From the NCBI RefSeq assembly GCF_000688255.1, contig NZ_JHYS01000015.1, forward strand, positions 1-64,000: a DNA stretch of 64,000 nt, given 5' to 3'. Below, in pieces: positions 1 through 64,000 of this stretch. Under the pieces are notes generated by a model. It saw nothing but the letters and a program-made list of their open reading frames with translations, was not told the origin of the DNA and did not search any database. Each line of letters opens with the position of its first letter. Within the stretch, counting starts at the first letter, position 1. This stretch comes from Simplicispira psychrophila DSM 11588. GTDB lineage: Bacteria; Pseudomonadota; Gammaproteobacteria; Burkholderiales; Burkholderiaceae_C. The translations under genes were made by a program, and so were the position numbers.

Positions 1-212
1 ACCACCACTTCTTGCGCAGGCGTGAGCGTGGTCTGCAGGCGCTGCGCAGTGTGGGAGCGGTCGGTGAAGACAGAGCGCTTCTTCCACTTATAGACAGTCT
101 GCTCGGTGATGCCATATCGCTGAGCCAGCACGCCAGCGCTATGGCTGCTGGCCGCTATCTCGGCGCGCACGGCAGGCGTGGTGCGCGCGTTCTTGTGCAA
201 AGCAATCAGCAT
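1..212 (-). CDS. IS481-type transposase, N-terminal part (runs off window edge)
   Basis: Reading the minus strand from the ATG at 212 gives about 70 residues that begin MLIALHKNARTTP and continue with a helix-turn-helix-like stretch (YGITEQTVYKWKKR), then DRSHTA and LTPAQE. This is the start of a transposase of the IS481/IS3-like group, whose N-terminal winged-helix domain precedes an rve DDE catalytic domain. The DDE domain lies outside the window, so activity cannot be judged. The visible frame is uninterrupted. A decayed relative of the same gene lies about 400 bp away (630-804) in the same orientation. Family assignment is by recognition of the N-terminus. Confidence 0.75.
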   Translation of the reverse strand, partial: MLIALHKNARTTPAVRAEIAASSHSAGVLAQRYGITEQTVYKWKKRSVFTDRSHTAQRLQTTLTPAQEVV

Positions 213-545
213 GGCGTCCCTCCCCGGGTAGATTGCAGCGACTCTATCAATTTCTGCATTACGGCTCGGGCCATGAAGAGCGGATAGCGTTTTTCATCTA
301 TGCAATCGTCCGGGATGCTACACTTAATAATAAATTAATCAATTTATTTAAAATTAATATATATTTAATACTCTCACCAATAAATTACTAGTAAATAGTA
401 AAGTCAAAATAAATAAATAAAAATATCCACACTTAACATCACTCTTACCAATAGATTAAGTACCTAAAAATTTTATCGACCAATATCCAGAAAAGCCATG
501 ACTTTATTTATGTTAATTACGGCAATCACGGAAATTAATCAATAA
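213..545. other. AT-rich non-coding stretch beside the transposase
   Basis: From about 310 to 560 the sequence is almost entirely A and T (runs such as TTAATAATAAATTAATC and AATAAATAAATAAAAATA), in sharp contrast to the GC-rich genes that follow. I see no supported gene, RNA or clear terminal inverted repeat. The region probably includes the outer end of the insertion element (somewhere in 213-310) and foreign flanking DNA. Confidence 0.6.
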
Positions 546-629
546 TTATTTATATAAAGTTATTTCCGCAGCCAAGTCAAACTCCTGACACAATTGATCA
601 AAATCATGAGCTTCGCTGGCAGCGTGTAC

Positions 630-804
630 CACGGACAACAAATCATTGGGCGACAGCAGAATGGTGCGGAGCAAGCCCGCTACCGCCATCTCTTGTGCAG
701 GGACAAGTTCGGCATGCAAACGGTATGCAGTGTGCGACCGATCACCAAAGACCTCACGCCTCTTCCACTTGCAAGGCAGTCTGCTCGACAGGCGATGCCG
801 AATC
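630..804 (-). pseudogene. Decayed IS481-type transposase fragment
   Basis: The minus-strand reading contains KWKRREVFGDRSHTAYRL and LVPAQE...LLRTILLSPNDLLSV. This is clearly the same protein segment as the KWKKRSVFTDRSHTAQRL and LTPAQE stretch of the transposase at 1-212. At the DNA level the similarity starts near 804 (GATTCGGCATCGCC against GATATGGCATCACC) but with small insertions that break the frame just before the KWK motif. The expected N-terminal 30 residues and everything after the DDLL motif are missing or unrelated. It is a relic fragment, not a functional gene. Confidence 0.65.
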
Positions 805-851
805 AATTTTTTGATGTTGTGTGAGCAAGCGGAGGCGCCCCACGTTTGCAT

Positions 852-1196
852 AGGCCGTGGAGCTTTGTGACTTATGGCGGAATCGAAAATGCCGGAATGT
901 GCTGCTCTCGCTGCCGGTCGAACTTAAAATTCAAACATGCAGCCCCATCATCACCATCACAGGACATTGTGGGTTTACGCTCATTCGGCGCGGTGCTAAC
1001 TTTTTGCTCCACCAAGATTGGAGAGTACATGAAAGCACCCTAGATTCTCGATCGGATAGATGCCGCACCTACTGCTGTGTGTCAGGGACATCCATCACCT
1101 ATGGGCCGTACGCATCCTGCTGAATGTCCAACTAAAGCTTTTACTGTGCAGCAACAGCCAATGCTTTTTGGTGGAAAGGATGGTGGAAAGAAAACA
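852..1196. other. Intergenic stretch with no recognisable gene
   Basis: Short ORFs exist in several frames but none has a convincing ribosome-binding site, codon use or recognisable protein. It lies between the transposase relic and the tRNA-Ser terminator, on the 3' side of the tRNA, where integrated DNA commonly accumulates. Confidence 0.5.
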
Positions 1197-1221
1197 AAAA
1201 TGGGCCACGAGGGCCCATTTT
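1197..1221 (-). terminator. Rho-independent terminator of tRNA-Ser
   Basis: The stem TGGGCC/GGCCCA with a 5-nt loop is extended by AAAA/TTTT pairs. On the minus strand it is followed by a T-rich run (plus-strand A-run before 1201). It sits 10 bp beyond the 3' end of the tRNA gene. Confidence 0.75.
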
Positions 1222-1231
1222 GCTTGCTACT

Positions 1232-1324
1232 TGGCGGAAACGGAGAGATTCGAACTCTCGATGAGGCTCTACACCCCATACTCCCTTAGCAGGGGAGCAC
1301 CTTCGGCCACTCGGTCACGTTTCC
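1232..1324 (-). tRNA. tRNA-Ser (anticodon GCU)
   Basis: The minus strand starts GGAAACGTG and ends CGTTTCCGCCA, so the 7-bp acceptor stem pairs and the CCA is encoded. The anticodon loop reads CTGCTAA (anticodon GCT) between paired CTCCC/GGGAG arms. A long variable arm follows, as expected for a class II serine tRNA, and the T arm holds GTTCGAATC. It decodes AGC/AGU serine codons. The transposase sequences lie on its 3' side. Confidence 0.95.
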
Positions 1325-1375
1325 AATCCAGCTATTATGCCTCAGATTTCAGGCATTTTTGGCGCTTTGGCGGCT

Positions 1376-2644
1376 TTAGGCGACGGGTTGATCCAAGCCG
1401 AAGGCGGTATGCAGGGCGCGCACAGCTAGTTCGAGGTATTTTTCGTCGATGACTACCGAAGTCTTGATCTCGGAGGTAGAAATCATCTGGATGTTGATGC
1501 CCTCTTCGCTCAGCACGCGGAACATGGTGCTGGCGACGCCGACGTGACTGCGCATACCGATGCCGACAATGCTCACCTTGCAAATATTGGGGTCGCCAAC
1601 CACTTCTTTGGCGCCCAGCGCGGGTACCACCTGGGTGCGCAGCAGATCCACTGCGCGCGCAAAGTCGCTGTGGTTGACGGTGAAACTGAAGTCGGCCTTA
1701 CCGTCTTTGCTGACGTTTTGGATGATCACGTCCACTTCGATGTTGGCATCGGCCACGGGGCCGAGGATGCGGTAAGCCATGCCGGGGGTGTCGGGAATAC
1801 CTAGCACCGAAATCTTGGCTTCGCCACGGTTGAATGCAATACCGGATACAACGGCTTTTTCCATTTTTTCGTCTTCCTCAAAAGTGATGAGCGTGCCCGA
1901 TTGGGCTTCTTCTGCCAGGTCGATGTCCCAGGGGGTGAAGCTGGAGAGCACGCGCATCGGCACCTTGTATTTACCAGCAAATTCCACCGAGCGGATTTGC
2001 AGCACCTTGCTGCCCAGGCTGGCCATTTCGAGCATTTCTTCAAAGCTCACGGTATGCAGCCGGCTGGCCGCTGGCACCACGCGCGGGTCGGTGGTATAGA
2101 CGCCGTCCACGTCGGTAAAGATCAAGCACTCGGCGGCCTGCATGGCGGCGGCAATGGCCACCGCCGAGGTGTCCGAGCCACCACGCCCCAAGGTGGTGAT
2201 GTTGCCGTTGCTGTCGATACCCTGAAAGCCGGTGACGATGACCACCTTGCCGGCATCCAGATCAGCGCGCACGCGCTGATCGTCAATCGATTCGATGCGT
2301 GCCTTGGTATGGCTGCTATCGGTGCGCACCGGCACTTGCCAGCCAGCGTAGCTGACCGAAGGCATGCCTTCGGCTTGCAGCGCAATCGCCAGCAGAGCTG
2401 ATGAAGCCTGCTCGCCGGTGGCGGCCAGCATGTCCAGCTCACGGTGGTAATCAGCGTTGGCGCGCTCAGGCGCCAACTCGCTGGCCAAGCCAAGCAAGCG
2501 GTTGGTCTCACCACTCATGGCGCTGGGCACCACGACGATCTGGTGGCCGGCGCGGGCCCATTTGGCGACGCGTTTGGCGACGAGGCGGATGCGGTCGGGG
2601 GAACCCATCGACGTGCCGCCGTATTTTTGAACGATCAATGCCAT
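1376..2644 (-). CDS. lysC: Aspartate kinase
   Basis: Catalyses ATP-dependent phosphorylation of L-aspartate, the first step toward lysine, threonine, methionine and diaminopimelate. The 422-residue protein starts MALIVQKYGGTSMGS; KYGGTS at residues 7-12 is the kinase N-terminal signature, and GRGGSDTSAV in the middle belongs to the nucleotide/aspartate site. The C-terminal ~160 residues form two ACT domains, the usual site of feedback inhibition by lysine or threonine. I chose the ATG at 2644 because it begins the conserved KYGGT region; an upstream in-frame start would add 30 unrelated residues. An internal Met shortly before the ACT region (EKMEKAVVSG) could give a separate beta subunit, as in some relatives. 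It is the last gene of a minus-strand run, 28 bp after tilS. Confidence 0.95.
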   Translation of the reverse strand: MALIVQKYGGTSMGSPDRIRLVAKRVAKWARAGHQIVVVPSAMSGETNRLLGLASELAPERANADYHRELDMLAATGEQASSALLAIALQAEGMPSVSYAGWQVPVRTDSSHTKARIESIDDQRVRADLDAGKVVIVTGFQGIDSNGNITTLGRGGSDTSAVAIAAAMQAAECLIFTDVDGVYTTDPRVVPAASRLHTVSFEEMLEMASLGSKVLQIRSVEFAGKYKVPMRVLSSFTPWDIDLAEEAQSGTLITFEEDEKMEKAVVSGIAFNRGEAKISVLGIPDTPGMAYRILGPVADANIEVDVIIQNVSKDGKADFSFTVNHSDFARAVDLLRTQVVPALGAKEVVGDPNICKVSIVGIGMRSHVGVASTMFRVLSEEGINIQMISTSEIKTSVVIDEKYLELAVRALHTAFGLDQPVA

Positions 2645-2672
2645 TGGAAGTGTGTGGGGACGAAACCCAGTG

Positions 2673-3689
2673 TCACGGCGCGGGTTGAACAGGGTTTTGG
2701 GGCGCCGCCGTTTTTCGTACAAAAGTTGGGCCAAAACCGCCGGAATTGTACCAATGCAAAACCGTGCCGCTGCGTTCGACGATACCGCTGCCTACCTTGA
2801 TCTGGATACGCTGGCCCCGGGTGCGGCAAGCGGTGATCTGGCGCTGCAGCTCGGCCAGTTGGGCGGCGGCCGGCGTGGTCTGGTGCGCGCTGCGCAACCA
2901 GTGGCGTAACACGTTGGCCTGGCGCGCGCTGCTGAGCGCCTGCAAGGCGGTAATTTGCGGCGGTACTCCGACGTCCATCAGGTCTTGCTGCGCCAGTTCC
3001 AGCAGCAGCCCACTGGCCTGCGCGGCGTGGGCGCTGCTACGCGTGAAGGTGTCGCGAAACGCCGGAAACACCGTCTCCAGCGCCGGTAGCAAGCGGGCGC
3101 GGATGCGGTTGCGGGTATAGCGCTCGTCGGTGTTAGTCGGGTCTTCTACCCAGTCTTGGCCGCGTGCGACCAACCAGGCACGCACATCGGCGCCGGCCAC
3201 CGCTAATAAAGGGCGATGCCAGTCGATACCGCCGCGCTGCCAGTGGGCCGGCATGGCAGCCAAACCAGCGACGCCGGCACCGCGCGACAAAGCCAGCAGC
3301 AAGGTCTCGACTTGGTCGTCCGCGTGCTGCGCCAATGCTATTGATTGAATAGCTTCAAGTGCTTGATGTGATTGGGCTACAGCCTGAAAAGCCTTGTATC
3401 TGGCCGTGCGCGCTGCATCTTCCGGGCTTTGTCCGGGTTGGGGTCGGGCATCAACACGCTGCACGGTCAACGGTACGTGCAAGCGTGCGCACAGCGCGGT
3501 GCAATGCTGCTCAAAGCTGTCGGCTGCTGCCTGCAAACCATGGTGAACGTGGATGGCTTGCACCTGCCTCGGCCAGCGCGCGGCGCAGGCCAGCAACAGA
3601 GCAGTCGAATCGGCCCCGCCGCTCAGGCCGACAGCCAGCGGCAGCGCGGGGGCAAAGCCGCGCAGGGCCGCATCGAGAGTGACGGTCAT
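2673..3689 (-). CDS. tilS: tRNA(Ile)-lysidine synthase
   Basis: Converts cytidine-34 of the AUA-reading tRNA-Ile to lysidine using ATP and lysine, which changes both its charging and decoding. The PP-loop SGGADS sits at residues 23-28 of 338, and the N-type ATP pyrophosphatase fold follows (HHGLQAA, RTARYKAF, AQHADDQVETLLL). The downstream EDPTN...RNRIR stretch is typical of TilS. Residues around 100-115 (QAVAQSHQALEAIQSIALAQ) are encoded by a copy of the dispersed repeat described elsewhere in this annotation, so part of the ATPase domain surface seems built from a repeat insertion that kept the frame. It lies between accA (25 bp upstream) and lysC (28 bp downstream), probably co-transcribed. 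Confidence 0.93.
   Translation of the reverse strand: MTVTLDAALRGFAPALPLAVGLSGGADSTALLLACAARWPRQVQAIHVHHGLQAAADSFEQHCTALCARLHVPLTVQRVDARPQPGQSPEDAARTARYKAFQAVAQSHQALEAIQSIALAQHADDQVETLLLALSRGAGVAGLAAMPAHWQRGGIDWHRPLLAVAGADVRAWLVARGQDWVEDPTNTDERYTRNRIRARLLPALETVFPAFRDTFTRSSAHAAQASGLLLELAQQDLMDVGVPPQITALQALSSARQANVLRHWLRSAHQTTPAAAQLAELQRQITACRTRGQRIQIKVGSGIVERSGTVLHWYNSGGFGPTFVRKTAAPQNPVQPAP
3341..3391 (+). repeat. Dispersed inverted repeat, copy inside tilS
   Basis: GATTGAATAGCTTCAAGTGC followed by a second half GGGCTACAGCCTGAAA matches the family pattern (A)ATAGCT..AGCGCTT / GCTACAGCC, though it is diverged. It lies wholly inside the tilS coding sequence and keeps the reading frame. Confidence 0.5.
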
Positions 3690-3714
3690 GCCCGACCCTG
3701 GCCTGGCAGCGCGC

Positions 3715-4686
3715 TCAGCTGGCCTTGGTGTCGGTAAAACGGCCGTAACTTTGCAGGCGCTGGTAGCGGCGCCCTAGCAGGTCGGGCACCTTCAGATCGG
3801 CCACTTGGCGAAAGGCATCGCCCAGGGCGCGCTTGAGCAACGCCGACATTTGCTTGGGGTCGCGGTGTGCGCCACCGACCGGCTCGCTGACGATCTTGTC
3901 CACCAAGCCCAGCGCCTTGAGGCGGTGCGCGGTGATGCCCAGGGCTTCGGCGGCGTCTTGCGCGCGCTCGCTGGTCTTCCAGAGGATGGAGGCGCAGCCT
4001 TCAGGACTGATCACTGAATAGATGGAGTATTGCAGCATCAATAGCTGATCGCACACGCTCAGCGCCAGCGCGCCGCCAGAGCCACCTTCCCCAATGATGG
4101 TGGTGATGATCGGCACTTCGAGTTGCGCCATCTCGTAGATATTGCGACCAATCGCCTCGGACTGACCGCGCTCTTCGGCGTCGATGCCCGGAAAAGCGCC
4201 GGGCGTATCGACAAAGGTGAACACTGGCAGATGGAATTTTTCCGCCGTTTTCATCAGGCGCAACGCCTTGCGGTAGCCCTCGGGACGCGTCATGCCAAAG
4301 TTACGCAGTGCGCGCTCTTTGGTGTCGCGTCCTTTTTGGTGACCCAGCACCATGCAGGCGTGGCCATTGAAGCGCGCCAAGCCGCCAACAATCGATTTAT
4401 CGTCAGCAAAATGGCGATCGCCGTGCAGTTCAACAAAATCAGTGAACAGGTCACGGACGTAATCGAGCGTGTAAGGGCGCTCGGGGTGGCGTGCAATTTT
4501 GGTGATCTGCCACGGGGTCAACACTCCGTAGATGTCTTTGGTGAGCTGCTGGCTTTTTTTGCTCAGCTGGTCGATTTCTTCTGAAATATCGACGGCGCTT
4601 TCAGACTGCACATAGCGTAATTCTTCAATTTTGGATTCGAGTTCGGCAATCGGGTGCTCGAAATCCAGAAAGGTCTTTTTTGCCAA
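3715..4686 (-). CDS. accA: Acetyl-CoA carboxylase carboxyltransferase subunit alpha
   Basis: The alpha subunit of the carboxyltransferase half-complex transfers the carboxyl group from biotin to acetyl-CoA to make malonyl-CoA for fatty acid synthesis; AccD is the partner (not in this window). The 323-residue protein starts with [10 protein letters not shown] and has [21 protein letters not shown] and the [11 protein letters not shown] loop of the crotonase-like CT fold. The start is a TTG at 4686, preceded on the minus strand by AGGAGAAACAAC, a good ribosome-binding site. A longer in-frame ORF reaching to 5013 overlaps the glycosylase gene and is not supported. Length fits the family (about 320). 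Confidence 0.95.
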
Positions 4687-4730
4687 GTTGTTTCTCCTAG
4701 GGTGCCGTGCGCAAAGGGTCGCGCCAAGGC

Positions 4731-5402
4731 TCAATATGCGACCGGCAGCGGCGTCAGCGAGCGCCAAATATACCAAGTCGCCACGCTGCACCAAGGCTTC
4801 CATGCCTCGCCGACTTCGCGTGCTTCGCTGCGGCTGACCGGGTCGCCAGAAAAATAATTGTGGCTGATACCGTTGATCAGCCCGACATCGTCCAGCGGCA
4901 GCACATTGGGCCGCAGCAGGTGAAAAATCAGAAACATCTCCGCCGTCCAGCGGCCCACGCCGCGGATCGCAATCAGCTCGGTGATGATGGCTTCGTCGTC
5001 CATACCCTGCCAATCGTCGATATGCAATTGGCCGGCGTCAAAGTGCCGTGCCAGGTCGAGCAGATAGTCCGCCTTGCGCGCCGACAAGCCCGCTGCGCGC
5101 ATGTCTTCCATCTTGAGACCGAGTACCTGGGCCGGCGCCATGACCGTGGGCAACGCGGCAAAGCGATCCCACACCGTCTGCGCCGCCTTGACCGATATTT
5201 GCTGGCCGATGATGCTGCGCGCCAAGGTGGTGAAAGCATCGCCGCGCGACTCCAGCGCACCCTCACCCAGCTGCGGGATCAGGCGCTTCATCACCCGGTC
5301 TTTTTTCATCAGGTGCTTGCGCGCCTCCGCCCAATAAGCGGGGGCAGCGCCAGTCGTCGCTATGGGCAAGGCCGCATCCACTATTTTTTTAATAGCTATC
5401 AC
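4731..5402 (-). CDS. DNA-3-methyladenine glycosylase II-like (AlkA/HhH-GPD family)
   Basis: Base-excision repair glycosylase that removes alkylated purines. The 223-residue protein shows [12 protein letters not shown] (residues 63-74), the helix-hairpin-helix [10 protein letters not shown] (147-156) and the following LPLDDVGL, where D172 is in the place of the catalytic aspartate of AlkA. It lacks the N-terminal domain of E. coli AlkA, as do many short bacterial relatives. The ATG at 5402 and the first residues ([10 protein letters not shown]) lie inside a copy of the dispersed repeat, so the present start may have been supplied by the repeat; the conserved part only begins near residue 20. 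Placed between cysS and accA in one minus-strand run. Confidence 0.85.
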
Positions 5403-5436
5403 CGCATACCCTGTAAGCCTTTGAGGCCATTTTCAC
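5383..5436 (+). repeat. Dispersed inverted repeat, copy at glycosylase start
   Basis: TTTTTTTAATAGCTATCACC, then a second half CTGTAAGCC...GAGGCCATTTTCA, matching the family ends (ATAGCT near one side, GAGGCC..TTT at the other). It spans the start codon at 5402 and the short gap to cysS. Confidence 0.6.
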
Positions 5437-5447
5437 CATAAATACAC

Positions 5448-6833
<1,386 letters not shown>

Positions 6834-7032
6834 GGGGGGTGTCACTTGGAGGAAAGAAAAGCACACAGGCGCTACAGCCGCTATAGGCAACGTACCCAGG
6901 CCTGGCCGATGGCGCTGTCCGTGCGGGCTGCAAGGCAATGAAGGGGGTGCGCGGCGCACCCCTCAGTTACAATCGAAGGCAGTATATCGCTCACCGCCGG
7001 GCCTTGCGCCCCGCTTTCGCAAAGACACTCCC

Positions 7033-8133
7033 ATGCACCCAACCCCGTCGGCGCTCATGCGCCTGTTGCACCACGGCGTGCGGTTATTGGCCCTGCCCGC
7101 GCTGCTGGCGGCCTCCCTGGCCCATGCCGATGACTACACCGACGTCAACCAATTACTGCGCTTGGGCAAGTACCCCGAAGCCCTCACACGCGCCGACAAA
7201 TACTTGGCTGGCAAGCCGCGCGACCCGCAAATGCGCTTTCTCAAAGGTGTCATCCAGTCCGAAAGCGGCAAGCCCGGCGACGCCACGGCCACCTTCGTCA
7301 AACTGACCGAAGAATTTCCCGAGCTGCCCGAACCCTACAACAACCTGGCCGTGATTTACGCCAGCCAGGGCCAGTACGACAAGGCACGCATCGCCCTGGA
7401 GATGGCCATTCGCACCAACCCGAGCTACGCCACGGCGCAAGAAAACCTGGGTGATGTCTACGCCCGCATGGCCAGCCAGGCCTACAACAAGGCGCTGCAG
7501 CTCGATACCGGCAACGCCGCCGTGCAGCCCAAGCTGGCCCTGATCCACGAGCTGGTTTCGACCACACCTGCCAGCGGCACGCACCCGGTGGCGGCCAGCA
7601 ACCCCGCACCGGCCGCAAAACCCGCAGTGATAGTGGCAGCGGCAACACCAACGCCTGCAGCCACGCCTATCCCAGTGCCAGCCGCCCCGGCACCCCCTGC
7701 ACCCAAGCCAGCGCCGGCCGCAGCACCAGCACAGGCGCCCGCCGCGGTCCCCAAACCGACGCCGGCACCTGCCCCTGTCGCGGCCGAAAGCGCAGCGCAA
7801 AAAAGCGTTGAAGTCGCCGTCCATGCCTGGGCCTCCGCCTGGGCCGCCAAAGACATGGGCGCCTACCTGGGGGCCTATGACAAAAGCTTTACCCCGGCCA
7901 ACAAAGCCTCGCGCAAGACATGGGAACAGGAGCGGCAAGCGCGCATCGTTGGCAAGAGCATCATCGACGTGAAAATCAGCGACCTGTCCATCTCCGTCAC
8001 CGGCCACCAAGCCACAGCACGGTTTCGCCAGGACTACAGCGCTGGCAAGTTCAAGGCCTCCAGCCGCAAAACCCTGGAACTGGTGAAGTCTGGCGAGCGC
8101 TGGCTCATCGTGCGTGAATCGACCGGCGGCTAG
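7033..8133 (+). CDS. Exported TPR protein with C-terminal NTF2-like domain
   Basis: 366 residues with a signal peptide (LLALPALLAASLAHA, cleaved near residue 33). A tetratricopeptide region covers about residues 35-165 (YNNLAVIYASQGQYDKA, AQENLGDVYARMA). A long Ala/Pro linker follows (about 175-260), then a C-terminal domain with VHAWASAWAAKDMGAYL and WLIVRES that resembles the SnoaL/NTF2-like fold. A related C-terminal domain occurs in the next gene, an L,D-transpeptidase, 147 bp downstream on the same strand, so the two probably act together in the periplasm on the cell wall. The TPR part suggests scaffolding. Exact function unknown. Confidence 0.75.
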   Translation: MHPTPSALMRLLHHGVRLLALPALLAASLAHADDYTDVNQLLRLGKYPEALTRADKYLAGKPRDPQMRFLKGVIQSESGKPGDATATFVKLTEEFPELPEPYNNLAVIYASQGQYDKARIALEMAIRTNPSYATAQENLGDVYARMASQAYNKALQLDTGNAAVQPKLALIHELVSTTPASGTHPVAASNPAPAAKPAVIVAAATPTPAATPIPVPAAPAPPAPKPAPAAAPAQAPAAVPKPTPAPAPVAAESAAQKSVEVAVHAWASAWAAKDMGAYLGAYDKSFTPANKASRKTWEQERQARIVGKSIIDVKISDLSISVTGHQATARFRQDYSAGKFKASSRKTLELVKSGERWLIVRESTGG

Positions 8134-8280
8134 GCACCTGCCCCACGCTGATAACGCTAATATCGCCGACTGCAAACCCGCTCCGACCCGACAACCTTCT
8201 GATCACCACGCAGCGCTGCTGCAAGAGCAGCGGCCGAGCGCATGGCAGGACGGCACCCATCACCACTACCTGAGGTTCAA

Positions 8281-9753
8281 GTGCATTCCATTCGGTCACT
8301 TCGGTCACTCTCTTTGTCTTTCAACGGCCTCTTGTTGGCGATGTCTCTGGCGGCACTTGGCCACAGCGCACAGGCCAATACCCGGGTTGCAGCGCCCAAG
8401 GCCGGCGCCAAGACAGCCGTCAAGACAGCCGTCAAGACAGCTGTCAAGGCTGTCGCCAAAGCGCTCCCCAAAACCAGCCCTAAAACCAGCCCTAAAACCA
8501 GCCCTAAAGCCAGCCTTAAAACCGAGCCGAAAACTGTCGCCAAAGTCAGCGTGCGCAAGTCAGCGCGTGTATTGCCGGTTGCCTTGGGCGTGGCCGGCAT
8601 TGGTGCACTGGCCAGCAAAGCCAGCACGCAGGCCAACGCCCGCGACGCCGATGCAGAAAATCGCCTGATCGCCATCTACCGCCTGATTGGCGAAGCCCGC
8701 AACCGCGAGGCGATGGAGCCAGCGCGCAAACTGGTGCATGACCACCCCAACTTTCAGCTGGCGCAACTGGTTTACGGCGATTTGCTCAACAGCCAAGTGC
8801 GTCCGGTGCGGACGCTGGGCGACGTTTCGCCAGATGCCTCCAAGGCCCGTGCAGAGGCGCTGGCCGAGTTGCGCGAAGAATCACAACTGCGCCTGAAAGC
8901 CCTGCGCGACCGGCCACCCGCAGGCACGCTGCCATCGCAGTTCATGGCGCTGGCCCCCAGCAGCCGCCACGCCATCGCCATCGACACCTCGCGCTCGCGC
9001 TTGTATCTGTTTGAAAATTCGACTACCGGCCTGCACCTGATCGCCGATTTCTACATCTCCATCGGCAAGCTCGGCGCAGAAAAAAACACCGAGGGTGACA
9101 AACGCACCCCGCTGGGTATTTACTTCATCACCAGCAACCTCGATCCCAAGTCGCTGAAAAATTTTTACGGCTCTGGCGCCCTGCCGATCAACTACCCCAA
9201 CGCGCTCGACCAAAGCCGCGGCAAGACCGGCAGCGGCATCTGGCTGCATGGCACGCCGCCCGAGCAGTTTTCACGTGCGCCCCGGGCCTCGGACGGCTGC
9301 GTGGTGCTGGCCAACCCCGACCTGGAGCGCCTGGTGCGCACGGTGCAGGTACGCACCACGCCGGTGGTGATTGCACAAAGCCTGCAATGGCAAGCACCCC
9401 ATACGGTGGCCAACAACAGCCAGGCGTTTGCCGCCACCCTGACGCGCTGGCAACAGGCCAAAAGCAGCGGCGACTTGTCGCGGGTGTTGAATTTTTATAC
9501 CGCCGACTTTCGCAGCCAGGATAAAACCCTGGTGCAATGGACGCCCACCCTGCGCCAAGAAATGGAGCGCGTGCAGGGCCGCCCCATCCTGCTCAAGGAC
9601 GTCTCGTATTTACGCTGGACCGACACGGCGGACACCATGGTGGTGACCTTCGGTGAAGTAATTGAAGGCATGCGCACCGGCATGACCAAACGCCAGTACT
9701 GGATCCGCGAAGGCATCCAGTGGAAAATATTTTTTGAAGGAGTGATCGGATGA
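8281..9753 (+). CDS. L,D-transpeptidase (YkuD) with C-terminal NTF2-like domain
   Basis: Periplasmic enzyme expected to make 3-3 cross-links in peptidoglycan or attach proteins to it. I chose the GTG at 8281 because GAGG lies 6 bp upstream and it gives a clean signal peptide ([21 protein letters not shown]); an in-frame ATG at 8242 would add 13 residues. A Lys/Ala/Pro-rich linker made of 4-residue repeats (KTAV x3, KTSP x3) follows at about residues 44-80. The YkuD domain holds [30 protein letters not shown] and RASDGCVVL, with the catalytic cysteine in SDGCV. The last ~100 residues form an NTF2-like domain ([16 protein letters not shown]). The stop overlaps the start of ppiA by 4 bp. Confidence 0.88.
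8410..8445 (+). repeat. 12-bp tandem repeat, 3 units, in L,D-transpeptidase gene
   Basis: AAGACAGCCGTC occurs three times (last unit with one change). It encodes KTAV repeated, in frame, so unit gain or loss would change linker length only. Confidence 0.9.
8470..8517 (+). repeat. 12-bp tandem repeat, 4 units, in L,D-transpeptidase gene
   Basis: AAAACCAGCCCT occurs three times exactly plus a diverged fourth unit. It encodes KTSP repeats in the exported linker. Confidence 0.9.
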
Positions 9754-10322
9754 TTTCTAGACGAAATTCGGCTCTAGCCCTTAGCAGTATTGCGCTAGCA
9801 GCTATTTTTTCAGTAGCAACACCCGCCCTGGCGCAAGACGTCTCCAAGGTGAAACTGGCCACCTCGATGGGCGACATCGTGGTGCAACTCGACCCCGCCA
9901 AGGCGCCCAAAACGGTGGCCAATTTCTTGCAGTACGTCAAGGACAAGCACTATGACGGCACCATCTTTCACCGCGTCATCAACGGCTTCATGATCCAGGG
10001 CGGCGGCTTTACACCCGACATGGCACAAAAACCGGTGCGCGCACCGATTGCCCTGGAAGCCGCCAACGGCCTGAAAAACGATAAATACACCATTGCCATG
10101 GCACGCACCAGCGACCCCCAATCGGCCACGGCGCAGTTCTTCATCAATGTCAAGGACAATGCCTCGCTCAACGCTCCGCAGCCCGACGGCCACGGCTATG
10201 CCGTGTTTGGCAAAGTGGTGCAGGGCAGCGACGTTGTAGACAAAATCAAGGCCGTGGCCACGGGCTCGCAAGACGTGCCCACCACCCCCATCACCATCAC
10301 TTCTGCCACCCTGGTGAAGTAA
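9750..10322 (+). CDS. ppiA: Periplasmic cyclophilin-type peptidyl-prolyl isomerase
   Basis: 190 residues. A signal peptide (residues 1-29, ending ALAQD) precedes a complete cyclophilin domain with [34 protein letters not shown] and GYAVFGKV; R in FHRVI and the QFFIN stretch are catalytic-core residues. It isomerises Xaa-Pro bonds during folding of exported proteins. The ATG overlaps the stop of the upstream transpeptidase (ATGA), indicating translational coupling. The hydrophobic core of the signal peptide (residues 5-22) is encoded by a copy of the dispersed repeat, which is unusual. A cytoplasmic paralogue follows 21 bp downstream. Confidence 0.93.
9762..9815 (-). repeat. Dispersed inverted repeat, copy forming the ppiA signal peptide
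   Basis: In the reverse orientation this copy reads as the family: TCGGCTCTAGCCCTTAGCAG, then TGCGCTAGCAGCTATTTTTT. It lies inside the ppiA coding sequence and is translated as the hydrophobic part of the signal peptide ([14 protein letters not shown]). Confidence 0.8.
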
Positions 10323-10343
10323 TTTTTCAAGAAAGTCCCTGCC

Positions 10344-10850
10344 ATGAGCAACCCCCAAGTTGAACTGCACATTGCCGACTACGGCGTCATCACCCTCGAA
10401 CTGGATGCTGAAAAAGCCCCCAAGTCCGTCGAGAATTTTCTGTCCTATGTAAAAAAAGGCCACTACGACAACACCATTTTTCACCGCGTCATTCCCGGTT
10501 TTATGGTGCAAGGCGGCGGCTTTGAGCCCGGCATGAAGCAAAAAAGCGTCGATGAGGCGATTGAAAATGAAGCCCAGAACGGCCTGAAAAACGCCAACTA
10601 CACGGTGGCCATGGCGCGCACCAGCGACCCGCACTCGGCCACGGCGCAGTTTTTCATCAACGTCGCCAACAACGGCTTTTTGAACCACACCGCACCCAAC
10701 GCCAGCGGCTGGGGCTATGCCGTGTTTGGCAAAGTGATTTCTGGCACCGAGGTGGTGGACAAAATGAAGGCCGTTAAAACCGGCAACAAGGGCGGCCACG
10801 GCGACGTGCCAGTGACCGACGTGGTGCTTGAAAAAGCCGTCGCACTGTAA
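10344..10850 (+). CDS. ppiB: Cytoplasmic cyclophilin-type peptidyl-prolyl isomerase
   Basis: 168 residues without a signal peptide, closely similar to the preceding gene across the cyclophilin domain ([45 protein letters not shown]). It catalyses cis-trans isomerisation of prolyl bonds in the cytoplasm. Tandem ppiA-ppiB followed by lpxH matches the gene order ppiB-lpxH seen in many proteobacteria. Spacing to lpxH is 27 bp. Confidence 0.94.
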
Positions 10851-10877
10851 GCAGCCCTGCTGCCACACACCGTCCCC

Positions 10878-11660
10878 GTGACGATCACGACCGTACCCCG
10901 GTGCGCCCAGCTCATCGCTGCGCCGCACTGGCGCACGGTCGATTTTTTGTCGGACCTGCACCTGCAAGCCAGCGACCGCACCACTTTTGGCGCTTGGCAG
11001 CGCTATCTGGCGCAGACACCCGCCGACGCTGTCTTCCTGCTCGGTGACCTGTTCGAGGTTTGGGTGGGCGACGACGCGCTGGACGAACCCGGCAGTTTTG
11101 AAGCCGAATGCTGCGCCGTGTTGCACGCCGCTGCACAGCACCGGGCGCTATTTGTTCTGCCCGGCAACCGCGATTTTTTGCTCGGTGACGCATTTTTGCA
11201 GCGCAGCAGCGTCACCGGCCTGAACGACCCCACGGTGCTCGACTTTGCCGGCCAGCGCTGGCTGCTCAGCCACGGTGATGCTTTGTGTTTGGACGACCTG
11301 CCCTATCAGCGTTTTCGGGCTGTGGCGCGCAGCGCAGCCTGGCAGCAGCAATTTTTAGCGCAACCGCTGGCCGTGCGCCGCGCCCAGGCACGCGATATCC
11401 GCAATCAAAGCGAGGCACGCAAAGATGCGGGCGAGGTGTATGCCGATGTCGATACCGCCGCCGCCTGCACGTGGCTGCGCAGCGCCCAGGCGCACACCCT
11501 GATCCACGGCCACACGCACCGCCCGGGCGAACATATGCTGGCCGAGGGGCTGATGCGCTGCGTGCTGAGCGACTGGGACGCCGCCGCGCAACCACCGCGC
11601 GCCGACATCCTGCGCCTGACGGCCAGCGGCCTGCAGCGCCTGGCGCCGGACGGCTGGTAG
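10878..11660 (+). CDS. lpxH: UDP-2,3-diacylglucosamine diphosphatase
   Basis: Peripheral membrane calcineurin-type phosphoesterase that cleaves UDP-2,3-diacylglucosamine to lipid X and UMP in lipid A synthesis. The 260-residue protein shows the metal-binding series: SDLHL (residues 25-29), GDLFE, GNRDFLLG, SHGD and HGHTHRP. The start is a GTG at 10878; an alternative later start would remove only the first ~20 residues before the phosphoesterase domain. It follows ppiB closely and likely shares its transcript. Confidence 0.92.
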   Translation: MTITTVPRCAQLIAAPHWRTVDFLSDLHLQASDRTTFGAWQRYLAQTPADAVFLLGDLFEVWVGDDALDEPGSFEAECCAVLHAAAQHRALFVLPGNRDFLLGDAFLQRSSVTGLNDPTVLDFAGQRWLLSHGDALCLDDLPYQRFRAVARSAAWQQQFLAQPLAVRRAQARDIRNQSEARKDAGEVYADVDTAAACTWLRSAQAHTLIHGHTHRPGEHMLAEGLMRCVLSDWDAAAQPPRADILRLTASGLQRLAPDGW

Positions 11661-11689
11661 TGGCGTTGTGATGATGTGGTGGTGACGCC

Positions 11690-12514
11690 ATGACCGTGCT
11701 GTCTTTCTGGACCAGACTCTGGCGCCGCCTGCGCATCCGCATGGCCCCGGTGCCGCACATCCCGCCGCCGCTGTGGCTGCAGACACTGCAGCACTACCCG
11801 TTTTTGAACGCCTTGGCGCTGCACGAGCAGGGCAAGCTGCGCACGCTCAGCGCCCTGTTTTTGCAACACAAACAATTCCATGGCGGCCACGGCCTGGTGG
11901 TCACCGATGCCATGGCCGTGGCCATTGCCGCCCAAGCCTGCCTGCCGCTGCTGCACTGGGGCAATCCGCACCAGGCGCTGGGTTGGTACGACGATTTTGT
12001 CGGCATCGTGGTGCACCCCGGCGCGGTGCTGGCGCGGCGCCAAGTGACGGACGAGGCTGGCGTGGTGCACCAATACGCCGAGCCGCTGGTGGGCGAAGCC
12101 ATGGAGCGCGGCCCGATCATGCTGAGCTGGCACGAGGTGCAAGGCGCTGGCCACAGCGCGGCGCAGGGTACGAATGTGGTGGTGCATGAATTTGCCCACA
12201 AACTGGACATGCGCAGCGGCACGGCCGATGGTTGCCCGCCCCTGCCGGCCGGCTTCATGGGCACCCGCAGTGCCCGCGCTGCGCACGCACTGTGGTGGGC
12301 GGTGTGGGAGCCGGCGTATGCAGATTTTTGCGAGCGCGTGGCGATGGCGCAGCGTTTTGGTGGCGCACCGCCGTGGCTGGACGCCTATGGCGCCACCGCC
12401 CCCGCCGAATTTTTTGCCGTGGTCTGCGAGGCTTACTTTGTCCAGCGCGCGCAGTGCGCGCTGGAGTTGCCCACGCTGGTGCCTTTGCTGGACGCATTCT
12501 TTCAGCGCCCTTAA
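11690..12514 (+). CDS. mtfA: Zinc peptidase MtfA family (M90)
   Basis: 274 residues similar to MtfA (YeeI), a cytosolic zinc aminopeptidase that in E. coli binds the Mlc repressor and so affects glucose PTS expression. The zinc motif HEFAHKLD is at 166-173, followed by the downstream acidic ligand region (APAEFFAVVCEAYF). N-terminal FLNALALHEQGKLRTLSALFL and the WYDDFVGIVVHP stretch are typical of the family. It starts 29 bp after lpxH. Whether it has the Mlc role here is unknown. Confidence 0.88.
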   Translation: MTVLSFWTRLWRRLRIRMAPVPHIPPPLWLQTLQHYPFLNALALHEQGKLRTLSALFLQHKQFHGGHGLVVTDAMAVAIAAQACLPLLHWGNPHQALGWYDDFVGIVVHPGAVLARRQVTDEAGVVHQYAEPLVGEAMERGPIMLSWHEVQGAGHSAAQGTNVVVHEFAHKLDMRSGTADGCPPLPAGFMGTRSARAAHALWWAVWEPAYADFCERVAMAQRFGGAPPWLDAYGATAPAEFFAVVCEAYFVQRAQCALELPTLVPLLDAFFQRP

Positions 12515-12577
12515 AAAATATTAAATTGATAGCTATAGGCGCAAGCACAGCAAGCGCTTCAGGCATTTTTTATCAAT
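12514..12577 (+). repeat. Dispersed inverted repeat between mtfA and esterase
   Basis: AAATTGATAGCTATAGGCGC followed by AAGCGCTTCAGGCATTTTTT. It fills the gap between two convergent genes and overlaps both stop codons by a few bases. Confidence 0.75.
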
Positions 12578-13247
12578 AGCCTCCATCCGGCACGTTGCCC
12601 AAGCTGTCCAGCCAGGCCACCGAATGCGCCAGCTCGGCTGGGCGGATTTCGTGCTGGCCCGGAAACTCTGCATACGCCAACTGCACCGGCAGGGTCTGCA
12701 CATGCTGGCGAATGGCCTGTGCCTGCGCCAGCGGGATGACGGCGTCCTGCGTGCCATGGCTGACCCACAACTGGCGCCCGCGCAAAGCCTCGGCTGGGGC
12801 GCTCAAGGGCAGCACCTGGGGCAGCATCCGGCCGTGCCAAACCATGGCGGCGTGCAGCAGCTCCGGGCGGGTCAGCAGCAGCGACAGCGCCATGATGCCG
12901 CCCTGGCTGAAGCCGCCCACCACCACGCGCTCGGGCGGCATGTCCAGCTGCTGCGCCGCCGACGCCACCACCTGCGCCAACAAGGCGCGGCTGGCAGCCT
13001 CCTGCGCGGTATCAATGGCGCGGGAGCCATCGGGCTCGATAGAAAAATCGAACCAGCTGAACGCCCCGGGTCCCAGTGGGTAAGGCGCGCGCAGACTGAG
13101 CACGCAAAAGCGCGCCGGAATATGTCCGGCCAGGCTGAACAGGTCACGCTCGTTGCTGCCGACGCCGTGCATCAGCACCAGCAGCCAGGGCTGGGGCGTG
13201 CCGGGGGCGGCTGGGCGCTGCAAAAAAGTAAGGGGTAAATCAAGCAT
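12573..13247 (-). CDS. Phospholipase/carboxylesterase family serine hydrolase
   Basis: 224-residue alpha/beta hydrolase of the acyl-protein thioesterase/carboxylesterase group (Abhydrolase_2). The nucleophile is S114 in GGFSQGG, D168 in SHGTQDAVI and H199 in FPGQHEI complete the triad, and HGVGSNERDL (27-36) forms the oxyanion region. The natural substrate cannot be told from sequence; short-chain esters or acyl-thioesters are likely. It is convergent with mtfA; the last codons touch the dispersed repeat. Confidence 0.88.
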   Translation of the reverse strand: MLDLPLTFLQRPAAPGTPQPWLLVLMHGVGSNERDLFSLAGHIPARFCVLSLRAPYPLGPGAFSWFDFSIEPDGSRAIDTAQEAASRALLAQVVASAAQQLDMPPERVVVGGFSQGGIMALSLLLTRPELLHAAMVWHGRMLPQVLPLSAPAEALRGRQLWVSHGTQDAVIPLAQAQAIRQHVQTLPVQLAYAEFPGQHEIRPAELAHSVAWLDSLGNVPDGGY

Positions 13248-13291
13248 GGTGGAGCGTTCTCAAGGCGATTTTCAACAAACAACAGCGGCCC

Positions 13292-14131
13292 TCAGGACGC
13301 CTCCGCGTGCAGGGCAAAGGCATCCATGGCCAGCACGCCGTACATCACTTCCCGGCTGAGGTAGTGCGGCTGGACCTTCTCGCCCGCCGCCCCCAGGGCA
13401 AAGAAGAAGGGCAAAAAATGCTCGTCGGTGGGATGGGCGCGCTCGGCGTGTGGCGCCTCGTTGCGGTAGTTGAACAAGGCCGGCCGATCGCCACGCAGCA
13501 GCGCCGCTTCGATCCAGCGGCTGAACTCCAGCACATAGGGCGCGGCGGCATGTGCGTCAGCAAAAAATTCACCCAGGTTGTGCGTCATGCTGCCCGAGCC
13601 GACCAACAGCACCCCCTGCGCGCGCAAAGAGCGCAGCGCGGCCCCCATGGCATAGACCTCGGCCGGGCCGGCATTCAGCGGCAACGCCACCTGCAGCACC
13701 GGCACATCAGCCTGCGGAAACAGGTGCATCAGCGGCACCCAGGCGCCATGGTCAAACGGGTGCTCGGCATCGGCCTGCGCTGGCACACCGGCGGCCTGCA
13801 GCAGCGCCAGCACCTCTTGCGCCAGCGGCGGCGCACCCGGCGCCGGGTATTGCAACTGGTACAGCGCCGCAGGAAAGCCACCAAAATCATGCCAAGTGGC
13901 GGGTGCCGCAGCGGTCATGACCTGCGGCGTGCGCGCCATCCAATGCGGCGACATCACGACGACACCACGCAAGTGCGGAAACTGTGCCCGCAAGTCCGCG
14001 CCCCAGCGCGTCAGGGCCGGCCCGGTGTCACCCACTTCTAGGGCAAACAACGGCGCGCCATGCGAGACATACAGCACCGGCAGTTCTGCAGCCAACTGAG
14101 GGGTGGGCGAAAGGGACGCGGAGACGGACAT
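13292..14131 (-). CDS. ygiD: LigB-type extradiol ring-cleavage dioxygenase (DODA/YgiD family)
   Basis: 279 residues resembling the class III dioxygenases that cleave 4,5-DOPA-like catechols with a non-haem metal. Candidate metal/catalytic residues are H24 (YVSHGAP), the SPHW motif, FDHGAWVPL and TDEHFLPFFFALGA. The start at 14131 is preceded on the minus strand by TGAGGAGCTTTGCC, a strong ribosome-binding site; an earlier ATG at 14164 would add 11 residues. The physiological substrate in bacteria is not established. Confidence 0.88.
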   Translation of the reverse strand: MSVSASLSPTPQLAAELPVLYVSHGAPLFALEVGDTGPALTRWGADLRAQFPHLRGVVVMSPHWMARTPQVMTAAAPATWHDFGGFPAALYQLQYPAPGAPPLAQEVLALLQAAGVPAQADAEHPFDHGAWVPLMHLFPQADVPVLQVALPLNAGPAEVYAMGAALRSLRAQGVLLVGSGSMTHNLGEFFADAHAAAPYVLEFSRWIEAALLRGDRPALFNYRNEAPHAERAHPTDEHFLPFFFALGAAGEKVQPHYLSREVMYGVLAMDAFALHAEAS

Positions 14132-14179
14132 GGCAAAGCTCCTCACAGGTAACAAAGAATCCAACAGGATTAAACAAGG

Positions 14180-14593
14180 TCAATCGCGCACCTTGCCGCG
14201 CAGGGTTTTAGTGATGCTGCGCTGCGCCTTGCCTTCCAGGCGGCGCTGGCGCGAGCCATAGGTCGGCTTGGTCGGGCGGCGCAGAATGGGCGCTTGCGCC
14301 ACGCTCTGCACCAAGGCATTCAGGCGCGCCAAGCCGTCGGCACGGTTTTGCTCCTGGCTGCGGTACTGCTGCGCCTTGAGGACCAACACACCCTCCTGCG
14401 TGATACGGCTGTCACGCAACGCCAACAGGCGCGCCTTGACATTGATCGGCAAGCTCGACGCACCAATATCAAAGCGCAAATGCACCGCACTGGAGACCTT
14501 GTTGACGTTTTGCCCACCCGCACCTTGGGCGCGCATGGCGCTGATTTCCACCTCGCGCTCATCAACCCGCAGCAAATCCGTCATGGCTGCCAT
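14180..14593 (-). CDS. arfB: Alternative ribosome-rescue factor / peptidyl-tRNA hydrolase
   Basis: 137 residues. GGQ (26-28) in AQGAGGQNVNKVSSA is the catalytic release-factor motif, and the C-terminal basic tail (RRLEGKAQRSITKTLRGK) is the part that enters the empty mRNA channel of stalled ribosomes in ArfB/YaeJ. It hydrolyses peptidyl-tRNA on non-stop ribosomes. The length matches YaeJ (140). It lies 12 bp after the upstream hydrolase on the same strand. Confidence 0.93.
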   Translation of the reverse strand: MAAMTDLLRVDEREVEISAMRAQGAGGQNVNKVSSAVHLRFDIGASSLPINVKARLLALRDSRITQEGVLVLKAQQYRSQEQNRADGLARLNALVQSVAQAPILRRPTKPTYGSRQRRLEGKAQRSITKTLRGKVRD

Positions 14594-14605
14594 GCCGTCA
14601 CCCGA

Positions 14606-15463
14606 TCACCCAGCCAGCGCCGCCAGCAAGGCAGCATGGAAGGCCTGCGGGCGCTCAAACTGCACCCAATGCCCGGCGCCTTCGATCAGCGCCAGCCCCC
14701 GAAAATCAGGCGCCGCCGCCGCATACGCACCGGCAAGCTGGCCGATGTAATCGCGGTACACGGCATCGTGCTGGCCATAAATGGCGTGCACCGGGCAGAC
14801 CACCTGGGCCAGCGAGCGCGCCAAGATGTCGGTGTGCGACAGCCGCCGGCGCGGCATCCGGTCGCGCTGCATATTGGCCAGATGCGTTTGCAGCGCCAGC
14901 CCGTCGATCAGCGCCGCATCGTGCAGCATCAGCGCCGCCAAGTTGTAACGGTGGATGTCGATCTGCTGCTCGGGCGTGGGCAAATGGCGCCAGGCCTTGA
15001 GCTGAAACTGGCGCTGCGGCACCACGCCCATGGCTGGCGCGCCGACCAGCACCAGCCGCGCCGCCAGTGCAGGGTGCGCCGCCAACAACATGCCGGCGGT
15101 CATGCCACCAAACGAAAACCCCACCAAGTCGCACGCCTGACCGTGCAGCAACTGCTGCAAACCGGCGTGCAAAGGCTCGATCACCGCATCCGCGTCGCTG
15201 CCCCAGGACGGCAGGGCCGAATCGCCAAAGCCCGGCAAATCGGGCACCCACAGCGTCTGCCCCGCTGCTACCAAATCTTCAATATTGCGCACCCAGTGCG
15301 TCCAGCTGCCGCTGCCGCCATGCAGCAACACCAGCGGGCGCACGCCGTTCTGGCCCGCGCCCCAGCGCCGCCAGACCACCTCACCCGCACCGCAAGGCGT
15401 GGTGTAGCGGGTAGCCTGCGCGGCCAGGCGCTGTACCAAATCAGGCATTGCAGCATTCTTCAT
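14606..15463 (-). CDS. Alpha/beta-fold hydrolase
   Basis: 285 residues with HGGSGSWTHW (oxyanion region, 48-57), the nucleophile elbow GFSFGG with S117, an acid in YGQHDAVY and H265 in EGAGHWVQF, so the triad is complete. It belongs to the broad Abhydrolase_1 group that includes meta-cleavage product hydrolases and esterases. The start at 15463 (MKNAAMPDL) was preferred because the ATG at 15496 overlaps aroQ; MPDL a little later is also possible. The substrate is unknown. It sits between aroQ and arfB, all on the minus strand. Confidence 0.8.
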   Translation of the reverse strand: MKNAAMPDLVQRLAAQATRYTTPCGAGEVVWRRWGAGQNGVRPLVLLHGGSGSWTHWVRNIEDLVAAGQTLWVPDLPGFGDSALPSWGSDADAVIEPLHAGLQQLLHGQACDLVGFSFGGMTAGMLLAAHPALAARLVLVGAPAMGVVPQRQFQLKAWRHLPTPEQQIDIHRYNLAALMLHDAALIDGLALQTHLANMQRDRMPRRRLSHTDILARSLAQVVCPVHAIYGQHDAVYRDYIGQLAGAYAAAAPDFRGLALIEGAGHWVQFERPQAFHAALLAALAG

Positions 15464-15473
15464 TTTTGTGCAT

Positions 15474-15920
15474 TCAAATCCGTGCCAAGCCATCAATGGC
15501 TAGCGCATACCCCTGCACACCAAAACCGCACAGCACCGCACGCGCCGCCGGCGAAATCCAGGAATGGTGGCGAAAACTCTCGCGTGCAAACACATTGCTG
15601 ATGTGCAGCTCAATCAACGTGTTGATGCCCGTACCCTTGATGGCATCCAGCAGCGCCACGCTGGTGTGGGTGTAGGCACCGGCATTCAGCACCACCCCGG
15701 CCAGCTCACCTTGGGCATGGAGTTGACCGGCCTCATGGATCCAGTCCACCAGCGCACCTTCGTGGTTGCTTTGGTGAAACTGCAAGGCAAAACCGTGGCG
15801 CGCGCAGGCTTCAAAGCACATCTGCTCGACATCGGCCAGCGTGTGCGCGCCGTACACCGCCGGCTCACGTGTGCCCAGCAGGTTCAAATTCGGGCCATTC
15901 AGGACGTAAACAGTTTTCAT
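15474..15920 (-). CDS. aroQ: 3-dehydroquinate dehydratase, type II
   Basis: 148 residues; dehydrates 3-dehydroquinate to 3-dehydroshikimate in the shikimate pathway. The N-terminus [15 protein letters not shown] and Y23 (the catalytic tyrosine following VYG) plus [16 protein letters not shown] and the [11 protein letters not shown] loop are family hallmarks. The ATG at 15920 starts the conserved sequence. It begins a minus-strand run with the alpha/beta hydrolase and arfB; the terminator at 15966 separates it from the gene upstream. Confidence 0.96.
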
Positions 15921-15965
15921 GGAATTCTTCTTGATCAGAGCGGGCAATTATGCGGCGCCCCCATG

Positions 15966-15986
15966 AAAAACGGCCCCGCAGGGCCG
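15966..15986 (-). terminator. Rho-independent terminator of the PXPV-repeat gene
   Basis: Minus strand: CGGCCC/GGGCCG stem with a TGCG loop followed by TTTTT (plus-strand A-run 15966-15970). It lies 21 bp after the stop of the upstream gene at 16007. Confidence 0.8.
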
Positions 15987-16006
15987 CTGGCAAAGTGTCC
16001 GGATTT

Positions 16007-16384
16007 TTAACGGTCCCAGCCGCCGCGCCCACCCCGGTCATGGCGGTCATGGCGGTCATGGCGATGGCCGCGCCCGCCGTCACGGTAATAACCATAGGCT
16101 GGCGGGGCGTAGTACACCGGCGCCGGCGCGTAGTACGCCGAGCGGGGTGGCGCGTAGTAAACAGGCGCTGGCGGGGCGTAATACACAGGCGGCGGGGCGT
16201 AGTACACCGGCGCCGGCGCGTTATAGACCGAATAGCCATTGCCCACGCCCACCGACACCCCCGGCACGCCTACACCTACCGACCAGTTCACATCGCGTGC
16301 CTGCGCTGTACCGACGCTGACCAAAGCCGCCAGGGCCACACCCGCAGCCGCCACCCAAGCAGACAAAGAACGATTTTTCATCAT
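16007..16384 (-). CDS. Secreted PXPV-repeat protein, His-rich tail
   Basis: 125 residues. Signal peptide ASVAAAGV-like core ending GTAQARD, then about ten Tyr/Pro/Ala repeats of the type PVYYAPP, and a C-terminal tail rich in His, Arg, Gly and Asp (HDRHDRHDRGGRGG). The repeats match the small PXPV family common in Burkholderiales; function unknown. The His/Asp tail could bind metal, which is only inference. The ATG at 16384 has GGGAG 6 bp upstream on the minus strand. The gene stands alone with its own terminator. Confidence 0.75.
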   Translation of the reverse strand: MMKNRSLSAWVAAAGVALAALVSVGTAQARDVNWSVGVGVPGVSVGVGNGYSVYNAPAPVYYAPPPVYYAPPAPVYYAPPRSAYYAPAPVYYAPPAYGYYRDGGRGHRHDRHDRHDRGGRGGWDR

Positions 16385-16541
16385 GACAATCTCCCAATGA
16401 AGAGGGTCTGCCAGCGGATTGCAACAGACCCATGGACACATAACGCGCCAGGTGCCCGAAAGGATGGCACAAACAGGTAAAACGATTGTTTCAGAGAGTA
16501 GATACGCATGTTGCAGTGCGTCACGTTATCGGGATGTGCAT

Positions 16542-16547
16542 CCTAAA
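16542..16547 (+). promoter_or_regulatory. Candidate -10 box just ahead of glnS
   Basis: TAAAAT ends only 8 bp before the glnS ATG at 16556. If used, the transcript would be leaderless or nearly so. I see no convincing -35 element, so this is weak. Confidence 0.25.
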
Positions 16548-16555
16548 ATAACCCC

Positions 16556-18373
<1,818 letters not shown>

Positions 18374-18452
18374 ACGCAGCGATGGCGCCTAAAAATATGA
18401 GAAAAATCCCGGCACTCAATGAAATATTTAAATATCGACGAGGACTCATCCC

Positions 18453-19901
18453 ATGCTAACTAGACTAAGAGTTCAAGGCTTCAAAAGCCTGATCGATGCC
18501 GAGGTTCAATTTGGACCATTCACATGCATTGCTGGCGCGAATGGCGCGGGCAAGTCAAATCTATTTGATGCGATTTTATTCTTGCGTGATCTTGCAGACC
18601 ACTCAATTATCGAAGCTGCCCACAGAGTCAGAGACCGTGCCGGCAGTCGCAAAGGGGATCTGCGATCACTATTTACGAAAACAACTGACTCAAAACTACC
18701 AAATATTGCGATAGAGGCAGAATTCATTGTCTCAGGTGAGGTAACCGATGATTTTGGCCGAAAGGCAAAACCAAGCACTACGTATTTAACTTATAAAATT
18801 GAACTTAAATACGTCGTTGACGATGAATTTAACGAGCGAATTCAACTTATCGCCGAACACTTAACATATCTTCCAAAAAGCAGTGCGAAGAAACGTATCG
18901 GATTCAATTGCTCAAAAGAGTTTTTCAATTCAGCACTGACAGGTGAGCGTCGGGCGCCATTCATCACAACAGATCGTGACGGCACAAGCGGCAACTCCAC
19001 GATTAGCGTGAGTCAAGACGGTAATTCGGGTCGCCCGTCTCAAATTCCAGCACAAAACTCACCGCGGACGGTACTTGGTTCTGCAAACACAGACGAGAGA
19101 CCAACAATTCTCGCGGCACGTAGAGAAATGCAAAGCTGGAAATTGCTGCAGCTAGAACCATCAAAACTTAGATCACCTGATGAATTTTCCGATGACCCGC
19201 ATATAACGTTTGATGGGGCACATATTCCATCGACTCTTGAGCGACTTAAGAGATATGAGGAAATATCGAATCGAGTTGCCACGCTACTTCCAGAGGTACG
19301 TGCGGTTTCTGTTGACGTTGACAACACTCGTAGAATCAAGACGCTATTGCTTGAACAACGAAATGGCGTTATTCACCAAGCTCGGTCGCTATCAGATGGG
19401 ACACTACGGTTTCTAGCACTCGCCACCATGGCATTTGATTCAGAATCAAAGGGTTTAATTTGCTTCGAAGAGCCGGAAAATGGAATTCATCCATCGCGCA
19501 TAAACGCTATTCTGGAACTTCTTCGCGAGATGGCCGTTAACCCAAAAATCGCAGTAAATTCGGAGAACCCACTACGACAGGTAATCATAAATACTCATTC
19601 ACCAGTGGTTGTTCGAAACCTGATTCCTGATGAACTTCTAGTAGCTGTGCCGATAAGGAAAAATCGCTCCTCATTTACAGCATACGGCGCAATAGTCAAC
19701 TCTTGGCGGCTTAATCATCCTGACTACTCGTCCGAAAGAACACCAAAAGTCACAGTCACGGAGTTATTAGACTACCTTCGAAGTACCGATATATCTCCTG
19801 AAGATGATCTAGAGGGCGGCAAACTTTGGCAACTAGCTGCCGAACAAGGAATGTTCGATTTTGAACAAATTCCACAAGGGGATACAATTGGCAGTCATTA
19901 G
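18453..19901 (+). CDS. SMC/OLD-like AAA ATPase (candidate defence ATPase)
   Basis: 482 residues. Walker A GANGAGKS at 28-35, ABC-type signature LSDGT at 313-317, Walker B LICFEEPENG with the catalytic glutamates at 339-340, and a switch histidine in NTHSP at 380-384. This is the AAA_21/OLD-type ABC ATPase layout, with a ~250-residue insert between Walker A and the signature, and no Toprim domain of its own. The next gene, overlapping by 14 bp, encodes a Toprim/DUF4276-like protein, so the pair resembles OLD, PARIS or AbiL-type systems in which an ATPase senses phage and controls a nuclease-like partner. Base composition is much more AT-rich than glnS, implying transfer. It is a candidate only; no named system is assigned. 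Confidence 0.8.
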   Translation: MLTRLRVQGFKSLIDAEVQFGPFTCIAGANGAGKSNLFDAILFLRDLADHSIIEAAHRVRDRAGSRKGDLRSLFTKTTDSKLPNIAIEAEFIVSGEVTDDFGRKAKPSTTYLTYKIELKYVVDDEFNERIQLIAEHLTYLPKSSAKKRIGFNCSKEFFNSALTGERRAPFITTDRDGTSGNSTISVSQDGNSGRPSQIPAQNSPRTVLGSANTDERPTILAARREMQSWKLLQLEPSKLRSPDEFSDDPHITFDGAHIPSTLERLKRYEEISNRVATLLPEVRAVSVDVDNTRRIKTLLLEQRNGVIHQARSLSDGTLRFLALATMAFDSESKGLICFEEPENGIHPSRINAILELLREMAVNPKIAVNSENPLRQVIINTHSPVVVRNLIPDELLVAVPIRKNRSSFTAYGAIVNSWRLNHPDYSSERTPKVTVTELLDYLRSTDISPEDDLEGGKLWQLAAEQGMFDFEQIPQGDTIGSH

Positions 19902-20535
19902 TATCGCTATAGTCTGCGATGGCACGTCTGATATATGCATTCAAGATCTAATTCAGGCAGTTGCTGATACCGCATTCCCAAACCAAGCATTTCGTATAAC
20001 ACCAGCGCGTGAGGTTATTCCTGCACATGGTTCGCTACATATTCGTCTTGAAAGGGCATATAAAGACTATGAACCGGACATAATCGTCTGCCATAGAGAT
20101 GCGGAAAGCACATCTGTAAAGGATAGAACTGAGGAAATCAAATTTGCACAAGAAGCTGCTGGTATTAATATTCCAGTAATTCCGGCAGTGCCGGTAAGGA
20201 TGATCGAAAGTTGGTTGCTAACAGACCCGGGCGCCATTCGTTGTGCCGCTGACAACCGGAACGGCAGCGTAGAGCTAAATTTACCAAGACACAAGTCAAT
20301 AGAACAATTAGTCGATCCTAAAGAAATTCTTTTTTTTGCATTAAAAACTGCGTCAAACTTGCCCACACAACGCCTGAAACGTTTCAATGAACACCGCGCC
20401 AGGAGCCGGATCGCGAGCTTCATGGATGATTTTTCAGGACTAAGGAAATTGCCTAGTTTTCAACAATTTGAGACGCTTTTGACAGCCGCAATATTCAAGC
20501 AGACAGAGTTCAAAAATACTGTTAATCACATATGA
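19888..20535 (+). CDS. Toprim/DUF4276-like protein, partner of the AAA ATPase
   Basis: 215 residues from a TTG at 19888, chosen because AAGGGG lies 6 bp upstream and the start overlaps the ATPase stop. IVCDGTSD (8-15) sits where the Toprim/DUF4276 EGxxE/D motif is expected, with Asp in place of the usual Glu. IIVCHRDAE (65-73) is the second acidic motif. VPVRMIESWLLTD (101-113) and DPKEILFFAL are features I associate with DUF4276-type proteins encoded next to AAA_21 ATPases. It is probably a nuclease-like effector, but catalytic competence is uncertain because of the Glu-to-Asp change. Codon use is AT-rich like its partner. Confidence 0.65.
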   Translation: MAVISIAIVCDGTSDICIQDLIQAVADTAFPNQAFRITPAREVIPAHGSLHIRLERAYKDYEPDIIVCHRDAESTSVKDRTEEIKFAQEAAGINIPVIPAVPVRMIESWLLTDPGAIRCAADNRNGSVELNLPRHKSIEQLVDPKEILFFALKTASNLPTQRLKRFNEHRARSRIASFMDDFSGLRKLPSFQQFETLLTAAIFKQTEFKNTVNHI

Positions 20536-20592
20536 AAATTGGAGGCAGACTCCAATTAGTTCAATAAACCGCGCCTTTCAACACTGCGACGC

Positions 20593-20646
20593 ATGACCAG
20601 ACAAACCCCAAAATGGGTACAATAAACCCCATTATGGGTATCAATC
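20593..20646 (+). promoter_or_regulatory. Candidate promoter/operator of the wHTH-nucleotidyltransferase gene
   Basis: Three copies of the half-site ATGGGT occur close together: direct at 20613, inverted (ACCCCAT) near 20627 and direct again at 20634. A -10-like TACAAT lies at 20617-20622. If that -10 is real, the start codon must be the ATG at 20634 or later. The encoded winged helix could bind here, which would be autoregulation; this is inference. Confidence 0.4.
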
Positions 20647-21265
20647 AATCGACTGCCAATGATTCACCGTTCATCGCAGACGCCCTCTTCCCCAAAGTGC
20701 GCCAGCGGGTACTGGCCGTGTTGTTTGGCGCGCCCGACCGCAGCTTCTACGCCAACGAAGTGATTGCACTGGCGCAGTCGGGCACCGGAGCGGTGCAACG
20801 AGAGCTGGCGGGCTTGAGCGAAGCCGGCTTGCTCACCGTCAGCAGACAAGGCAACCAGAAACATTACCAAGCCAATGCCACCGCTCCCGTATTTGCAGAG
20901 TTGCGGGGGCTGGTGCTCAAGACCATGGGTCTGGCCGACGTGCTGCGCTGGCGCCGTTGGCGGCGCAGATAGAACGCGCTTTCGTATATGGCTCGATCGC
21001 CAAGCAGACCGATACCGCGCAAAGTGACGTCGATGTGCTGGTGGTCAGCTACTCGCTGGGTTATGGCGATTTGTTTGCTGCACTGGAGGACGCCACCCAC
21101 ACCCTGCGCCGCACCATCAACCCGGCTCTCTACACGCCGGTTGATTTTGCGGCGCGGTTGCAGGGCGACAACGCCTTTGTGACCCGCGTGATGCAACAGC
21201 CCAAAATTTGGCTGATCGGCCAAGAAGTCACCCTGCCCTATGACGCCCACCTCCCCGCTGGATAA
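20613..21265 (+). pseudogene. wHTH-nucleotidyltransferase (MNT-type) gene with a frameshift
   Basis: Two overlapping frames together make one known type of protein. The first (20613-20972) is a winged helix-turn-helix (SFYANEVIALAQSGTGAVQREL, HYQANATAP) ending ADVLRWRRWRRR. The second (from about 20942) gives AALAPLAAQIERAF then VYGSIAKQTD and SDVDVLVVS, the GS...DVD core of a minimal nucleotidyltransferase. Relatives read DVLR-x-ALAPLAA continuously, so the break at about 20945 is a frameshift. The local sequence is compatible with loss of one copy of a 7-bp repeat (GCTGCGC). MNT proteins of this kind are often antitoxins paired with HEPN toxins. Confidence 0.7.
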
Positions 21266-21581
21266 CCTCGCCGGCCGCAGCAAAGCGCTCAAGCCCGAAC
21301 CGCCAGACGCTGCCGAACTGGCCGGTTTGACCCGCACCGGCAAAGCCCGTCTGGCAGATGCCCGCAACACCGTGCTGGCACTGGAGAGCCGCTTTGACCT
21401 GGCCTACAACGCCGCACACACGCTCGGCCTGGGGCCGGAGGTCTGGCGGGTGCTAGACCTGTGCCACAACAAACGAAATCTGGGCGCATACGAAGGCTTG
21501 CTGGAGATTGATCTGCGCTTGGTGACTGACTTGATAGAGGCCACACAAAAGGTGGCTGATGCGCTTAAAACACCCCATTGA
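21240..21581 (+). CDS. HEPN-like protein, probably shortened toxin partner
   Basis: 113 residues beginning inside the end of the preceding nucleotidyltransferase frame. ARLADARNTVLALESRFDLAYNAAH is followed directly by TLGLGPEVWRVLDLCHNKRNLGAYEG. In relatives as I remember them, about 25-30 residues containing an ALRWHGYRS-like stretch separate these two blocks, so this copy appears to carry an in-frame internal deletion. The RN-x4-Y segment stands near where HEPN ribonucleases have RNxxxH, so the histidine is absent here. With the frameshifted upstream gene this looks like a decaying MNT/HEPN pair. Family assignment by recollection. Confidence 0.5.
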   Translation: MTPTSPLDNLAGRSKALKPEPPDAAELAGLTRTGKARLADARNTVLALESRFDLAYNAAHTLGLGPEVWRVLDLCHNKRNLGAYEGLLEIDLRLVTDLIEATQKVADALKTPH

Positions 21582-21663
21582 ATCGGAGGAGGGAAAACGA
21601 CATGGACTTATCGCCCTTTGTGCGCGAGAGAGGCACTATATTGCTGGCGCAAGGAGCCAACCC

Positions 21664-21894
21664 ATGAATGCAATCCTGAACCCCACACCCCCGGTCAACG
21701 ACCCCGCTCAAGCGGCATTGGCAGCCTTGGCGCGTGCCGGGTTGCGCGCAGCTGAGGATGCACAGCGTGCCAACACCCACATGGTGGTGGCCGAAAACGG
21801 CAAGGTGCTGCACATCAGCCCGCAAGACTATTTGCGCACGCTCCAAGCACCATCCGCGCCCCCAGCCCCCGCAGACGGCACACAAAATCACTGA
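21664..21894 (+). CDS. Small protein of unknown function
   Basis: 76 residues from the ATG at 21664, which has GGAG 7 bp upstream. The middle is Ala-rich (ALAALARAGLRAAEDAQRA) and a conserved-looking stretch THMVVAENGKVLHISPQDYL follows, then a Pro-rich tail. No signal peptide or membrane segment. It follows the HEPN-like gene by 82 bp and could be part of the same accessory block. I do not recognise a function. Confidence 0.55.
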   Translation: MNAILNPTPPVNDPAQAALAALARAGLRAAEDAQRANTHMVVAENGKVLHISPQDYLRTLQAPSAPPAPADGTQNH

Positions 21895-21917
21895 CATTCC
21901 ACCGGACTTTCGAGTAC

Positions 21918-21979
21918 AAAATTTATAGCTGCTCGCGCCCGACAGTAAAGGGCTGGAGCCTGATTTGATTCAAAATTTT
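21918..21979 (+). repeat. Dispersed inverted repeat upstream of DUF2322 gene
   Basis: AAATTTATAGCTGCTCGCGC followed by AAAGGGCTGGAGCCTGATTT. It occupies nearly the whole gap between two small genes and ends 6 bp before the ATG at 21986. Confidence 0.7.
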
Positions 21980-21985
21980 TATCCT

Positions 21986-22303
21986 ATGCACTTCGCCGAC
22001 CGCCTGAAACAACTTCCCTCCGCCAGCCACCTCGCCGCCCTGCATCTGCTGGACGCCGATGGCCAGACTCTCGCCACCATTGAAAACAAGCCCGGCCAGA
22101 CCGGGTCGCTGGTGGTGTATGCCGCCCTGGCGGCGCTGTATGGCGGCAGCATCACGCCCGCCGCCGCCCACCTGGGGCTGGAGTGGTACGCCGAGCACAC
22201 GGCAGATGCGCTGGCCTTCCCCGGCAAGCACCCCAACATCGACCGCTTGCTGGCCTGGGCGCAAGGTGCTGAGAGCTACCGCGCGCAGCCTGTCGCTGCG
22301 TGA
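21986..22303 (+). CDS. DUF2322-like small protein
   Basis: 105 residues: FADRLKQLPSASHLAALHLLDADG, then TIENKPGQTGSLVVY, LEWYAEHTADA and GKHPNIDRLLAW. This matches my memory of the DUF2322 family, small conserved proteins of beta- and gammaproteobacteria without known function. The ATG at 21986 was preferred over a TTG 21 bp upstream. It is flanked on both sides by copies of the dispersed repeat. Confidence 0.65.
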   Translation: MHFADRLKQLPSASHLAALHLLDADGQTLATIENKPGQTGSLVVYAALAALYGGSITPAAAHLGLEWYAEHTADALAFPGKHPNIDRLLAWAQGAESYRAQPVAA

Positions 22304-22335
22304 TGCAATGAAATCGGAATGGGGAAGAAAAGTAT

Positions 22336-22386
22336 ATTTTGATAGCTGCTAGCGCTTACCACATAAGCGCTACAGCCCGATTTGAT
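22336..22386 (+). repeat. Dispersed inverted repeat, cleanest copy
   Basis: ATTTTGATAGCTGCTAGCGC then TTACCACATAAGCGCTACAG and CCCGATTTGAT. The inner dyad AGCGCTTA/TAAGCGCT is nearly perfect around a 5-nt centre. It separates two convergent genes. Confidence 0.85.
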
Positions 22387-23679
22387 CTATAACTGCGAGC
22401 CCAGCAGCGAGGCAAAGCGCTCGGCCAGCTTTTCGCGCCAGGGGCGCTCCAGCCAGGCCTCATAGGTGACGCGGCGCGCGCGCTGCAGGTCGTCTTCAAA
22501 CACAGCCGTCTGGCGCGCGGCAAAGGCCGGGTCGTAGACGTTCAGATTGGCTTCGTCGTTCAGGCGAAACGAGCGGTTGTCGAAATTGGTCGAGCCGACC
22601 GAGACCATGCGGTTGTCCACGATCATGACTTTGCAGTGGTACATAGTGGGCTCGTAGGTATAGATTTGCGCACCGGCCTGCAGCAGCGGCCCCCAGGTGG
22701 CACGCGAAGCGGCCTTGACAGTTTCGGTGTCGGTGTGCTCCCCCGGCGTGATGAAACGCAGGCGCACACCGCGCTGCAGGGCGTCGATCAGCAGCTGGCG
22801 CGTCAGGGAGTCGGGCACAAAGTAGGCGACTGAAAAGTCGATGCTGTGCTCGGCGGCGGTGATCGCCAGGTGGTACATCAGCTGCATGCTCTCGCTGCCG
22901 CTGGAGGGCGAGCTGGAAAACATCTGCGCCTGCATGGTGCCCGCCGGCGCGATGGGCGGAAAGTAGCGCGCGCCGTGCATCACGCGGCCGGTGGCCTTGA
23001 GCCAGTTGTCTAAAAAGGTGGCCTGCATCTGCGCCACCACCGGCCCCGTGACCTGGTAGTGCGAATCGCGCCAGTGATCGGGGTCTTGCGCGTGGCCCGT
23101 CCACAGCGGCGCAATGCCCACACCCCCGGTAAAACCGATCTGGCCATCGACCACCAGCAGCTTGCGGTGGGTGCGGTTGTTCAGGCGCGCCAAGTCATAC
23201 CACTTGGGTTCATGGAATTTTTCGATCTCGACGCCGGCGTCCTTCATTTCGGTCAGAAAGCTCTCTTCGATCTTGGCGCTGCCCACCCAGTCGAGCAGCA
23301 CATGCACCGCAACGCCGGCGCGGGCGCGCTCGCTCAGGGCCTGGGCAAACTGCTGGCCGATGTCGCCGGACCAGTAGATGTAGGTTTCAAAGGTGATGCT
23401 GGTGTGCGCGCCGCGAATGGCCTGCAGCATGGGTGGGAAGATCTGGTCGCCGTTGAGCAGTTCGACCACTTGGTTGCCATCCAGCAAACCCGGGCCGAGC
23501 AACAGACCCATATCGCGCTCGAACTGCGGGTCGGCGCTGGTGTAAAGCCGTGCGATCTGGTGCTCGATCTTCTTCTCGCCTGCCGTGAAGTTGAGTGCCA
23601 GCAACACCAGGGCACAGGTGGCGATAAAGGTCAGGAACACCACCATCACTGTTCGGCGTTTTTTTTTCATGAGCGCCAT
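22387..23679 (-). CDS. Phospholipase D family cardiolipin synthase
   Basis: 430-residue membrane-anchored protein with one N-terminal transmembrane segment (VVFLTFIATCALVLLALNF) and two HKD domains: NRTHRKLLVVDGQ...GFTGG and MYHCKVMIVDNRM...GSTNFDNRS. Two such motifs make one active site in cardiolipin synthases of the ClsB type. The substrate is probably phosphatidylglycerol or related lipids. The start at 23679 (MALMKKKRR) is the best of three close ATGs. Divergent from a second PLD-family gene 180 bp away. Confidence 0.87.
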   Translation of the reverse strand: MALMKKKRRTVMVVFLTFIATCALVLLALNFTAGEKKIEHQIARLYTSADPQFERDMGLLLGPGLLDGNQVVELLNGDQIFPPMLQAIRGAHTSITFETYIYWSGDIGQQFAQALSERARAGVAVHVLLDWVGSAKIEESFLTEMKDAGVEIEKFHEPKWYDLARLNNRTHRKLLVVDGQIGFTGGVGIAPLWTGHAQDPDHWRDSHYQVTGPVVAQMQATFLDNWLKATGRVMHGARYFPPIAPAGTMQAQMFSSSPSSGSESMQLMYHLAITAAEHSIDFSVAYFVPDSLTRQLLIDALQRGVRLRFITPGEHTDTETVKAASRATWGPLLQAGAQIYTYEPTMYHCKVMIVDNRMVSVGSTNFDNRSFRLNDEANLNVYDPAFAARQTAVFEDDLQRARRVTYEAWLERPWREKLAERFASLLGSQL

Positions 23680-23860
23680 TGTCAATGGAGCGATGGTATG
23701 CAAATGTAGGCAAAAGCCGCTGGAATTCACCGCCCAAACCCTTGACCCCCTCTGTAAAACGCTCCTGATAACGGAGCATCAGCGCCATGCCAGCGCTGCA
23801 CTACCATAGCCACCCTACGGTTTTGCTGGAGATTTTCTTATCCGCCACCTCTACACGTTC

Positions 23861-25375
23861 TTGAGCCCGTTGCTGCTGGCGGGCTGCACCCTGCCGGCCA
23901 TGCCCGACCGTCCGCTGTCCGAAGCGCTGGACGCGCAGCAGGCCGCACAGACCCGGCTGGGCCAGGCGATTGCGCCGCAGCTGCTGCAGCACCCGGGGCT
24001 GAGCGGCCTCCACACCCTGCCCGATCCGCTCGAAGCCTTTGCCGCGCGCATGGTGCTGGTGCACGCGGCCGAGCGCAGTCTGGATGTGCAGTACTACATC
24101 TGGCGCGGCGACCAGACCGGCACGCTGCTGTTGCAGGCACTGGGGGCCGCAGCCGAGCGCGGGGTGCGCGTGCGGCTGCTGCTGGACGATGGCGGCACGG
24201 CCGGGCTGGGCGGCGCGCTGGCGGCGCTGGCGCTGCACCCGCGCATGGAGGTGCGGCTGTTCAACCCGTTTGTGCTGCGCTGGCCCAAGCCGCTGGGCTA
24301 TATCACCGACTTTGCCCGCGCCAATCGGCGCATGCACAACAAGTCGTTCACCGCCGACAAGCAGGCCAGCATCGTCGGCGGGCGCAATGTCGGCGACGAA
24401 TACTTTGGCGCCACCGATGGCGTGCTGTTCACCGACCTGGATGTACTGGCCATCGGCCCGATCGTGCCCGAGGTGTCGCAGGACTTTGACCGCTACTGGG
24501 CCAGTGCCTCGGCCTGGCCGGTGCAGGCCATCGTGCCAGCGGTGACCGAGGCCGAGCGCGCGCAACTGGAGGCCGACGCCGCGCGCATTGCCGCGTCGGA
24601 GGCAGCGCGCGCCTATACCGAGGCGGTGCGCCAGACGCCGTTCATCACCGACCTGCTGGCGCAGCGGCTGGCACTGCAGTGGAGCCGCGTGCAGATGGTC
24701 AGCGACGACCCGGCCAAAGGCCTGGGACTGGCGCCGCGCAGTGGCCTGCTGGTGGACCAACTGCACCGCGTGCTGGGCACGCCGCAGCGCTCGGTATCAC
24801 TGGTGTCGCCCTACTTTGTGCCGACCGCCGCCGGCACCGAGGCGCTGGCGCGCCTGAGCCGCAACGGCGTGGCGGTGCGTGTGATGACCAATGCCTATGA
24901 GGCCACCGACGTGCCGCTGGTCCACGCCGGCTATGCGCACTACCGCAAGGCGCTGCTGCACAGTGGCGTAGCGCTGTACGAGATGCAGCGCCTGGCACCG
25001 TCAGGCAAGGACAAGCGCCATCGCCTGAATCCGCTGGGCAGCTCGGGCTCCAGCCTGCACGCCAAAACCTTTGCCATTGATGGCGAGCGCGCCTTTGTCG
25101 GCTCCTTCAACTTTGACCCGCGCTCGGCACTGCTCAACACCGAGCTGGGCTTTGTCATCGACAGCCCGCTGCTGGCGCGCCAGATCGAGCAGGCCTTTGA
25201 CACCGAAGTGCCGCAGCGCTCGTACACGCTCCAGCTGTCGGGCCGCGGCGACATCGAATGGCACAGCACCGGCAGTACGCCGCCCACGGTGGACACCGTG
25301 GAGCCGGGCAGCCGCTGGTGGAGCCGCTGGGGCCTGCAGCTGATGTCGTGGCTGCCGATTGAATGGTTGCTGTAG
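23861..25375 (+). CDS. Phospholipase D family lipoprotein (ClsC-like cardiolipin synthase)
   Basis: 504 residues with two HKD motifs (RMHNKSFTADKQ...GGRN and SLHAKTFAIDGE...GSFNFDPRS), as in ClsC/YmdC, which makes cardiolipin from PG and PE. The N-terminus LLLAGC is a lipobox. The listed start is a TTG at 23861, but this leaves only eight residues before the lipobox cysteine. The in-frame codons upstream read IRHLYTFLSPLLLAGC with GGAG 8 bp before an ATC codon at 23840, so the true start may be a non-standard ATC or a mutated ATG. GC-rich and in good codon use. Confidence 0.8.
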   Translation: MSPLLLAGCTLPAMPDRPLSEALDAQQAAQTRLGQAIAPQLLQHPGLSGLHTLPDPLEAFAARMVLVHAAERSLDVQYYIWRGDQTGTLLLQALGAAAERGVRVRLLLDDGGTAGLGGALAALALHPRMEVRLFNPFVLRWPKPLGYITDFARANRRMHNKSFTADKQASIVGGRNVGDEYFGATDGVLFTDLDVLAIGPIVPEVSQDFDRYWASASAWPVQAIVPAVTEAERAQLEADAARIAASEAARAYTEAVRQTPFITDLLAQRLALQWSRVQMVSDDPAKGLGLAPRSGLLVDQLHRVLGTPQRSVSLVSPYFVPTAAGTEALARLSRNGVAVRVMTNAYEATDVPLVHAGYAHYRKALLHSGVALYEMQRLAPSGKDKRHRLNPLGSSGSSLHAKTFAIDGERAFVGSFNFDPRSALLNTELGFVIDSPLLARQIEQAFDTEVPQRSYTLQLSGRGDIEWHSTGSTPPTVDTVEPGSRWWSRWGLQLMSWLPIEWLL

Positions 25376-25399
25376 AAACCGCGTCCTAGAACAAAAACA

Positions 25400-26791
25400 A
25401 TGACCCATCCGTCACCTACCCCACCCCTGTCATCCACGTCCACAACGCCGCGCGCCGGCTTCAGTTCAAGCTTTGGCGTGCTCGCCGCCACGCTGGGCTC
25501 AGCCGTCGGCCTGGGCAATATCTGGAAGTTTCCGTCGCTCACCGGCGCCAATGGCGGCGCGGGCTTTTTGCTGGTGTATTTGCTGGCCACGCTGCTGATC
25601 GGTCTGCCGGTAATGGTGGCCGAAATGGCCATGGGGCGCCAGGCGCGCGCCAACCCGATCACAGCGCTGCGCACGCTGGCGCCGCGCGGCCAGCCGTGGT
25701 GGCTGATCGGTATGGCCGGCATGGGGGCGGCGTTTCTGATCCTGTCGTTCTATTCCGAGGTGGTGGCCTGGGTGTTTGCCTATGTGCTCAAGGCGCTGCG
25801 CGGCAGCCTGCTGAGCAGCGACCCGGCGGTGACCGGCGCGGCGTTCCAGGCCCTGATCAGCGACCCGGTACAGTCGCTGCTGTGGCAGTGGGGCGTGCTG
25901 GCCTTCATCGGCTCGATCTTGCTGCTGGGCGTGACCAAGGGCATTGAGGCGCTGACCAAAAAGCTGATGCCGCTGCTGTTTGTGCTGTTGTTGTTGCTGT
26001 GCGCCTTCAGCCTGTCGCTGTCCGGCGCCTCGCAGGCGTTGGCCTTTTTGTTCCAGCCCGAGTGGCACAAGATCACCGCGCCGGTGGTGCTGACCGCCAT
26101 GGGCTTGGCGTTCTTCAAGCTGTCGATTGGCATGGGCACGATGATGACCTACGGCAGCTACTTCGGTGACGAGCAGAACATTCCGGCCACCGCCGTGCGC
26201 GTCATGGCCGCCGATCTGAGCGTCTCCATGCTGGCCGGCATGGCGATCTTTCCGGCCGTGTTCACCTTTGGCTTTGAGCCGGCGGCCGGGCCGTCGCTGG
26301 TGTTCATCACCATCCCGGCGGTATTTGCGCAAATGCCGTTCGGCCAAGTGCTGATGGCAGCCTTTTTTGTGCTGACCGCCGTGGCCGCCACCGGCGCCAT
26401 GCTGTCGCTGATGGAGGTGCCGGTGGTGACGCTGCACGAGCGCTGGGGCATTTCACGCCCGCGCGCCACGCTGTTGACGCTGCTCGGTCTGGTGATGATC
26501 GGCGCCGGCTGTGCCCTCAGCCAGAGCACGCTGGCCGCTTTCCAACCCGGCGGGCGCAATCTGTTTGACTGGGCCGACTTCATCTCGTCGAATCTGCTGC
26601 TGCCGCTGGGCGGCATCTTCATTGCGCTGTTTGTCGGCTGGGTCTGGGGCACCGGCGCGTTTCGCCAGGCACTGTCGAACCGGGGCCGCCTAAACAACGG
26701 CACGCTGGCGCAGGCGATCTTTTTCGTGCTGCGCTGGGTCTCGCCGCTGCTGATTTTGGCGGTGATGCTGCGTGGCCTGGGGGTATTTTAG
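25400..26791 (+). CDS. Sodium-dependent transporter, NSS/SNF family
   Basis: 463 residues with about eleven hydrophobic segments. The first (GVLAATLGSAVGLGNIWKFP) carries the GNxWRFP-like signature of neurotransmitter:sodium symporters that lines the sodium and substrate site; AAFLILSFYSEVVAWV and MTYGSYF are other family marks. It likely imports an amino acid or related compound with Na+. The specific substrate cannot be read from sequence. It lies 25 bp after the PLD lipoprotein gene. Confidence 0.88.
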   Translation: MTHPSPTPPLSSTSTTPRAGFSSSFGVLAATLGSAVGLGNIWKFPSLTGANGGAGFLLVYLLATLLIGLPVMVAEMAMGRQARANPITALRTLAPRGQPWWLIGMAGMGAAFLILSFYSEVVAWVFAYVLKALRGSLLSSDPAVTGAAFQALISDPVQSLLWQWGVLAFIGSILLLGVTKGIEALTKKLMPLLFVLLLLLCAFSLSLSGASQALAFLFQPEWHKITAPVVLTAMGLAFFKLSIGMGTMMTYGSYFGDEQNIPATAVRVMAADLSVSMLAGMAIFPAVFTFGFEPAAGPSLVFITIPAVFAQMPFGQVLMAAFFVLTAVAATGAMLSLMEVPVVTLHERWGISRPRATLLTLLGLVMIGAGCALSQSTLAAFQPGGRNLFDWADFISSNLLLPLGGIFIALFVGWVWGTGAFRQALSNRGRLNNGTLAQAIFFVLRWVSPLLILAVMLRGLGVF

Positions 26792-26795
26792 GTAC

Positions 26796-27257
26796 CTACC
26801 ACCAGCGCCGCACGCGTGCGCAGTAGTCCAGGTAAGGCGCGCCAAAGCGCTGCGCCAGCGCCCGTTCTTCGGGCTGGATCTGAAAGCGCGTGATGAACGC
26901 GGCAAACACGAACGGCCCTAACAGCGCCCACGGCGACGCCAAAAACACCGCCAGCGCCAACAAGAGCAGCGCCAGACCCAGGTACATCGGGTTGCGCGTG
27001 AGGCGGTAAACCCCGCCAGTCACCACCGAAGAGCTGCGCTGGGGCGTGAGCGGGTTGGTGGTGGTTTTGGCTTTTCTGAAAGCCAGCAAACCGGCCAGGT
27101 CAAAGCACAGGCCCAGCACTGCCAACACCAGCGCAATCGCCACGCGCACGCTGCTGTGCAGTGCCAGCAGCGGCGGCAACAGCGTGGCGGCGTACATAGC
27201 GCCAGCCACGAGCACGGCCACCACCGGCGGCGGAATTTTCAAATCCAGCGAAACCAT
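26796..27257 (-). CDS. Isoprenylcysteine carboxyl methyltransferase-like membrane protein
   Basis: 153 residues, four hydrophobic segments, with the C-terminal motif VYRLTRNPMYLGLAL followed by a second region ending EERALAQRFGAPYLDYCARVRRWW. This is the ICMT/PEMT-type SAM-dependent membrane methyltransferase fold; bacterial members have mostly unknown substrates. It is convergent with the NSS transporter, with only 4 bp between the stops. Confidence 0.82.
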   Translation of the reverse strand: MVSLDLKIPPPVVAVLVAGAMYAATLLPPLLALHSSVRVAIALVLAVLGLCFDLAGLLAFRKAKTTTNPLTPQRSSSVVTGGVYRLTRNPMYLGLALLLLALAVFLASPWALLGPFVFAAFITRFQIQPEERALAQRFGAPYLDYCARVRRWW

Positions 27258-27540
27258 ACGACCCTCCTTGCGCCAGCAGCCAGCGCGCAGCCTGTTTCAG
27301 CAGGTATTTTCTGCTGGCTTTTGCGCCGTCCCCCAGGCCAAGACACCTGAAGGGTGATTGACTACTTTTCTTTACGCAACACGCAGCTGGCCGTATGACG
27401 TGTCAAACTGCAGTTGGCTTTGGGTGGCCGATGCCTTTGGCCTGCAGTTGCCCATGGCGGTACAAATGCAGCACCGCAGAAAACCCCCGGTAAGCCGCCT
27501 GAAAGCGTGTTTGCCATCCCCCCACTACAGAAAGCGTCCC

Positions 27541-27789
27541 ATGAAAAAACTCAACGTCACCATCGAACTGGAAATGTCTGTCCCGGACGACTGGGAACTG
27601 GTCAGCACCTCGGAGGGCTCCCCGGTGCTCAAGCTGCCCAATGGCGTGTTCATGGACATCGCCATTGAGCCGCTGTTTGCCAGCGACCCGGAAGAAATCT
27701 GGAGCAGCACCGAAGAAGAAACGGTGCTCAACGACATTCTGGACATGGTCGAGAGCGAAGCCGTGACATACGAATTTGTCACCCACTGA
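27541..27789 (+). CDS. Small acidic protein of unknown function
   Basis: 82 residues beginning KKLNVTIELEMSVPDDWELV and rich in Glu and Asp, with TEEETVLNDILDMVESE near the end. No signal peptide or membrane segment. The ATG at 27541 starts the compact domain; the upstream in-frame extension to 27358 has poor coding character. I do not recognise a family with a known function. Confidence 0.6.
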   Translation: MKKLNVTIELEMSVPDDWELVSTSEGSPVLKLPNGVFMDIAIEPLFASDPEEIWSSTEEETVLNDILDMVESEAVTYEFVTH

Positions 27790-27806
27790 AGTTGTTGCTG
27801 GCCTGT

Positions 27807-28700
27807 ATGCACGCACACACCTCTCTCACCACGTTCCTCCCCTCCCGCCGCACGGCCCTGCTGGCCAGCGTAGGCCTGCTGGCAGGGTCCTCGGCGGTAT
27901 GGGCCGCCTCCAAAGGACGCGCCAAGGCGTCTGAACCAGGCGTCTGGCCGCGTGCGCTGGTAGTACCGGGCGGTGTGGTGCGCCTGTCGCTGGGGCCGGC
28001 GCCCGAGCGACCGGTGGCAGTGGCTGGCGAGGTGCCGCTCTTGGTGCTGGGCGACATGATCGAGTGGACGGCGGTGGTCGGCATTCCCCTATCGGCTCCG
28101 CTGGGTGCAGCGCACATCAGCGTCGCCGCCACAGCCGATAGCCCGGCGCGCCAAGTCGCTTACACCGTGGCCGACAAGCGCTATCGTGAGCAGCGCCTGA
28201 CGGTGGCGCCGCGCACCGTCGATCTGTCGCCTGAAAACCAGGCCCGCTACGAGCGCGAGCGCGACCACCAGGCCGGGGTGATGGCGACTTTCAGTACGCC
28301 GTTGCCAGCGCGTTTGGCGATGCAGGTGCCGACCCCTGGGCGGCGTTCCAGCTCGTTTGGGCTGCGGCGCGTGTTCAACGGCCAAGCGCGCAATCCGCAC
28401 AGCGGCATGGACATTGCGGCCTCTACCGGCACGCCGGTGGTGGCACCGCTGCCGGGCAAAGTCATCGACACCGGTGATTATTTTTTCAACGGCCAAACCG
28501 TGTGGCTGGACCACGGCGGCGGACTGCTGTCGATGGTGTGCCACCTGAGCGCCATCGACGTGCAGATCGGTGATTCCGTGCACACCGGCCAACGCGTCGG
28601 CGCTGTCGGCGCGACCGGCCGCGTCACCGGGCCGCATTTGCACTGGGGCGTGATGCTGAACCGCAGCATGGTCGATCCGGCGCTGTTTTTGCCGGCTTGA
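27807..28700 (+). CDS. M23 family metallopeptidase, exported (probable Tat signal)
   Basis: 297 residues. N-terminal SRRTALLASVGLLAGSSAVWA resembles a twin-arginine signal. The C-terminal LytM/M23 domain has HSGMD (H198, D202) and HLHW (H277, H279), the zinc and catalytic residues of peptidoglycan endopeptidases, so it is predicted to be active. The start at 27807 (MHAHTSL) is preferred; a TTG five codons upstream is possible. Likely a cell-wall hydrolase of the periplasm. Confidence 0.87.
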   Translation: MHAHTSLTTFLPSRRTALLASVGLLAGSSAVWAASKGRAKASEPGVWPRALVVPGGVVRLSLGPAPERPVAVAGEVPLLVLGDMIEWTAVVGIPLSAPLGAAHISVAATADSPARQVAYTVADKRYREQRLTVAPRTVDLSPENQARYERERDHQAGVMATFSTPLPARLAMQVPTPGRRSSSFGLRRVFNGQARNPHSGMDIAASTGTPVVAPLPGKVIDTGDYFFNGQTVWLDHGGGLLSMVCHLSAIDVQIGDSVHTGQRVGAVGATGRVTGPHLHWGVMLNRSMVDPALFLPA

Positions 28701-28713
28701 GACCAAAATACCA

Positions 28714-28766
28714 GTCAAAACCGGCTCTAACGCTTATACAGAAAGCGCTAGCAGCTATTAAAAAAA
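28714..28766 (-). repeat. Dispersed inverted repeat after M23 peptidase
   Basis: Reverse orientation: TCAAAACCGGCTCTAACGCT, then AAAGCGCTAGCAGCTATTAA. It runs directly into the terminator hairpin at 28766. Confidence 0.85.
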
Positions 28767-28790
28767 GAGCACCTTGCGGTGCTCTTTTTG
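28766..28790. terminator. Bidirectional terminator between M23 peptidase and acyl-CoA synthetase
   Basis: AAGAGCACC/GGTGCTCTT stem with a TTGC loop, A-run on one side and T-run on the other, between two convergent genes. Confidence 0.9.
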
Positions 28791-28806
28791 ATTGAGGGCT
28801 TCGCGC

Positions 28807-30456
28807 TTACTGAGGAACCATCGCACTGGCCGAGCCGGCTTGCTTGCGCAGCTCAAACTTCTGAATCTTGCCGGTGGCAGTTTTGGGAATATCACCAAAG
28901 ATCACCGTACGCGGCACCTTGAAGCCGGCCAGATGCTGTTTGCAGTGCGCCATGATGTCTTCGGCGGTGGTGTGTACGCCGGCCTTGAGTTCGACAAAAG
29001 CGCAGGGCGTTTCGCCCCATTTCTCATCCGGCTTGGCAACCACGGCGGCAGAGAGCACGTCAGGGTGGCGGTACAGCACGTCTTCGACTTCGATGGACGA
29101 GATGTTCTCGCCGCCGGAAATGATGATGTCCTTGCTGCGGTCCTTGATCTGGATGTAGCCGTCCGGGTATTGCACTGCCAGGTCGCCCGAATGGAACCAA
29201 CCGCCAGCAAAGGCTTCGACGGTGGCTTTGGGGTTCTTCAGGTAGCCCTTCATGGCGATGTTGCCCTTGAACATGATTTCGCCCATGGTCTGGCCGTCGT
29301 GCGGCACCGGCTCCAGCGTCTGCGGGTCGCGCACGCTGACGGCACGTTCCAAGTGGTAGCGCACGCCTTGGCGGGCGTTCAAACGGGCGCGCTCGCCGAT
29401 GTCCAAGGCATCCCACGCCGGGTGCTTGGCGCAGACGGTGGCCGGGCCATACACCTCGGTCAGGCCATACACGTGGGTCAGGTCAAAGCCGAGTTTTTCC
29501 ATGCCTTCAATCATCGACGCCGGTGGCGCGGCACCGGCCACCATGGCTTTGACGCCGCTGGGCAGGCCTTCTTTCATGCTGGCCGGGGCGTTGACCAGCA
29601 GACTGTGCACGATGGGCGCGCTGCAGTAGTGCGTCACGCCATGCGCGCGGATAGCGTTGAAGATGGCCTGCGGCTCGACCCGGCGCAGGCAGACATTGAC
29701 GCCGGCGCGCATCGCCACCGTCCACGGAAAGCACCAGCCGTTGCAGTGGAACATCGGCAGCGTCCACAGGTAGACAGCGTGTTTGGGCATATCCCACTCC
29801 AGCACGTTGCTGATGGCGTTGAGCGCTGCGCCTCGGTGGTGGTAGACCACGCCCTTGGGGTTGCCGGTGGTGCCGCTGGTGTAGTTCAGCGCAATGGCAT
29901 CCCATTCGTCGGCGGGCATTTGCCACGCAAAGTCGGCATCGCCTTGGGCGACAAAATCTTCGTAAGTGGTGCCGCCGAGCGAGTCGCTGGGGTGCTCGTA
30001 CAAAGCGTCTTGCACTTCGATGATCAGCAGCGGCGTGGTGGCGGTGCGCAGCGGCAGCGCTTTGGCGATCAGGCCGGCAAATTCTGGGTCAACGATCAGC
30101 GCTTTGGCTTCGCCGTGGTCCAGCATAAAGGCGATGGCCTCGGGGTCGAGCCGGGTGTTGAGGGTGTTGAGCACTGCGCCGGCCATCGGCACGCCAAAGT
30201 GCGCTTCCACCATCGGCGGTGTGTTTGGCAGGATGGCGGCCACGGTGTCGTTTTTGCCGATGCCGCGCTGTTGCAGCGCACTGGCCAGCTGGCGGCAGCG
30301 GGTGTAGGTTTGCGCCCAAGTTTGGCGCAGCGCGCCGTGGACGATGGCCAAACGCTCGGGGTAGACCTGCGCGGTGCGCTCAATAAAGTCCAGCGGTGAC
30401 AGCGGCGCATGGTTAGCGCCGGTGCGCGGCATGTCTTGGTCGTAAATACTGGTCAT
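28807..30456 (-). CDS. Acyl-CoA synthetase (AMP-binding, FadD-like)
   Basis: 549 residues of the ANL superfamily: phosphate-binding YTSGTTGNPKGVVYHH, YGLTEVYGPATV, GWFHSGDLAV and the C-terminal lysine in KTATGKIQKFEL. It activates a carboxylic acid, probably a medium/short-chain fatty acid, to its CoA thioester through an acyl-adenylate. The ATG at 30456 has GGA 8 bp upstream on the minus strand. The exact substrate is not determined by these motifs. Divergent from dnaG. Confidence 0.9.
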   Translation of the reverse strand: MTSIYDQDMPRTGANHAPLSPLDFIERTAQVYPERLAIVHGALRQTWAQTYTRCRQLASALQQRGIGKNDTVAAILPNTPPMVEAHFGVPMAGAVLNTLNTRLDPEAIAFMLDHGEAKALIVDPEFAGLIAKALPLRTATTPLLIIEVQDALYEHPSDSLGGTTYEDFVAQGDADFAWQMPADEWDAIALNYTSGTTGNPKGVVYHHRGAALNAISNVLEWDMPKHAVYLWTLPMFHCNGWCFPWTVAMRAGVNVCLRRVEPQAIFNAIRAHGVTHYCSAPIVHSLLVNAPASMKEGLPSGVKAMVAGAAPPASMIEGMEKLGFDLTHVYGLTEVYGPATVCAKHPAWDALDIGERARLNARQGVRYHLERAVSVRDPQTLEPVPHDGQTMGEIMFKGNIAMKGYLKNPKATVEAFAGGWFHSGDLAVQYPDGYIQIKDRSKDIIISGGENISSIEVEDVLYRHPDVLSAAVVAKPDEKWGETPCAFVELKAGVHTTAEDIMAHCKQHLAGFKVPRTVIFGDIPKTATGKIQKFELRKQAGSASAMVPQ

Positions 30457-30542
30457 GAAGGTTTCCTTAAAAAAACGCAAACGGACTGCGCCTGATTACA
30501 ACAGACGCCAGCCGGCAGGCCGGATGCGGAAGGGGGAACGCA

Positions 30543-32573
30543 ATGAAGGAAAATGCCGCCGTGAGCATCCCCCAGTCCTTCATCCAAGAGTTACTCGACC
30601 GCACCGACATCGTCGAGGTCGTCGGCCGTTATGTGCAGCTGAAAAAAGGCGGCGCCAACTTCATGGGGCTGTGCCCCTTCCATGGCGAAAAATCACCCTC
30701 CTTCAGTGTCAGCCCGGCGAAGCAGTTTTTTCATTGCTTTGGTTGCAGCAAGAACGGCAATGCCATCACCTTTCTGATGGAGCACGCCGGCATGGGCTTT
30801 GTCGAGGCGGTGCACGACTTGGCGCAGCAAACCGGCTTGCAGGTGCCCGAAGACGATGTCTCGCCGCAAGAGCGCGAACGCGCCGCCGCCCGCAAGCAGC
30901 AGCAGGCCACGCTGACCGATGTACTGGAAAAAGCCGGCGCTGCTTACTGCCAGCACCTGAGCACGGCGCAGCACGCGATTGAATATTTGCAGCGCCGGGG
31001 CGTGTCCAGTGAGGTGGCCAATCGCTATGGCCTGGGCTACGCGCCCGAGGGTTGGCATGGGCTGGCGAGCGTGTTTGCACAGTACGACGACCCGTTGCTG
31101 GCCGAGGCCGGCTTGGTCATCGTCAACGACGAGAACCCCAGCGATGTGCGCCGCTACGATCGTTTTCGCGATCGGCTGATGTTCCCGATCCGCAACGTCA
31201 AGGGTGAATGCATTGGCTTTGGCGGGCGCGTGTTTGGCGATGAAAAGCCCAAATACCTCAATTCACCCGAAACCCCGGTGTTCCACAAAGGGCGCGAACT
31301 GTACGGCTTGTTTGAAGCGCGCACGGCGATCCGCGAGCACGGCCTGGTACTGGTCACCGAGGGCTATATGGACGTGGTGGCGCTGGCGCAGTGGGGCTTT
31401 CCCAACGCCGTGGCCACCCTGGGCACGGCCTGCACGCCCGAGCACTTGGGCAAGCTGTTTCGTTTTACCGAGGCGGTGGTGTTCAGCTTTGACGGCGACA
31501 ACGCGGGCCGGCGCGCGGCGCGCAAGGCGCTCGAAGGTGCCCTGCCCTACGCCAGCGACACGCGCAGCATCAAATTTTTGTTCTTGCCCGCCGAGCACGA
31601 CCCCGACAGCTTTGTGCGTGCGCACGGCAGCGAAGCTTTTGCGCGCCATATCAGCGCCGCCATGCCGTTGAGCGGCTTTTTGCTGGAAGCCGCCGCCGAT
31701 CAATGCGACCTGGGCACGCCTGAAGGCCGCGCGCACATGGCCAGCAATGCGCGTCCGCTGTGGGAGCTGCTGCCGGATGGCGTGCTCAAACGGCAACTGC
31801 TGGGCGAGCTGGCGGCGCAGGCGCAGTTGGACGTGCGCGATTTGTCCGATGTGTGGAGCCAAGCCCGGGCGCGCGATGCCGCCCGAACGCATGGCGCGCA
31901 CAGCATTCGCCACGCGCCGCAGCCGCACGCTGAGGCTTACCCCGACTGGGGCAGCGCCGAGCCGCCGTCGTACCTGTCCGATCTGCCCGATGGCCCGCCG
32001 AGTGGATTCGAGGGCGGGGCAGCGTCTTACGCACAGCGCCCGCCCCAGCCCAAACCGCGCTGGAACCCCAAAGGCACGAGCCCACGCGCCGCAGCCCCTG
32101 CTTGGAGCGGCGGCGCACGCGGCCCGCGCGCTGCACCCGCCAGTCGGGCCGACCACGCGGCGCGGCTGCTGCTGTCGCACATGGATTTTCTGGACACCCT
32201 GACGCAGGAAGACCAGGCGGTGCTGTGCGCGCTGGCGCCGCCGCACGGCCCGCTGTTTACCTGGCTCGAAGGCCAGTTCCATGAACACGGCGTACGCTCG
32301 TGGGCGCTGTTGTGTGAAGCCGTGCAGGGCCAACCATGCCAGAGCATTGCCGAACAGGTCATGACCGGCGCGCACGCCCAGACCCAAGGCGAAACCGCTG
32401 AACTGCGCACCGAACTGCGCAGCCTGCTCAACCGGATGCTGATCGAACACATCAAGCAGCAACAAGACGCGGCTATCGCCCAAGCAGCGCACGACCCCAG
32501 TGCCTTGCAGCGTTACCGCGAGTTGCAAGTGCGCCGCGTGGCACTGGAAAAACTCGCTGCGCCCGCCTCTTGA
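30543..32573 (+). CDS. dnaG: DNA primase
   Basis: 676 residues; makes RNA primers for replication. The zinc-binding CHC2 domain has C44, H47, C65 and C68 (CPFHGEKSPSF, HCFGC). The Toprim catalytic core holds VTEGYMDVVAL and FDGDNAGRRAA. A Pro-rich linker (about 455-540) joins the C-terminal helicase (DnaB)-binding domain. It lies directly upstream of rpoD, the classic macromolecular-synthesis order, here without rpsU. Confidence 0.96.
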   Translation: MKENAAVSIPQSFIQELLDRTDIVEVVGRYVQLKKGGANFMGLCPFHGEKSPSFSVSPAKQFFHCFGCSKNGNAITFLMEHAGMGFVEAVHDLAQQTGLQVPEDDVSPQERERAAARKQQQATLTDVLEKAGAAYCQHLSTAQHAIEYLQRRGVSSEVANRYGLGYAPEGWHGLASVFAQYDDPLLAEAGLVIVNDENPSDVRRYDRFRDRLMFPIRNVKGECIGFGGRVFGDEKPKYLNSPETPVFHKGRELYGLFEARTAIREHGLVLVTEGYMDVVALAQWGFPNAVATLGTACTPEHLGKLFRFTEAVVFSFDGDNAGRRAARKALEGALPYASDTRSIKFLFLPAEHDPDSFVRAHGSEAFARHISAAMPLSGFLLEAAADQCDLGTPEGRAHMASNARPLWELLPDGVLKRQLLGELAAQAQLDVRDLSDVWSQARARDAARTHGAHSIRHAPQPHAEAYPDWGSAEPPSYLSDLPDGPPSGFEGGAASYAQRPPQPKPRWNPKGTSPRAAAPAWSGGARGPRAAPASRADHAARLLLSHMDFLDTLTQEDQAVLCALAPPHGPLFTWLEGQFHEHGVRSWALLCEAVQGQPCQSIAEQVMTGAHAQTQGETAELRTELRSLLNRMLIEHIKQQQDAAIAQAAHDPSALQRYRELQVRRVALEKLAAPAS

Positions 32574-32594
32574 AATAAGCGCCGCCGCTATAAT
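32571..32594 (+). promoter_or_regulatory. Candidate rpoD promoter (-10 TATAAT)
   Basis: TATAAT at 32589-32594, just past the dnaG stop and about 235 bp before the rpoD start. The only TTGAAA nearby is too close (13 bp), so the -35 is weak or absent. The 5' leader would be long. Confidence 0.45.
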
Positions 32595-32828
32595 GTACGG
32601 TTAACGTCGGCAAGAGCGACAGCAGCACCTCCGGATCGGGCCACCGTGACACACACGCACAACCGCCCTCTGCGCCGCAAGGACTGCACTCCAAATGATC
32701 GCCCCAACATCTTGCTGCCGAGGAATCGCCCTCGAACCGTAATGGCCCTGCCTTTACCGTGCTCTGCGCGCCGACCCCTGTGGCGCTTGTGTTTTCTTTG
32801 TGTTCATTTTTGAATCTGAGGTCATGCC

Positions 32829-35210
<2,382 letters not shown>

Positions 35211-35256
35211 CTGAACGGGTAGCGATGGGGCCGACCGACTGGCCCACGCCACCCCC

Positions 35257-35306
35257 AGCGCCTGTCGCTTCCGTGGTGTCACCACGAGAACAGCAGGCGC
35301 TTTTTT
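35257..35306 (+). terminator. Rho-independent terminator after rpoD
   Basis: Outer stem GCGCCTG/CAGGCGC, inner stem GTGGTG/CACCAC, followed by TTTTTT. Confidence 0.9.
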
Positions 35307-35343
35307 ATGGTGAATACATCGGTGTGTGCAGTGGTAGCACCAC

Positions 35344-35368
35344 AACACTTTTTTCAGATTGAAGTGTT
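35344..35368. other. Inverted repeat ahead of the HxlR gene
   Basis: AACACTT and AAGTGTT are separated by 11 bp. It could be a weak terminator or a binding site; no strong case either way. Confidence 0.3.
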
Positions 35369-35379
35369 TTCAAGGTCTG

Positions 35380-35398
35380 ACGCATACCGGGTATGCGT
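35380..35398. promoter_or_regulatory. Palindromic candidate operator upstream of HxlR regulator
   Basis: Perfect 9-bp inverted repeat ACGCATACC/GGTATGCGT with a 1-bp centre, 119 bp before the HxlR-type gene. Palindromes of this length in front of a dimeric winged-helix regulator often serve autoregulation; the link is inference. Confidence 0.55.
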
Positions 35399-35399
35399 T

Positions 35400-35446
35400 A
35401 TGAGCTACTAAACTTGTAGCAAAATAGATTCAGCGCTATAGTCCGC
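35400..35446 (+). repeat. Weak, degenerate copy of the dispersed repeat
   Basis: GAGCTACTAAACTTGTAGCA then AGATTCAGCGCTATAGTCCG keep the GAGCTACTA and AGCGCTA...CC blocks but little else. Doubtful member. Confidence 0.3.
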
Positions 35447-35516
35447 AGCGTGCCCAGAGCGCCCTGCTACTGGTGCTGAACTACCTCTGATTCCCTACTG
35501 CGCAAGGAGAAGCCAC

Positions 35517-35822
35517 ATGAGCTCCAAAGAGAACACCGCCATCAACCAGCTGTTTGAGCGGCTTGAATGCCGTTATGCATTGCGCGTCCTGTGGGCTCTG
35601 CGCGACGGCCACCCGCAAACCTTTCGCCTGCTGCAAGACAGCGTCGGCGGCATCACGCCCAACACGCTGAACACGCGCATCAAAGAGCTGCGTGAAGCCG
35701 GCTTGGTGGACCACGGCAATGACGGCTATATCGTCACCGCCTCCGGCACCGACTTGCTCAAGCGCCTGAACGATGTGCAAGCCTTTGCCACCCGCTGGGT
35801 CGCCAGTCGCGCTAAAAAATAA
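35517..35822 (+). CDS. HxlR-type winged-helix transcriptional regulator
   Basis: 101 residues: LFERLECRYALRVLWALRDG, GGITPNTLNTRIKELREAGLV and the wing DGYIVTASGTDLLKRL give the HxlR/DUF24 fold. A single cysteine (C19) lies in the first helix, where several HxlR regulators (YodB, HypR) carry a redox-sensing cysteine; whether it senses here is unknown. AAGGAG lies 8 bp before the ATG at 35517. The palindrome at 35380 is a likely site. Confidence 0.85.
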   Translation: MSSKENTAINQLFERLECRYALRVLWALRDGHPQTFRLLQDSVGGITPNTLNTRIKELREAGLVDHGNDGYIVTASGTDLLKRLNDVQAFATRWVASRAKK

Positions 35823-35841
35823 AACCACACAAAATATAAGT

Positions 35842-35891
35842 GAAATCAGCCTCCAGCCCTTTAGATACATGCGCTAGTAGCTATCATTTAT
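35842..35891 (-). repeat. Dispersed inverted repeat upstream of FKBP
   Basis: Reverse orientation: GAAATCAGCCTCCAGCCCTT, then ATGCGCTAGTAGCTATCATT. It lies between the HxlR gene and the FKBP gene. Confidence 0.75.
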
Positions 35892-35931
35892 ATAGTAATT
35901 TCATCGTACCCACGCAATAAAAGGATTGTTT

Positions 35932-36291
35932 ATGGCATTCACCACCACCGCCTCCGGCCTGCAATACGAAGACACCACCGTGGGCGAAGGCGCCGAAGCC
36001 ACCAAGGGCCAACAGGTCACGGTGCACTACACCGGCTGGCTCTACCACAACGGCGAACAAGGCGCCAAGTTCGACTCCAGCCGGGACCGCAACGATACCT
36101 TTGTCTTTGGCCTGGGCGGCGGCCAAGTCATCCAGGGTTGGGACGAAGGCGTGCAAGGCATGAAGGTCGGCGGCCAGCGCACCCTCATCATCCCTGCAGC
36201 CCTGGGCTACGGCGCACGCGGCGCTGGCGGTGTCATTCCACCCAACGCCACGCTGAAGTTCGACGTTGAATTGGTCCAGGTCGGTCGTTAA
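35932..36291 (+). CDS. FKBP-type peptidyl-prolyl isomerase
   Basis: 119-residue stand-alone FKBP domain: SGLQYEDTTVGEG, VTVHYTGWL, FDSSRDRNDTFVFGLG, VIQGWDEGVQGMKVGG and YGARGAGGVIPPNATLKFDVEL. The Tyr/Phe/Asp/Trp residues that line the active site are present. It has no signal peptide, so acts in the cytoplasm. The ATG at 35932 begins the conserved sequence. A terminator follows. Confidence 0.94.
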   Translation: MAFTTTASGLQYEDTTVGEGAEATKGQQVTVHYTGWLYHNGEQGAKFDSSRDRNDTFVFGLGGGQVIQGWDEGVQGMKVGGQRTLIIPAALGYGARGAGGVIPPNATLKFDVELVQVGR

Positions 36292-36311
36292 ATCGATTCC
36301 CCCGGTAGTTC

Positions 36312-36339
36312 AAAAAGCGGCTGATCAGCCGCTTTTTTT
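36312..36339 (+). terminator. Rho-independent terminator after the FKBP gene
   Basis: AAAAAGCGGCTG/CAGCCGCTTTTT hairpin with a T-run, facing both the FKBP gene and the convergent symporter. Confidence 0.92.
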
Positions 36340-36388
36340 ATGCCTGAAGGCCTGCCTCACCGCAGCAGCGCCTTCACTTGACTTCACT

Positions 36389-38473
36389 TCACATTTCAAA
36401 GCGCACCAGCGGCTGCTCTGGCACCGGCCGGGTAATCCAGCTGACCAGCACGGCTGCCAGCAACCCGGCGCTAACGCCGAACACCCCCGCTGACATCGGC
36501 TGGATACCAAACCACAGCCCATCGGCCAGCAACCAGCGCGGCACCAGGTGCTGTACTAGCAGCGAATGTGACACCATGTAATAAACAGCGATACCCAGCC
36601 CACACAACATGCCCGCCACGGCGCCACGCCGCGTGGTGCCGCGCCAGAAAATGCCCAGCACCATCACCGGTACAAAAGCCGAAGCAGCGAGCGAGAACGA
36701 GGCCGACACCAGCGGCAGGATGTCGGACGGTTTTAGCGCAGCGACAAAAGCTGCTCCAAGTGCCACCACCAGCAACGTGAATTTGGTCAAAATCACCCGC
36801 TGCTCGGGCGACGCACTGCGCGGGCGCGACTGAAAATACAGGTCGCGCACCAGCGCATTGCTGATGCTCAACAGCAGCCCGTCGGCCGTCGAGAGCGCCG
36901 CCGCCAAGCCCCCTGCCGCCACCAGCCCCGACACCACATACGGCATGCCGCCCAGCTCGGGCGTGGCCAGCATGATCAGGTCGGCGCCCAAGTGGATCTC
37001 ACCAAATTGCACGAGGCCATCGCCATTGATGTCTTCCACCGACAGCAGCGAGGCATCGACCCGCGCCCACTGCGCCATCCAGTTGGGCAGTGAGTCAAAG
37101 CTGCTGCCGACCAGGTTGTTCATGACCTCGAACTTCACCAGCACCGCCAGCGCCGGTGCGCTCATGTAAATCAGGGCGACAAAAAACAGCGTCCACGCGA
37201 CCGAGCGGCGCGCCCCGGCTACCGTGGGTACGGTGTAAAAGCGCGTCAGCAAGTGCGGCAGTCCGGCGGTGCCGACCATCAGACAGAACATCAGCGCCAG
37301 AAAATTGCGCCGCGTGTCCTGGTAGTCAGCCCGCTCTTGCGGCGTACCGTCGGGGTCCCCGGCATAAGGCTGGCTGTGCCGTGGCAGGCCCCCCAGCGGG
37401 CGCGCACGCTCGTAGTTTTCGCGCATTTTCAGCGTCCACAGCACGCGCGCGGCCGCAGCGTCGCGCGGCAAGGCGGCCAGTTCGCGGCTGGCAGCAACAA
37501 TCAGGCCGACATCGGCGTTTTGTGCGCGCAGTCGGTGGATATTCGCCTGCCCCGCCTCGCGCGCGTGCTCCAGCGCGGCATCGACGTCTTGCAGGCGTGC
37601 TTCAAAATCCTGGGCGCGCAGCAGATAGGCGGCAATCACCTGGCGTTCAGCGGGCGAGTTCAGCAGTTGCGTTTCCAGATCGGCGATCTTGCCGATCTGC
37701 ACGCCATACACCAACGGCGCCATCGGATTGCCCAGCTGCTTGTACGCCAGCCACGACACCGGAATCAAAAATGCCAGCAGCACCACTACGTACTGCGCCA
37801 CTTGCGTCCAGGTGATGGCACGCATGCCACCCAAAAAAGAGCACAGCAGCACACCGCCCAAGCCGAGCATGATGCCGATTTCAAACTGTACGCCGGTCAG
37901 GCGCGAGGCGATCAGGCCAACGCCATAAATTTGCGCCACCACGTAGGTGAACGAGCACACCACCACCGCCAGCGCCGCAATCACGCGCGGCCAGCGGCCG
38001 CCAAAGCGCACATGGAAAAAATCGGGCACGGTGTACAGGCCCATGGCACGCAGGTGCGGCGCAATCAAAATCGCCACCAGACAAAACCCGCCTGTCCAGC
38101 CCAGTACATAGGCCAGCCCACCGGCGTGTCCGGGTGTACCGGAAAAACCTTGCAGGTACAGCGCGCCCGACAGGCTGATGAACGAGGCGGCGCTCATCCA
38201 GTCGGCCGCGGCGGCCATGCCGTTGTACATCGGCGGAATGCGCCGGCCGGCGACGTAATACTCTTCAGGATCGCTGGTGCGGCCATAGACGCCAATGGCG
38301 GCATACACCATGACGGTGAAAAACAGAAAAATTGGTCCGATCCAATGGCGCGACAGCCCACGCTGCTCGGCCCAAGCCATCAAAGCCAAAAACCCCAGCA
38401 CGCCTAGCACGTACAGCGCCAGGATGCGGTGCAGGCGGCGGGCGTAGCTGGCAGCGTCAGCGGAATCAGGCAT
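36389..38473 (-). CDS. Sodium:solute symporter, VC_2705/large-subunit type
   Basis: 694 residues, about 13 membrane segments, SSS family (GGLAYVLGWTGGF, STADGLLLSISNALVRDLYF). It has a large soluble insert (about residues 275-405). A later loop holds DINGDGLVQFGE, a textbook 12-residue EF-hand calcium loop. The partner small subunit is the gene immediately upstream, overlapping by 8 bp, as in DUF4212-SSS pairs thought to transport acetate or other carboxylates. Start at 38473 (MPDSADAAS) because an upstream frame runs into the tandem repeat of the small subunit gene. Confidence 0.88.
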   Translation of the reverse strand: MPDSADAASYARRLHRILALYVLGVLGFLALMAWAEQRGLSRHWIGPIFLFFTVMVYAAIGVYGRTSDPEEYYVAGRRIPPMYNGMAAAADWMSAASFISLSGALYLQGFSGTPGHAGGLAYVLGWTGGFCLVAILIAPHLRAMGLYTVPDFFHVRFGGRWPRVIAALAVVVCSFTYVVAQIYGVGLIASRLTGVQFEIGIMLGLGGVLLCSFLGGMRAITWTQVAQYVVVLLAFLIPVSWLAYKQLGNPMAPLVYGVQIGKIADLETQLLNSPAERQVIAAYLLRAQDFEARLQDVDAALEHAREAGQANIHRLRAQNADVGLIVAASRELAALPRDAAAARVLWTLKMRENYERARPLGGLPRHSQPYAGDPDGTPQERADYQDTRRNFLALMFCLMVGTAGLPHLLTRFYTVPTVAGARRSVAWTLFFVALIYMSAPALAVLVKFEVMNNLVGSSFDSLPNWMAQWARVDASLLSVEDINGDGLVQFGEIHLGADLIMLATPELGGMPYVVSGLVAAGGLAAALSTADGLLLSISNALVRDLYFQSRPRSASPEQRVILTKFTLLVVALGAAFVAALKPSDILPLVSASFSLAASAFVPVMVLGIFWRGTTRRGAVAGMLCGLGIAVYYMVSHSLLVQHLVPRWLLADGLWFGIQPMSAGVFGVSAGLLAAVLVSWITRPVPEQPLVRFEM

Positions 38474-38825
38474 CGGCACGGCGCGTAGCGGGAGCGGGAG
38501 CGGGAGCGGGAGCGGGAGCGGGAGCGGCAGCCGCAGCCGCAGCGACGGCATCCTGGCGCTCAAAGTAACTCATGGCGCGGGCATAGACCAGCACGATGGC
38601 GATGAAAATCAGCACCGCGCCCTGCGCAGCCATCCAGTAGCCCAGCTCCCAGCCGTCCAATGCCAAAGTCAGGTCGCGGGCAAAGAAGCAGGCGCCAAAC
38701 GACGCCAGCGCCCACAGCACCAGCAGCCCCGCCTTGAGCCACAGGTGGCGCACATCGTGCAAATCGGGCGGAAACGGCCGCGCTTCCTGGCCATCGTCAT
38801 CGGCGTCTGGAATCGCGGCACGCAT
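38466..38825 (-). CDS. DUF4212 small subunit of the sodium:solute symporter
   Basis: 119 residues with two membrane segments (LWLKAGLLVLWALASFGACFF and GAVLIFIAIVLVYARAMSYFE), which fits the DUF4212 (TIGR03647) partner of VC_2705-type symporters. The C-terminal Ala/Pro tail is encoded by a hexanucleotide tandem repeat (GGAGCG on the plus strand). It overlaps the large subunit start by 8 bp, indicating coupling. Confidence 0.88.
   Translation of the reverse strand: MRAAIPDADDDGQEARPFPPDLHDVRHLWLKAGLLVLWALASFGACFFARDLTLALDGWELGYWMAAQGAVLIFIAIVLVYARAMSYFERQDAVAAAAAAAPAPAPAPAPAPATRRADA
38491..38526 (+). repeat. Hexanucleotide tandem repeat (GGAGCG)6
   Basis: Six exact GGAGCG units, in the coding sequence of the DUF4212 protein, giving alternating Ala-Pro on the minus strand. 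Unit changes would not alter frame. Confidence 0.95.
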
Positions 38826-38850
38826 GGCAAAACAGCCGATGAACTACCGC

Positions 38851-41241
38851 TTAGCGGGCCAGCTGCTGCCAGGTGGCGATCACGCTGTCGGGGTTCAGCG
38901 AGATCGACGAGATGCCCTCGTCGGCCAGCCACTGGGCAAAGTCCGGGTGGTCTGAGGGACCCTGGCCGCAGATGCCGATGTACTTGCCCTGAGCGCGGCA
39001 GGCCTGGATGGCCAGATGGATCAGCGCCTGCACGGCCGGGTCGCGCTCGTCAAAGTCAGCGGCCAGCAGCTCCAGACCGGAATCGCGGTCCAGGCCCAGC
39101 GTCAGCTGCGTCAGGTCGTTCGAGCCAATCGAGAAGCCGTCGAAGAACTCGAGGAAGCGCTCAGCCAAGATGGCATTGCTTGGAATCTCGCACATCATGA
39201 TGTATTTGAGGCCGTTATCACCGCGCGGCAGGCCGTGCTGCGCCAGCAACTGCGTGACGCGCTCGGCCTGGCGCAGCGTGCGCACAAACGGCACCATGAT
39301 CTGCACGTTGGTCAGCCCCATGTCATTGCGCACGCGTTTGAGCGCCTCGCACTCCATGGCAAAAGCCTCGCCAAATTCCTGGCTGGTGTAGCGCACGGCA
39401 CCGCGGAAACCCAGCATCGGGTTTTCTTCCTCGGGCTCGTAGCGGCTGCCGCCGATCAGCTTGCGGTACTCGTTGCTCTTGAAGTCCGACAGGCGCACGA
39501 TCACCGGCTTGGGCCAGAAAGCGGCAGCAATCGTCGCCACACCCTCAGCCACCTTATCGACATAGAAAGCACGCGGGCTGGCGTGGCCACGTGCCACCGA
39601 TTCGACCGCTTTTTTCAAGTCGGTGTCGATGTTCGGGTAGTCCAGGATGGCCTTAGGGTGCACGCCGATGTTGTTGTTGATGATGAATTCGAGCCGCGCC
39701 AGGCCCACGCCTTCGTTGGGCAGTTGGCAGAAGTCAAACGCCAGCTGGGGGTTACCGACGTTCATCATGATCTTGACCGGCGAAGCGGGCATTTCGCCGC
39801 GCTGCACCTCAGTCACTTCGGTTTCCAGCAGACCATCGTAGATGCGGCCGGTGTCGCCCTCGGCGCAACTCACCGTCACCAGCGTGCCGTCTTTCAGCTG
39901 CTCGGTGGCGTTACCGCAGCCGACCACCGCCGGAATGCCCAGCTCGCGCGCAATGATGGCGGCATGGCAGGTGCGGCCACCGCGGTTGGTCACGATGGCG
40001 CTGGCGCGCTTCATCACCGGCTCCCAGTTGGGATCGGTCATGTCGGTGACCAGCACGTCGCCGGCCTGCACCTTGTCCATCTCGCTGATGTGGTGGACCA
40101 AGCGCACCGGGCCAGTGCCAATCTTCTGACCAATGGCGCGGCCCTCGGCCAGCACCGGGCCCGTCCCCTTCAATTTGTAGCGCAGTTCGGCTTGGCCCTT
40201 GGACTGGCTTTTGACCGTCTCGGGACGCGCTTGCAGGATGTACAACAGGCCGTCCTGCCCGTCCTTACCCCACTCGATGTCCATCGGGCGGCCATAGTGC
40301 TGCTCGATCACCAAGGCGTAGTGCGCCAGTTGCTGCACATCGGCATCGGTCAGCGAATAGCGGTTGCGTTGCTCAGCAGGCACGTCGACGGTTTTGATCA
40401 GTTTGCCTTCGGCGGCTTTTTCTTCGGGCGTGGCAAACACCATCTGGATCAGCTTGGAGCCGAGGTTGCGGCGAATCACCGCCTGGTTGCCGGCCTTGAG
40501 CATTGGCTTGTGCACATAGAACTCGTCGGGATTGACAGCGCCCTGCACCACCGTCTCGCCCAGGCCATAGCTGCTGGTGATAAACACCACGTCTTCAAAG
40601 CCCGATTCGGTGTCGATAGTGAACATCACGCCGGCTGCGCCCAAGTCCGAGCGCACCATGCGCTGCACACCGGCCGATAAGGCGACCACGTCGTGCTCAA
40701 AACCCTTGTGCACGCGGTAGCTGATGGCGCGGTCGTTGTAGAGGCTGGCAAACACCTCTTTCATCTTGTGCAACACGTCCTCAATGCCAACCACGTTGAG
40801 GAAAGTTTCTTGCTGACCGGCAAACGAGGCATCCGGCAGGTCTTCGGCGGTGGCCGACGAACGCACGGCAAAGCTGGCTTGCGGATTGCCGGCGGACAAA
40901 GTGGCAAAGGCTTCGCCAATGGCTTTTTGCAGGTCGGCCGGGAACGGCTGGGCCTCGACCATGGCGCGGATTTCCGCGCCGACGACGGCCAGCGCGCGCA
41001 CGTCTTCGGTATCGAGCGCGGCCAGCTTGGCGCTGATCTTGCCGGCCAGGCCTTCGTAGGCCAAAAATTCGCGGAAAGCGTGGGCGGTGGTGGCAAAGCC
41101 GGTGGGCACGCGCACGCCCTCGGGCAGTTGCGAAATCATCTCGCCGAGCGAGGCGTTCTTACCGCCGACCGACTCGACGTCGCTCATTCTCAGGTTTTCA
41201 AACGGTACGACCAGGTCGGTCGGGCTGAAAAGTGCAGACAT
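38851..41241 (-). CDS. ppsA: Phosphoenolpyruvate synthase
   Basis: 796 residues; converts pyruvate and ATP to PEP, AMP and phosphate in gluconeogenesis. N-terminal ATP-grasp-like domain ([12 protein letters not shown]), phosphohistidine domain with [18 protein letters not shown], and C-terminal PEP-binding TIM barrel ending with GICGQGPSD. The ATG at 41241 has GGAG 8 bp upstream. It is divergent from ppsR, its regulator, the usual pairing. Confidence 0.96.
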
Positions 41242-41381
41242 GGGAAAGCTCCAGAAGTTGAAAGCGGTACGGCCATGTAACGGGTGCAACTGAGTTGTTG
41301 TTTTTTTGCGCTGCGCGGTTACACGGCCTGAAATTCGGATAATCGGCGCCATTGTAGGCTCCCCCCAACAGGCTCTCGCCC

Positions 41382-42203
41382 ATGCACACACGCACCGTAT
41401 TTTTTGTCTCCGACGGCACCGGTATCACCGCCGAAACCTTTGGCAATGCCATCCTGGCGCAGTTTGAACTGGTGCCACGGCGCGTGCGCCTGCCCTTCAC
41501 CGACACGGTGGACAAGGCCCACCAGGTGGTGCGCCAGATCAACCACACCTCGGAACTGGAGGGTAGCAAGTGCATCGTCTTCACCACGCTGGTGAACATG
41601 GAAGTGCTCAAAGTGATCCGGGAAGGCTGCAAAGGCATGTTGCTGGACATGTTCGGCACCTTTGTGCACCCGCTGGAGATGGAGTTGGGCATCAAGTCGC
41701 ACCACCGCGTCGGGCGCTTTTCGGACATCAGCAAGAACAAGGAATACCAGGACCGTATCGAGGCCATCAACTACAGCCTAGCGCACGACGACGGCCAGAG
41801 CCACAAGAACCTGGAAGCCGCCGATGTCATCCTGGTGGGCGTCAGCCGCAGCGGCAAGACACCCACCAGCCTGTACCTGGCGATGCAGCACGGCCTGAAA
41901 GCCGCCAACTACCCACTGATCCCCGAAGATTTTGACCGGCGCCAGCTGCCGCCGGCGCTGGTGCCGTTCAAGAAAAAGATTTTTGGCCTGACCATCAGCG
42001 CCGAGCGCCTGTCCGAAATCCGCAGCGAGCGCCGCCCCGACTCGCGCTACGCCAGCCTGCAAAACTGCCGCATGGAAGTGAGCGAAGCCGAAGCCATGAT
42101 GCGCCGCGCCGGCATCCGCTGGCTATCGTCCACGCACAAGTCGATTGAAGAAATTGCCACCACCATCCTGCAGGAAGTACGGCCCGAGCGGTTGAGTTAC
42201 TGA
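41382..42203 (+). CDS. ppsR: PEP synthase regulatory protein (bifunctional kinase/pyrophosphorylase)
   Basis: 273 residues, DUF299/PSRP family. The P-loop GVSRSGKT is at 153-160 and [12 protein letters not shown] opens the protein. It inactivates PEP synthase by ADP-dependent phosphorylation and reactivates it by Pi-dependent dephosphorylation. Divergent from ppsA across 140 bp, which fits joint regulation. Confidence 0.95.
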
Positions 42204-42400
42204 CTGTCCAATGCCCAGGACGCTCAGTACGCCCAGCAGCGCCAATGCCGGCTAATCCCCTATGGGATTGGCCGAGGTAGTAGGCTGCACTGAGGATCGA
42301 AAACTTTGAGCGTGCTGACAGCGGTTGACTATTCTCGTAACCCCCTTCGATTCTTTGAAGTTTTTACTTGGTAACAGTGATGTCTTTTTCGGGAGCACCA
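42204..42400. other. Intergenic region before the SDR gene
   Basis: Holds an inverted repeat AATCCC/GGGATT around a CTAT centre (about 42252-42267) and a possible -35 TTGACT at 42325. No gene seen. Confidence 0.4.
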
Positions 42401-43150
42401 ATGAAACGTTTAGACGGCAAGATTGCGGTAGTCACCGGAGCGAGCAGCGGCATTGGCCGCGCGGTGGTAGAGCGTTTTGTGAGCGAAGGCGCAAAGGTAG
42501 TCGCTTTTGCGCGCAATGCAGAAAGCTTGCAGGCACTGGAAGCCGCCCATCCGGGCGAGGTGATTGCAGTGTGCGGCGATGTCACCCGACAAGAAGACTT
42601 GGAGCGTTTGCTCAAGACCACACTGGACCGTGTCGGCACCATCGATATTCTGGTGCCTAACGCCGGCATTGCCCGGGTGGCTTCCTTTGCAGACAGTACA
42701 CCGGAGGTCTTTGCGACGCAGTTTGCAGTGAACTTTTTTGGTGCGGCCGAGACGGCGCGGCTGTTTGTTCCGCATATCCGCAAAGGCGGCTCGGTTCAGT
42801 TCATTACGACCTTTTTAACGCAGGTCGGCTTTCCCGGGCTGGCCATTTATAGCGCCAGCAAAGCGGCACTCAAATCCCTGGCGCAGACTTTGGCAGCAGA
42901 ACTGGCGCCGCAGGGCATACGGGTGAATTCCATCGCCCCCGGCCCCATCGCGACGCCTTTGTGGGGATCGGTGGGACTGCCGCCCGAAGCGCTGGGCTCG
43001 GTGGCTGAAAAAATCAATGCGCGACTGATGCAGGGTGCCTTCGGTCAGCCGGAAGACATCGCTGAAACCTCCGTTTTTCTGGCGTCCGATGCGGCGAAAA
43101 ACATCTATGGCCAAGACATCGTGGTCGATGGCGGGTACACCATCGGATAA
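42401..43150 (+). CDS. Short-chain dehydrogenase/reductase
   Basis: 249 residues. TGASSGIG (12-19) binds the NAD(P) cofactor, NAGIARV is the structural motif, and YSASKAAL has the catalytic Tyr-x-x-x-Lys. PGPIATPLWG and a C-terminal VVDGGYTIG are typical classical SDR marks. The start at 42401 has GGGAG 7 bp upstream. The substrate is not evident. Confidence 0.9.
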   Translation: MKRLDGKIAVVTGASSGIGRAVVERFVSEGAKVVAFARNAESLQALEAAHPGEVIAVCGDVTRQEDLERLLKTTLDRVGTIDILVPNAGIARVASFADSTPEVFATQFAVNFFGAAETARLFVPHIRKGGSVQFITTFLTQVGFPGLAIYSASKAALKSLAQTLAAELAPQGIRVNSIAPGPIATPLWGSVGLPPEALGSVAEKINARLMQGAFGQPEDIAETSVFLASDAAKNIYGQDIVVDGGYTIG

Positions 43151-43167
43151 AAACGGCACGCCACTCC

Positions 43168-43202
43168 AAACAAAGCAGAGCCTCGACTGCGCTTTGTTTT
43201 TG
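43168..43202 (+). terminator. Rho-independent terminator after the SDR gene
   Basis: AAACAAAGC/GCTTTGTTT stem with a 14-bp interior, followed by T-run. Confidence 0.7.
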
Positions 43203-43245
43203 ATAGCTACTACCGCTTACCCAGAAAGCGTTAGAACACTATTTA
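43194..43245 (+). repeat. Dispersed inverted repeat between SDR and ahpF
   Basis: TTTTTGATAGCTACTACCGC then AGAAAGCGTTAGAACACTAT. It overlaps the tail of the terminator between two convergent genes. Confidence 0.8.
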
Positions 43246-43253
43246 ACCCACAA

Positions 43254-44825
43254 TCAGGCCGCAGGCGCACTGCTGCGGATCAGGTGGTCAAACGCGCTCA
43301 GCGCGGCCTTGGCGCCGTCACCGGCGGCGATCACGATCTGCTTGTACGGCACCGTGGTGCAGTCGCCGGCGGCAAACACCCCCGGCACATCGGTGCGGCC
43401 ATGGCTGTCCACTTGGACTTCGCCAAAGCGTGTCAGTTCGACCGTGCCCTTGAGCCAGTCGGTATTGGGCAGCAGGCCGATCTGCACAAAAATGCCTTCC
43501 AGCGCCACCTGTTGCGCCTCGCCGGTGGCGCGGTCGGTGTAGTGCAGGCCGGTGACTTTGCTGCCGTTGCCGATCACTTCGGTGGTTTGGGCATTAGTGA
43601 TGACGGTGACGTTGGGCAAGCTGTACAACTTGCGCTGCAACACGGCATCGGCCTTCAACTCGGGAGCAAACTCCAGCACCGTGACGCGCGACACCACACC
43701 GGCCAGGTCAATGGCAGCTTCAATGCCCGAGTTGCCACCGCCAACCACCGCCACATGCTTGCCCTTGAACAATGGACCGTCGCAGTGCGGGCAATAGGTC
43801 ACGCCCTTGGTGCGGTATTCGTTTTCACCGGGCACGTTCATGTTGCGCCAGCGCGCGCCGGTCGAGATGATGACGCTGCGGCTGTGCAGGCTGGCACCGT
43901 TGTCAAACTGCACTTCAATCAGTCCGCCCTCAGTGGTGGCGGGCACCAGCGCCGTGGCGCGCTGCAGATTCATGATGTCCACCTCATAGTCGCGCACATG
44001 GCGCTCCAGCGCAGCGGCAAACTGCGGCCCTTCGGTCTTTTGCACCGAGATGAAATTTTCAATATCTACCGTATCGAGCACCTGGCCACCAAAGCGCTCG
44101 GCGGCCACACCGGTGCGGATGCCCTTGCGCGCGGCGTACACCGCAGCGGCGGCGCCAGCCGGGCCACCGCCAACGATCAGCACGTCAAACGGCGCCTTGG
44201 CGTTGAGCTTGGCGGCTTCACGTGCCCCCGTGCCGGTATCGATCTTGGCCACCACCTCGGCCAGCTCCATGCGGCCCTGGCCGAAGCGCTCGCCATTCAA
44301 AAACACGGTGGGCACGCCCATGATTTCGCGCTCTTGAATTTCTTTCTGGAACACGCCGCCATCGATCGCGGTGTGCGTGATGCGCGGGTTCAGCACGCTC
44401 ATCAGGTTCAGCGCCTGCACCACGTCGGGACAGTTGTGGCAGGACAGCGAGTAATAGGTTTCAAAGTGAAAGTCGCCTTCCAAGCCTTTGATTTGCTCCA
44501 GCAGGTCAGCTGCTTCTTTGGAGGGGTGGCCGCCGACTTGCAACAGCGCCAGCACCAGCGAGGTGAATTCGTGCCCCAACGGCACGCCAGCAAAACGCAC
44601 ACCGCTGTCGGTGCCGGGGTTGGTGATCAGGAACGAGGGCTTGCGCACATCCAGCGTGTTGTTCTCGACCACGGTGATCTTGTCCGACTGGGCGCGGATG
44701 TCTTGCAGCAGTTCGCGCAGCTCGTTCGACGCGCTGCTGTCGTCCAGCGTAGCCACCAATTCGACCGGGCGCTGCAGGCGCTCCAGATAGGCTTTCAATT
44801 GGGTCTTGAGGGCGTCGTCGAGCAT
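43254..44825 (-). CDS. ahpF: Alkyl hydroperoxide reductase subunit F
   Basis: 523 residues; the flavoprotein passes electrons from NADH to AhpC. N-terminal thioredoxin-like domain with CHNC (C129, C132), FAD-binding [28 protein letters not shown] as the second redox disulfide and the terminal [23 protein letters not shown]. The order of the domains is normal. It lies just after ahpC, separated by a hairpin that may lower its expression relative to ahpC. Confidence 0.96.
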
Positions 44826-44857
44826 GAGGAAACTCCTGAAATGGTGATTTTTGGCGT

Positions 44858-44885
44858 AAAAAAACCCGGGCGCCAGGCACCCGGG
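44858..44885 (-). terminator. Terminator/attenuator between ahpC and ahpF
   Basis: Minus strand: CCCGGGTGCC/GGCGCCCGGG stem then TTTTTTT. It would end most ahpC transcripts. Confidence 0.85.
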
Positions 44886-44923
44886 CGTTTGGTCAGTGGT
44901 TTAACTGACGAGTAACAGGCAAA

Positions 44924-45487
44924 TTAGATTTTGCCGACCAAGTCCAGCGAAGGAGCGATGGTCTTCTCGCCCTCTTTCCACTTGGCGGGGCAGACTTCCC
45001 CGGGATGGGCTTCGGTGTACTGGGCAGCCTTGAGCTTGCGCAGGGTTTCTTTCACGTCGCGGGCGATTTCGTTGGAATGCACTTCCATGGTCTTGATCTT
45101 GCCATCGGGATTGATGATGAAGGTGCCGCGCAGCGCCAGGCCTTCTTCTTCGATGTGCACATCAAAGGCGCGCGTCAGCGTGTGGGTCGGGTCGCCAACC
45201 AGTGGGAATTGGGCCTTGCCGACGGCAGGCGAGGTTTCGTGCCACACCTTGTGCGAGAAATGTGTGTCGGTGGTGACGATGTACACCTCGGCACCGGCCT
45301 TCTGGAATTCAGGGTAGTTGTCAGCAGCGTCTTCCACTTCAGTCGGGCAATTGAAGGTAAAGGCGGCGGGCATGAAAATCACCACCGACCATTTGCCTTT
45401 GAAATTTTCTTCAGTCACGGTGACAAATTTGCCGTTGTGAAAGGCTTCGGTCTTGAAGGGCTGGACTTGCGTATTGATCAGGGACAT
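44924..45487 (-). CDS. ahpC: Peroxiredoxin, alkyl hydroperoxide reductase subunit C
   Basis: 187 residues of typical 2-Cys peroxiredoxin, reducing H2O2 and organic peroxides. Peroxidatic C47 in FTFNCPTE and resolving C166 in GEVCPAKW; GTFIINPDG is conserved. It is upstream of ahpF, its reductant. A candidate OxyR half-site lies about 110 bp upstream. Confidence 0.96.
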   Translation of the reverse strand: MSLINTQVQPFKTEAFHNGKFVTVTEENFKGKWSVVIFMPAAFTFNCPTEVEDAADNYPEFQKAGAEVYIVTTDTHFSHKVWHETSPAVGKAQFPLVGDPTHTLTRAFDVHIEEEGLALRGTFIINPDGKIKTMEVHSNEIARDVKETLRKLKAAQYTEAHPGEVCPAKWKEGEKTIAPSLDLVGKI

Positions 45488-45595
45488 TGCGGTTTCCTTG
45501 GGTTAAAGAATGGAAGAAAAGAGAAGTGGCTGCATCGAAACTGAAGTTTAGGGTAAAGAACATCATTGATCTAATCAATTGAATAAATACTATTA

Positions 45596-45610
45596 ATAGT
45601 ACAAAACTAT
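45596..45610. promoter_or_regulatory. Candidate OxyR half-site upstream of ahpC
   Basis: ATAG-N7-CTAT (ATAGTACAAAACTAT) matches half of the OxyR consensus exactly, inside an AT-rich stretch between divergent ahpC and bfr. The second half is poorly conserved. Confidence 0.5.
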
Positions 45611-45701
45611 TTAATAACCGCATCGCCCCTCACCGTCTGCTTGTTGCCCTCTCGGGCAGGCCGCACAATAGCTGTTTTCACCGCATCGCAAGGAGTCCAC
45701 C

Positions 45702-46178
45702 ATGAAAGGTGACGCACAAGTCATTACCTATCTGCAGGCGCAACTCAAAAACGAGCTGACTGCCATCAACCAGTATTTTTTGCATTACCGCATGCTCAAG
45801 CACTGGGGCTTCGACAAGCTGGCCAAGAAGGAATATGAGGAGTCGATCGGCGAGATGAAGCACGCCGACCTGCTGATGGATCGCATCTTCATGCTCGACG
45901 GCCTGCCCAATCTGCAAGATTTGGCCAAGCTGCAAGTGGGCGAAGACGTACCCGAGATTTTGGCCTGCGACCTGCGCTCGGAACTGGGCGCGCAAGCCAC
46001 CGTCAAAGAAGGCATGGCGCATTGCGAAACGGTGCGCGATTACGTCTCACGCGACCTGCTACAAAAAATTCTCGACGACACCGAGGAGCACATCGACTTC
46101 TTGGAAACGCAGATCGAGTTGATCGACAAAGTCGGCCTGCAAAACTATCTGCAATCGCAAATGGGCGAAGTGGGCTGA
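45702..46178 (+). CDS. bfr: Bacterioferritin
   Basis: 158 residues; stores iron and detoxifies Fe(II)/H2O2 as a 24-mer. E18, E51, H54, E94 and H130 of the ferroxidase centre and haem ligand M52 (GEMKHAD) are present, but E127 of E. coli Bfr aligns with Thr here (DDTEEHID). The ATG at 45702 is preceded by AAGGAG. Divergent from ahpC, so both may respond to oxidative stress. Confidence 0.94.
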   Translation: MKGDAQVITYLQAQLKNELTAINQYFLHYRMLKHWGFDKLAKKEYEESIGEMKHADLLMDRIFMLDGLPNLQDLAKLQVGEDVPEILACDLRSELGAQATVKEGMAHCETVRDYVSRDLLQKILDDTEEHIDFLETQIELIDKVGLQNYLQSQMGEVG

Positions 46179-46202
46179 CACCCAGCTGGCGCTCTCGACA
46201 CG

Positions 46203-46222
46203 CGGGCTTCGGCCCGTTTTTT
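46203..46222 (+). terminator. Rho-independent terminator after bfr
   Basis: CGGGC/GCCCG stem capped by a TTCG tetraloop, then TTTTTT. Confidence 0.9.
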
Positions 46223-46226
46223 CATA

Positions 46227-46279
46227 TTAAAAACGGCTGCAACGCTTATGTATTCTGCGCTTATAGCTATCGTTTTTAA
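46227..46279 (-). repeat. Dispersed inverted repeat between bfr and VF530 gene
   Basis: Reverse orientation: TTAAAAACGGCTGCAACGCT, then TGCGCTTATAGCTATCGTTT. It lies directly after the bfr terminator. Confidence 0.8.
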
Positions 46280-46297
46280 ATTTCACAGTACCCCGCC

Positions 46298-46639
46298 ATG
46301 ACCGAACCCGTCGATTCCACCTCCGCCGCCCCGGCGCCTGCGGCGCAGCCGCGCAACCCGCTGCACGGTCTGACGCTGCAGGCGATGGTCGAGGGTCTGG
46401 CCAATTATTTTGGCTGGCAAGAGCTGGGCGAGCGCATTCCGGTGCGCTGCTTTCAAAGCGACCCCAGCGTAGCGTCGAGTCTGAAGTTTTTGCGCAAAAC
46501 CCCCTGGGCGCGCGAAAAGGTCGAGAGCCTGTACCTGTTCATGCTGCGCGATCAACGCCGCTATGCCGCTGCCGCACCGGCTGCTGCGCCCTCAACGTCC
46601 GCGCCACCAGCCGCCACCCCACCGGCCACACCAGACTGA
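46298..46639 (+). CDS. VF530-family (DUF2132) small DNA-binding-like protein
   Basis: 113 residues: NPLHGLTLQAMVEGLANYFGW, ELGERIPVRCF, then SSLKFLRKTPWAREKVE, which matches the DUF2132/VF530 family. A structure of one member suggested DNA binding; the role is unknown. The tail is Ala/Pro-rich. It converges with comEC with 1 bp between the stops. Confidence 0.85.
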   Translation: MTEPVDSTSAAPAPAAQPRNPLHGLTLQAMVEGLANYFGWQELGERIPVRCFQSDPSVASSLKFLRKTPWAREKVESLYLFMLRDQRRYAAAAPAAAPSTSAPPAATPPATPD

Positions 46640-46640
46640 A

Positions 46641-49130
46641 TCACGGCTCGATGCGGTGCTGCCAATAGCGCTGCTGCTGCGCGCGCTCGCACCGCACCTG
46701 CGCCGGCTGCGCCGACTGCCAGGTGGCTGCGCCGCAGTGCGCTGAATCCCACACCGCAATACCGCGCTCGCGGTAGCGTTGCATCACTTGCGCTGCCGGG
46801 TGGCCAAAGCGGCTGCGGTAAGCCGCCTGCACCAGCGCGGCACGCGGTTGCACGGCGTCCAGAAATGCGCCACTCGACGAAGTCTTGCTGCCGTGGTGCG
46901 GCACCAGCAGGACATCGGCGGCCAGCGCCGCTTGGCGATCGAGCAGCGCTTGTTCTTGGGCCTTTTCAATATCGCCCACCAGCAGCGCCACCGCCCCCCG
47001 CCCTGACGCGATACGCAGCACGCAGCTTTGGGTATTTGGGTTGTGCGCCCGCTCGGCGCCGCCGCCTTCACCCGGCAAGGGATGCAGCACGGCAAAGTCC
47101 ACGCCGTCCCATTGCCACTGCTGGCCGGCCAGACACGGCTGCACAGGATGCAGCGTTTGCAGGTGGTGTTCGCCTTCAATCGAGCCCATCAACTGCGCCT
47201 GCGGCTGCTGCGCCAGCACCGCCGCCGCGCCGCCGGTGTGGTCGCTGTCGCGGTGGCTGAGCATCAGCACATCGACACGCGCATCCAATGCACGCAGCAG
47301 CGGCACCAGCACCCGGCCACCGGCATCGCTGTGGGCGCTGTAGCGCGGGCCGGTGTCATACAGCAGCGTGTGGGTGGCGGTGCGCACCAGCACGGCATTG
47401 CCCTGGCCGACGTCGGCAGCGAGTAATTCAAATTGCCCCGGTGGCGGGCGCGGCGCCTGCCACAGCAACACCGGCAACAGCAGCGGCAGACCCAGCAAAC
47501 GCACCGACCACGGCAGGCGCATGGCCAGCAGCACGCCGCCAGCGACACCCGCCAGCCCAGCCCACAACGGCGCCGCGGCCACCCAGACGCTGGCCAGTGG
47601 CAGCGCGGCCAACCACTGCAACCACACCGCCATGCCCTGCACTGCCCAACCTGCCAAATGCCACAGCGGGGCCCATAACACACCGGCAAAGGCCAGCGGC
47701 GTGACCACCAGCGTCACCCACGGAATCGCCAGCAGATTGGCCAGCAACCCGACCAATGACACCTGACCAAACAGCAGCAGCGTGAGCGGCGTCAGCGCCA
47801 GCGTGACCACGCCCTGCTCACGCAACAAGGACATAAAGTGGCCTCTAACGCCCTTACTGCCTGCGCTAGAAGCTCCTTTATCAGTAGCAAACAGTACCGC
47901 CACCGCCACAAAACTCAGCCAGAATCCGGCTTGCCACAAAGCCCACGGATCAGGCAGCACCACCACCGCGCAGGTCAGCAGCCAAGCGGGCGGCCACGGC
48001 CAGCGCCGCCCGCTCAGGCGCAGCAGCGCCGCCGTGCCGAGCATGGCCACGGTACGCTGCGCCGGCACACCCCAGCCGCTGAACAGCGCATACGCCAGCG
48101 CCAGCAGCACCCCGCCGACCAACGCCGCCGAAGGTGCCGGCCAGCGCAGGCACAGACGTTCCGAGCGCCGCCACAACCATCGCACCAACAGCGCCGCCAC
48201 CCAGGCAAACAGCGTGATGTGCAGACCCGAAATACTCATCAGATGGGCCACGCCGGTGGCACGAAACACATCCCAATCGCTGCGATCAATGGCGCGCTGA
48301 TCGCCCGTCACCAAGGCCGCCACCACACCGGCGATGCGCACCGCAGTGGCGTCGGTCGGGTCGCTGGCCAGACGGTTCAGGATGGCATCGCGCACCGACT
48401 GGCGGGCTTGCTCGATCGGATAGCGCCAAGTGGTATCCAGGCGCTGTGGTGCTATGTCATGCGCCCCAACGCGCACATAACCGACGCCCTGCACCCCCTG
48501 CCCCCACAGCCACAGTTCGTAGTCAAAACCGTGCGGATTGCGCTCGCCGTGCGGCGCTTTCAAACGCGCTGTCAGGCGCCAGCGCTCGCCGGCCCGCAAT
48601 GCTGGCACCGCGCCCGGCGGCTGCGTTACCGCGCTGGCGCGACTGCCCTCACGCCAGTCGCCGGCGTACCAGCCAAGATCGATCAGTGGGGGCAGCTGCA
48701 CCGCCCTGCCGTCCAGCTGCGCCGCCTCAACCGCCAGACGCAGGCGCACACCGCCGCCTTCAATCGGCTGCGGCATGGCGGCAATCACCCCGGTGATACG
48801 CACATCGCGCCCCTCCAGCGCCGGGCTCAAAGCCTGCGCCGCAAAGTCGCTGGCACGCAGGCCGCACACGGCAAACAGCAGGCCGGCTGCGGCCAGAACC
48901 ACAGCGATGCCCACTCCTCTGCGCCGCCGTCCCCAGCACCACAGCGCACCCAGCGCCGCTGCGCTGCCCAGCCCCAGCAGCGCATACAGCGCCAGCGACC
49001 ACAGCACCGGCTGACGCACTTGTAGCGCTGTCCCTAATAAAACACCGAGCAGCAGCGGCACCAGCGCCGACGAACGCGGCGGCGCCAGCGCAAAATCAAG
49101 CGTGGGCTGGGCAGGCGCAGAAATATCCAT
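46641..49130 (-). CDS. comEC: DNA uptake channel protein ComEC/Rec2
   Basis: 829 residues; the inner-membrane channel for single-stranded DNA in transformation. N-terminal DUF4131 domain, Competence domain with GVAHLMSISGLHITLF, many membrane segments and a C-terminal metallo-beta-lactamase-like domain (LLAADVGQGNAVLV, HRDSDHTGGAA, VPHHGSKTSSS). One copy of the dispersed repeat (47835-47885) is translated inside the protein (around DKGASSAGSKGVRGHFMSLL) between membrane segments, with no frame break. The frame is otherwise intact. Confidence 0.93.
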   Translation of the reverse strand: MDISAPAQPTLDFALAPPRSSALVPLLLGVLLGTALQVRQPVLWSLALYALLGLGSAAALGALWCWGRRRRGVGIAVVLAAAGLLFAVCGLRASDFAAQALSPALEGRDVRITGVIAAMPQPIEGGGVRLRLAVEAAQLDGRAVQLPPLIDLGWYAGDWREGSRASAVTQPPGAVPALRAGERWRLTARLKAPHGERNPHGFDYELWLWGQGVQGVGYVRVGAHDIAPQRLDTTWRYPIEQARQSVRDAILNRLASDPTDATAVRIAGVVAALVTGDQRAIDRSDWDVFRATGVAHLMSISGLHITLFAWVAALLVRWLWRRSERLCLRWPAPSAALVGGVLLALAYALFSGWGVPAQRTVAMLGTAALLRLSGRRWPWPPAWLLTCAVVVLPDPWALWQAGFWLSFVAVAVLFATDKGASSAGSKGVRGHFMSLLREQGVVTLALTPLTLLLFGQVSLVGLLANLLAIPWVTLVVTPLAFAGVLWAPLWHLAGWAVQGMAVWLQWLAALPLASVWVAAAPLWAGLAGVAGGVLLAMRLPWSVRLLGLPLLLPVLLWQAPRPPPGQFELLAADVGQGNAVLVRTATHTLLYDTGPRYSAHSDAGGRVLVPLLRALDARVDVLMLSHRDSDHTGGAAAVLAQQPQAQLMGSIEGEHHLQTLHPVQPCLAGQQWQWDGVDFAVLHPLPGEGGGAERAHNPNTQSCVLRIASGRGAVALLVGDIEKAQEQALLDRQAALAADVLLVPHHGSKTSSSGAFLDAVQPRAALVQAAYRSRFGHPAAQVMQRYRERGIAVWDSAHCGAATWQSAQPAQVRCERAQQQRYWQHRIEP
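47835..47885 (-). repeat. Dispersed inverted repeat inside comEC
   Basis: Reverse orientation: AAAGTGGCCTCTAACGCCCT, then CCTGCGCTAGAAGCTCCTTT. Translated in frame in a loop between membrane segments. Confidence 0.75.
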
Positions 49131-49270
49131 AACGCCATGCTAAATGCCGCGGCTCTCCCTCGTCCCACTGCGATCACAAGAAATGCCACCGCCACCGCTG
49201 TATAAAAGCGCTGTGCCAGCGCCACCAAGGCGTGGCTTGTTTTTTCCACACACTCCCCGCAAGGACGCCC

Positions 49271-49729
49271 ATGAATATTTACGACAAACTCTCCGCCCTG
49301 AACATCACCCTGCCGCCCGTGTCGGTACCGGCTGCCGCCTATCTGCCCTATGTGCAAACCGGCAATCTGGTGTTTTTAAGCGGTCACATCGCACGCCAAG
49401 AAGGCAAACCCTGGGTCGGGCAGCTGGGCCGCACCATGGGCACCGAAGGCGGCAAAGTGGCAGCGCGCGCCGTGGCCATTGACCTGATGGGCACCTTGCA
49501 GGTGGCAGCCGGCGGCGATCTGAACCGCGTGGTGCGTATCGTCAAGCTGATGAGTTTGGTCAATTCGACCAGCGACTTCACCGAGCAGCACTTGGTGACC
49601 AACGGCGCCAGCGAGCTGCTGGCCGAGGTCTTTGGCGAGCGCGGCACGCACGCGCGCAGCGCTTTTGGCGTGGCGCAAATTCCGATGGGAGCCTGCGTCG
49701 AGATTGAGCTGATCGCCGAATTGGCGTAA
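49271..49729 (+). CDS. RidA/YjgF-family protein
   Basis: 152 residues: PVSVPAAAYLPYVQTGNLVFLSGH, GDLNRVVRIVKLMSLVNSTSDF and a C-terminal MGACVEIELIAEL give the YjgF/YER057c/UK114 (Rid) fold. Classical RidA hydrolyses reactive enamine/imine intermediates from PLP enzymes. This longer form belongs to a side branch (152 vs about 128 residues), so enamine deaminase activity is probable but unproved. The ATG at 49271 has AAGGA upstream. Confidence 0.87.
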   Translation: MNIYDKLSALNITLPPVSVPAAAYLPYVQTGNLVFLSGHIARQEGKPWVGQLGRTMGTEGGKVAARAVAIDLMGTLQVAAGGDLNRVVRIVKLMSLVNSTSDFTEQHLVTNGASELLAEVFGERGTHARSAFGVAQIPMGACVEIELIAELA

Positions 49730-49749
49730 CGCCCGGTGCGGGGGCTGCG

Positions 49750-51285
49750 CTAGACCTTGAACGCCGACACCACCTGTGCCAACTGCTCAGCCTGTTCATG
49801 CAGGCTTTGTGCGGCAGCAGCGCTTTCTTCTACCAGGGCGGCGTTTTGCTGCGTCATCTGGTCGAGGTTGCCCACGGCCTGACTGACCTGCGCAATGCCG
49901 GTACTCTGCTCGGTCGAGGCAGAGGTGATTTCGCCAATCATGTCGGTCACACGCTGCACCGACTGCACGATGTCCTGCATGGTGGTGCCCGCATCCTGCA
50001 CCAGCCGCGTGCCGGCGCCGACCTTCTCCACCGAGGCGCTGATCAGCTCCTTGATCTCTTTGGCCGCCTGCGCCGAGCGCCCGGCTAGGCTGCGCACCTC
50101 GCTGGCGACGACAGCAAAACCTCGGCCCTGCTCGCCAGCGCGTGCCGCTTCCACGGCGGCGTTCAGCGCCAGGATGTTGGTCTGGAAGGCAATGGAGTCG
50201 ATCACGCCAATGATGTCGGCAATTTTTTTGCTGCTGTGGTTGATCTCTTCCATAGTGCTCACCACCTGGCCGACCACCTCGCCGCCCCGGCGCGCCACGC
50301 CCGAAGCGCCAGCGGCCAGCGTGCTGGCCTGCTGCGCGCTGCTGGCGCTTTGCGCGATGGTGCTGCTGAATTGCTCCATGGCGGCGGCCGCTTCTTGCAG
50401 GTTGCTGGCGGTTTGCTCGGTGCGTGCCGACAAGTCGTGGTTACCGCTGGCGATCTGGCTGCTGGCGGTGGCAATGCTGTCGGTGCTCTGGCGCACCTGG
50501 TGCACCATGCGCCCGAGCGCACCGCTCATGGCATAGAGCGCACGCAGCAGCTCGCCAAATTCGTCACCCCGCGTCACTTGGTGACGGGCGCTCAGGTCAC
50601 CGCCGGCAATGCGCACCGCCAAAGCATTGGCCTCTACCAGCGGCTGCTGGATGCTGCGGATCAGCAACCCGGCGCCTGCCAGGATGGCCAGCAGCACCAG
50701 GCCCACGCTGCCTGCAGCGATCTGCAGCGTGGTGGTGCGCGCCGCCAGGGTGGTCTGCTGCTGTTGCTGCGCCGCCTGCTGCTGCATCTGCACAAAGTCG
50801 TGCAAGGTTTGCAAGTAAGCGCTGGAGGCCGGGTTGTAGGTGCCATTGATAAAGGCCACCGCCTCGGCGGACTGGCCATCGGCCTTGAGTTGGCGCGCCT
50901 TGGTACGGGCCTCGGTCATGGTTTTGCGCGCAGCAGCTATTTTTGCCATGTGCGCCCGGTCAGCGTCGGTCAGCCCCATGGCTTCCATCGATTTTTGCGC
51001 TTCGCTGATGCGCGCCGTAGTCGCCGCCATGGCGTCTTTGAACACGCGCTCCACCTCGGGGTCACTGCTGACGATGATCGCCTGGGTACGCGCGGCATTT
51101 GTCTCCGTCAGGCCCATCCAGCGCAAAGCCGCTTCTACGCGACTGGCCAGCGCCGCGCTGGCCACCTCGCTTTCAGCCTCGACTGTGATGGTGCGATAGC
51201 CAGCAAAGCCTATCGCCGCCACCAAGAGGGCCACGATGGCCATTACAGAAAACCACAACTTGTGCGCCATTCGAAGCTGATTCAT
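49750..51285 (-). CDS. Methyl-accepting chemotaxis protein
   Basis: 511 residues. Transmembrane segments at about 10-30 and 190-212 flank a ~155-residue periplasmic domain of four-helix-bundle type. A HAMP domain follows, then the signalling coiled coil with [35 protein letters not shown]-type tip (quoted in part: [20 protein letters not shown]) near residue 375. It relays ligand binding to CheA/CheW. The ligand is unknown. Its strand is opposite to the Rid gene. Confidence 0.94.
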
Positions 51286-51385
51286 ACAGAAGACTGCTCT
51301 CTCAGTGGAGTATAAAAATAAACATTTCTCCCCAATGATTACACCAGAATCGCCTGACCGGCCTTGCGGGCCATCAACAACCGGC

Positions 51386-53752
51386 CTACTCCACCCGCGT
51401 CACCACGCCCGGTTTGAAGCCTAGGTCGGCCGCCTTGCCCTTGCGCCCCCGCAGCGCGCGGGCGTTGTTGAGCGAGCGAATCTCCAGCGTTTCTTCGCGC
51501 TGCTTGCCCCCGCGGCCAACGCCTTCGATACGGATGCTGCGCGTGTAAGCGGCGGCACCGGCCAACGCATCTTTGTCTTCCAAGTCGATCAGCATCAGCC
51601 CACGCCCGCCCTTGTCCATGCGCTTGAGTTCGGCCATTTCAAAGGTCAGGATGCGTCCGCCGACCGAGGCACAGGCAACATGCGTCGCGGCCAGCAACGC
51701 CGCGCTGCCGCTGCTGTGGGCGGCGTGCGAGGGCACGCACACCGCCTCGCCCTCGGCCAGGCTGATGAAGGCTTTACCGCTTTTATTGCGCGACACCATG
51801 CCTTCGACGCTGGCCAGAAAGCCATAACCGCCGGTGCTGGCCAGCAGCAGGGTGGCGGCGGCGGGGCCGGCAAAGTAGTGGGCCATCTGCGTGCCAGCCT
51901 CCAGCTCGATCAGCGTCGTCACCGGCTGACCATCACCACGGGCGTTGGGCAATTGCGCCACCGGCACCGAATACACGCGGCCATTGCTGCCGAACATCAG
52001 GAAGGTATCGACGGTGCGACATTCAAAGGTGCCGTACAACAGGTCGCCGGCCTTGAAGGCAAAGCTGCCCGCCTCGTGGCCGTGGCCGTTGCGCGAACGC
52101 ACCCAGCCTTTTTCTGACACCACCACCGTCACCGGCTCATCCACCACCTTGACCTCGACCACGGCTTTTTTCTCGGCCTGGATCAGCGTGCGGCGATCAT
52201 CGGCAAACTGCTTGGCATCCGCCTCGACCTCTCTGACCATCAGGCGGCGCAGCGCAGCCGGACTGCCCAAAATCTCCTCCAACTTGCCTTGACTATCACG
52301 CAGCGCTTGCAGTTCTTGCTCAATCTTGATGGCTTCCAGCCGCGCGAGTTGGCGCAGGCGGATTTCCAAAATATCCTCGGCTTGGCGCTCGCTCAAGGCA
52401 AAGCGCTCTATCAGCGCCGCTTTGGGCTCATCGGCATTGCGGATGATGGCGATCACCTCGTCGAGGTTGAGCAGCACGATCTGCCGCCCCTCCAAGATGT
52501 GGATGCGATCGAGCACCTTGTCCAAACGGTGCTGCGAGCGCCGCGTGATGGTGGTCTGGCGGAAGGCAATCCACTCGACCAGCATCTGGCGCAGCGACTT
52601 CTGCACCGGCTTGCCGTTGATACCGATCATGGTCAGGTTGATGGACGACGATGTCTCCAGACTGGTATGCGCCAGCAGCGCCGTGATCAACTCTTGCTGC
52701 GGCGTTTTGCTGGTCTTGGGCTCACACACCAGGCGCACCGCAGCGTCCTTGCTGGATTCATCACGCACGCCGTCCAGCACCGCCAGCACGCTGGCCTTGA
52801 GCAGCACCTGGTCTTGGCTCAGCGCCTTTTTGCCGCTCTTGATCTTTGGATTGGTCAGCTCTTCAATTTCTTCCAACACCCGCTGCGTGCTCACGCCGGG
52901 CGGCAGCTCGGTCACCACCAGCTGCCACTGGCCGCGTGCCAGTTCTTCAATTTTCCAGCGCGCCCGCACCTTCAGACTGCCGCGCCCGCTGCGGTAAGCG
53001 TCGGCAATGTCGCTGGCCGGGCTGATGATCTGGCCGCCGCCGGGATAGTCCGGGCCGGGCAAGATGGTCAGCAAATCCGCCTCGGGCAATTGCGGATTTC
53101 TGATGAGCGCGACGCAGGCATCGGCCACTTCGCGCAAGTTGTGGCTAGGGATTTCGGTCGCCAAACCGACCGCAATGCCGCTGGCGCCGTTGAGCAAGGC
53201 AAACGGCAGGCGCGCCGGCAACTGGCGCGGCTCGGTGGTCGAGCCGTCGTAGTTGGGGATGAAATCCACCGTGCCTTCGTCAATCTCTTCCACCAGCAGC
53301 CGGGTGATTTTGGCCAGCCGCGCCTCGGTGTAGCGCATCGCCGCCGCGCCGTCGCCATCGCGCGAGCCAAAGTTGCCCTGGCCGTCGATCAGCGGATAGC
53401 GCTGGGAAAAATCCTGCGCCATGCGCACCAGCGCGTCGTAGGCCGATTGGTCGCCGTGCGGGTGAAAGCGCCCCAGCACATCGCCGACCACGCGCGCACT
53501 CTTGACCGGCTTGGGCGCCGTGCTGCCGTTGGCCCCCGAGTAGCTCAGGCCCATGCGCTCCATGGCGTACAAAATGCGCCGCTGCACCGGCTTCATGCCG
53601 TCGCAGACATCGGGCAGCGCGCGGCCCTTGACGACGCTCAGCGCGTATTCCAGGTAGGCGCGCTGGGCGTAGCTGCCCAGGCAGTCGCCATCACCAGCGC
53701 TATCGTCAGGGACTGGCGGCTCGGCCAGAGGAGTCAAAAGATCGTCGGTCAT
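51386..53752 (-). CDS. parC: DNA topoisomerase IV subunit A
   Basis: 788 residues; cleavage/religation subunit decatenating daughter chromosomes. The catalytic tyrosine is Y141 ([10 protein letters not shown]). The quinolone-resistance region reads [12 protein letters not shown], so the E. coli Ser80 position is Q102 and the Glu84 position is D106. The C-terminal beta-pinwheel is present. The start at 53752 (MTDDLLTPL) is the conserved one; upstream is a repeat copy and parE (76 bp). Confidence 0.95.
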
Positions 53753-53763
53753 GGGAGAGTTAT

Positions 53764-53815
53764 TCAAAAATGAGAGCTACTAGCACTTACTACATAAGGG
53801 CTAGAGGCCAAAAAC
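53764..53815 (+). repeat. Dispersed inverted repeat between parE and parC
   Basis: TCAAAAATGAGAGCTACTAG then CACTTACTACATAAGGGCTA and GAGGCCAAAAA. It fills most of the 76-bp gap in an operon. Confidence 0.8.
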
Positions 53816-53828
53816 ACGCATATGTGGC

Positions 53829-55823
53829 TCAAATATCGACTTCGACGCTGTCGCCGTGCAGTTCCATCAGCTCGCGCCGCGCGCCGGCTTCGCCCTTGCC
53901 CATCAGCTTGGTGATCAGGCTCTCGGTCGCGGCAAAGTCCATGCCGCCCAGTTGCACCGGCAGCAGGCGGCGGGTATCGGGGTTGAGGGTGGTTTCCCAC
54001 AGTTGCTCGGCGTTCATTTCACCCAGGCCCTTGAAGCGGCTGATGGCGCATTTGTCACGCGCTACGCCGTCTTTCACCGCCTTGTCGAGGATGGCGGTCA
54101 GCTCGCCCTCGTCCAGCGCATACACCTTCGCAGCCGGTTTTTTGCCGCGTGCGGGCACATCCACCCTGAACAGCGGCGGGCGTGCCACATAAATGTGGCC
54201 GGTGTCGATGAGCTTGGGAAAGTGGCGGAAGAACAAAGTCAGCAGCAGCACTTGGATGTGCGAGCCATCCACGTCGGCGTCCGAGAGGATGCAAATCTTG
54301 CCGTAGCGCAGGCCGCTCAGATCCGGCTCGTCGTTAGCGCCATGCGGATCGACGCCGATGGCGACGGAAATATCGTGGATTTCATTGTTGGCAAACAGCC
54401 GGTCGCGCTCGACTTCCCAGGTGTTGAGCACCTTGCCGCGCAGCGGCAGCACCGCCTGAGTTTCCTTGTCGCGTCCCATCTTGGCGCTGCCGCCGGCGCT
54501 GTCACCCTCGACCAGAAACACCTCGTTGTAGGCAAGGTCGCGGCTTTCGCAATCGGTCAGCTTGCCCGGCAGCACCGCCACGCCCGAGCCTTTGCGCTTT
54601 TCGACTTTTTGACCCGCCTTCTGGCGCGTCTGTGCAGCTTTGATCGCCAGTTCAGCCAGCTTCTTGCCGTATTCGACATGCTGGTTCAGCCACAGCTCCA
54701 GCGCCGGACGGACAAAACTGCTGACCAGCCGCACCGCATCGCGCGAATTGAGGCGCTCTTTGATCTGGCCTTGAAACTGCGGATCGAGCACCTTGGCCGA
54801 GAGCACATAGTTGGCACGCGCGAACACATCCTCGGGCATCAGTTTGACGCCCTTGGGCAGCAAGCTGTGGAACTCAATAAAGCTTTTGACGGCTTGGAAC
54901 AGGCCATCGCGCAGACCGCTCTCGTGCGTGCCGCCGGCGCTGGTCGGGATCAGGTTGACGTAGCTCTCGCGCACCGGCGCGCCCTCTTCGGTAAAGGCCA
55001 CGCACCAGGAGGCGCCCTCGCCTTCGGCAAAGCTGTCGTGGCCGCTGTCGGCAAAGCCTTCGCCCTCAAACAATGGAATCACCGGGTCGGTGACCAACGT
55101 CTGCGCCAGGTAGTCGCGCAGCCCGCCCTTGTATTGCCAGGTTTGCGTTTCGCGTGTCTTCTCGTTGATCAGCGACACCGACACGCCGGGCATCAGCACC
55201 GCTTTGCTGCGCAGCAGGTGGATCAGCGCGGGCATCGGCAACTGGCTGGACTCAAAGTATTTGGCGTCGGGCCAGGCGCGCACGCTGGTGCCTTGGCGGC
55301 GGTCGCCCGCCACTTGCGGACGCAAGGCCAGCGGCTCGATAACGTCGCCGCCGGAGAACACCAGCGTCGCCACTTGGCCTTCACGGTGGCTGGCCACTTC
55401 CATGCGCTGCGACAGCGCATTGGTCACCGAGACGCCGACGCCGTGCAGGCCGCCGGAGAAGCTGTAAGCGCCGCCTTTGCCTTTGTCGAACTTGCCGCCG
55501 GCGTGCAGTTGGGTGAACACCAGCTCGATGACGGGTGCGTTTTCTTCCGGGTGCAGGCCAAACGGAATGCCGCGGCCGTCGTCGTCAATGCTGACTGAGC
55601 CATCGGCGTGCAGCGTAACTTTGATTTTTTTGCCGTGGCCGGCGAGGGCTTCGTCGGCGGCGTTGTCCAGCACTTCTTGGATGACGTGCAGCGGGTTGTC
55701 GGTGCGCGTGTACATACCCGGGCGTTGCTTGACCGGCTCTAAGCCCTTGAGGACGCGGATCGAGCTTTCGGAATATTCGGGGGGGATTGCGGAAAGGGAT
55801 GCGGGAGTGGGTTTAACGGCCAT
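53829..55823 (-). CDS. parE: DNA topoisomerase IV subunit B
   Basis: 664 residues; ATPase subunit. GHKL ATP-binding VLDNAADEALAG (51-62) and DGRGIPFG; Toprim region with VEGDSAGGSAKMGRD and DADVDGSHIQ. The start at 55823 (MAVKPTPASL) is the first conserved Met; the upstream extension overlaps the divergent MFS leader. It precedes parC in transcription order. Confidence 0.95.
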   Translation of the reverse strand: MAVKPTPASLSAIPPEYSESSIRVLKGLEPVKQRPGMYTRTDNPLHVIQEVLDNAADEALAGHGKKIKVTLHADGSVSIDDDGRGIPFGLHPEENAPVIELVFTQLHAGGKFDKGKGGAYSFSGGLHGVGVSVTNALSQRMEVASHREGQVATLVFSGGDVIEPLALRPQVAGDRRQGTSVRAWPDAKYFESSQLPMPALIHLLRSKAVLMPGVSVSLINEKTRETQTWQYKGGLRDYLAQTLVTDPVIPLFEGEGFADSGHDSFAEGEGASWCVAFTEEGAPVRESYVNLIPTSAGGTHESGLRDGLFQAVKSFIEFHSLLPKGVKLMPEDVFARANYVLSAKVLDPQFQGQIKERLNSRDAVRLVSSFVRPALELWLNQHVEYGKKLAELAIKAAQTRQKAGQKVEKRKGSGVAVLPGKLTDCESRDLAYNEVFLVEGDSAGGSAKMGRDKETQAVLPLRGKVLNTWEVERDRLFANNEIHDISVAIGVDPHGANDEPDLSGLRYGKICILSDADVDGSHIQVLLLTLFFRHFPKLIDTGHIYVARPPLFRVDVPARGKKPAAKVYALDEGELTAILDKAVKDGVARDKCAISRFKGLGEMNAEQLWETTLNPDTRRLLPVQLGGMDFAATESLITKLMGKGEAGARRELMELHGDSVEVDI

Positions 55824-55942
55824 GGTGCGCGATTGTAGTGCTGGTGTTTCATACAGTCTTTGCCAGCCATCGACCGCACCGCGCCGCTTTGCCGTCATCA
55901 CACTGTCAAGCAAAAAACCACGCTATTCGTTACATTCGCCCG

Positions 55943-57160
55943 ATGTCTTTCGAAGCTCGCAAACTCTCCCTGTTCCAGGTGCTCGCCTGCGGCGCCGCCA
56001 TCGTCACCTTGTCCATGGGCATTCGCCACGGCTTTGGCTTGTGGCTGCAACCCATCACGCAAGAGATGGGATGGACCCGCCAGTCGTTTGCGCTGGCGCT
56101 GGCCATCCAGAACTTGTCCTGGGGCGTGATCGGCGTCTTTGCTGGCATGGCCGCCGACCGTTTTGGCGCCTTTCGCGTGCTCATGGGCGGCGCCGTGCTG
56201 TATGGCCTGGGCCTGGCCGGCATGGCACTGTCACCCACCGAGACGCTGTTTGCCCTGACGGCTGGCGTGCTAATCGGCGCGGCGCAGGCCGGCACCACCT
56301 ATGCCGTGATTTACGGCGTGCTGGGGCGCCAGATTGCCGCCGACAAGCGCTCCTGGGCCATGGGTGTGGCAGCAGCAGCCGGCTCGTTCGGCCAGTTTTT
56401 GATGGTGCCGCTGGAGGGATTTTTCATCTCCACCCTGGGCTGGCAAACCGCGCTGCTGGCACTGGCGCTGATGGTGCTGCTGATCGTGCCGCTGGCTTTT
56501 GGTCTGCGTGAGCCGGGTTTCCAGGGCGCCGCGCCGCTGCAACGCCGCCAGAGCATTGCCGAAGCGCTGACCGAGGCGTTTCGCCACCGCAGCTTTTTAT
56601 TGCTCACCGTTGGCTACTTTGTCTGCGGCTTTCAGGTGGTATTCATTGGCGTGCACATGCCCAGCTATCTGAAAGACCACGGTCTGTCCTCCCAGGTAGC
56701 CAGCTACGCCCTGGCGCTGATCGGCCTGTTCAACGTGGTCGGCACCTATATGGCCGGCGCGCTGGGCCAGCGCTTGGCCAAGCGCCATATTCTGGCGTTC
56801 ATCTATTTCACCCGCGCCGTGGTCATCAGCATCTTCTTGCTGGTGCCGCTGTCTCCGACCAGCGTATATATCTTTTCCGCCGTCATGGGCACGCTGTGGC
56901 TATCCACGGTGCCGCCAACCAATGCGCTGGTGGCACAAATTTTTGGTGTGCAACACCTGTCCATGCTCGGCGGCTTTGTATTTTTCAGCCACCAGCTGGG
57001 CAGCTTCATGGGGGTTTGGCTGGGCGGCTATCTGTACGACCGCACCGGCAGCTACGATATCGTCTGGTATCTGGCCATTGGCCTGGGCGTGCTGGCGGGC
57101 CTGATCAACCTGCCAATCAAGGAACAGCCCATCCAGCGTCCGGCACTGCAAACCGCCTGA
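55943..57160 (+). CDS. MFS transporter (oxalate/formate antiporter-like)
   Basis: 405 residues with 12 membrane segments. GIRHGFGLWLQPITQEMGW and the DRFGAFRVLMGGAVLYG loop are typical of the OFA/monocarboxylate-like branch of the MFS. It moves small organic acids in known relatives; the substrate here is unknown. The start is at 55943 (MSFEARKLS). A 55-residue membrane protein gene starts 2 bp after its stop. Confidence 0.87.
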   Translation: MSFEARKLSLFQVLACGAAIVTLSMGIRHGFGLWLQPITQEMGWTRQSFALALAIQNLSWGVIGVFAGMAADRFGAFRVLMGGAVLYGLGLAGMALSPTETLFALTAGVLIGAAQAGTTYAVIYGVLGRQIAADKRSWAMGVAAAAGSFGQFLMVPLEGFFISTLGWQTALLALALMVLLIVPLAFGLREPGFQGAAPLQRRQSIAEALTEAFRHRSFLLLTVGYFVCGFQVVFIGVHMPSYLKDHGLSSQVASYALALIGLFNVVGTYMAGALGQRLAKRHILAFIYFTRAVVISIFLLVPLSPTSVYIFSAVMGTLWLSTVPPTNALVAQIFGVQHLSMLGGFVFFSHQLGSFMGVWLGGYLYDRTGSYDIVWYLAIGLGVLAGLINLPIKEQPIQRPALQTA

Positions 57161-57161
57161 T

Positions 57162-57329
57162 ATGTCCCGCACACTTGCTCCTGCCACTTCCGAGGCCCAG
57201 CGCCCTGCCGTCTGGCGGCGCTGGGCCGTGCGCGCACTGGTGCTGATCGCTTTGCTGCTGGTGTTTGCGCTGTACAGCAACCCCGACTTCATGGTGATGC
57301 TGGCTGATCAGATGTGGGCTTGTTTTTAA
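57162..57329 (+). CDS. Small single-pass membrane protein, 55 residues
   Basis: ATG at 57162, one base after the MFS stop; 55 codons then TAA at 57327. The sequence is MSRTLAPATSEAQRPAVWRR, then AVRALVLIALLLVFALYSNP as one membrane segment, then a short tail ending ADQMWACF. The tight spacing to the MFS gene suggests co-expression, possibly as an accessory subunit. Function not known. Confidence 0.55.
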   Translation: MSRTLAPATSEAQRPAVWRRWAVRALVLIALLLVFALYSNPDFMVMLADQMWACF

Positions 57330-57330
57330 G

Positions 57331-57389
57331 CATCAAAACAGCCTCTAACCCTTACAAAATAAGCACTACAAGCTATTTAAATAATAGCT
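57331..57389 (-). repeat. Dispersed inverted repeat upstream of methyltransferase
   Basis: Reverse orientation: ATCAAAACAGCCTCTAACCC, then TAAGCACTACAAGCTATTTA. It lies between the 55-residue gene and the methyltransferase. Confidence 0.75.
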
Positions 57390-57402
57390 AACCAAGAGCA
57401 CC

Positions 57403-57957
57403 ATGCACCACACAGAAACCCCTTCCAACTGGATACAGCGCTGGTCACACTTGGTACCTGCGGGCGCGCCGGTGCTGGATGTGGCCTGTGGCCTGGGTCG
57501 GCACCTGCGCTGGTTTGCTGAGCGGGGCCATCCGGTCACCGGCGTGGACCGCTCAGCGCAAGCGGCCGAAGCGGCCGCAGCCTGGGGCGAAGCGCTGTGC
57601 GCCGACATCGAAAACGCCCCTTGGCCCCTGCCCAGCCGCCAGTTTGGCGCGGTAGTGGTGACGAACTATTTGTGGCGTGCCCTGCTGCCCACTCTGGTGG
57701 CCAGCGTGGCGCCGGGCGGTTTACTGATTTACGAAACCTTTGCCAGTGGCAACGAAACCGTGGGCAAGCCGTCACGCGCCGATTTCTTGCTGCAACCGGG
57801 CGAACTGCTGTGCGCCTGCGCCGGGCTGCGCGTGGTGGCTTATGAAGAGGGCTATCTGGATGCGCCCGAGCGCTTCGTCCAGCGCATCACCGCCGTGCGT
57901 GAACTGGCGGCAACCAATGCACCAGCGCGGCACTTTCTGCAAGCGCCCGCTAGTTAG
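57403..57957 (+). CDS. Class I SAM-dependent methyltransferase
   Basis: 184 residues. DVACGLGRH (26-34) is the SAM-binding glycine loop, VTGVDRSAQA the acidic post-motif, and VVTNYLWRALLPTLVASVAPGGLLIYETF covers motifs IV-V (quoted in part). It resembles TehB-like small-molecule methyltransferases. The acceptor is not known. It precedes dapA by 30 bp. Confidence 0.85.
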   Translation: MHHTETPSNWIQRWSHLVPAGAPVLDVACGLGRHLRWFAERGHPVTGVDRSAQAAEAAAAWGEALCADIENAPWPLPSRQFGAVVVTNYLWRALLPTLVASVAPGGLLIYETFASGNETVGKPSRADFLLQPGELLCACAGLRVVAYEEGYLDAPERFVQRITAVRELAATNAPARHFLQAPAS

Positions 57958-57987
57958 AATGCCCTTTTACCGTTTTGCACTGCGGAT

Positions 57988-58887
57988 ATGACCCTACCTA
58001 GCGCCCCCCTCACCGGCAGCATCGTCGCCCTCATCACCCCCCTGCACGAGGACACCAGCGTGGACTACCCCACGCTGCGCCAACTGATCGACTGGCATAT
58101 TGCCGAAGGCACCGACTGCATTGGTGTGGTCGGCACCACGGGCGAGTCGCCCACGGTGAACGTCGAAGAGCACTGCGAAATCATTCGCGTCAGCGTCGAG
58201 CAGGCGGCAGGGCGCGTGCCCGTGATGGCCGGCTGCGGTGCCAACTCGACGGCGGAAGCCATCGAACTGGCCAAATTCGCCCGGGGCGTCGGCGCCAACA
58301 GCCAGCTGCAGGTGGTGCCCTACTACAACAAGCCGACGCAAGAGGGCCAGTACCAGCACTTCAAGGCGATTGCCGAAGCCACGGGCGACTTGCCCATCGT
58401 GCTCTACAACGTGCCCGGCCGTTCGGTCGCTGATATGCAGCACGAAACGGTGCTGCGCCTGGCGCAAGTGCCCGGCATCATCGGCATCAAGGAAGCCACC
58501 GGCAACATTGAACGCGCGCAGTGGCTAATCCGCGATCTGCCAAAAAACTTTGCTATTTACTCCGGCGACGACCCGACCGCCGTCGCATTGATGCTGTGCG
58601 GTGGCCACGGCAACATCAGCGTCACCGCCAACGTCGCACCGCGCCTGATGCACGAGCTATGTGCTGCCGCCTTGGCCGGCAACATCCGCCGCGCCATGGA
58701 AATCCAGTTCCAGCTGATGCCAGTGCACAAAAACCTGTTCATTGAAGCCAACCCGATTCCCGTCAAGTGGGCCGCCGCCCGCATGGGTCTGTGCGGTGGC
58801 ACGCTGCGCCTGCCCATGACCCCCCTGAGCGCACACCACGAAGCTGCTGTCGAAGCGGCACTGCGCGCCAGCGGCCTGCTGACCTGA
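57988..58887 (+). CDS. dapA: 4-hydroxy-tetrahydrodipicolinate synthase
   Basis: 299 residues; condenses pyruvate with aspartate semialdehyde on the way to lysine and diaminopimelate. The Schiff-base lysine is K168 (GIKEATGN), the YNVPGR motif supplies the active-site Tyr and GTTGESPTV binds pyruvate. bamC follows 69 bp downstream, the common dapA-bamC order. Confidence 0.96.
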
Positions 58888-58956
58888 ACCGCCCACACGG
58901 CACCTTCTGCCTCTGTCTTTGCTTCTGCCCGTATACGAATTTCCAAGGATTTCTGC

Positions 58957-60042
58957 GTGAACCCTACTGCACGACTGGGCCTGTTCGGCCTGACCCTTGC
59001 GCTGTCTGCCTGCTCAGTGCTCGATGGCGACAAGATCGACTACAAAAGCGCCACCAAAGGCGCCACCCTAGAGGTGCCGCCTGACCTGCAGCAGCTCTCG
59101 CGCGACAGCCGCTACACCCTGCCTGGCAGCGTGGTATCGGCCAATGCATTGCAAGCCGGCCAAGCCGTCCAGCCATCGGCCACCAGCACCGCCGCCACGG
59201 CCACCATGGGCGACGTGCGCATTGAACGCGACGGCAACCAGCGCTGGCTGGTGGTCAAGCGTCCGGCCGACAAACTATGGGAACCGGTACGCGACTTCTG
59301 GACAGAAAACGGCTTCACGCTGGCGCAAGAACAGTCCGATGTCGGCATCATGGAAACCGACTGGGCAGAAAACCGTGCCAAGCTGCCGCAAGACATCATT
59401 CGCGCGACGATTGGCAAGGTGTTTGATGCGCTGTATTCGACCGGCGAGCGCGATAAGTTCCGCACGCGCCTAGAGCGCATGCCCAACGGCGACACCGAAA
59501 TCTACATCAGCCACCGCGGCATGATCGAGGTCTATTCCAGCAGCGCCAAGGACAGCACCATCTGGCAGCCACGTGCGGCTGACCCGGAACTGGAGACCGA
59601 ATTCTTGCGCCGCCTGATGGTCAAACTCGGCGTCAGCCAGCAGCAGTCCAAAGCCATTGCCGCCGCTCCGGTGCAAACACCGCCCAGTGCCCAGCTGTCC
59701 AGCGTCAATGGCGTGCCGGTGCTGCAAATGCACGAAGGCTTTGACCGCGCCTGGCGCCGTATCGGCCTGGCGCTAGACCGTACCGGCTTCACTGTCGAAG
59801 ACCGTGACCGCAGCCAGGGCGTGTATTTCGTGCGCTACGTCGCACCTGGCACAGACAAGGAAGAAAGCTTCTTCAGCAAGCTGCTGGGAGGCAAGGCAGC
59901 GACACCACCGCTGAAATACCGCGTGGTAGTGCGCAGTGCTGGCGAAGCCAGCACAGTGTCAGTGCTCAATGCTGCCGGCGCGCCCGAAACCTCTGCCAAT
60001 GTCCAAAGCATCTTGCGCGTACTGGCGGACGACCTGAAGTAA
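58957..60042 (+). CDS. bamC: Outer membrane assembly lipoprotein BamC
   Basis: 361 residues from a GTG at 58957. The lipobox LSAC places the lipid on C19. The unstructured VPPDL segment that binds BamD follows (LEVPPDLQQL), then two helix-grip domains (DKLWEPVRDFW and DRAWRRIGLALDRTGF). It is part of the BAM complex that inserts beta-barrel proteins into the outer membrane. Confidence 0.92.
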   Translation: MNPTARLGLFGLTLALSACSVLDGDKIDYKSATKGATLEVPPDLQQLSRDSRYTLPGSVVSANALQAGQAVQPSATSTAATATMGDVRIERDGNQRWLVVKRPADKLWEPVRDFWTENGFTLAQEQSDVGIMETDWAENRAKLPQDIIRATIGKVFDALYSTGERDKFRTRLERMPNGDTEIYISHRGMIEVYSSSAKDSTIWQPRAADPELETEFLRRLMVKLGVSQQQSKAIAAAPVQTPPSAQLSSVNGVPVLQMHEGFDRAWRRIGLALDRTGFTVEDRDRSQGVYFVRYVAPGTDKEESFFSKLLGGKAATPPLKYRVVVRSAGEASTVSVLNAAGAPETSANVQSILRVLADDLK

Positions 60043-60054
60043 AACACCGCAGCC

Positions 60055-60091
60055 AAAAAAAAGCCCCGACCAAAAGGTTCGGGGCTTTTTT
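60055..60091. terminator. Bidirectional terminator after bamC
   Basis: AAAAAAGCCCCGA/TCGGGGCTTTTTT stem-loop between bamC and the convergent lipoprotein gene. Confidence 0.92.
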
Positions 60092-60140
60092 ACGGTCTGG
60101 GAGCCGACCACAGCGGCCGGACAACCCAAACCCGGGCAAT

Positions 60141-60473
60141 TTACTTGGCAGGAGCAGCGGCAGCAGCGGCAGCAGCAGCGGCAGCAGCAGCATCAGCAGC
60201 GGCTTTGGCAGCATCACCAGCATCAGCAGCTGCACCGGAAACAGCAGCACCAGCCGACTTGGCAGCTTCGCCAGCAGCCGTGGCAGCTTCGCCAGCCGTC
60301 TTGGCAGCGTCAGCGGCAGCGCTGGCATCAGCAGCAGGAGCTGCGGCAGGAGCGACGACAGCTGCAGGAGCTTCCATGGGAGCGGGTGCTGGGGCAGCGA
60401 CAGGCTCTGCTTTTTTGCCGCAGGCAGCCAGTGCCACAACCATCAGGGAAGCCAGGAGGAGAGACTTGTTCAT
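60141..60473 (-). CDS. Alanine-rich lipoprotein
   Basis: 110 residues. The lipobox LAAC puts the lipid at C18, followed by GKKAEP and a sequence that is almost only Ala, with Pro, Gly, Asp and Lys (EAATAAGEAAKSAGAAVSGA, and a run of Ala at the end). The regular spacing suggests a helical stalk. It is probably an outer-membrane or periplasmic spacer; no function assigned. Confidence 0.7.
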   Translation of the reverse strand: MNKSLLLASLMVVALAACGKKAEPVAAPAPAPMEAPAAVVAPAAAPAADASAAADAAKTAGEAATAAGEAAKSAGAAVSGAAADAGDAAKAAADAAAAAAAAAAAAAPAK

Positions 60474-60586
60474 TTTAAATTTCCTTGGTAGATAAACAAA
60501 AAACCGATGCCATAACGTCCCGCCTCTACAGCCTGGCTCCGCTCTGGCGACGTATGCGCAAACGCTGACGTCAAACTGAATCCATA

Positions 60587-60614
60587 ATTATATTAGGGAT
60601 TCGTCAATCCTGAA
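60587..60614 (-). promoter_or_regulatory. Candidate promoter of the Ala-rich lipoprotein gene
   Basis: Minus strand TATAAT at 60592-60587 with TTCAGG 16 bp upstream, giving a ~105-nt leader. The 60474-60671 gap holds no other gene. Confidence 0.45.
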
Positions 60615-60671
60615 TAACACTGACGTTTGCAGCCAACACTGTAAATTTACGCTAAGAGTACGGGTAATCCC

Positions 60672-61187
60672 CTACAAGCCCAACGTCGTCGCTGGAAAGC
60701 CAGGAGCACTTTTGCTGGTCAGCCATTCCTTGAGCGACTCGCGCAGCAGCGTGCGCTGCTGTGGCTGCGTCGTGCTGACACCCACGCAGCGCTCAGGATC
60801 GAGGCGGTGCAAGACCCAGCCGGGGGACCAGATCATGCTGGGCAGAACCAACGGATCGGCCGAGCGGCTGGCACGACAAGTCAGGAGGTGATCCCAGGTG
60901 CCACGCCAGCGCACAAAACGGGCCTGGCGGCGAATCACCTCGTCGTAGTGACACGCCAGCATCGTGAAGCGCCGCCCACTGCGCGCCCAGGCGTTCAGCG
61001 ACTCAATCACGGCGCGCTCACCCAGCGGCCAGTCATGAAAATAAGCATCGCTCACCATGATGTCAGACCAGCCCTCGCGCGCAGCGCAGGCGAAAGCGTC
61101 GCGCACCAGTTGCTGAAACGCCTCGCGCCCCGTGAAGCGCCCCTCGGGCAGGGCGGCATCAGGGGGTACAGGAGGCACAGTCTGCAT
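60672..61187 (-). CDS. Conserved-looking protein of unknown function
   Basis: 171 residues without signal peptide or membrane segments. Notable stretches: GRFTGREAFQQLVRDAFACAA, WPLGERAVIESLNAWARSGR, ACHYDEVIRRQARFVRWRGTW and a C-terminal SPGWVLHRLDPERCVGV. Codon use is GC-rich as in neighbours, so the frame is likely real. It is 27 bp downstream of the ribosomal oxygenase gene on the same strand. I do not recognise the family. Confidence 0.65.
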   Translation of the reverse strand: MQTVPPVPPDAALPEGRFTGREAFQQLVRDAFACAAREGWSDIMVSDAYFHDWPLGERAVIESLNAWARSGRRFTMLACHYDEVIRRQARFVRWRGTWDHLLTCRASRSADPLVLPSMIWSPGWVLHRLDPERCVGVSTTQPQQRTLLRESLKEWLTSKSAPGFPATTLGL

Positions 61188-61214
61188 CGCTAACCTCTAA
61201 TGGAATAAACCGCG

Positions 61215-62342
61215 TCAGGCCGGCGGCTGCGCGTGGGCCCAGCCGTCTGCGCACCAAGCAGACAACAACTCCAGCGCCCCATCGCTGGCACGCGCCAGCG
61301 CATGTTGATCCAGCTGGCGCTGATCGGCCAATTGGCGCATCAGCGTGGCATCGCGTCCGCTGGCGCGGTAGCTTTCGCCGTTGATGAAGAGGTGGTCAGC
61401 GTCATACATCATGCGGGTGCGCCGATCCAGCACCACCTGCTCCAGCATGGCGCGCGCGTCACCCGGCTCAAACCAGACGTTGGCCTTGGGCTCGGTCAGG
61501 TACTCGCCCAAAGCACGCTCCAAGGCGCGCGGCTCGGCCAGGGCGCGTGCCAGCGCATCGCGGGCAAAGGTCTGCAGCGTGGCCGGAATTTCTGCCGGCT
61601 GCTCCACCGCCGCCTGCTGCCCATCGCGGTACAACAAAGGCTTGGCGCAACCCTCGTCCTCGTCCGCCAAGCGCACCAGCAGTTCTTGCGCCAGGTCCGA
61701 GCGCTCGGGCACGCGAAAGCCGACCGAATAAGTCATGCACTCGCCCTCGGCAATGCCATCGTGCGCCCAACCCGGGGGCAGGTACAGCATGTCGCCAGGC
61801 TCCAACACATGCTCTTCCTCAGGCTCAAAATTTGCCAGAATTTTCATAGGCACATCGTCGCGCAGTGTTAAGTCTTTCTGGCGCCCGATGCGCCAGCGCC
61901 GACGGCCATGGGCCTGGATCAAGAACACGTCGTAGCTGTCAAAGTGCGGACCGACACCGCCGCCGTCGCTGGCGTAGCTGATCATCACGTCGTCCAGCCG
62001 CGCATCGGGAACAAAGCGGAACTGCTGCATCAAAGCGTGCACCGGGTCATTGTGCAAATCCACGCCTTGCACCAGCAGCGTCCAGTTTGGGCGCTGCAGC
62101 GGCGGCAGCGCACGGCGGGTGAACGGGCCGGACTGCACCTTCCAGGCACCGTCCACTTGCTGCACCAAGCGCGACTCGACTCCGTCTTGGGCCGCCAAGG
62201 CAAACACCCCAGTGCGCAGCACTGGCGGCACAAAGCCGGGAATGGCCTGGCGCACCAGCAGTGGTTTTTTTTGCCAATGGCGGCGCATGAACTGCGCAGC
62301 GCTCAAGCCGCCGAGCAAAGGAAGGGATTGGTGGATGTCCAT
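61215..62342 (-). CDS. roxA: Ribosomal protein arginine hydroxylase (RoxA/YcfD-type JmjC oxygenase)
   Basis: 375 residues. The cupin/JmjC domain has GPHFDSYDVFLIQ (iron ligands H and D) and LPPGWAHDG (third ligand). In E. coli YcfD hydroxylates an arginine of ribosomal protein L16 using Fe(II) and 2-oxoglutarate. The start at 62342 (MDIHQSLPLLGG) is the conserved one; the ORF extends upstream over the divergent SlyD-like gene. The length matches YcfD (373). Confidence 0.9.
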   Translation of the reverse strand: MDIHQSLPLLGGLSAAQFMRRHWQKKPLLVRQAIPGFVPPVLRTGVFALAAQDGVESRLVQQVDGAWKVQSGPFTRRALPPLQRPNWTLLVQGVDLHNDPVHALMQQFRFVPDARLDDVMISYASDGGGVGPHFDSYDVFLIQAHGRRRWRIGRQKDLTLRDDVPMKILANFEPEEEHVLEPGDMLYLPPGWAHDGIAEGECMTYSVGFRVPERSDLAQELLVRLADEDEGCAKPLLYRDGQQAAVEQPAEIPATLQTFARDALARALAEPRALERALGEYLTEPKANVWFEPGDARAMLEQVVLDRRTRMMYDADHLFINGESYRASGRDATLMRQLADQRQLDQHALARASDGALELLSAWCADGWAHAQPPA

Positions 62343-62397
62343 AAAAAAACAAGTCTGCCCGGCAAAGGGCGGTTGATCAAACTGCGACAATTCTCCT

Positions 62398-62922
62398 ATG
62401 GAAATCACAGAACAATGCGTGGTCGCACTCACGTGGACCCTGAAAGACACCTTGGGCGACGAACTGGACGTGCTCGATGAACCAGTGGAATTTGTGGTGG
62501 GCGGCGGCGATTTATTCGCCTGTATTGAGCGTGCGCTGCAAGGCCACAGTACGGGCGCCACGCTGGCATTGCACATCGAGCCAGAAGAAGGCTTTGGCGA
62601 CTACAACGATCAGTTGTTGTTTTTAGAGCCGCGTGCACTGTTTCCGGCGGAACTGGAAGAAGGCATGGTGCTGGAGGGCAATGCCCTGCCCGCAGGCTGC
62701 AACCCCGACGCACCCACTGATGCGCTCTACACCATTTCAGAAATTTATCCCGAGCATGTCGTGCTGGATGGCAACCACCCGCTGGCCGGCATTGCCATCC
62801 GGCTGCATCTGAAGGTGTGTGGTGTGCGCGAAGCCACTGAAGAAGAAATCGGCAGTGGCACCGCAGGCACCGGATTCTTTCGCATCCAGCCCCACGCTCC
62901 TGGGAACGATCTGCTGCACTGA
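62398..62922 (+). CDS. SlyD/FkpB-like FKBP peptidyl-prolyl isomerase
   Basis: 174 residues: VVALTWTLKDTLGDELD, VGGGDLFACIERALQG, EPEEGFGDYND and the IF-domain-like DGNHPLAGIAIRLHLKV. The HPLAG motif and insert-in-flap architecture place it in the SlyD group, which combines isomerase and chaperone functions. It lacks the His-rich metal-binding tail of E. coli SlyD. Divergent from roxA, 55 bp apart. Confidence 0.88.
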   Translation: MEITEQCVVALTWTLKDTLGDELDVLDEPVEFVVGGGDLFACIERALQGHSTGATLALHIEPEEGFGDYNDQLLFLEPRALFPAELEEGMVLEGNALPAGCNPDAPTDALYTISEIYPEHVVLDGNHPLAGIAIRLHLKVCGVREATEEEIGSGTAGTGFFRIQPHAPGNDLLH

Positions 62923-62941
62923 AAGCGCGGGGCCAGAGCCC

Positions 62942-63469
62942 CTACATGCGCGAAATCTGACCGTTGTACAGAGACACACGGTCGCCCACGCGCACGTCAC
63001 CGGGCGTAGTGACGTCGTAGGCGCGCATGCCACCCTGATCGAGCTGGATCGTCATGCGGTAGCCCTGGGGGTACTCGCCGGGCTGGTTGCGCCCCTCGAT
63101 CTGGTTGCCTACTACAGCACCACCAATCGCACCCAAGGCGGTAGCCGCCGCGCGTCCGCTACCGCGGCCCACCTGGTTGCCGAGGACACCCCCCACCACG
63201 GCACCTAACACAGTCCCCACCCCCGAAGACTGGCTGCGCCCTTGGGACTGCAGCACTTCAATATTCACTACACGGCCGTATTCGGTGCCATAGGGGGCAT
63301 TGCCAGGATTCTGGTAGCCCGTGGACGGATAAGACGTCTGCGGATAGTTCTGGGGGTAGGCCTGCGGATAAGTCTGCTGGTGGCGCGGGTACGGTGCACA
63401 GGCCGTCAGGGCGCCCAGAACAACCAAGGCAGCAGTGCCCGTGGCACGGCGGAAAAAGGTGGTGTACAT
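62942..63469 (-). CDS. Glycine-zipper 2TM outer-membrane lipoprotein (SlyB-like)
   Basis: 175 residues from the ATG at 63469 (AAGGAG 6 bp upstream). Lipobox LTAC, then Tyr/Pro/Gln-rich region, then GTVLGAVVGGVLGNQVGRG and AIGGAVVGNQIEG, the paired glycine-zipper helices. The C-terminal domain ends GDVRVGDRVSLYNGQISRM. It is like SlyB/PcP outer-membrane lipoproteins that help envelope integrity. Confidence 0.87.
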   Translation of the reverse strand: MYTTFFRRATGTAALVVLGALTACAPYPRHQQTYPQAYPQNYPQTSYPSTGYQNPGNAPYGTEYGRVVNIEVLQSQGRSQSSGVGTVLGAVVGGVLGNQVGRGSGRAAATALGAIGGAVVGNQIEGRNQPGEYPQGYRMTIQLDQGGMRAYDVTTPGDVRVGDRVSLYNGQISRM

Positions 63470-63547
63470 GAAGATCTCCTTGAAACAATGCGCCAATGCA
63501 CAGCGGCTGCACGATAAAAACGAAGGCAATATTTCATTGTGACCTTA

Positions 63548-63563
63548 CCCGGTGCACACCGGG
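63548..63563. other. 16-bp inverted repeat in the slyB-like/dut gap
   Basis: CCCGGTG/CACCGGG with a CA centre. It may be a factor-independent hairpin or a binding site; no T-run. Confidence 0.4.
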
Positions 63564-63623
63564 CGCAGTGTCAGCCTATGGCGGCCATCAAGGTCAGCCC
63601 TGCGCCGACAGGCAACGCTGGCG

Positions 63624-63647
63624 TGCACGGCTGCACGGCTGCACGGC
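63624..63647 (+). repeat. 8-bp tandem repeat (TGCACGGC)3
   Basis: Three exact copies just downstream of the dut stop codon. Confidence 0.9.
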
Positions 63648-63655
63648 TTGCGCTC

Positions 63656-64000
63656 TCAGCGGGTACCCGTCGAGCCGTAGCCGTTCTCGCCCCGTTCGGA
63701 GGCAGAAAAATCATTCACCACATTGAACTGCGCCTGTACCACCGGAACAATCACCAGCTGCGCTAGGCGTTCCATCGGTTCCAAGGTGAAGGGCGTGGTG
63801 CTGCGGTTCCAGGCGCTGACCATCAGTTGGCCCTGGTAGTCACTATCGATCAAGCCGACCAGGTTGCCCAGCACGATGCCATGCTTATGCCCCAGGCCCG
63901 AGCGCGGCAGGATGAGCGCGGCGTAAGCGGGGTCTTGCAGATGGATGGCAATGCCGGTGGGCACCAGTTGCCAGGCATTGGGCTCCAGTACCAGTGGCGT
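63656..64000 (-). CDS. dut: dUTP diphosphatase, C-terminal part (gene continues beyond window)
   Basis: 115 residues are visible in one frame up to the window edge. [29 protein letters not shown] (motif 2), [11 protein letters not shown] (motif 3), [10 protein letters not shown] (motif 4) and the C-terminal [11 protein letters not shown] (motif 5) are the trimeric dUTPase motifs. It hydrolyses dUTP to dUMP. The start lies outside the window. Confidence 0.96.

Follow-up and report, generated by a model that had tools for sequence, protein, structure and literature searches.

A dispersed palindromic repeat family in Simplicispira psychrophila, probably an old REP/MITE-like element

The window, a stretch of 64,000 nucleotides of the Simplicispira psychrophila genome, contains genes for TilS (identified by NCBIfam/Pfam), a cysS-like protein, an HhH-GPD DNA glycosylase, a cyclophilin-type PPIase and a comEC-like protein, and a palindromic repeat dispersed between and within genes (Table 1). 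All 13 positions at which the sequence-only reading had placed a copy were matched by a single nhmmer profile (27.1-53.3 bits, E 1.4e-6 or better), and the copy near 35400, which it had held doubtful, proved to be a weak member. The reversed window sequence, used as control, gave no match at E<=1 and five at E<=10. The profile was seeded with 30 copies from the S. psychrophila genome, including window copies 22336 and 28714, and was rebuilt twice from its own matches in a 464-kb sample composed of the window and 20 stretches of 20 kb; because seed and rebuilds drew on the same genome, the window scores are partly self-referential.

Table 1. Copies of the repeat in the window
Coordinates	Strand	Score (bits)	Context
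3337..3388	+	27.4	inside tilS (ORF 2673-3689, -); encodes TilS residues about 101-118
5381..5437	+	37.9	between cysS-like gene (ends 5448, -) and HhH-GPD DNA glycosylase gene (-)
9759..9817	-	39.6	in cyclophilin-type PPIase ORF 9750-10322 (+); Pro_isomerase
12519..12574	+	39.4	58-bp spacer of two convergent genes
21915..21972	+	37.3	just 5' of small gene 21986-22303 (+)
22336..22389	+	48.4	convergent spacer; type B, clear dyad
28713..28770	-	45.4	convergent spacer, adjoining a separate canonical terminator hairpin
35376..35420	-	19.1 (E 5e-4)	weak copy
35838..35895	-	53.3	between co-directional genes; type A (AAAGGGCT)
43191..43248	+	36.0	convergent spacer
46227..46278	-	31.4	between co-directional genes
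47839..47888	-	27.1	inside comEC-like gene (46641-49130, -)
53765..53811	+	32.5	between co-directional genes
57332..57388	-	37.5	5' of gene starting near 57403

The genome-wide excess on which the earlier proposal depended was confirmed with an independent fixed pattern (ATAGCTNNTNNCGCTTN7AAGCGNTANAGNC, up to three mismatches), which gave 126 + 134 = 260 matches in the 3.6-Mb genome and none when reversed; the dyad, likewise proposed as a check, is common to the copies. With the profile, 94 distinct copies were found at E<=0.01 in the 464 kb, in both orientations as first noticed (44 on the plus and 50 on the minus strand), which extrapolates to ~730 copies per genome, about one per 5 kb. The closest pair of own-genome copies is only 91% identical, so no recent jump is seen. 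Four pairs lie less than 300 bp apart, all of them inverted. The GC content of own copies averages 39.8% over 74 bp and 49.1% in the core. Neither sequence strings nor repeat, RAYT or REPIN terms led to a description of it in the open-access papers searched.

The length of ~50 bp originally assigned to the repeat has to be revised, since information reaches background ~19 bp beyond the core on both sides, with sharp edges, giving an element of ~70 bp. It is arranged as a mini-hairpin (GCTAT-N-ATAGC), a dyad (CTAGCGC…GSGCTAG) and then AGAGGCC…ATTTGACTTAAA, the consensus stem being flanked 5' by ATAGCTG on one strand and by GGCCT on the other. There are two forms, a short asymmetric one of ~70 bp and a symmetric long one with a 76-bp core and a unit of ~104 bp; terminal inverted repeats are present in the long form only, as symmetric ends GCTAT..ATAGCTGCTNGCGC. 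In the own genome the long form had 18 matches and in genome G147 it had 38 (reversed control, 2 and 0); carriers G003 and G013 had one match each, and G006, G011, G017, G318, G104, G140, G058 and G260 had none. Its stem covaries: 73 forms from five genomes, among the matches listed, showed 905 pairs against 786 expected, while the largest excess with the register slid by 1-3 was 38, and a second set of 18 loci, overlapping in part with the first, showed 227 against 184. Short-form stems covary little, with pairing near expectation apart from one pair, and RNAalifold gave no structure with noteworthy pairs for them. The G.G mismatch type makes up 51 of 83 own-genome copies, and the mismatch is kept in 49 of the 51. 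A wobble asymmetry in short forms was rejected, as own copies favour G.T at one pair and the listed G006 rows, judged by eye, A.C. Whole elements prevail: the half-motifs ATAGCTGCTAG (0/11) and AAGSGCTAGAGGC (0/14) do not occur in the 464 kb outside masked elements, the mask taking in weak and partial matches up to E 10.

Copies avoid genes and promoters. Seventy-six of the 94 lie outside predicted genes, one of them at a stretch edge, and the 18 intragenic copies compare with a mean of 77 and a minimum of 65 in 200 random placements. The initial impression of a mostly intergenic repeat thus stands for most copies, with the exception of those at 3341 and 47835, which are wholly intragenic, and those at 9762 and 5383, which overlap gene starts. 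Among spacers of at least 45 bp, a copy is present in 22/35 convergent, 46/170 co-directional and 4/57 divergent ones, and the median distance from copy to stop codon is 15 bp. A replication strand bias was rejected, orientation relative to the leading strand being 45:41 (86 of the 94 copies, after exclusion of two stretches that lack a clear skew).

Carriers are patchily distributed within one GTDB family (83/299 genomes); in 195 further genomes from the same order, matches did not exceed chance. Some near relatives are almost without copies (G002 and G007, none; G005, four); in 200 kb of G002 the profile gave nothing at E<=1, and a de novo k-mer search, judged by eye, found no comparable repeat family. 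Outside three protein-coding sites shared across genera, presence varies among relatives, and aligned sites differ between G011/G018 on one side and G016 and G003 on the other. The tilS copy has counterparts in G003, G315, G318 and G016, the contexts having been matched by eye. At site 12519, G003 and G315 carry a copy in the opposite orientation, and at 21915 an identically placed and oriented copy is present in G003, G315 and G318 (13.9-29.3 bits), none being recognised in G016. Anchored on the right, site 22336 has a copy in G008 and none in G013; anchored on the left, it has one in G016 and none in G318, G315 and G003. At 28713, the left-hand gene is accompanied by a copy in 2/10 relatives (G008, G004) and the right-hand gene in 4/8 (G013, G014, G004, G006). 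Such presence and absence at aligned sites, together with element-free junctions, indicates gain or loss as a unit. At the element-free sites of relatives the flanks are too diverged to reveal target duplication. Thirty-three neighbouring pairs in the 464 kb lie 300-3500 bp apart, seven of them in +/- order; a listing of the genes they enclose led to no recognised parent transposon.

A gene for a REP-type tyrosine transposase (Y1; NCBIfam REP_Tyr_transpos, 75.7 bits, below the cut-off of 80) was found in most carriers searched. A link to the RAYT-like enzyme named at the outset is not established, and the presence of the gene does not track copy number: it also occurs in genomes with 0-4 copies (G026, G037, G081, G301, G180, G002, G005), and the search gave no match in three genomes with at least 10 copies (G003, with 152, G273 and G304). 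Copy number is accordingly not explained by the Y1 gene alone. That this enzyme, as a TIRYT/RAYT relative, has the repeat for its mobile partner is possible rather than probable. It is favoured by the domain score, by a copy within 55 bp after the Y1 stop, in the same orientation, in 10/24 genomes (E<=1, 6.2-45.4 bits), by a second copy 5' of the gene in the own genome, G029 and G247, and by TIRYT-type GGGGTCAG/CTGACCCC ends at many Y1 loci. However, a copy lies equally near the stop of 78 of the 423 own genes (18%), the repeat consensus carries neither GGGGTCAG nor GTAG tags, and the Y1-adjacent copy can be explained by one ancestral insertion.

The three protein-coding sites with copies common to 7 to 11 genera are the cyclophilin leader, the glycosylase start and the ComEC loop, where the repeat has clearly become, respectively, a leader peptide, a start codon plus N-terminus, and a loop of a membrane protein. 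The cyclophilin copy encodes residues about 4-23, most of the apparent signal peptide (judged by eye), and is kept in 14/18 genomes placed. The likely start codon and first residues of the glycosylase fall within the 5381 copy; a copy follows cysS in the same orientation in 11/29 other genomes at E<0.05, representing 10 genera; Acidovorax/Paenacidovorax loci with such a copy are L033, L035 and L037. In the comEC-like gene (domains Competence, DUF4131 and Lactamase_B) the copy encodes a 17-residue hydrophilic loop and is found at this place in 23/26 relatives (E<=1). Here DNA is more conserved than protein (0.66 against 0.50), the reverse of the flanks (DNA 0.77-0.79, protein 0.78-0.81), and third-codon identity in the loop is as high as in the flanks. 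Genomes G301 and G180 have one pattern match each, and at their cysS site a remnant of the coding half is left.

It is possible, though not probable, that a sequence-specific factor acting throughout the genome actively preserves the repeat population as DNA, lineages that lose the factor losing their copies together while coding halves persist. If so, copies would hold fixed sites across genera wherever the factor is present, even in genes with drifting protein; G301 and G180, and perhaps G002, G005 and G007, would show joint decay after its loss; and leftover coding halves would have given proteins new N-termini, signal peptides and loops. A reading in which the copies are putative binding sites of one protein of the nucleoid or chromosome-organising type and are kept copy by copy by selection is rather unlikely. 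The core is near invariant and the loop near random in the 94 profile-selected copies, the shared sites and the comEC loop are consistent with such selection, and 11 of 13 listed copies of G304 have an altered core in each half-site. Nevertheless, ~70 bp far exceeds the usual site, the two half-motifs are absent outside elements, near relatives do without the element and, as in REPs, avoidance of genes and promoters governs placement.

Candidate intrinsic terminators or a regulatory RNA family would agree with the 3'-end bias and with the excess of G.T over A.C mispairs (211 against 155) in long forms oriented with the T-rich loop, among the matches listed. Such a role is improbable, since orientation relative to co-directional genes is random (23:25), the consensus has no long T-run after the stem, and the one match to an Rfam covariance model that reached the gathering threshold is a tRNA, while the nine matches at E<=10 all lie away from the copies. 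Canonical terminators occur in 9/22 copy-bearing and 7/21 copy-free convergent spacers (7/13 for copy-free spacers of at least 45 bp); since the two classes do not clearly differ, terminator substitution was rejected, and these counts do not support a terminator role. A DNA-uptake-like sequence kept by biased transformation would account for genome-wide dispersal, sequence dialect and patchy presence, but it is very improbable for a ~70-bp composite, uptake sequences having 10-12 bp; no isolated short motif was found, and the half-motifs tested are not enriched beyond the masked elements.

The repeat is thus probably an old family of non-autonomous, REP/MITE-like palindromic elements, specific to Comamonadaceae-like bacteria, mostly fixed and surviving as 3'-end stem-loops. 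The REP/MITE-like label first given to it is supported in part: it agrees with the number of copies, their position outside genes and at 3' ends, their random orientation, the long palindromic form and site-wise presence or absence. Against this explanation, no parent transposase with matching ends was recognised, no target duplication could be demonstrated, the closest copies are only 91% identical, the short stems covary little, the Y1 gene does not track copy number, and several carriers have the long form at control level or not at all. The repeat would once have spread as a unit when its hairpins in single-stranded DNA were processed, perhaps by an HUH enzyme of the Y1 type, and the family would now be mostly fixed. 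Surviving copies may have been kept because a stem-loop close behind a stop codon does no harm or brings a benefit, for mRNA end protection or for supercoil or protein docking, and some through absorption into genes. Since some of its sites are stable across genera, one can ask directly of this short palindromic repeat if it is junk, a symbiont or part of the chromosome.

Among known systems, the Betaproteobacteria toxic sRNA RF02278 was rejected as the identity of the element, being an unrelated sequence at two other places in the same genome. BRE (Beta-proteobacterial repeat elements), in the portions of Hot 2011 (PMC3110155) used here, are 75-91 bp long with 69% GC in Bordetella, often tandem and in at most 29 copies, and are reported in Acidovorax, Polaromonas, Delftia and Rhodoferax; like the element they are intergenic with some intragenic copies, but by this description the element, with 39.8% GC and hundreds of dispersed copies, is set apart from them. 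REP doublets forming hairpins are described as REPINs in the relevant part of PMC6006769. The REPIN/RAYT system, as far as the consulted part of Bertels and Rainey 2011 (PMC3116915) describes it, is likewise hairpin-forming and of high copy number, and differs from the element, which has a long form with a fixed 76-bp core and a copy number untied to the Y1 gene. TIRYT genes are flanked by TIR families with GGGGTCAG/CTGACCCC ends, according to the sections of PMC3733652 and PMC6006769 that treat them; the TIRYT-like gene with an element copy on its 3' side recalls this arrangement, although the GGGGWSAS terminal repeat and the dispersed element are different sequences. The GTAG/CGTC REPs, to judge from parts of Di Nocera 2013 (PMC3733652), whose main text lacks the words Acidovorax, Delftia, Polaromonas, Comamon-, Rhodoferax and betaproteobacteria, are also dispersed palindromes of convergent and co-directional spacers, with intragenic cases and patchy distribution. 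The element is, as they are, extragenic (76/94), of high copy number (260 pattern matches) and palindromic by its dyad. However, theirs are of 20-40 bp, whereas the element is of ~70 or ~104 bp without a GTAG/CGTC tag at the stem foot; since no GTAG or GTGG tetranucleotide lies 0-2 nt 5' of the consensus hairpin, GTAG-REP membership fails. Finally, the Rickettsia palindromic elements (RPE), which are named in PMC3733652, belong to another host group, and the element, unlike them, is mostly extragenic; in both, palindromic repeats are read as segments of proteins.

Every one of the 13 window positions listed in the sequence-only reading was recovered by a profile search, at 27.1-53.3 bits, and the 35400 copy, already held doubtful there, was matched at just 19 bits. 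The profile was seeded with 30 copies of the Simplicispira psychrophila genome (2 from the window) and rebuilt twice on its own matches, so that the window scores are partly self-referential; the reversed sequence gave zero matches at E<=1. The genome-wide excess of the motif was borne out, a fixed core pattern (up to 3 mismatches) occurring 260 times in the 3.6-Mb genome (38 contigs) and its reversed control 0 times. The profile detected 94 copies at E<=0.01 in the 464 kb sampled, which extrapolates to ~730 per genome. No recent movement was seen among these own-genome copies, whose most similar pair is 91% identical.

In a core-anchored alignment with unforced flanks, conservation extends from ~19 bp before AGCT to ~19 bp past AGGC and then ends. 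The approximate consensus of this short form, AATTTGCTATTAAATTAATAGCTGCTAGCGCWTGTnnnnWAAGSGCTAGAGGCCnATTTGACTTAAAATT, holds a mini-hairpin (GCTAT-N7-ATAGC) and the main dyad CTAGCGC/GSGCTAG. Among the 85 copies aligned over full length, 51 belong to type A (AAAGGGC), 49 of them with a G·G mismatch in the stem, 32 to type B (AAGCGC) and 2 to neither; the predicted single-stranded DNA folding of four window short forms gave z values from -4.1 to -0.1. Four close pairs of copies, every one in +/- order, constitute a longer form, and three of them fold as long hairpins. The long-form pattern gave 18 matches in the own genome and as many as 38 in another genus (reversed pattern, 0-4), and was present in 19 of 29 genomes searched, eight repeat carriers having no match. 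The core measured exactly 76 bp in 18 of the 22 long forms compared. In 73 forward 76-bp forms, taken among the matches listed from five genomes, stem columns 13-36 paired in 905 of 1752 cases versus 786 expected from column composition, and sliding the partner by 1-3 positions left at most 569 pairs versus 531 expected; five inner stem pairs reached p<=0.002 by a permutation that ignores relatedness. A second set of 18 long forms, partly overlapping the 73, gave 227/432 pairs versus 184 expected. With the loop oriented to T, G·T mispairs exceeded A·C mispairs (211 versus 155), which hints at folding of one strand. Folded as single-stranded DNA, an idealised long form whose flanks were typed by hand yielded -41 kcal/mol (z -12).

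Copies avoid genes, 18 of the 94 falling within predicted genes versus a mean of 77 under random placement; the calls, based on codon usage, are approximate and put the 3341 copy outside tilS, contrary to the TilS domain match, which places it inside. Spacers of at least 45 bp bore a copy in 22/35 convergent, 46/170 co-directional and 4/57 divergent cases, at a median of 15 bp from the stop codon, and orientation was even with respect to co-directional genes (23:25) and to the leading strand (45:41, 86 copies). As stand-ins for canonical terminators the copies showed no clear substitution: a terminator was present in 9/22 copy-bearing convergent spacers and in 7/21 copy-free ones (7/13 of those of at least 45 bp), and the 28714 copy adjoins a separate terminator. 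Retention may reflect function at 3' ends, protein docking or slow loss, which we rank, only weakly, in that order.

Some copies are read as protein. They encode residues ~4-23 of a cyclophilin leader (closest named records of the protein mostly Acidovorax, 79-82% identity), ~18 residues of TilS and 17 of a ComEC-like protein, and an HhH-GPD glycosylase takes its first residues from a GTG within a copy (start codon inferred). In 24 comEC sequences the repeat codons showed identities of 0.50 (amino acid) and 0.66 (nucleotide) and the 60-codon flanks of 0.78-0.81 and 0.77-0.79, with third-position identity about equal (0.65 versus 0.63-0.66). This modest, tree-blind effect suggests that the DNA rather than the protein would be conserved there. 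The window carries tandem cyclophilin-like genes (9750-10322 and 10344-10850, 79% identical over 120 bp), and the repeat-encoded leader is seen in the first only. Other features are collected below.

Further features of the window and of the own genome (G000)
Feature	Location	Strand	Remarks
Low-complexity CAGCAGC-type tract	window 60147-60365		13 of 21 copies of 33-nt unit; weak isrG match, under its gathering score
tRNA gene	window 1235-1324	-	54.8 bits
RF02278 (Betaproteobacteria toxic small RNA)	locus L031 1501-1564 = G000:C1:252320-252383		above gathering score; second, weaker match at C8:143299

Pattern hits occurred in 18 of 20 genomes of the genus, the own counted (0 to 351 each), and in 83 of 299 of the GTDB family (maximum 501), 33 of those listed, the own counted, exceeding 50; the distribution is patchy even within genera, and the reversed pattern never exceeded one hit per strand. 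Of 200 genomes from across the order, 4 matched, namely the own, a second family member (G147) and two outside; the latter, among 195 genomes outside the family, had a single 3-mismatch hit each, and the reversed pattern gave single hits in 15 of these 195. In one genome (G304) AGCTT/AAGCT replaces GCGCTT/AAGCGC in 11 of 13 copies among those listed.

At E<0.05, 11 of 29 other genomes, from ten genera, have a copy 10-94 bp after cysS, always in the same orientation; G021 adds a twelfth at E 0.31. Other genomes have no copy there, the junction being short or overlapping or the spacer diverged, and in the almost repeat-free G301 and G180 just the coding half is left, by eye. For the cyclophilin copy, 14 of the 18 genomes placed, belonging to seven genera, had a match at E<=1; the four without one were G002, G005, G058 and G260. 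G007, which was not placeable, and, as to their N-termini, G014, G034 and G140 lie outside this count. Contigs named as Acidovorax, Paenacidovorax and Rhodoferax (L033, L035, L037, L083, L098) matched there at 16.7-32.2 bits. At comEC, a copy was recognised at E<=1 in 23 of 26 genomes (eleven genera), in five of them only at a weak 9.6-13.9 bits. The three in which it was not found are G002 and G005, both repeat-poor, and G009, which has 59 pattern hits and a loop of equal length. A block of ~40 kb was compared among G003, G315, G318 and, in part, G016. At four of its five closely flanked sites every aligning genome has a copy; at the fifth, G318 lacks a recognisable one. G011 and G018 have copies in common at each of the four sites that can be compared. 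At one of these, both flanks also align in G016 and G003, which have no copy and a gap ~110 bp shorter. The own 3341, 5383 and 9762 copies have counterparts in G003 in identical context and orientation, and that of 12514 is reversed; orthologous copies retain the AGCT and CGC/GCG positions (by eye, not quantified). The 28714 copy has a counterpart at the left-hand gene in 2/10 relatives and at the right-hand gene in 4/8, and the 22336 copy occurs in some relatives but not in others. Hence the family combines very old copies with sites that vary among relatives. Two G008 loci (L192, L216) represent one region in two versions; both are 83% identical to the window and they carry the repeat in opposite orientations, so that this assembly may mix strains. 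In two Variovorax loci (L051, L045), hairpins of the GCTAT..ATAGC type, short and lacking the main dyad, were seen by eye 3' of the M90 peptidase gene; they may be a related shorter repeat.

The family is probably an old non-autonomous palindromic element, and from its presence and absence among relatives and its sharp edges we infer mobility as a unit. As to the RayT-like transposase that the earlier reading proposed to look for, a copy lies 3' of the stop of the Y1 gene (REP-type tyrosine transposase, PF01797) in 10 of 24 genomes (E<=1), but single long PF01797 proteins (~230-370 residues) occur in both carriers and non-carriers. Being at one shared position, these copies amount to roughly one event, and a copy lies as near the stop in 18% of own genes. 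PF01797 (E<=0.001) matched exactly once in 25 of 40 chosen genomes, more often in 10 and not in 5; among searched genomes with at least 10 pattern hits it was not found in G003 (152 hits), G273 (10) and G304 (16). The own Y1 protein matches NCBIfam REP_Tyr_transpos slightly under cut-off. We regard the link between repeat and Y1 gene as a lead. Separately, IS200-like transposase gene fragments occupy the first bases of two contigs (G000:C5:1-186, G000:C16:2-181) and are perhaps collapsed insertion sequences.

No description of the element was found in the open-access literature searched, which omits most subscription papers, and an earlier one may exist. The proposed REP/MITE-like character is supported in part, in that the family fits a non-autonomous palindromic element; however, the tag defining GTAG REPs has no counterpart in it, and membership of the MITEs is incomplete, neither target duplication nor parent transposon being recognised. 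With the TIRYTs, relatives of such transposases, there is a likeness at the own Y1 locus, where their described ends, GGGGTCAG and CTGACCCC, are also present.
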